Source: an uncultured Propionibacteriaceae bacterium (lineage in GTDB: Bacteria; Actinomycetota; Actinomycetes; Propionibacteriales; Propionibacteriaceae). From it: a stretch of 21,807 nt of DNA. Of the stretch, positions 1 to 21,807 are shown piece by piece (positions within the stretch are counted from its first letter, which is position 1; every line of letters begins with the position of its first letter). The notes under the pieces were generated by a model. That model saw only the letters and a program-made list of their open reading frames with translations. It made no database searches and was not told where the DNA came from. The stretch covers positions 1 through 21,807 of the forward strand of contig CALMAD010000408.1 in NCBI GenBank assembly GCA_937859105.1. The letters are read 5' to 3'. A program made the translations under genes and the position numbers.

Positions 1-504
1 GCCGTTCAACCGGCGCAGCTCGGTGGAGTTGTGGTCGGCGGCGAACTCCACCATCAGGCTCTCGGCCTGCCGGACGCGCTCTGCCGACAGGGTCTCCGGC
101 AGCTTGGCGAGGACGCCGGTGATCGCGTCCGCCTGCGCCGGGATCACCTCCCCGGACGCCGCCGCCGCGCCCACGACATCGAAGCGCTGGAGCTGACGCC
201 CTGTCGAGACGAGGCGCGACGCCTCACGATGTGTGAGCCGGACGACCTCCGCCAGCCACGTCGACAGCGAGGTGCCGTGCGCCCGCCAGGCCGCATCACT
301 GGCATCGACTCGTTCGGCCAACCGCGCGACCCAGGCATGCAACCGCGCCTGCGCGCGCAGCGAGACGTCGAGCAGCGCCAAGAGCTCCTCGTCGGAGCCG
401 CTCGGTGACCGCTCCGCGAGGGCCCCCAACGCCGCCTCGATGACCTCGACCACCTGGTCGTCAGGAAGCTGCCCGTACCCCTCCACGCCCACCACCATGG
501 GCAT
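1..504 (-). CDS. DUF222 / 13E12-repeat protein, N-terminal part (truncated by window edge)
   Basis: The reading frame runs off the left edge, so only about 168 N-terminal residues are visible. It reads as a helical, acidic and alanine/leucine-rich DUF222 domain. Visible pieces include LDVSLRAQARLHAWVARLAE, LTHREASRLVSTGRQL and FAADHNSTELRRLNG, the last resembling the helix that ends in a DHNST/ELRRL-like segment in this family. Family members usually carry a C-terminal HNH nuclease motif, which would lie outside the window. They are often multicopy in actinobacteria (the REP13E12 family of M. tuberculosis is the named example). I chose ATG 504 because GGGGG lies just upstream; in-frame ATGs at 528 and 498 are alternatives. 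The 118 bp between this start and the divergent DUF3097 gene holds both upstream regions, with no clear -35 on either strand. The family call is from protein pattern only; nuclease activity is not shown here. Confidence 0.72.
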   Translation of the reverse strand, partial: MPMVVGVEGYGQLPDDQVVEVIEAALGALAERSPSGSDEELLALLDVSLRAQARLHAWVARLAERVDASDAAWRAHGTSLSTWLAEVVRLTHREASRLVSTGRQLQRFDVVGAAAASGEVIPAQADAITGVLAKLPETLSAERVRQAESLMVEFAADHNSTELRRLNG

Positions 505-622
505 CCAGCCCCCATTTCTGTCACCCATCGATACATCCGCATATTTCTGGGCGGGCTTTCCCTCCGCGCTCCCCGGAACGGCGTCGGAAAGCTGTCGGAC
601 GGGCGTCCTAGGGTGGGTGACC

Positions 623-1486
623 GTGAATCGCTATTCGGGAGACGTGCTGGCCAAGGGCTGGCAGCGAGCCAATCGGCGGGCTGCGACGCCCACGCCGGTG
701 GGGCGCGACATGGTGCTGGAAGAGCCCACCTCGGGGTTCGTCGGTGCGGTCGTGGCGTGGGAGAACGGGCTCGTGGTGTTGGAAGACCGGCGCGGGAAGC
801 GCCGCAGCTTTCCCTTCGGGCCGAACTTCTGGCTCGACGGTCAGCCGATCGACCTCACCCCGCCCGCGCGGCGCGCAGCCACCGAGCGCGACGAAGCCCA
901 GCGGTACAACCGCACGCACACGGCGTCCGGATCGCTGGCCGGGCCGGCCGAGCAGGCGAAGGTCGCGTTGCCCAGTCGGATCTACGTCGAGGGCCGCCAC
1001 GACGCGGAGCTCGTCGAGAAGGTCTGGGGTTCCGACCTGCGGCACGTGGGCGTCGTCGTGGAGTACCTGGGCGGTATCGACGACCTGCCCGCCATCGTCG
1101 ACGAGTTCGCGCCCGAACGTGGGCGACGCCTCGGGGTCCTGGTCGACCACCTCGTGCCTGGGTCCAAAGAGTCGCGCATCGCGCAGAAGGTGACCGGCGA
1201 CTATGTCTTCGTCACGGGCCACGAGTTCATCGACATCTGGTCGGCCGTGAAGCCCGAGCGACTGGGGCTTCGCTCCTGGCCAGTCGTCCCTCGCGGGCAA
1301 GATTGGAAGTCGGGCATCTGCGCCGCGCTGGGCTGGCCGCACGCGAACCAGTCCGACATCGCGCGGGCCTGGCGCCAGATTTTGGGGAGGGTCACGTCGT
1401 GGAAGGATCTGGAGCCGGGGCTGTTGACCGAGGTCGAGAAACTGATTGACTTCGTGACCGAAGACCACCTCGACCGGGAGGGCTGA
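623..1486 (+). CDS. DUF3097 family protein with Toprim-like region
   Basis: This 287-residue soluble protein matches the actinobacterial DUF3097 family: an N-terminal NRYSGDVLAKGW segment, a small beta-rich region (GFVGAVVAWENGLVVLEDRRGKRR without its final residues), and a C-terminal part starting RIYVEGRHDAELVEKVWG. The VEGxxDA pattern followed by GVLVDHLVPGSKESR looks like a Toprim fold with a degenerate DxD motif, which is inference. The biochemical role is unknown. GTG 623 was preferred over GTG 617 because AGGG (610-613) is then 9 nt away. A TAGGGT box at 609-614 also allows an almost leaderless transcript. The stop codon overlaps the ATG of the next gene (TGATG), indicating coupling. 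From memory, DUF3097 often lies close to hrcA-dnaJ in actinobacteria; here six genes' worth of other material lies between them. Confidence 0.85.
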   Translation: MNRYSGDVLAKGWQRANRRAATPTPVGRDMVLEEPTSGFVGAVVAWENGLVVLEDRRGKRRSFPFGPNFWLDGQPIDLTPPARRAATERDEAQRYNRTHTASGSLAGPAEQAKVALPSRIYVEGRHDAELVEKVWGSDLRHVGVVVEYLGGIDDLPAIVDEFAPERGRRLGVLVDHLVPGSKESRIAQKVTGDYVFVTGHEFIDIWSAVKPERLGLRSWPVVPRGQDWKSGICAALGWPHANQSDIARAWRQILGRVTSWKDLEPGLLTEVEKLIDFVTEDHLDREG

Positions 1487-2283
1487 TGCTCACCGCCAGC
1501 GTCACTGATGCGATCGTCGACGTTTCTGCCCGCCTCGTTGTCCCGCGGTTCCGCACGCTCAAGGTCGACCAGATCGAACAGAAGCACCCGGGCGACCTGG
1601 TCACCGTCGCCGACAAGGAGGCCGAAGCCGAGCTCACGGAGATCTTCCGTGCGGGCGATCCCGACGCCCTCGTCCTCGGCGAGGAGGCGGTGTTCGCCGA
1701 CCCGTCGCTGCTCGACGGATTGCCGACGGCTGAGCACGCCTGGGTGATCGACCCCGTCGACGGCACGAACAACTTCGCCCGAGGGTCGGCCGACTTCGGG
1801 GTGATGGTGGTGGAGTGCCGGCGAGGCGATCCGGTCCGCTCGTGGATTTGGCAGCCCATCCACGATCGCATGTTCATTGCGGAGGCCGGCGGGGGCGTCA
1901 CGCTCAACGGGGAGGCGTTGGCTCCCTTGCCGGAGCCGGGGCGTCCGCTTCGTGCGGCCGCGCCCAAGAGCCTGCGGCACAACGATCTGTCGGGATTTCT
2001 CCTGCGCCCCACGGCTCGCTCGTGTGCGATCGACTACCCACACGTCGCGCTCGGCGAGCTGGATGTGCTCTGCTACCGCAGCCAGAACCCGTGGGATCAT
2101 CTGCCCGGCGCGCTCCTGGTCTCCGAGCTCGGTGGGCGCGCCGCCCTGCACGGCGGGGACGCCTATCGCGCCGGTCGGCACGGCGTCCTGCTGCTGGTGG
2201 CGGGCAGCCCGGATGCCTGGCAGGCGGCCGACGACGCCCTGGTTACGCCGGACTGGCTGAACGGGCACCCGCGACGGGTGTGA
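1486..2283 (+). CDS. Inositol monophosphatase-family phosphatase (HisN-like possible)
   Basis: This 265-residue protein has the metal-dependent inositol-monophosphatase fold signatures: VTVADKEAEAEL near residue 40 (D43), GEE at 65-67, DPVDGTNNF at 89-97 (D89 and D92 as metal ligands) and WDHLPGALLVSELGG at 203-217 (D204). These residues bind the Mg ions that activate water for phosphate-monoester hydrolysis. Actinobacterial members act on inositol phosphate, fructose-1,6-bisphosphate, histidinol phosphate or PAP, and the sequence does not tell which; HisN-type histidinol-phosphatase is one candidate. The ATG overlaps the DUF3097 stop, so the two are probably co-transcribed. The last 41 bp overlap tail-to-tail with the DUF418 gene on the other strand. 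Confidence 0.9.
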   Translation: MLTASVTDAIVDVSARLVVPRFRTLKVDQIEQKHPGDLVTVADKEAEAELTEIFRAGDPDALVLGEEAVFADPSLLDGLPTAEHAWVIDPVDGTNNFARGSADFGVMVVECRRGDPVRSWIWQPIHDRMFIAEAGGGVTLNGEALAPLPEPGRPLRAAAPKSLRHNDLSGFLLRPTARSCAIDYPHVALGELDVLCYRSQNPWDHLPGALLVSELGGRAALHGGDAYRAGRHGVLLLVAGSPDAWQAADDALVTPDWLNGHPRRV

Positions 2284-3469
2284 CGCGCCCGTAGGTGAGG
2301 CGCCTCAAGACCGCCTCGAACGGCCCGCGCGCGCCGCGCCGAGCCAAGGCGAGCGCGAGCGGCAGCGACCCGCACCAGACAGCGGTGGCGATGAGCGCGG
2401 CTGCGAGCGAGTTCACGTGGGCTCCGACGCCGAGGCCCCAGGCCGACATCAGCGGAGCGAGCACGATCGACTGCAGCAGGTAGAAGGTGAGCGAGCGGCG
2501 TCCGACGGCCTCGACGGCCCGGCCGAACCAGCCGAGCACCTCGCCGACGTGCGCGGCGATGAGCCCGATCGCTGCGGCGTAGCCCAGCCCGCCGGCGACG
2601 CCGGTGAGCATGGCGACGCCCACGAACATCCAGGGTGCTTCTGGCGGGGCCACCCGGACGCCCACCTGATGCAGCCCGTCGGGCAAGGCGCCGAGCCACG
2701 CGACGGCGATGCCGAGGACGGCGGTGGGCCACAGCAGGCGTCGGTGTCGGCGCGGCTCCTCGAGGACGCGGTGCCGCGCGGCCAGCCATCCGAGCAGGAT
2801 CGCGACCGGGACGGCCATGCCGACCAGGCCCTGACCTGGCGTGATGAACGCCCAGAACGCCAGCCGGGCGGGGATCGTCGCGAGGTAGTCGGGGGAGCCC
2901 CCGACCGCGGCCGCGCCCCAATCCGCGCTCGCCGTCGCGTCGCCGCTGCCGGCGAGGAAGAGGCCGCCCGCCACCATGGAGGCGGCGAACCCGGCGAGCA
3001 CCAGCGCGAAGACCCCGGCCCAGATGGCCACGGTCTTGTCCCGCCGTCGGAAGAACAGGGCGACGAGCACGAGGCCCGCCAGCCCGTAGGCCCCCAAGAC
3101 GTCGCCGGCGAACAGCAGCGCGGCGTGGACGAAGCCGAACCCGATCATCGCCCAGTGGCGGCGCCGCAGCATGGTCCGCACGCCGCGCTCGTCGAACCCG
3201 CGGGCAGCGCGGCTCCGCGCGAATTGCACCATGCCGTAGCCGAACAGAAACGCGAACATGGGGTAGACCCGCAGGTCGACGGCGATGGCGATGGCGGCGC
3301 GGGTGATCTGGTCGGCGTGCGTGCCTCCCGTGGGGTGGGCGCTCAGGGTGTCGTGCCCGCCGCCCCACAGGTGGTAGGGCGTGTTCGCCAACGCGATGAA
3401 GAGCAGCATCGTGCCGCGGGCGAGGTCGGGCGCAAGGGCCCGTGGTGGGGCGGGGGTGGGGGTGGTCAC
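2243..3469 (-). CDS. DUF418 family integral membrane protein (YeiB-like)
   Basis: This is a 408-residue polytopic membrane protein with about nine or ten hydrophobic segments. It opens with a Pro-rich tail and then RALAPDLARGTMLLFIALAN, the typical start of the DUF418/YeiB family (acyltransferase-3-like architecture). It has the VYPMFAFLFGYGMVQFARS loop, charged cytoplasmic loops and a C-terminal DUF418 block around VGRRSLTFYLLQSIVLAPLM. The molecular function of the family is not established; transport or membrane-linked acyl transfer have been proposed. The start is GTG with GGAG 4 nt upstream. It lies 23 bp after the MBL-fold gene on the same strand, so they form an operon. Its 3' end runs 41 bp into the convergent phosphatase gene. 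Confidence 0.88.
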   Translation of the reverse strand: MTTPTPAPPRALAPDLARGTMLLFIALANTPYHLWGGGHDTLSAHPTGGTHADQITRAAIAIAVDLRVYPMFAFLFGYGMVQFARSRAARGFDERGVRTMLRRRHWAMIGFGFVHAALLFAGDVLGAYGLAGLVLVALFFRRRDKTVAIWAGVFALVLAGFAASMVAGGLFLAGSGDATASADWGAAAVGGSPDYLATIPARLAFWAFITPGQGLVGMAVPVAILLGWLAARHRVLEEPRRHRRLLWPTAVLGIAVAWLGALPDGLHQVGVRVAPPEAPWMFVGVAMLTGVAGGLGYAAAIGLIAAHVGEVLGWFGRAVEAVGRRSLTFYLLQSIVLAPLMSAWGLGVGAHVNSLAAALIATAVWCGSLPLALALARRGARGPFEAVLRRLTYGRVTPVAGARSASPA

Positions 3470-3492
3470 CGGGCTCCGTTCCTGTCGGGCGG

Positions 3493-4332
3493 CTACGCCA
3501 GCGGCAGGCGCGTGCGAGGCCGTTTGCCCTCGGCCGCGAGGGCAGCGTAGATCATCGGCAGCCAGGCGCGGATGGTTTCTTCAGGGAAGTTCCATTCGCC
3601 GGCCTCGTAGGCGTCCTCTTCTTTGACGCCGCGCTGCACGAGGTAGTCGGCCTGCGCCCAGGTGCCGGCCAGCTCCCCGCGCTGGGTGAACGCGAAGTCG
3701 CGGTCGAACGGCTCCCCGTGGCCGGGGACCAGAAGCGACTCCGCGCGCAGGGTGCCGAGGATGCCGTCGAGCGCGCGGGGCCAGCCCTTGAGGTCGGAGT
3801 CCGGGCCGGCGGAAGGCGGGCCGGACTCCTCGAAGAGGTCGCCGGTGAAGATGACGTTCGCGTCAGGCACGAGCACCGCGGCGTCCCCGGGTGTGTGGGC
3901 CGTGCCGAAGTGGACGATCTCGATGTGGCGGCCGCCGACGTCGGCGGTCGCGGCGAGGTTGAACGTGCGCGTGGGGAACGCCAGTTCGTCGCGCCGCACT
4001 CCGAGCCGGGCGAGCTCGGCGTCCAGGTCGGCGTTCGCCTCGACGGACGCCTGCAGCGACGTGTGCCCGTAGGTCACGACGTCGGCGAACGCGCCCAGGC
4101 CGAAGAGGTGATCGTAGTGATGATGGGTCGCGACGGCCCCGACGATCGGCCGGTCGGTGACGTGCGCCACGGCCGCTCTGATCGCTCGGCCCTGCGCGGG
4201 CGACGAGCCGGTATCGACGACGAGCGCACCGGTGTCGCCGACGACGAGGCCGATGTTCACCGAGGCAGGCTCCGCGACGGCGCGGTGGATGCCGGGGGCG
4301 ATCTCGGTGAAGGGCGTCAGGCTGAACTCCAT
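3493..4332 (-). CDS. MBL-fold metallo-hydrolase
   Basis: This 279-residue protein has the full metallo-beta-lactamase superfamily metal site. It shows the HxHxDH motif as HHHYDH at 70-75, H146 in TAHTPGD, D165 in IFTGDLF and H205 in VPGHGEPF, so a dinuclear Zn site is expected. No signal peptide or membrane segment is seen, so it is probably cytoplasmic. The closest-looking group is the SoxH/quinoprotein-relay-like MBL hydrolases that begin FTEIAPGIHRA; the substrate cannot be read from sequence. The start at 4332 is supported by AAGG 8 nt upstream; longer in-frame starts lack support and run into the GH3 control region. TAAGGT (4340-4345 on this strand) could also serve as a -10, which would make the transcript nearly leaderless. 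The DUF418 gene follows. Confidence 0.88.
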   Translation of the reverse strand: MEFSLTPFTEIAPGIHRAVAEPASVNIGLVVGDTGALVVDTGSSPAQGRAIRAAVAHVTDRPIVGAVATHHHYDHLFGLGAFADVVTYGHTSLQASVEANADLDAELARLGVRRDELAFPTRTFNLAATADVGGRHIEIVHFGTAHTPGDAAVLVPDANVIFTGDLFEESGPPSAGPDSDLKGWPRALDGILGTLRAESLLVPGHGEPFDRDFAFTQRGELAGTWAQADYLVQRGVKEEDAYEAGEWNFPEETIRAWLPMIYAALAAEGKRPRTRLPLA

Positions 4333-4375
4333 GCCCGACACCTTAGGCGAGAGGGCGGACACCGGCCTCGGGGTG

Positions 4376-4404
4376 TTCGCAGGGAGCGCCACGCGGACCA
4401 TACT
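4376..4404 (+). promoter_or_regulatory. Candidate sigma-A-type promoter of the GH3 gene
   Basis: TTCGCA (4376-4381, 4 of 6 matches to TTGACA) is separated by 17 bp from CATACT (4399-4404, 4 of 6 matches to TATAAT). The predicted start of transcription is near 4411, giving a leader of about 25 nt that carries the strong ribosome binding site GAGGAGG (4423-4429). It lies in the 103-bp divergent gap shared with the MBL-fold gene. I saw no inverted repeat suggesting a LacI-type operator here. Confidence 0.45.
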
Positions 4405-4435
4405 GGGGCGGACACCCCAGGCGAGGAGGCCCTTC

Positions 4436-6700
4436 ATGGACATCGATAAGATCGTCTCCGAACTCACCCTTCCGGAGAAGGCGAGCTTGCTGATCGGGGG
4501 TGATTTCTGGCACACCGCGGCGATCGAACGTCTCGGCGTCCCGGCGATCATGATGTCCGACGGCCCGCACGGCATGCGGACGCAACTGAGCCAGGGCGAT
4601 CACGTCGGCACCGGCGGCTCCGAGCCGGCGACGTGCTTCCCGACGGCGAGCAACCTGCACGCGGCGTGGGATCCCGAGTTGAACCGGCGGGTCGGGGCCG
4701 CGTTGGCGGCCGAGGCGGACGCCCTCGGCGTCGCGGTCGTGCTCGGTCCGGGCGTCAATATCAAGCGGTCGCCCTTGTGCGGGCGCAATTTCGAGTACAT
4801 CTCCGAGGATCCGTACCTCGCCGGCGTCCTCGGCGCGGCGATGGTGGAGGGCGTCCAGAGCGGCGGCATCGGGACGTCGGTGAAGCACTTCGCGGCGAAC
4901 AACCAGGAGACCGACCGGCTGCGTGTCAACGCGATCGTCGACGAGCGCACGCTGCGCGAGATCTACCTGCCGGCCTTCGAGCGCGTCGTCAAGACCGCGC
5001 AGCCGTGGACCGTCATGTGCTCCTACAACACGCTGAACGGCGTCCGCGTGTCCGAGAACCATTGGCTGCTCACCGAGGTCCTGCGCGACGAGTGGGGCTT
5101 CGAGGGGCTGGTCGTCAGCGACTGGGGCGCGGTGGGCGACCGGCCCGCGGCCGTCGCCGCGGGCCTGGACCTCGAGATGCCGCCCGCCAAGGGCCTCTCG
5201 GACGCCGCGGTGGTCGCGGCGGTGGAGTCCGGCGACCTCCCGATCGAGGCTGTGGACGCCTGCGTCCGCCGCGTCCTCGAACTCGTCGAGCGGGGCGGCC
5301 ACGTCCGGCGCCAGCCGGACTCGATCGACCTGGACGCCCACCACGCCCTCGCCCGCGAGGCGGCGGCGCAGGGCATCGTGCTGCTGAAGAACGCCCAGGT
5401 CGGCGGCGAGCCGGTGCTGCCCCTGCGTCCGGACGCCCGCGTGGCCGTCATCGGCGAGTTCGCCCGCACGACCCGCTTCCAGGGCGGCGGCTCGTCGCAG
5501 GTCAACGCGACGCGCGTCGAGAGCGCCCTGGACGCCTTCGCCGACGCGTACCCCGACGTCGATTTCGCGCCCGGCTTCCTGCTGGACGGCCCCGATGACG
5601 GACTGCTCGACGAGGCCGTCGCGGCCGCCCGGAACGCCGACGTCGCGGTCGTGTTCCTGGGGCTGACGGACGCCGAGGAGTCCGAGGGCTTCGACCGGTC
5701 CCACATGGAGTTGCCCGCGCACCAGCTCGCGCTGCTGTACGCCGTCGTCCGGGCGAACCCGGCCACCGTGGTCGTGCTCTCGAACGGGTCCGCGGTGACG
5801 ATGCGCCCCTGGGACGCCGACCCGGCCGCCGTCGTCGAGGCGTGGCTGGGCGGGCAGGCGGTGGGCGGGGCCGTGGTGGACGTCCTGACCGGCAAGGTCA
5901 ACCCCGCCGGACGCCTCTGCGAGACCTTGCCGCTGCGCCTCGAGGACTCCCCGGCGTACGGCAACTTCCCGGGCGATTCGGGCTCGGTGCGCTACGGCGA
6001 GGGGCTGTTGGTCGGCTACCGCGGCTTCGACTACGCGAGCAAGGAGGTGGCCTACCCATTCGGCTACGGCCTGTCCTACACGACGTTCGAGCTGGGGGGC
6101 CTGAGCGTGGAACCGTCGGGCTCGGCGGCGTCCGGGGATCTGGCGGTGAGCGTCGGCGTCGACGTCACGAACGTCGGCGAACGTGCGGGCGCCGAGGTCG
6201 TCCAGGTGTACGTGGCCGATCCGGAGGCGTCCGTGCTGCGGCCCAAGCGCGAGCTGAGGGGTTTCGCGAAGGTGTTCCTCGAGCCGGGGGAGACCCGCCG
6301 TGTCGAGGTGACGCTCGACCAGCGCGCGTTCTCGTTCTGGTCCGCGTTGACGCGCACCTGGGTCGTCGAAGGGGGCGACTTCGTCATCGAGGTGGGTCCG
6401 CACAGCCGCGACCTGCAGCTCACCGAGACCATCGCCGTGGACGCCCCCCGCGTCGCCGCCCCGATCGACTTCAACTCCACGGCGCAGGAGTGGGCCGCGG
6501 ACGCCGAGGCGATGGCGATCCTTCGCCGCCACTGCGGCGTCCCCGACGACGTGGAGCCGGGACTCTTCGCTGACGCCGACCTGATGACCCTGATCGGGAA
6601 CTTCCCGCTGGAGCGGCTGGCGTCCGCGTTCGAGATCGAGCCGAGCTACGAGCACGTGTCGGCGGCCTTGGCGGAGGTCCAGGCGGTGCGCGGCGCCTGA
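4436..6700 (+). CDS. Glycoside hydrolase family 3 beta-glycosidase
   Basis: This 754-residue enzyme has the three-domain GH3 layout. The N-terminal TIM-barrel domain runs to about 300 (MSDGPHGMR, GPGVNIKRSPLCGRNFEY, KHFAANNQE). The catalytic nucleophile is D229 in VVSDWGAV. The alpha/beta C-domain covers about 310-560 (GIVLLKN, ESEGFDRSHMELP with E417 as the probable acid/base, NPAGRLCETLP). A fibronectin-III-like domain spans about 565-655 (VDVTNVGERAGAEVVQVYV). A further tail of about 90 residues follows (AQEWAADAEAMAILRRHCGV). There is no signal peptide, so it acts in the cytoplasm on imported oligosaccharides or glycosides, most likely as a beta-glucosidase, though beta-xylosidase is possible. 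ATG 4436 has GAGGAGG at 6 nt spacing; earlier in-frame starts overlap the divergent gene. No sugar transporter or regulator gene lies beside it. Confidence 0.93.
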   Translation: MDIDKIVSELTLPEKASLLIGGDFWHTAAIERLGVPAIMMSDGPHGMRTQLSQGDHVGTGGSEPATCFPTASNLHAAWDPELNRRVGAALAAEADALGVAVVLGPGVNIKRSPLCGRNFEYISEDPYLAGVLGAAMVEGVQSGGIGTSVKHFAANNQETDRLRVNAIVDERTLREIYLPAFERVVKTAQPWTVMCSYNTLNGVRVSENHWLLTEVLRDEWGFEGLVVSDWGAVGDRPAAVAAGLDLEMPPAKGLSDAAVVAAVESGDLPIEAVDACVRRVLELVERGGHVRRQPDSIDLDAHHALAREAAAQGIVLLKNAQVGGEPVLPLRPDARVAVIGEFARTTRFQGGGSSQVNATRVESALDAFADAYPDVDFAPGFLLDGPDDGLLDEAVAAARNADVAVVFLGLTDAEESEGFDRSHMELPAHQLALLYAVVRANPATVVVLSNGSAVTMRPWDADPAAVVEAWLGGQAVGGAVVDVLTGKVNPAGRLCETLPLRLEDSPAYGNFPGDSGSVRYGEGLLVGYRGFDYASKEVAYPFGYGLSYTTFELGGLSVEPSGSAASGDLAVSVGVDVTNVGERAGAEVVQVYVADPEASVLRPKRELRGFAKVFLEPGETRRVEVTLDQRAFSFWSALTRTWVVEGGDFVIEVGPHSRDLQLTETIAVDAPRVAAPIDFNSTAQEWAADAEAMAILRRHCGVPDDVEPGLFADADLMTLIGNFPLERLASAFEIEPSYEHVSAALAEVQAVRGA

Positions 6701-6713
6701 CCCCCGGTCCCGC

Positions 6714-6764
6714 GGTCCGGCGCCGAACGCCGGAACCCGGACGCCTCCCCCGCGCTTGCGCGGG
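6714..6764 (+). terminator. Tandem hairpins after the GH3 gene (possible terminator)
   Basis: Two inverted repeats follow the GH3 stop. The first has arms TCCGGCG and CGCCGGA (6716-6722 and 6728-6734) around CCGAA, extended by GG/CC past one bulged A. The second is CCCGCGC-TT-GCGCGGG (6749-6764), with a loop too short to form without opening a pair. Neither is followed by a U-run, so this could only be a non-canonical terminator of the type discussed for high-GC actinobacteria. Hairpins of this size arise by chance fairly often at this GC content. Confidence 0.35.
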
Positions 6765-6782
6765 CCTGGCAGCATCGGTGGC

Positions 6783-7181
6783 ATGAGGATGCTTCTTCGT
6801 CTGATCGCCACGGCCGTCGCCACGGGCGTGGCCGCCTGGCTGGTGCCGGGCATCACGGTCACCGGGCACAACACGACGACCCAGGTGCTGACGCTGCTGG
6901 GCGTCGCCGTCGTCCTGGGGCTCGTGAACGCGCTCGTCAAGCCGTTCGCCCAAGTGCTGTCGGGGTGCCTGATCGTCCTGACGTTCGGCCTGTTCCTGTT
7001 CGTCATCAACGCGCTGATGCTCATGCTGACGTCGTGGCTCTGCGGCGTGCTCGGGCTCGGCTTCCACGTCAACGGCTTCGTGGCGGCACTCATCGGGTCG
7101 ATCATCATCAGCCTGGTGAGCTGGCTGGTGAGCGGCGTTCTGGGGGCCAACCGGCCCGAGGTGGACCGTTACCCGCAGTAG
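6783..7181 (+). CDS. Phage-holin-4 / YvlD-like small membrane protein
   Basis: This 132-residue protein consists almost wholly of four hydrophobic helices, roughly at 4-24, 35-58, 63-88 and 97-120. It shows the family features ATAVATGVAAWLVPGITV, LLGVAVVLGLVNALVKP and LTFGLFLFVINALMLML. The Pfam name mycobacteriophage holin superfamily IV is misleading: the family is widespread on bacterial chromosomes (YvlD-like) and is of unknown function, possibly in envelope homeostasis. The start is ATG 6783. Upstream there is only a weak GGTGG, but TGGCAGCAT lies 7 nt before the ATG, resembling an extended -10, so a leaderless transcript is possible. No lysin or other phage gene is nearby. Confidence 0.85.
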   Translation: MRMLLRLIATAVATGVAAWLVPGITVTGHNTTTQVLTLLGVAVVLGLVNALVKPFAQVLSGCLIVLTFGLFLFVINALMLMLTSWLCGVLGLGFHVNGFVAALIGSIIISLVSWLVSGVLGANRPEVDRYPQ

Positions 7182-7189
7182 GACGCCGA

Positions 7190-7208
7190 CGCGCCGGATC
7201 GCGGCGCG
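7190..7208 (+). terminator. Hairpin between the holin-like gene and hrcA
   Basis: Arms CGCGCCG and CGGCGCG (7 bp) flank the loop GATCG. It begins 9 nt after the stop of the holin-like gene and sits where the -35 region of the hrcA promoter would be. It has no U-run. It may terminate the upstream gene or may be a chance consequence of composition. Confidence 0.25.
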
Positions 7209-7221
7209 CGGGTTCGCGCGG

Positions 7222-7227
7222 TAGGCT
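7222..7227 (+). promoter_or_regulatory. Candidate -10 box of the hrcA operon
   Basis: TAGGCT fits TANNNT and is the same hexamer found before the aminotransferase gene. Transcription would start around 7234, inside the CIRCE palindrome, which fits a repressor that blocks RNA polymerase. No convincing -35 hexamer is present 16-18 bp upstream. Confidence 0.45.
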
Positions 7228-7252
7228 GGCACTCTGAGCCCAAGAGTGCCAG
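7226..7252 (+). promoter_or_regulatory. CIRCE operator (HrcA binding site)
   Basis: CTGGCACTC (7226-7234) and GAGTGCCAG (7244-7252) are perfect 9-bp inverted repeats with a 9-bp spacer. This matches the CIRCE consensus TTAGCACTC-N9-GAGTGCTAA except for the two outer positions of each arm, which change symmetrically to C and G. It lies 22 nt before the hrcA start codon, so HrcA should repress its own operon and release it on heat shock. Confidence 0.97.
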
Positions 7253-7274
7253 CACGCGCGGGAAGAGGTGAGAC

Positions 7275-8288
7275 ATGGACGACCGGAAGCTCGAGATCCT
7301 CAGGGCGATCGTCACCGACTACGTCTCCAGTCAGGAGCCCGTGGGTTCGCGCGCCCTCGTCGAGCGGCACAACCTCAAGGTCTCCCCGGCGACCGTGCGC
7401 AACGACATGGCGGTGCTGGAGGACGAGGGGTACATCATGCAGCCCCACACCTCCGCGGGGCGTATCCCGACCGACAAGGGGTATCGGCTCTTCGTCGATC
7501 GCCTCGCCGCCGTCAAGCCCCTGAGCCTGGCCGAGAGGCGCGCGATCTCGGCGTTCATGGCCGGGGCGTTGGACGTGGAGGACGTGGTGCTGCGCACCGT
7601 CCGGCTGCTCGCCCAGTTGACCCATCAGGTCGCGATCGTGCAGTACCCGGTGCTCTCCAGCGCGACGATCCGGCACGTCGAGGTCGTCCGACTGAGCGAC
7701 GAGCGGGCGCTCGTCATCGTCGTGAACAGCCTGGGCCGCGTCGAGCAGCGCATGGTCGAGCTCGGCGTGGCGAGCGACGACGACCTCGCCGAGGTTCGCG
7801 CGCGCCTCGCGGGGGCCCTCGTGGGGCTGCAGCCCAGCGCCTCGATCGACCGGCTCGGCACGGTGTTGGAGGAGTTCCCGCCCGACCAGCGGCCGCTGGC
7901 GTCCACGGTGATCGCCACGCTGCTGGAGATGGCGGCCGTCGACCCGTCGACCCGGGTGGTCGTGGGCGGCGTCCAGAACTTGACCCGCTTCGGCGACGAC
8001 TTCGAGACCACCGTGAAGCCGGTGCTCGAGGCGCTGGAGGAGCAGGTGATCCTGCTGCGCCTCCTGGGGGAGGCGGGTACGGCCGACGGCGTCACCGTGC
8101 GTATCGGCCAGGAGAACCCGTACGAGCCGCTGCAGGCCACCTCGGTGGTCGCGAGCGCGTACGGTCACGACCGCGATGTGTGGGCGACGATGGGCATCGT
8201 GGGCCCCACCCGAATGGACTATCCGTCGACCATCGCATCGGTGCGCGCCGTCGCCCGATACGTGGGTCGGATCTTGGCAGAAGGATGA
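7275..8288 (+). CDS. hrcA: Heat-inducible transcription repressor HrcA
   Basis: This 337-residue protein is a full-length HrcA. The N-terminal winged helix contains [38 protein letters not shown] and the diagnostic [16 protein letters not shown] segment. A GAF-like central and C-terminal domain follows, ending near [20 protein letters not shown]. HrcA binds CIRCE as a dimer and, in well-studied bacteria, needs GroEL to stay active. The start ATG 7275 has GAGGTGA 6 nt upstream. A perfect CIRCE just ahead shows autoregulation. The dnaJ start lies 3 nt after its stop, so they are translated from one message. Confidence 0.98.
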
Positions 8289-8291
8289 TGC

Positions 8292-9479
8292 GTGAGCGCT
8301 GACTACTACGAGCTGCTCGGGGTGTCCCGGGACGCCTCGGCAGAAGACATCAGGAAGGCCTACCGCAAGTGGGCCATGAAGTACCATCCGGACGTCAACG
8401 ACGCCCCCGACGCCGCCGAGAAGTTCAAGGCGATCGGCGAGGCGTACGAGGTGTTGCGCGACCCGCAGAAGAAGGCGATCTACGACCGCGGCGGCGATCC
8501 GCTCGGTCACGGCGCCGGCGGCCCGGGCGGGCCGGGCATGAGCGGTTTCGGCTTCCCGGGCGGGGCCGGCGCGGCGGGCTTCGACATGGGCGACCTGCTC
8601 GGCGCGATGTTCGGCCAGCAGGCGTCCCGCGGGCCGCGCTCGCGCGTGCGGCGCGGCCAGGACGCCTTGGTGCGCCTGTCGCTGACGCTCGCCGAGGCGT
8701 CCTTCGGGACGACCAAGCCGCTCAAGGTCGACACGGCCGTCGTGTGCCCGAACTGTCACGGCAAGGGGTCCGCCGACGGGTCCGAGCCCACCCAGTGCGG
8801 CACCTGCCACGGGCAGGGCGACGTGACGACCGTGCAGCGGTCGTTCCTGGGTGACATTCGCACCGTGCAGCCGTGCCCGACCTGCCGCGGCTACGGCACG
8901 GTCATCGAGCACGCCTGCGGCGAGTGCAGCGGCGAGGGCCGGGTGCGTAGCCAGCGCACCATCAACGTGAAGATCCCGGCGGGCGTCACCACCGGCAACC
9001 GCGTCCACCTCGACAGCCAGGGCGAGGTCGGCCCCGGCGGCGGCCCGGCGGGCGACCTGTACGTGGAGATCTCGGTCGCCCCCCACAACGAGTTCAAGCG
9101 CGACGGCGACAACCTGGAGATCGTGGCGAAGATCCCGATGGTCGCCGCGGCGCTCGGTACGGAGTTCACCCTGAAGACGCTCGAGTCCGAGCGGGAGGAT
9201 TGCAAGCCCGAAGACCGCGAGGTGAAGGTGAGCGTCCCGGCTGGCACCCAATCGGGCACCCGGCTGACCGTCGAGGGGCGCGGCGTGCCGCGTCTCCGCG
9301 GGCCCGGGCGCGGCGACCTCGGCGTTACGCTGTTGGTGCAGACGCCGAAGAACCTCGACGACTCTCAGCGGGAGCTGCTGCGGCAGTTCGCGACGTTGCG
9401 CAACGAGACCCGTCCCGAGGCTTCGGTGGACAAGGCCCGCAAGGGCATGTTCGACCGTTTGAAGGACGCGCTGAGCTGA
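8292..9479 (+). CDS. dnaJ: Chaperone protein DnaJ (DnaJ2-type)
   Basis: This 395-residue co-chaperone stimulates DnaK ATPase activity. It has an N-terminal J-domain with HPD at 32-34, a Gly/Phe-rich linker at about 67-115, four CxxCxGxG zinc-finger repeats (C152/C155, C169/C172, C195/C198, C209/C212) and the two C-terminal substrate-binding beta domains. The order and the linkage to hrcA match the second actinobacterial DnaJ (dnaJ2), not the copy normally encoded with dnaK-grpE. The start is GTG with AAGG 7 nt upstream. Its stop shares one base with the rsmE ATG. Expression should follow HrcA/CIRCE control. Confidence 0.97.
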
Positions 9480-10210
9480 TGACCGAGGCACTCTTCCTAG
9501 GCGACCTCCACGACCCGTCCGTGGGCGCCGACATCCAGGTGATGGGCGACGAGGGGCGGCACGCCGTCTCGGTGCGGCGCATCCGCGTCGGGGAGACGAT
9601 CCTGGTCGCCGACGGTGCGGGTACCGCCGTCCGGGGAGAGGTGACGGAGGTCGGCCGCGCCGACCTGCGCATGCGCGTGAGCGAGGTGCTCCACACCGCC
9701 GACAAGCCGCGGCGCTACGTCGTCGCGCAGGGGCTGGCGAAGGGCGACCGGCAGGAGCTGGCGGTCGAGACCATGACGGAGCTGGGCGTCGACGAGATCG
9801 TGCCGTGGCCGGCGTCCCGGTCGGTCGTGAAGTGGGATCCGGAACGCGCGCAACGCGGCCTCACCCGCTGGCGGTCGACCGCCCGCGAGGCCACCAAGCA
9901 GTCGCGGCGCTTCCGGGTGCCGGTGGTCGGGTTCCCGATGGGCACGCGCGAACTCGCCGAGCGCATCGGCCAGACCGCGCTGACGCTCGTGCTGCATGAG
10001 GACGCCGAGGATTCCCTGGGCGACATCGAGCTGCCGGGCTCGGGCGAGATCATGATGATCGTCGGCCCCGAGGGCGGCATCGCCCCCGAGGAGTTGGACG
10101 CCTTCTTCGCGGCCGGCGGGCGTCCGGTGCGGCTGTCGGACGGCGTCCTGCGCACCTCCACCGCCGGCGTCGTCGCGCTCGCCCAGGTGCAGGTGCTGGC
10201 CGAGCGGTGA
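9479..10210 (+). CDS. rsmE: 16S rRNA (uracil1498-N3)-methyltransferase RsmE
   Basis: This 243-residue SPOUT-class methyltransferase has an N-terminal PUA-like RNA-binding part (EGRHAVSVRRIRVGE) and the C-terminal knot: STAREATKQSRRFRVP near 140-155, IMMIVGPEGGIAPEELDAF near 196 and LRTSTAGVVALAQ near 225. The last two motifs form the S-adenosylmethionine pocket. It methylates U1498 (E. coli numbering) in helix 44 of 16S rRNA. ATG 9479 overlaps the dnaJ stop, and the rsmE stop overlaps the tgt start, so all three are coupled. rsmE next to dnaJ is a common arrangement in actinobacteria. Confidence 0.96.
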   Translation: MTEALFLGDLHDPSVGADIQVMGDEGRHAVSVRRIRVGETILVADGAGTAVRGEVTEVGRADLRMRVSEVLHTADKPRRYVVAQGLAKGDRQELAVETMTELGVDEIVPWPASRSVVKWDPERAQRGLTRWRSTAREATKQSRRFRVPVVGFPMGTRELAERIGQTALTLVLHEDAEDSLGDIELPGSGEIMMIVGPEGGIAPEELDAFFAAGGRPVRLSDGVLRTSTAGVVALAQVQVLAER

Positions 10211-11457
10211 GCGACCGGCCGGGCGACCCGGCGTCCTTCTCGTTCTCCCCGGGGGTCGTCCTCGACAACGGGCTGGGGCGCACGGGCGTCATCACCACGC
10301 CGCACGGCACGATCCGGACGCCTGCGTTCGTCGTCGTCGGCACGAAGGCGACCGTGAAGGCCGTCCTCCCCGAGGACGTCGCGCGCCTCGGCGCGCAGGC
10401 CGTCCTCGCCAACGCGTACCACCTGTACCTGCAGCCCGGCTCCGACCTGGTCGACGCCGCGGGCGGGCTCGGGCGGTTCATGAACTGGCAGGGGCCGACG
10501 TTCACCGACTCGGGCGGCTTCCAGGTGATGAGCCTGGGCGCCGGCTTCAAGAAGGTGCTCGCGATGGACACGGCGGGCGTCGCGAACGACGACGTGATCG
10601 CCGCCGGCAAGGAGCGCCTCGCGCAGGTCGACGAGGACGGGGTGACGTTCAAGTCGCACCTCAACGGCGACCGGCACCGGTTCACGCCCGAGGTCAGCAT
10701 GCGCGTCCAGCACGAGTTGGGCGCCGACGTCATGTTCGCGTTCGACGAGCTGACCACCCTGATGAACACGCGAGGCTATCAGGAGGCGTCCGTCGACCGG
10801 ACGCACCGCTGGGCCGAGCGCTGCCTGCGCGCCCACGCCGAGCTGACGGCGTCCCGGGTGGGGAAGCCCTACCAGGCGCTGTTCGGGGTGGTGCAGGGCG
10901 CGCAGTACGAGGACCTGCGCCGGAAGGCCGCGGCCGGGCTCGCCGGCCTGGACGCCGACGGTCGCGGGTTCGACGGCTACGGCATCGGCGGCGCCCTCGA
11001 GAAGGAGAACCTCGGCACGATCGTCGGCTGGTGCTCGGAGGAACTGCCCTTTGACAAGCCGCGGCACCTGCTGGGCATCTCCGAACCGGAGGACTTCTTC
11101 GCGGCCGTCGCCGCGGGCGCCGACACGTTCGACTGCGTGAACCCCTCGCGCGTGGCCCGCAACGGCGCGATCTACACCGCCGACGGGCGCTACAACGTCA
11201 ACACCGCCCGGAATCGCCGGGCCTTCGGCCCGTTGGAGGACGGCTGCGACTGCTACACGTGCGCGCACTACAGCCGCGCGTACGTGTTCCACCTGTTCAA
11301 GGCGAAGGAGATGCTGTCGTCGACGTTGGCGACGATCCACAACGAGCGGTTCACCGTCCGGCTGGTCGACGACATCAGGGCCGCGATGGAGCGCGGTGAG
11401 CTGGACGCCTTCCGCGACGAGTTCCTCGGTCGCTTTCACGCCCGCACGGCTCGCTGA
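10207..11457 (+). CDS. tgt: tRNA-guanine transglycosylase (queuine/preQ1)
   Basis: This 416-residue enzyme exchanges G34 in GUN-anticodon tRNAs for a queuine-type base. The catalytic residues are D101 in FTDSGGFQVMSLG and the nucleophile D309 in FDCVNPSRVARNG. The zinc site is C347, C349, C352 (CDCYTC) and H378 (TIHNERF). The segment around 110-160 is longer than in E. coli Tgt, which accounts for most of the length difference. The GTG start overlaps the rsmE stop (GTGA), placing it at the end of the CIRCE-controlled unit. No preQ1 or queuosine synthesis genes are in the window, so the base may be salvaged or made elsewhere. Confidence 0.96.
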   Translation: MSDRPGDPASFSFSPGVVLDNGLGRTGVITTPHGTIRTPAFVVVGTKATVKAVLPEDVARLGAQAVLANAYHLYLQPGSDLVDAAGGLGRFMNWQGPTFTDSGGFQVMSLGAGFKKVLAMDTAGVANDDVIAAGKERLAQVDEDGVTFKSHLNGDRHRFTPEVSMRVQHELGADVMFAFDELTTLMNTRGYQEASVDRTHRWAERCLRAHAELTASRVGKPYQALFGVVQGAQYEDLRRKAAAGLAGLDADGRGFDGYGIGGALEKENLGTIVGWCSEELPFDKPRHLLGISEPEDFFAAVAAGADTFDCVNPSRVARNGAIYTADGRYNVNTARNRRAFGPLEDGCDCYTCAHYSRAYVFHLFKAKEMLSSTLATIHNERFTVRLVDDIRAAMERGELDAFRDEFLGRFHARTAR

Positions 11458-11507
11458 ACCGGGCCGCCCCGGTCGACGGCGGCGTCCCGGCCGTGAGATC
11501 GTCGGGC

Positions 11508-11849
11508 ATGGCATACGACCCGGAACTGGCCGACCGCATCCGCGTCGCGCTGGCGGAGGAGTCCGCGGTGAGCGAGCGTGCGATGTTCGGCGGGCTCGGC
11601 TTCATGATCGACGGCGCGATGGCCGTCGCCGCCGGCAGCGGCGGCAGCCTGATGCTGCGCGTGACCCCCTCCGACGCCGCCGAACTCGCCGGAGTCCGGG
11701 GCCTGGCCCCCATGGAGATGCGCGGCGGCCCGATCCGCGGCTGGATGCTGGCGGACGCCGCGGCCACGGCGTCCGACGAGAGCCTGCGCGCCCTGGTCGC
11801 GCGCGGGGTGGCCGCAGCGCGCCGGGCAGGGCCAAGGAAGAGGCGGTAA
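11508..11849 (+). CDS. TfoX N-terminal domain family protein
   Basis: This 113-residue protein reads as a single TfoX-N domain: MAYDPELADRIRVAL, SERAMFGGLGFMIDGAMAV, a strand LMLRVTP, and MRGGPIRGWMLAD. The domain is the N-terminal half of the competence regulator TfoX/Sxy, but stand-alone copies like this are widespread in actinobacteria with no known role and are not evidence of competence. ATG 11508 has no Shine-Dalgarno. Its 5' gap of 50 bp after tgt is short enough for read-through. The basic tail (RRAGPRKRR) may bind nucleic acid, which is speculative. Confidence 0.85.
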   Translation: MAYDPELADRIRVALAEESAVSERAMFGGLGFMIDGAMAVAAGSGGSLMLRVTPSDAAELAGVRGLAPMEMRGGPIRGWMLADAAATASDESLRALVARGVAAARRAGPRKRR

Positions 11850-11891
11850 GGCCGCCAGCGCACCCGCGTCGGTTCTCCTCGCGCGAGACGC

Positions 11892-11921
11892 GGACGCCCG
11901 CGACAGCGCGTCCCGAATGCC
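11892..11921 (+). promoter_or_regulatory. Bipartite 30-bp element, copy 1 (before the PP2C gene)
   Basis: GGACGCCCGCG at 11892-11902, then 11 nt, then CGAATGCC at 11914-11921. The same two blocks with the same 11-nt spacing occur at 15382-15411 and 19264-19293. The 11-nt gap differs in all three, so the blocks themselves appear selected. Here GGACGC also pairs with GCGTCC at 11908-11913. It lies 42 nt after the tfoX-like stop and 119 nt before the PP2C start. Its function is unknown. Confidence 0.6.
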
Positions 11922-11929
11922 CGCCCGAC

Positions 11930-11972
11930 GGGGGAGGGGAGATTTCCCCGCCCCCGACGAGAAAACCTCGTC
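11930..11972 (+). terminator. Two abutting stem-loops before the PP2C promoter
   Basis: Stem 1 pairs 11930-11940 with 11945-11955 (ten Watson-Crick pairs, one A-G mismatch, loop GATT). Stem 2 pairs GACGAG (11956-11961) with CTCGTC (11967-11972) around AAAAC. They touch end to end and finish 20 nt before the PP2C -10 box. This is the most convincing secondary structure in the window. Insulation of the PP2C gene from tgt read-through is the likeliest role, though no U-run follows. Confidence 0.5.
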
Positions 11973-11988
11973 TGGCCTGGGTCGACGT

Positions 11989-11997
11989 TGCTAGTGT
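11989..11997 (+). promoter_or_regulatory. Extended -10 promoter of the PP2C gene
   Basis: TTGCTAGTGT contains TG-C-TAGTGT, an extended -10 (TGN-TANNNT) at 11989-11997. No good -35 is present at 17-18 bp. The kinase gene has the near-identical TTGTTAGCGT in the same position relative to its start. Transcription would begin near 12004, giving a leader of about 37 nt. Confidence 0.5.
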
Positions 11998-12040
11998 TCA
12001 GGGTGCGAAGCCCAGCGGACAACGGGGGAGAAGAGGGACC

Positions 12041-12763
12041 ATGCTGACCGTTTCCACCGGCGCGCGCACCGACGTGGGGCGAGTGCGCCGCCTGAACGAG
12101 GACTCCTACGTCATCGGTCGGCGCCTCTGGATGGTGGCGGACGGCATGGGGGGCCACGCGGCCGGCGACGTCGCGAGCCAGCTCATCGCCGAGCGGTTCG
12201 ACCGCCTCCGCGACGCTCCGACGCTACGTCGCGGCGACATCGAGACGGCGCTGCGCGAGGCCAACACCGCGGTGGTCGGCTACGGCATCTCGCACCCGGT
12301 GGCGCAGGGGCTCGGCAGCACGGTCACCGGGCTGGCCGGCATCTCGACGGACGCCGGCGAGCGGTGGCTCGTCTTCAACGTCGGCGACTCGCGCGTCTAC
12401 TCGTGGCTCGGCGGCGAGCTGACGCGCGTCACCGTCGATCACTCCGAGGTGGAGGAACTCATCGCGGCCGGCGCCCTCACGCCCGACGAGGGCCGCGTCC
12501 ACCCGCTGCGCAACGTGATCACTCGCAGCCTCGGTTCGCGGCTGGTGCCCGAGCCCGACTACGTCGAGCGGCCGCAGGTGCCCGGCGAGCGGTTCGTCGT
12601 CTGCTCCGACGGGCTGAACTCCGAGCTCACCGACGTCCAGATCGCCGCGATCATGGCGCAGGACGCCGACCCCCAGTCCACGGCGGACGCCCTCGTGGCC
12701 GCCGCTCTCGATGCCGGCGGGCACGACAACGTGACGGTGGTCGTCCTGCAGATCGGGGACTGA
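12041..12763 (+). CDS. PP2C-family Ser/Thr protein phosphatase
   Basis: This 240-residue cytoplasmic phosphatase shows the PPM/PP2C motifs in order: RTDVGRVRRLNEDSY at 9-23 (metal ligand D21), MVADGMGGHAAGD at 31-43 (D34), FNVGDSRVY, the TVDHSEV loop, VITRSLGS, VVCSDGLNSELTD and a C-terminal GHDNVTVVVLQ (metal-binding D). It lacks the C-terminal membrane segment of PstP-type enzymes and lies apart from any FtsW/PBP cluster, so it is a free catalytic domain. The Ser/Thr kinase encoded 7 kb downstream is a plausible counterpart because the two promoters share sequence elements. ATG 12041 follows GAGGG. The gene ends 2 bp from the convergent aminotransferase gene. Confidence 0.94.
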   Translation: MLTVSTGARTDVGRVRRLNEDSYVIGRRLWMVADGMGGHAAGDVASQLIAERFDRLRDAPTLRRGDIETALREANTAVVGYGISHPVAQGLGSTVTGLAGISTDAGERWLVFNVGDSRVYSWLGGELTRVTVDHSEVEELIAAGALTPDEGRVHPLRNVITRSLGSRLVPEPDYVERPQVPGERFVVCSDGLNSELTDVQIAAIMAQDADPQSTADALVAAALDAGGHDNVTVVVLQIGD

Positions 12764-12765
12764 GG

Positions 12766-13902
12766 TCAGGCGGCCGCCTGGAGGGCGGCGACCGCCGAGC
12801 GCGCGAGTTCCTGGGTGACGAACGGAGCCGTGGGCAGGTTGAGCACGCGCTGCGAGAGATCGGTGGCCACCGGCGTCGCCGCGGGGTCGTACCCGTACCT
12901 GCCGGGGTCCTTGGGTCCCGGGCACAGCGTGGGCCGGTACCAGTCGCCCGGCTCGACCCCGGCTGCATCGAGCAGCGTGAAGGCTGCCGAGGCGGACTCC
13001 GCGTCGCGGAGCAGCACGGGGAACCGCACGAGGGGCACGTCGCGGGCGAACGCGGCAGGAATCTCGACGCGTGCCGCGCGGGCCAACGCCTCCCGGTAGG
13101 AGGCGGCGATGGTGCGCCGGTGCGCGCGGATGCTGTCGTAGCGGGGGAGGGACGCGGCGACGGCCGCGAGGGCCGGCCCGCCCAGCGCGGTGGCGGGGCC
13201 GACGTTGACGCCGCGCTTCTCGGCCGGGTGGATCGACGGGTCCACGAGGTCGGCGCGCGCGAGCAGATCGAACGCCGCGTGCCCCGCGACGCCGAGGCGT
13301 CCCGCGGCGCGGCGAATCGGCGGGGTGGCGCGAAAGGCGACCCTCGCGAGAGCCGTCGGGGCGGGCAGCGTCGACAGGCGCGCGATCAACTCGCCTCCGA
13401 GCGCGGGCTCGATCGCGGGGTTGACCCAGACGGCGCCGCCGGCGCGGGTCGGCAGCATCTTGTCGAGGCCGAAGCTGTGGACGGAGACGTCGGCGGCCCG
13501 GCTCACGGTCCCGAGCGCGTGGGCGGAATCCTCCACGATGACCACGCCGGCGGGGACGGCGGCGCGGGCCGAGGAGACGTCGGCCACCGGGCCGAACGTG
13601 TGCTGCACGACCACGGCGCGGGTGGCGGGGGAGAGCGCCCGTGGAAGGGAACGGACGTCCAGGGAGAGCGTGGCGGGCGACGTTTCCGCCCACGCCGGGG
13701 TCAGGCCCGCCGCGAGGATCGGGTTCACCGCGGTGATGCACGTGAACGGCTGCGTGACCACGGTGCCCGGTCCCCGGCACGCGGCGACGGCGGAGAGGAG
13801 CACCTCCATGCCGTGCCGCGCCTTCGAGACGAGGAACCAGTCGCCCGCATCGGTGCCGGAGCGCGCGGCAAGCCAGCCCCGGACGTCGTCAGCGGTACTC
13901 AT
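12766..13902 (-). CDS. DegT/DnrJ/EryC1/StrS-family PLP aminotransferase
   Basis: This 378-residue fold-type-I PLP enzyme has QPFTCITAVNPILAAGLTPA near 51-70, VVVQHTFG near 97-104, VEDSAHALG at 123-131 (D125 contacts the pyridine nitrogen) and SFGLDKMLPTRAGGAVW, in which K148 is the likely Schiff-base lysine. C-terminal segments RFPVLLRDAES and FTLLDAAGVEPGDWYRPTLC fit the family, which mostly transaminates keto-sugars of nucleotide sugars. No other sugar or cell-wall gene is beside it, so the substrate is open. On this strand TAGGCT (13912-13917) lies 9 nt before the ATG and there is no Shine-Dalgarno, so the message is probably leaderless or nearly so. Confidence 0.87.
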   Translation of the reverse strand: MSTADDVRGWLAARSGTDAGDWFLVSKARHGMEVLLSAVAACRGPGTVVTQPFTCITAVNPILAAGLTPAWAETSPATLSLDVRSLPRALSPATRAVVVQHTFGPVADVSSARAAVPAGVVIVEDSAHALGTVSRAADVSVHSFGLDKMLPTRAGGAVWVNPAIEPALGGELIARLSTLPAPTALARVAFRATPPIRRAAGRLGVAGHAAFDLLARADLVDPSIHPAEKRGVNVGPATALGGPALAAVAASLPRYDSIRAHRRTIAASYREALARAARVEIPAAFARDVPLVRFPVLLRDAESASAAFTLLDAAGVEPGDWYRPTLCPGPKDPGRYGYDPAATPVATDLSQRVLNLPTAPFVTQELARSAVAALQAAA

Positions 13903-13911
13903 GGCCGCACC

Positions 13912-13917
13912 AGCCTA
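13912..13917 (-). promoter_or_regulatory. -10 box for a near-leaderless aminotransferase mRNA
   Basis: TAGGCT on the minus strand ends 9 nt before the start codon. With the usual 6-7 nt from -10 to the first base, transcription would begin about 3 nt before the ATG. No Shine-Dalgarno is present, which agrees. No -35 was recognised. Confidence 0.45.
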
Positions 13918-13986
13918 GATCGCCACGGCCGCGGCCCTGGGGAAACGGCCCGAGACTCGTGCGGCGCGCGTGCTGCCCGCGCCGAT

Positions 13987-14460
13987 TCACGACGCCACGA
14001 GCAGCACCGCCACGATCGCGCAGGCGAAAGCGGGCAGCCCGACGGTGACCCGGATCCGGTGGCCCAGCTCCCAGCGGGCTCGGCTCCGCCGCCAGTCGGG
14101 CGGAAGATCGGCCGGATCCCACCCGTTGATCGCGTTGTTCACGGGGTGATTGATGACCAGCGTGGAGGACGCCATCGCCGCGACGCCCACCGCCGCGGCC
14201 AGCTGCCACCAGGCGCCCGGCAGTCCGGCGGCGAAGGCGAGCACGGTGGCAGCCAGCCCGCTGAGCAACGCCAGCACCAGCAGCACGGGCATGAGCGGTT
14301 GCAGGACCCGGTTCATGCCCGCCTCCATCGTCGCGTAGCCCGCTCCGTCGAGCAGGTGCTGGGCCGGGATCAGGGCCCACAGCGTGATCGCCATGAAGCC
14401 CACCACCAAGCCGACGCTGAACAGGTGCAGACCGGTCGCGACGGCGTAGGCGGCGCTCAT
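13987..14460 (-). CDS. DUF1772 family membrane protein
   Basis: This 157-residue protein has four hydrophobic segments: one near residues 6-30, then LMPVLLVLALLSGLAATVL, WWQLAAAVGVAAMASSTLV and a C-terminal one ending FACAIVAVLLVAS. It also has the DUF1772 signature NHPVNNAINGWDP, followed by LPPDWRRSRARWELGHRIRV. Relatives include anthrone-oxygenase-like proteins of fungal and bacterial clusters, but most members are uncharacterised. Its ATG overlaps the stop of the preceding small membrane protein gene (ATGA), so the two are coupled. The pair is divergent from tetR and shares its operator region, which suggests TetR-repressed expression. Confidence 0.8.
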   Translation of the reverse strand: MSAAYAVATGLHLFSVGLVVGFMAITLWALIPAQHLLDGAGYATMEAGMNRVLQPLMPVLLVLALLSGLAATVLAFAAGLPGAWWQLAAAVGVAAMASSTLVINHPVNNAINGWDPADLPPDWRRSRARWELGHRIRVTVGLPAFACAIVAVLLVAS

Positions 14461-14687
14461 CGGGCCGCTCCGGTCGCGCGCGTCCGGCGTCCGACCAGCC
14501 GGCTCAGGGCGGCCTGCTTGGCCATGAAGAGCCCGGAGAGCGCCATCAGCGGGAGGGCTCCGGCGGCCAGGACCAGACGGGCGGTCTCGGCGGGCACCTG
14601 GGGGAGGTAGATCGCGAGGGCCGCGATCGCCGCGATCGCCACGTGAACGGAGCGCACGATCGCGCGGAGCTTCGCCGGACTGGGCAT
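14457..14687 (-). CDS. Small two-helix membrane protein, unknown
   Basis: I do not recognise this 76-residue protein. It has two hydrophobic stretches, about 12-30 (VHVAIAAIAALAIYLPQV) and 36-56 (ARLVLAAGALPLMALSGLFM), and basic ends (MPSPAKLRAIVR and RRTRATGAAR). The basic N-terminus suggests both ends face the cytoplasm. AAGG lies 9 nt before the ATG. Its 4-nt overlap with the DUF1772 gene argues for a real, translated gene and a two-subunit membrane product. It is first in the operon and closest to the TetR operator. Confidence 0.72.
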   Translation of the reverse strand: MPSPAKLRAIVRSVHVAIAAIAALAIYLPQVPAETARLVLAAGALPLMALSGLFMAKQAALSRLVGRRTRATGAAR

Positions 14688-14712
14688 GGGGGATCACCCT
14701 TCTCGTATGTTT

Positions 14713-14734
14713 ACGTATGTAAGGTTACATGCGT
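14713..14734. promoter_or_regulatory. TetR-type operator between tetR and the DUF1772 operon
   Basis: The arms ACGTATGTAA (14713-14722) and TTACATGCGT (14725-14734) are inverted repeats with a GG centre and one mismatch in ten. This is the only AT-rich palindrome in the window and sits in the middle of the 80-bp divergent gap. A TAGGGT hexamer (14735-14740) immediately after it could be the tetR -10, so binding would block tetR and probably the opposite operon. Confidence 0.75.
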
Positions 14735-14767
14735 TAGGGTGTTCGTCAAGGGAAGGGAGAGTGCCAG

Positions 14768-15349
14768 GTGACGCAGACGACACGGCGGCGCAACGCCCGC
14801 GGCGAGGGCGAGCGCCTGAGGCAGGAACTGATCCGCGCGGCCAGCCAGTTGCTCGAATCGCTGCCGGGTGAGGAGTCGCTGTCGTTGCGCGCCGTGGCCA
14901 GACAGGCCGGGGTCTCGGCGCCGAGCGTGTACCTGCACTTCGCCGACAAGGGCGAATTGGTCGGCGCGGTGCTCGCGACCCGGTTCGCCGAGTTGGACCG
15001 GGCGATGGCGGCCGCCGCCGGCCGAGCCGCCTCGCCGGAGGCGGAGTTGTGGGAGCGCTGCGCCGCGTACGTCGGTTACGCCGAGCAGCACCCGGGCAAC
15101 TACCGGGTGATGTTCGCGGCGGTCCCGTCCGGCGACCGGCCCGACGAGGCGGCGCCGGGGGCCGAGATGGTGCGGCGGCTCGGGCGGCTGGCGATCCGCT
15201 GCGGCGCCACCGGGGACCCGCTGGAGGTCGGCACCGTGCTGTGGTGCGGGCTCCACGGGATCGTCACCCTGCCCGAGTCCAAGCCCCTGTTCCCGTGGCC
15301 GGGCCGCGAGCTGCTGCTGCGGCGGCTCATCGCGTGCGTCACCGGCTGA
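14768..15349 (+). CDS. TetR-family transcriptional regulator (WHG-type C-terminal domain)
   Basis: This 193-residue regulator has an N-terminal TetR DNA-binding domain: RLRQELIRAASQLLES, then SLRAVARQAGVSAPSVYLHF at 39-58, followed by ADKGELVGAVL. The C-terminal ligand domain has WERCAAYVGYAEQHPGNYRV and LWCGLHGIVTL, the WHG-like signature of the TetR_C_33 group. The GTG start at 14768 has GGGAG about 9 nt upstream. It is divergent from the small-membrane-protein/DUF1772 operon with an operator between them. Control of the eut genes 280 bp downstream is less likely because that gap lacks a copy of the palindrome. Confidence 0.92.
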   Translation: MTQTTRRRNARGEGERLRQELIRAASQLLESLPGEESLSLRAVARQAGVSAPSVYLHFADKGELVGAVLATRFAELDRAMAAAAGRAASPEAELWERCAAYVGYAEQHPGNYRVMFAAVPSGDRPDEAAPGAEMVRRLGRLAIRCGATGDPLEVGTVLWCGLHGIVTLPESKPLFPWPGRELLLRRLIACVTG

Positions 15350-15381
15350 GCTCGGTCGTGGGTCCGCGGCGCCAGCAGAAC

Positions 15382-15411
15382 GGACGCCCGCGTCCTGAAC
15401 TATCGAACGCA
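15382..15411 (+). promoter_or_regulatory. Bipartite 30-bp element, copy 2 (before the eut operon)
   Basis: GGACGCCCGCG (15382-15392), 11 nt, CGAACGCA (15404-15411). Relative to the other copies the right block differs at two positions (T to C, C to A). Here the left block also forms the inverted repeat GGACGC-CC-GCGTCC (15382-15395). It lies 32 nt after the tetR stop and 219 nt before the permease start. The remaining sequence to 15630 contains one more GGACGCC (15516) and no recognised promoter or riboswitch. Confidence 0.55.
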
Positions 15412-15630
15412 CCATCGTGCAGCGAAGCGACGGACGTGTTACGCGCTCGTGGCGCCGTCGGGCCGGAGCGAACGGTCTCGTTACGCGTCGATGACAGGCC
15501 CCTTTTTCGAGAGGCGGACGCCCATTCCCGGCGAATAATCGAACGAGACCTGTCGCCGGCGACGACTCTGGTGCCGGCTGCTCGGACGGGGTCGGCCTGG
15601 CGATTCGACCCACCGGGAAGCAGAGGCACC

Positions 15631-17073
15631 ATGTCCATCGATACGCGTCAACCGTCGGGCGGCGGGGCCCCCGACGCCCGCACGGAGTCCGCCGACTACC
15701 TGGAGAAGCGGTCGTTGAAATCCGGCTCCGCTGGGTGGATCCTGCTCGCCGGGCTCGGCGTCAGCTACGTGATCTCGGGCGACTTCTCGGGGTGGAACGG
15801 CGGCCTGGCCGAGGGCGGCTTCGGCGGCCTGCTGATCGCCTTCGGGATCATCGCCGTCATGTACTTCTGCATGGTGCTGGGCATGGCCGAGCTCTCCTCG
15901 GCGCTCCCGGCGGCCGGCGGCGGCTACACGTTCGCGCGAGCCGCCCTGGGGCCCTGGGGTGGCTTCGCGACCGGCGCCGCCGTGCTGATCGAGTACACGA
16001 TCGCCCCGGCCGCCATCGCGACGTTCATCGGGGCCTACGTCGAGTCGCTGCACCTGTTCGGCATCACCGACGGCTGGTGGGTGTACCTCGCGGTGTACGC
16101 GATCTTCATGGCGATCCACCTGACCGGGGCGGGCGAGGCGCTCAAGACGATGTTCGTCATCACGGCGATCGCCTTGGTGGGCCTGGTCGTGTTCGTCGTC
16201 GCGGCGCTGGGGATGTTCCACCCCGCGAACCTGACGAACATTCCGGTGGACCAGGCGGCGGCCGGGGCGTCCCCGTTCCTGCCGTTCGGGACGCTCGGCA
16301 TCTGGGCGGCCCTGCCGTTCGCGATCTGGTTCTTCCTCGCGGTCGAGGGCGTCCCGCTGGCGGCCGAGGAGGCGGACGACCCGGCCAAGGACGTGCCGCG
16401 CGGCATCATCCTCGCCATGTGCGCCCTCGTCGTCACCGGCGCGCTCGTGCTCGTGCTGGCCCCCGGGGCCGGCGGCGCGCAGCAGATCGCCGAGTCCGGC
16501 AACCCGCTGGTGCTCGCGCTCGGCGATTCCGTCTGGGCTCGGGTCGTGAACTACATCGGCCTCGCGGGCCTGGTCGCGAGCTTCTTCTCGATCATGTACG
16601 CCTACTCGCGGCAGACGTTCGCCCTCTCGCGGGCGGGCTACCTGCCGACGAGCCTGTCGGTGACGAACTCGCGCAAGGCCCCCGTGCTGGCGATCGTCGT
16701 GCCGGGCGTGATCGGGTTCGTGCTCTCCCTCACCGGACAAGGGGCGATGCTGCTCAACATGGCGGTGTTCGGCGCGGCCGTCAGCTACGTTCTCATCATG
16801 GTGAGCCACATCGTCCTGCGCGTGAAGCAGCCCGCGCTCGTGCGGCCCTACAAGACCCCGGGCGGCATCGCGACGACCGCGGTCGCCCTGGTCATCGCGG
16901 CGGCGTCCGTCATCGCGACCTTCCTCGTGGACGTGCGGGCGGCCGGCCTGACGTTCGCGGCCTTCGCCGCGATGATGGCCTACTTCGGCCTCTACAGCCG
17001 CCACCACCTCGTCGCCAACTCCCCGGACGAGGAGTTCGCGGCCCTCACGTCGGCGGAGGGGGAGGTCGCGTGA
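15631..17073 (+). CDS. Ethanolamine permease (APC superfamily)
   Basis: This 480-residue transporter has about 12 transmembrane helices of the amino acid-polyamine-organocation type. The N-terminal half (LEKRSLKSGSAGWILLAG, GVSYVISGDFSGWNGGLAEG, ALPAAGGGYTFARAALGPWG) closely fits the ethanolamine permease subgroup. Helix 6-8 segments such as FAIWFFLAVEGVPLAAEEAD are typical of that group. It should import ethanolamine, in symport or exchange, for the lyase encoded next to it. ATG 15631 follows AGAGG. Its stop overlaps the eutB GTG (GTGA), so the three genes form one operon. Confidence 0.93.
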   Translation: MSIDTRQPSGGGAPDARTESADYLEKRSLKSGSAGWILLAGLGVSYVISGDFSGWNGGLAEGGFGGLLIAFGIIAVMYFCMVLGMAELSSALPAAGGGYTFARAALGPWGGFATGAAVLIEYTIAPAAIATFIGAYVESLHLFGITDGWWVYLAVYAIFMAIHLTGAGEALKTMFVITAIALVGLVVFVVAALGMFHPANLTNIPVDQAAAGASPFLPFGTLGIWAALPFAIWFFLAVEGVPLAAEEADDPAKDVPRGIILAMCALVVTGALVLVLAPGAGGAQQIAESGNPLVLALGDSVWARVVNYIGLAGLVASFFSIMYAYSRQTFALSRAGYLPTSLSVTNSRKAPVLAIVVPGVIGFVLSLTGQGAMLLNMAVFGAAVSYVLIMVSHIVLRVKQPALVRPYKTPGGIATTAVALVIAAASVIATFLVDVRAAGLTFAAFAAMMAYFGLYSRHHLVANSPDEEFAALTSAEGEVA

Positions 17074-18479
17074 CCGTCCGGACGCACGCGCTGAACGGGA
17101 CGACCTACCGCTTCGACGGCCTGGTCGACCTCCTGGCGAAGGCGACCCCGAAGCGCTCGGGCGACGAGCTGGCCGGCTGTGCGGCGTCCTCGGCCGCCGA
17201 GCGGGTCGCGGCCCAGTGGGCACTGGCCGACGAGCCGCTGGCGACCTTCCTCAACGAGGAGGTCGTGCCGTACGAGACCGATGAGGTCACCCGGCTCATC
17301 ATGGATTCCCACGACCCGGACGCCTTCGCGCCGGTGTCCTCCCTGACGGTGGGCGAGTTCCGGAACTGGCTGCTCGACGTCGCGACGCGGCCCGACTCCT
17401 CGGCGATCCTCACGGCCCTGGCGCCCGGGCTCACCCCCGAGATGGCGGCGGCGGTGAGCAAGCTCATGTCGTTGCAGGACCTGATCTCGGTCCCCGGGGC
17501 GGTGCAGGTGACGTCCGGCTTCCGGACGACCCTCGGCCTCAAGGGCACCCTCGCCACGCGGCTGCAGCCGAACCACCCGACGGACGACCCGGCGGGCGTC
17601 TCGGCGGCCATCCTCGACGGCCTCCTGCTGGGGTCGGGGGACGCCGTGGTCGGCATCAACCCCGCGTCCGACTCGCCGCAGGCGTCCGCCGACCTGCTCT
17701 ACCTGATCGACGACGTCCGGCAGCGGCTCGACATCCCCACCCAGTCGTGCGTCCTGACGCACGTGACGACGACGATCGGGCTGATCGAGGCCGGCGTCCC
17801 GGTGGATCTGCCGTTCCAGTCGATCGCGGGCACCGAGAAGGCGAACACCGGCTTCGGCGTGACGCTGGCGATCCTGCGGGAGGCCGACGAGGCGGCTCGC
17901 TCGCTCCGGCGCGGGGTCGTCGGCGACAACGTCATGTACTTCGAGACCGGTCAGGGCTCGGCGCTCTCGGCGGACGCGCATCGCGGCGTCGGCGGGCGTC
18001 CGGTCGACGAGCAGACGCTGGAGGCCCGCGCCTACGGCGTCGCGCGGGCCTTCTCGCCGCTGCTGCTGAACACCGTGGTCGGGTTCATCGGGCCCGAGTA
18101 CCTCCACGACGGCAAGCAGATCATCCGGGCCGGGCTGGAGGACAACTTCTGCGGCAAGCTGCTCGGCGTCCCGATGGGGGTGGACGTCTGCTACACGAAC
18201 CACGCCGAGGCCGACGACGACGACATGGACGCGCTGCTCACCCTGCTGGCGGCGGCCGGGACGAACTACGTGATCTGCGTCCCGGGGACCGACGACGTCA
18301 TGCTGGGCTATCAGAGCCTGTCGTTCCACAACGCGCTGGCCGTGCGCCGGTCGCTGGGGCTGCGCCCGGCGCCCGAGTTCGAGGCCTGGCTCGAGCGCAT
18401 GGACATGGCCGACCGGGCGGGGCATGTGGTGCCCCGCGACCCGATCGGGTCGCCGCTGGCCGAGCTGGTGCGGAGGTGA
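17070..18479 (+). CDS. eutB: Ethanolamine ammonia-lyase large subunit EutB
   Basis: This 469-residue protein is the catalytic TIM-barrel subunit of adenosylcobalamin-dependent ethanolamine ammonia-lyase (EC 4.3.1.7), which converts ethanolamine to acetaldehyde and ammonia. Recognised family segments include GEFRNWLLD, MSLQDLISVPG, LATRLQPNHPTDD, VVGINPASDS, QSIAGTEKANTGFGV, MYFETGQGSALSA, GFIGPEYLHDGKQIIRAGLE and VCYTNHAEADDDDMD. The length is close to the E. coli enzyme (about 450). GTG 17070 overlaps the permease stop and has GGAGGGGGAGG (17054-17064) upstream. The enzyme needs B12; no cobalamin genes or eutA reactivase gene are in the window. Confidence 0.97.
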   Translation: MTVRTHALNGTTYRFDGLVDLLAKATPKRSGDELAGCAASSAAERVAAQWALADEPLATFLNEEVVPYETDEVTRLIMDSHDPDAFAPVSSLTVGEFRNWLLDVATRPDSSAILTALAPGLTPEMAAAVSKLMSLQDLISVPGAVQVTSGFRTTLGLKGTLATRLQPNHPTDDPAGVSAAILDGLLLGSGDAVVGINPASDSPQASADLLYLIDDVRQRLDIPTQSCVLTHVTTTIGLIEAGVPVDLPFQSIAGTEKANTGFGVTLAILREADEAARSLRRGVVGDNVMYFETGQGSALSADAHRGVGGRPVDEQTLEARAYGVARAFSPLLLNTVVGFIGPEYLHDGKQIIRAGLEDNFCGKLLGVPMGVDVCYTNHAEADDDDMDALLTLLAAAGTNYVICVPGTDDVMLGYQSLSFHNALAVRRSLGLRPAPEFEAWLERMDMADRAGHVVPRDPIGSPLAELVRR

Positions 18480-18484
18480 GCGGC

Positions 18485-19240
18485 GTGGGCGACGACCTGC
18501 AGATCAGCGAGTTCTGGGCGCCGCTGCGCCGCACCACCCAGGCGCGGATCGGCCTGGGGCACACGGGCGACGGGCTCCCGACGGCGCACCGCCTCGCCCT
18601 GCGCGAGGCGCACGCGCTGGCGCGGGACGCGGTGACGACCCCGCTGGACGTCCCGTCGCTCGTCGAGGGCCTCGCGGACGCCGGCGTCCCCGAGGCCTAC
18701 CAGGTGACCAGCCGGGCGGCGGACCGCGACGAATACGTCCGGCGGCCCGATCTCGGACGCCTCCCCGCCGACCTGGGCGGCCTGGCGGAGGCCGGCGCCG
18801 GGTTCGACGTCGGGATCGTGCTGGCCGACGGACTGTCGCCCCGGGCGGTCATGGACCACGGCCCCGCGATGGTCGCCGCCCTGCTGGACGCCCTCCCGGG
18901 CGACCTGACCCGCGCGCCGCTCGTGATCGCGACGAACGCGCGGGTCGCGCTCGGCGACCACGTGGGGGAGGCGTTGGGGCTCGGCACGCTGCTGGTGCTG
19001 ATCGGCGAGCGTCCGGGGTTGTCGGTGGCCGACAGCCTCGGCCTCTACCTGACGCATCGCCCCCGGCCTGGGCGTGCCGACTCGGAGAGAAACTGCATCT
19101 CGAACATCCATCCGCCCGAGGGACTCGGGTACCGGCAGGCCGCCGCGACGGCCGTCCGGCTGCTCGGGGCCTCGCGCGAGTTGGGGCGCTCGGGTGTCGC
19201 CGTGAAGGACATCGGCGTCGACCGCGCACTGGGGGGCTGA
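18485..19240 (+). CDS. eutC: Ethanolamine ammonia-lyase small subunit EutC
   Basis: This 251-residue subunit completes the EutBC lyase and helps hold adenosylcobalamin. Family segments are FWAPLRRTTQARIGLGHTGD, LPTAHRLALREAHALARDAV, DVGIVLADGLSPRAV, LGLYLTHRPRPGRADSERNC and ISNIHPPEGLGYRQAA. It is shorter than the E. coli protein (295) mainly at the N-terminus. GTG 18485 has an excellent GGAGGTG (18472-18478) 6 nt upstream. GTG 18476, overlapping the eutB stop as GTGA, is the alternative and would add three residues. No aldehyde dehydrogenase, phosphotransacetylase or shell-protein gene follows, so acetaldehyde must be handled by enzymes encoded elsewhere. Confidence 0.96.
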   Translation: MGDDLQISEFWAPLRRTTQARIGLGHTGDGLPTAHRLALREAHALARDAVTTPLDVPSLVEGLADAGVPEAYQVTSRAADRDEYVRRPDLGRLPADLGGLAEAGAGFDVGIVLADGLSPRAVMDHGPAMVAALLDALPGDLTRAPLVIATNARVALGDHVGEALGLGTLLVLIGERPGLSVADSLGLYLTHRPRPGRADSERNCISNIHPPEGLGYRQAAATAVRLLGASRELGRSGVAVKDIGVDRALGG

Positions 19241-19263
19241 GCCGGCTCCTGTGCCCGGGGAAC

Positions 19264-19293
19264 GGACGCCCGCGGCGTGGGGGGTCGAATGCC
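19264..19293 (+). promoter_or_regulatory. Bipartite 30-bp element, copy 3 (before the kinase gene)
   Basis: GGACGCCCGCG (19264-19274), 11 nt, CGAATGCC (19286-19293). Both blocks are identical to copy 1 at 11892-11921. The left block is preceded by GAAC as in copy 2. A small inverted repeat ACGCC-CGC-GGCGT overlaps it. It lies 23 nt after the eutC stop and 38 nt before the kinase -10 box. Confidence 0.6.
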
Positions 19294-19328
19294 GGTTGGG
19301 CGATACGCGCTCCGGCCCTGACGAGGGT

Positions 19329-19337
19329 TGTTAGCGT
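19329..19337 (+). promoter_or_regulatory. Extended -10 promoter of the kinase gene
   Basis: TTGTTAGCGT contains TG-T-TAGCGT, an extended -10 at 19329-19337, nearly the same as TTGCTAGTGT before the PP2C gene. No -35 was found. Transcription would begin near 19344, giving a leader of about 28 nt that carries GGAGG (19363-19367). Confidence 0.5.
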
Positions 19338-19353
19338 GCGGGCTCCAGCCCGC
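19338..19353 (+). promoter_or_regulatory. Perfect palindrome at the kinase transcription start
   Basis: GCGGGCTCCAGCCCGC has perfect 7-bp arms around CC. It begins directly after the -10 box and so covers the predicted transcription start. It could be a repressor site or, if transcribed, a hairpin at the 5' end of the mRNA ahead of the ribosome binding site. The GC-rich composition makes chance possible. Confidence 0.4.
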
Positions 19354-19371
19354 GCGACGACCGGAGGCAGC

Positions 19372-20691
19372 ATGACGACCCCTCCTGCCGGCGCCCCTCG
19401 GCCCCGGTGGACGCCCGTCACCCCGGCGACCTCCCCAGCGCCCGCGCTGGAGGGATTCGAGTACGTCCGGCCGCTGGGGTCGGGCGGCCAGGCGGACGTC
19501 CACCTCTACCGTCAGCGCCTCCCGCACCGGCTGGTCGCCGTGAAGGTCCTGCGGGAGCGCGACCCCGCCGCCGCGGCGTCCCTGGTGGCCGAGGCGAACG
19601 CGCTGGCCGCCGTCGAGCACCCCCACATCGCGGAGGTGTACGCGGTCGGCGTCGCGCCCGACGGGCGTCCCTACCTGGTGATGCGCCACGACCCCGGGGC
19701 GACGCTCGCCGACCGGGCGGGCGCGGTCGGCGTCGAGGAGGCCCTGCGCCTCGGCGTCCAGCTGTCCGGCGCGGTCGCGACGCTGCACGCGGCCGGACTG
19801 CTGCACCGCGACATCAAGCCGGCGAACGTGCTCGTCAGCGCCTACGGGACGCCCATTCTCGCCGACTTCGCGCTCGCCGCCGGCCCGGACGCCGACGAGG
19901 CCGGGGCGTCCCTGCCCTGGACGGCCCCCGAACTGCTGCTGGGCGGTGAGCCGGCCACCGAGGCGTCCGAGGTGTACGCGCTGGCCGCCACCCTCTGGAC
20001 CTTGCTCGCCGGGCGCGCGCCGTACGCCGACCCGTCCGGCGACGACACGCCCGCCGCGCTGCTGCGCCGGGTGCGGGCGGGACGCCTCGGCGCCCTCCCC
20101 GGGGACGTCCCCGACGGCCTCGCCCGGCTGCTGCGCCGGGCGCTGGACGCCGATCCGTCCCGGCGGCCGGCGTCCGCCCGGGCCTTCGGCGCCGAACTGC
20201 GCGCCCTGCAGAGCGACCTGGGGCTGCCGCGCACCGACTGGCTGGCGGATGGCGGTGACGCGCCCGAGGCGTCCCCGCGCGCACACCCGAGCGGACGCCA
20301 CCCGGCGCCCTGGCTTGTCGGAGGGCTCACGGTCGCGATCGCCGCGGGGGCGCTCGGGGTGTGGGGGCTGATCGCGCCCCGACCGGCCGGGACGTCGCCC
20401 GCCGGCGGGACGGCCGGCGTACCGGCCGCGTCCGCCGCCCCGCCGGCCGCCCGTCCCGTCCCGGACACCCCCTCGCCTCTCACCCTCAACGGACGCCGCA
20501 CCGGCGACCTCGCGACGTTCGCCTGGCCCCGGCGCCACTCGGTCGAGACCTACCGCGCGCGCGTCGGCGCCCGGGTGGTCACGGTGGCGGACCCGACGCT
20601 GGAGGTCCGCTCGCACGCCCGGGTCTGCGTCGAGGTCCAGGCCCTCCGCGACGGCGTCCCCGCCGGCCCGCCTGCCCGAGGGTGCGCATGA
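19372..20691 (+). CDS. Membrane Ser/Thr protein kinase with DFA motif and FN3-like outer domain
   Basis: This 439-residue protein has a Hanks-type kinase domain at about 30-285: glycine loop LGSGGQADVHLY (35-46), K58 in VAVKVL, helix-C E74, HRDIKPANVL with D147 and N152, and the metal-binding motif D165-F166-A167, so DFG reads DFA. The activation segment is short and ends in APE (185-187). The DVYALG-like helix reads SEVYALA, with Glu for Asp. A basic linker leads to one transmembrane helix at about 314-335, a Pro/Ala-rich stretch, and a C-terminal extracellular domain (about 368-439) with an FN3-like pattern (ATFAWPRRHSVETYRARVG, RVCVEVQALRDG). There are no PASTA repeats. ATG 19372 has GGAGG 4 nt upstream. 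The stop overlaps the FHA gene start. Catalytic residues are intact, so activity is likely. Confidence 0.93.
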   Translation: MTTPPAGAPRPRWTPVTPATSPAPALEGFEYVRPLGSGGQADVHLYRQRLPHRLVAVKVLRERDPAAAASLVAEANALAAVEHPHIAEVYAVGVAPDGRPYLVMRHDPGATLADRAGAVGVEEALRLGVQLSGAVATLHAAGLLHRDIKPANVLVSAYGTPILADFALAAGPDADEAGASLPWTAPELLLGGEPATEASEVYALAATLWTLLAGRAPYADPSGDDTPAALLRRVRAGRLGALPGDVPDGLARLLRRALDADPSRRPASARAFGAELRALQSDLGLPRTDWLADGGDAPEASPRAHPSGRHPAPWLVGGLTVAIAAGALGVWGLIAPRPAGTSPAGGTAGVPAASAAPPAARPVPDTPSPLTLNGRRTGDLATFAWPRRHSVETYRARVGARVVTVADPTLEVRSHARVCVEVQALRDGVPAGPPARGCA

Positions 20692-21404
20692 GGAGCCCGG
20701 CCGCGCTCGAGATCGTCTGGGGCGACGCGGTCGTCCGCCCGGACCCGGCGGCCCCGTTCACCATCGGCCGCGACGCCGACCTCGTCGTCGACCCCGACAA
20801 CCCGTTCCTCCACCGCCGCTTCCTGGCCCTCGCGTTCGCGCCCGACCAGGGGCTCTGGTGGCTCGCGAACGTCGGCGACCGCCTGTCGGCGACCGTCTCC
20901 GCGGCCGACGGCGCGATGCAGGCCTGGCTCGCCCCCGGCGCCCGGCTGCCGCTCGTGTTCGCCGCCACGCGCGTCCTGTTCACCGCCGGCGAGACGACGT
21001 ACGCCCTCACGCTCGCCCTCCCGGACGCCGCCTACGAGCCCGTCCGGACGCCTGAGCCGTCCGCCGACGGCTCCCTCACCCTCGGACGCCTCACCCTCAC
21101 CCCCAGCCAGCGCCTCCTCATCGTCGCGCTCGCCGAGCCGTGGCTCCGCCGCGGGGACGTCGGCGCCGGCCACGTGCCCACCTCCGCCGCCGCGGCCGGA
21201 CGCCTGGGCTGGCCGCTCACCACCTTCAACCGCAAGCTCGACAACGTCTGCGCGCGGCTCGGCGAGGCCGGCGTCCGGGGGCTGCACGGCGGCCCGGAGC
21301 GCCTCGCGCGGGCCCGCAAGGCCCGCCTGGTGGAGTACGCCGTCGCCGCCCGGCTGGTCACCGCGTCCGACCTCGAGCTCCTCCCGGACGCCTCCCGCGC
21401 CTAG
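20688..21404 (+). CDS. FHA-domain protein with probable winged-helix C-terminus
   Basis: This 238-residue soluble protein begins with an FHA phosphothreonine-binding domain at about 6-112: FTIGRDADLVVDP with G27-R28, LHRRF around 41-45 in place of the usual SxxH, and WLANVG with N61. After a linker (about 115-133) comes LTLTPSQRLLIVALAEPWLR at 135-154 and LTTFNRKLDNVCARLGEAGV at 177-196. This is a helical region whose spacing resembles the winged-helix domain of response-regulator or SARP-type DNA-binding proteins; that assignment is inference. The ATG overlaps the kinase stop (ATGA), so the kinase and this protein are made together and this protein is probably the kinase's substrate or reader. 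A second role in transcription would link the membrane kinase directly to gene control. Confidence 0.82.
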   Translation: MRSPAALEIVWGDAVVRPDPAAPFTIGRDADLVVDPDNPFLHRRFLALAFAPDQGLWWLANVGDRLSATVSAADGAMQAWLAPGARLPLVFAATRVLFTAGETTYALTLALPDAAYEPVRTPEPSADGSLTLGRLTLTPSQRLLIVALAEPWLRRGDVGAGHVPTSAAAAGRLGWPLTTFNRKLDNVCARLGEAGVRGLHGGPERLARARKARLVEYAVAARLVTASDLELLPDASRA

Positions 21405-21413
21405 CCGCGCGGG
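21394..21413 (+). terminator. Hairpin spanning the FHA gene stop codon
   Basis: CCCGCGC and GCGCGGG (7-bp arms) flank CTAGCC, which contains the TAG stop of the FHA gene. The same stem sequence occurs after the GH3 gene (6749-6764). There is no U-run. It could act as a non-canonical terminator for the kinase-FHA unit. Confidence 0.3.
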
Positions 21414-21472
21414 CGCGCGACGCGGTGGCGCCATCACAGGCAGAACCGCCGGTGACGTGGCAATCTAGTGCC

Positions 21473-21807
21473 ATGACGGACATGAACGACGAGGTTGACG
21501 AGGTGGAGCAGGTCGAGGACGAGGGCGGCGAGGGCGGTCACCTCGACCAGCTGCAATCCGACGACACGCTGGTCGATCGCGGCGTGAGCGACGTCCTCGA
21601 CGAGGGGTACATCGCGCCCGACAACTGGTCGCCCGGGCAGGGCTTCGGCAACACGGCCGAGGAGATGCGCCAGGGCGAGACGATCGAGCAGCGCGAGAAG
21701 CAGGAGCAGCCCGAGGTCGTGAAGGAACACGGCCCGTGGAACCCCGACGGGGAGGATCGTCAGGTCGGCAGCCAGCGCGCCGGGCGCCTTGTGGCGCCCG
21801 ACCAGGG
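21473..21807 (+). CDS. DUF5709 domain protein (truncated by window edge)
   Basis: Only the first 111 codons are present. The protein starts with a very acidic stretch (MTDMNDEVDEVEQVEDEGGE), then LQSDDTLVDRGVSDVLDEGY, then IAPDNWSPGQGFGNTAEEMR, ending in the visible part at RAGRLVAPDQ. The DTLVDRGVSDVLDEGYxAPD and GxxxEEMxxGETIEQR patterns fit the actinobacterial DUF5709 family, which has no known function. There is no Shine-Dalgarno. TGG-CAATCT ends 6 nt before the ATG and could be an extended -10, so the transcript is probably leaderless. It is separated by 68 bp and a hairpin from the FHA gene. Confidence 0.82.
   Translation, partial: MTDMNDEVDEVEQVEDEGGEGGHLDQLQSDDTLVDRGVSDVLDEGYIAPDNWSPGQGFGNTAEEMRQGETIEQREKQEQPEVVKEHGPWNPDGEDRQVGSQRAGRLVAPDQ

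Follow-up and report, generated by a model that had tools for sequence, protein, structure and literature searches.

Words iterated across a whole genome are known in few cases, some of which brought sequence-specific uptake of DNA and the control of recombination to light. Known uptake words are 9–12 bp long, and intergenic copies of the DUS of Neisseriaceae and the USS of Pasteurellaceae lie in inverted pairs that often serve as terminators. Chi words are 5–8 bp, non-palindromic, over-represented and lineage-variable, and E. coli Chi is strongly leading-strand biased. One paper describes the DUS as frame-neutral words with dialects and gives about 1,900 copies in the 2.2–2.3 Mb of N. meningitidis (PMC3630211), and another gives mostly about 500–2500 copies per Mb for the iterated words of cyanobacteria, where three word switches were accompanied by matching methyltransferases (Elhai 2015, PMC4390886). 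In the open PMC literature, no uptake-like iterated word was found for Actinobacteria. Judged by title, none of the matches listed for GGACGCC and no match for GGTACGCC concerned a genome-wide word.

The window, a 21,807-nt stretch of Propionibacteriaceae DNA that was analysed as a whole, carries GGACGCC about 4.5 times per kb. The features referred to below are as follows.

111..21392, both strands: GGACGCC copies, n = 99, 51 on the forward and 48 on the reverse strand
4445..6703, forward strand: glycosyl hydrolase family 3 gene, start set by hand, 19 GGACGCC
19372..20691, forward strand: protein kinase gene (Pfam Pkinase match), 15 GGACGCC
602..608, reverse strand: non-coding GGACGCC
6739..6745, forward strand: non-coding GGACGCC
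11481..11487, reverse strand: non-coding GGACGCC
11892..11898, forward strand: non-coding GGACGCC
15382..15388, forward strand: non-coding GGACGCC
15516..15522, forward strand: non-coding GGACGCC
19264..19270, forward strand: non-coding GGACGCC
18676..18689: gapless opposed GGACGCC pair, 18676–18682 on the forward and 18683–18689 on the reverse strand

An earlier, sequence-only reading of this DNA had counted about 99 copies, nearly equal on the two strands and spread over 111..21392, against about 12 expected from base composition and about 31 of the one-base variant CGACGCC. The recount agreed, with a first copy at 111, a last copy ending at 21392, a compositional expectation of 13.7 and 32 occurrences of the variant. 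Dinucleotide shuffles of the window gave 17.35 ± 4.41 copies (n = 100, maximum 30), Markov models predicted 15.0 (3-mer) or 22.4 (4-mer), and GGACGCC stood first among the 7-mers of the window in z and in raw count alike. Non-coding DNA had been described as at least as dense (8 copies in about 1.3 kb), and with gene limits set by hand we found 7 wholly non-coding copies in 1,206 bases, or 5.8 per kb.

One explanation would be that the word arises from how a GC-rich genome uses codon pairs and amino acids. The pairs Asp-Ala and Ala-Ser are indeed common and supply many copies, as the sequence-only reading had said, and its claim about the kinase gene was borne out: all six Ala-Ser pairs are encoded by GCG-TCC, and at five of the six a preceding G completes GGACGCC. 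Synonymous-codon shuffling of the window genes nevertheless did not restore the observed 91 copies, yielding 28.8 ± 4.4 (n = 500, maximum 42); a shuffle that strictly preserves codon pairs would largely retain GGACGCC as such. That reading had also proposed separate nulls for coding and intergenic DNA, and both placed the word far above expectation. The coding part of a 157-kb sample of the assembly held 606 copies against 190 after a synonymous shuffle and 205 ± 9 (n = 6) after one designed to keep codon-boundary dinucleotides, and sampled intergenic DNA held 53 where Markov models predicted 5.6 to 10.2. The excess extended to particular registers, with 64 copies against 7.0 for GGA-CGC and 22 against 1.9 for nGG-CGT-CCn. 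The word exceeded the synonymous null in all six registers in G000 (the assembly of the window), G003, G001, G009, G006 and G028, and in these six carriers, out of 13 genomes scanned in stretches of 80–420 kb rather than as whole genomes, it ranked first among all 7-mers. It was also the commonest intergenic 7-mer in G000 and G003, two of the three genomes tested, and weak between the genes of G028 (5 against 2.9–3.7 expected); genes were delimited with a home-made caller that missed or overextended some of them. Moreover, the GC-rich relatives G015, G017, G029 and G034 were not enriched. The excess of GGACGCC thus goes far beyond codon usage, on both strands, in every frame and between genes; the two shuffles of the 157-kb sample rule out a codon-usage origin, which we regard as extremely improbable.

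A sense/antisense comparison gave 301/305 in G000, with no sense excess, and 437/381 in G003, 538/417 in G001, 376/276 in G009, 187/142 in G006 and 168/134 in G028; the shuffled null was sense-heavy as well (about 105/85 in G000, 139/102 in G003 and 46/28 in G028). The frequency of Ala-Ser relative to expectation was 1.25 in G000 and 1.29 in G003 compared to 0.84 in G029 and 0.89 in G034, and that of Asp-Ala was 1.31 and 1.32 compared to 1.01 in both G029 and G034. Less dense carriers had lower Ala-Ser/Asp-Ala values (1.13/1.18 in G001 and 0.93/1.08 in G028). In dense carriers, DNA-level pressure appears to shape both amino-acid pairs and codon choice.

The suggestion of a genome-wide iterated word was supported at the scale of the assembly, which contains 10,360 copies (3,966 per Mb, one per 252 bp) compared to 984 of the reversed word. 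G003 is denser still, at about 4,600 per Mb or one per about 217 bp, and all 13 genus genomes examined were enriched 3.5- to 11.7-fold. GGACGCC is therefore a genome-wide iterated word in one Propionibacteriaceae genus; G028, which carried it in the six-register scan, is listed apart from the genus members. Other genera of the order Propionibacteriales iterate a sister word, GGTACGCC, which is new here and reaches up to 26-fold. It was enriched 5.6- to 10-fold in G038, G041, G044, G050, G053 and G039 and stayed at background (0.63–1.28) in 13 of 13 genus genomes; in the non-called DNA of G016, 3 copies in 8.5 kb fell below its coding density. The two words have GG and ACGCC in common, and they behave as lineage dialects of one word family.

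The limits of the word bear on whether a context-dependent mutation or repair bias, for instance of the very-short-patch type, could make it without any function. Such a bias would account for the independence of frame and strand and for the turnover of sites, and two neighbours were depleted in both genomes examined: GGACCCC (observed/null 19/61 and 23/60) and GGAGGCC (45/106 and 60/136). However, the corresponding deficits in G000, 42 and 61, are far below the excess of 419 words, and the transition neighbours in G000 were near null (GGATGCC 42/39, GGACGTC 113/116, GGACGCT 32/25, GGACACC 33/36, AGACGCC 27/31, GAACGCC 61/56 and GGGCGCC 145/167). All 21 one-base neighbours lay at 0.3–1.9 of null, a baseline too high for word decay to show, and since the finished word is favoured over each of them, the bias would have to act towards it from every one of the 21. 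Extra conservation is also predicted if the word is a cold spot of mutation, and none was clear in alignments near saturation. A mutational origin is therefore improbable. A palindromic GGNNNCC frame was rejected, as ACG was the only spacer to stand out. The flank preference was mainly for a C ahead of the word (CGGACGCC, 306/84 in G000 and 431/90 in G003; TCGGACGCC, 136/16 in G003), and a flank scan gave no longer consensus, so a longer motif was rejected; the rows for G012 and G013 were dropped from that scan for having no readable bases, and single stretches of up to 20 kb were too small for ranking.

The word might instead act like Chi, regulating RecBCD, AdnAB or another end-resection enzyme. 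It resembles Chi in being short, non-palindromic, over-represented and different between lineages, and 12 of 13 genus genomes have a RecC match, the exception (G008) being 72% complete. A leading-strand bias was, however, absent: in 21 stretches of G001, with the terminus taken to lie opposite dnaA, 494 of 1,036 copies were leading and 542 lagging. Orientation is symmetric about the origin in these stretches, so replication-strand skew was rejected and the replication-oriented recombination role raised by the sequence-only reading is not favoured. RecC was also without a match in all seven genomes of family f4 and in the f2 genome G039, and the six genomes with 5.6- to 10-fold GGTACGCC iterate it despite these results. 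We consider a Chi-like role unlikely.

Next, a comparison of sites between related genomes, also suggested earlier, revealed no clear conservation. Alignment to nine genus relatives gave 241 word sites of the window, of which 31 were identical (0.13) compared to 899 of 5,646 control words of the same composition (0.16). Seen from the relatives, 31 of 137 were identical (0.23; controls 899 of 5,737, 0.16), as would be expected if the window is simply richer in words. The alignments had 70–76% identity, near saturation, and sites recurred across relatives, which makes this a weak test; L010 and L023 were left out as duplicates of G007 and G002, and L009, L013, L016, L017, L019 and L020 as not assigned to the genus. 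The comparison shows in part that sites turn over.

A second alternative is that a DNA-modifying or nucleoid-binding protein needs a site every few hundred bases and selection keeps the copies for it, as may be the case for HIP1, with the dialects mirroring changes of that protein. In its favour stand the densities in G000 and G003 beside the cyanobacterial values, and words switch by lineage here as in cyanobacteria (PMC4390886). On the other hand, HIP words are palindromic and neither GGACGCC nor GGTACGCC is its own reverse complement, and gaps between copies were roughly exponential and slightly clustered (CV 1.07–1.48), with no regular period in the gap analysis. None of three tested methyltransferase families was common to all carriers: profile searches of the genus genomes gave no match for PF01555 in G011, for PF00145 in G000, G002, G008, G009 and G012, or for PF02384 in G009. 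One or more of the three occurs in every genus genome, and enzymes unrelated to each other but alike in specificity may therefore serve. No family among these three and RecC tracked the words. The methylation role of the sequence-only reading thus lost a shared enzyme among the tested families, each being missing in at least one carrier, and is kept within this alternative, which we hold to be doubtful.

Of the roles proposed earlier, the DNA-uptake-like one would fit the data best. Our preferred explanation, held tentatively and by analogy with DNA-uptake sequences, is that GGACGCC may be a self-DNA recognition word whose density is kept by molecular drive. Cells would take in DNA bearing the word in preference to other DNA and recombine it into the chromosome, and this intake would maintain the high copy density; the word would be a tag of self DNA, and its candidate reader a receptor of the pilus/ComEC uptake route. 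In profile searches, T2SSE-type ATPases were found in 54 of 54 relatives and ComEC in 53 of 54. Both are also present in word-less genomes and therefore do not discriminate. The one genome with no ComEC match, G012, is a GGACGCC carrier and so counts against the uptake explanation, although at 330 contigs this may be a gap. Several further points argue against it: the analysis turned up no receptor, the word with its seven bases falls short of the length of known uptake words, and the uptake of kilobase fragments should need a lower density than one several times that of the DUS in N. meningitidis.

Close pairs were mostly inverted, both in non-coding (21 of 28) and in coding DNA (143 of 217); four of the inverted non-coding pairs form the 14-bp palindrome GGCGTCCGGACGCC, and one other is followed by a T run. 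Convergent gaps had no excess of pairs (1 of 22), and the density per kb was 3.96 in convergent, 3.19 in codirectional and 2.96 in divergent gaps. This lack of a gap-type preference also speaks against uptake, and a promoter or terminator role was rejected on the same grounds, though close inverted pairs are common. Two acquired-looking islands with defence or mobile genes, in G003 (L097:1-17000, 11 copies) and G006 (L113, 6 copies in 20 kb), were poor in the word; both were chosen for low density, and three other low-density stretches lacked mobile genes, so the association is shown only in part. The relaxase gene adjoining one island was word-rich (18 copies in 3 kb). Mobile DNA is therefore not always word-poor, a further point against the uptake explanation.

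More broadly, and with still less assurance, we propose that Propionibacteriales may recognise self DNA through a so far undescribed system in which a GG(T)ACGCC word forms dialects. If true, this would to our knowledge be the first uptake-sequence-like system in Actinobacteria, and the genus word would be among the densest of its kind, enough to bias protein sequences. With a strong word in Actinobacteria that ignores reading frame and switches between lineages, it becomes possible to test in a new phylum why such words arise, and GGACGCC, GGTACGCC and word-less relatives offer a natural comparison within one family. The density of GGACGCC is also a possible marker of acquired DNA.

Compared to known systems, the words are most like the DUS and USS: short and non-palindromic, they number in the thousands, fall on either strand and within genes as well as between them, and have no fixed frame, many inverted close pairs and lineage dialects around a common core. 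They differ in length (7–8 bp compared to 9–12), in a density several times that of the N. meningitidis DUS, and in their actinobacterial host, a group for which searches of the open PMC literature gave no such word. Chi is likewise a short, non-palindromic, over-represented word, but GGACGCC has no replication-strand bias in G001 and RecC was not found in one family iterating the sister word. Also short and genome-wide are KOPS and the other words that orient FtsK, but these are strongly strand-biased where GGACGCC is symmetric. HIP1 (GCGATCGC) is similar as the most over-represented word of its genome, switching between related lineages; HIP words are, however, palindromes tied to matching methyltransferases, whereas the words described here are non-palindromic and none of the three tested methyltransferase families occurs in all carriers.

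GGACGCC occurred 99 times in the window (51 forward and 48 reverse, spanning 111 to 21392), in agreement with the sequence-only reading apart from small differences, and it ranked first among all 7-mers there, by z and by count. Dinucleotide-shuffled versions of the window gave 17.35 ± 4.41 copies (maximum 30 in 100 shuffles), and the Markov expectations were 15.0 with a 3-mer model and 22.4 with a 4-mer model. The word had also been claimed for non-coding DNA, and with gene limits set by hand we found 7 whole copies within 1,206 non-coding bases. In the window genes, 91 copies were observed against 28.8 ± 4.4 in 500 synonymous shuffles, and the codon-shuffle check that had been proposed never exceeded 42. 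The kinase gene contained 15 copies, and its codon choice was indeed bent toward the word, with GCG-TCC used in 6/6 Ala-Ser pairs. The window also held a compact ethanolamine-use cluster at 14768-19243, where Pfam matches identified a TetR regulator, an amino-acid permease, EutB and EutC in the same direction.

The assembly containing the window (G000; contig C408, 2.61 Mb in 486 contigs, 73.85% complete) had 5,086 forward and 5,274 reverse copies, or 3,966 per Mb, whereas the reversed word occurred 464 and 520 times, in support of the suspected genome-wide iteration. For the tRNA-guanine transglycosylase encoded in the window, the best relatives in public databases were Propionibacteriaceae. 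G001 gave no match to it, and in G006 it was split into two overlapping pieces, so the G006 genome may carry frameshifts. Across the compared stretches, two genus members were 100% matches to named public records (G007, 'Propionibacteriaceae bacterium S3R_St_70'; G002, 'Propioniciclava sp. D148_maxbin.016'), so Propioniciclava, or a genus close to it, is a possible identity for this genus. GGACGCC was enriched in all 13 genus genomes, with ratios to the reversed word from 3.5 (G011) to 11.7 (G003). Among 20 other family genomes the ratio was 5.2 in G028, 0.12 in G019 and 1.0 to 2.9 in the remaining 18, and 24 genomes of the order gave about 1 to 2.2. Among 296 genomes drawn evenly from the class, which included G000 (10.5) as the sole genus member, the next highest noticed was G587 (f3/g23) at 3.5; four f94/g246 genomes reached 2.6 to 3.4, and all five are possible independent carriers.

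Since the reversed word controls only crudely for GGACGCC, gene-based nulls were also used: genes were called by a simple codon-model caller in sampled stretches of each genome, and synonymous codons were shuffled within genes. The G000 sample contained 606 copies compared to 190 ± 10 after synonymous shuffling and 205 ± 9 when codon-boundary dinucleotides were kept; the corresponding values were 818, 241 and 275 for G003, and 166, 73 and 72 for the first G028 sample. Codon usage was ruled out as the origin of the word, since the observed counts lay far above both shuffles in these three genomes. All six registers (frame-and-strand placements) were enriched in G000 (observed/expected 64/7.0, 29/8.4, 208/90, 111/53, 22/1.9 and 172/30), and a quarter of its GGA codons (64/252) sat in GGA-CGC-C. 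A cross-register 7-mer scan of 13 genomes placed GGACGCC first in G000, G003, G001, G009, G006 and G028; it ranked 24th in G027, with 1.28-fold enrichment, and much lower in G015, G017, G029, G016, G031 and G034. It was also the top intergenic 7-mer in G000 (53 in 8.5 kb, 5.6 to 10.2 expected) and G003 (65 in 13.9 kb, 8.0 to 15.7 expected), and was not the top one in G028 (5, 2.9 to 3.7 expected). The pressure extends to protein sequences: in G000, Ala-Ser and Asp-Ala pairs occurred at 1.25 and 1.31 times their expected frequencies, compared to 0.84-0.95 and 0.88-1.01 in G029, G034 and G016, although the carrier G028 showed only 0.93 and 1.08. We are almost certain that GGACGCC is iterated as a DNA-level word specific to its lineage. 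CGATCG, the palindrome at the core of cyanobacterial HIP1, exceeded its synonymous null about 1.5- to 2-fold in coding samples of G003, G027 and G028.

The core of the word is seven bases. In G000 and G003 the word itself reached 3.2 and 3.5 times the null and all 21 one-base variants fell between 0.3 and 1.9 times, and the deficit of the lowest, GGACCCC and GGAGGCC, was far smaller than the excess of GGACGCC. These neighbour counts fit poorly with creation of the word by mutation bias, which we consider very improbable. In the flanks, mainly a preceding C was preferred. The proposed test for strand skew about the origin showed symmetric orientation in G001, whose chromosome begins at dnaA-dnaN: with the terminus taken as opposite and counts summed over 21 stretches round the chromosome, the leading strand carried 494 words and the lagging strand 542. 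Spacing was roughly exponential (CV 1.07 to 1.48, four genomes), and gaps in five genomes held 2.96 (divergent), 3.19 (codirectional) and 3.96 (convergent) words per kb. Pairs within 25 bp were inverted in 21/28 non-coding and 143/217 coding cases (raw counts), and the close non-coding pairs included four copies of a 14-bp palindrome:

L104, L164, L175 and L250 (G000, G001 twice, G006): intergenic GGCGTCCGGACGCC, two words back to back

In G016, from another genus of the family, the cross-register scan found GGTACGCC instead of GGACGCC, with 88 coding copies against about 10 expected and all six registers raised. Both words contain GG and ACGCC, and a single T distinguishes them. Counted in 57 genomes as a ratio to its reversed word, GGTACGCC reached 26 in G016, 13 in G021 and 18.5 in G025, 5.3 to 15 in eight f2 genomes, 2.2 to 6.6 in eight f4 genomes, 11, 5.4, 4.9, 2.2 and 1.4 in five f3/g25 genomes, and about 1 in three g23 genomes. 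Some other family members were at about 2 (G013 2.7, G014 2.2, G017 2.1, G026 2.0, G028 1.9), and none of the 13 genomes iterating GGACGCC was enriched (0.63 to 1.28). No genome counted for both words was strong in both; the nearest were G028 (GGACGCC 5.2, GGTACGCC 1.9) and G118 (2.5 and 4.9). A phylum survey of 296 genomes found GGTACGCC above 4 only in G118 (4.9) and G260 (10.7). As G260 belongs to another family of the class (f10/g35), outside the order, GGTACGCC, or whatever reads it, may predate the order or have spread.

No reader protein was found among the ComEC, T2SSE, PF01555, PF00145, PF02384 and RecC matches. ComEC was matched in 53/54 relatives (the exception being the carrier G012, while the G030 match was a short piece below the cut-off) and T2SSE-type ATPases in 54/54, so that DNA uptake is possible in these relatives; both were present in word-less genomes too. 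Each of the methyltransferase families PF01555, PF00145 and PF02384 was absent from at least one genome bearing the genus word. RecC was matched in 12/13 genus genomes, with domain scores of 78-120 bits, far below the 191-254 bits of f2 or f3 (one f2 fragment apart), and in 0 of the 7 f4 genomes examined; GGTACGCC is iterated about 6-fold in five of these seven. A Chi-like recombination word is improbable, as the carriers had no consistent enzyme and strand bias was absent in G001.

Our leading, still tentative, candidate for a single mechanism is an uptake-type self-DNA word, copies of which would be maintained through molecular drive; we prefer it because of the dialects, the strand symmetry, the apparent site turnover and the inverted pairs. 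Ranked second, and rather doubtful, is a HIP1-like word serving a putative modifying or binding protein, the usual density of such words being closer to that of GGACGCC than the density of uptake words is. For uptake words of N. meningitidis, the counts in PMC3630211 correspond to under 1 per kb. As for the uptake-type word, the lineage split between GGACGCC and GGTACGCC resembles the dialects of the Neisseriaceae DNA uptake sequence (DUS) as outlined in parts of Frye 2013 (PMC3630211).
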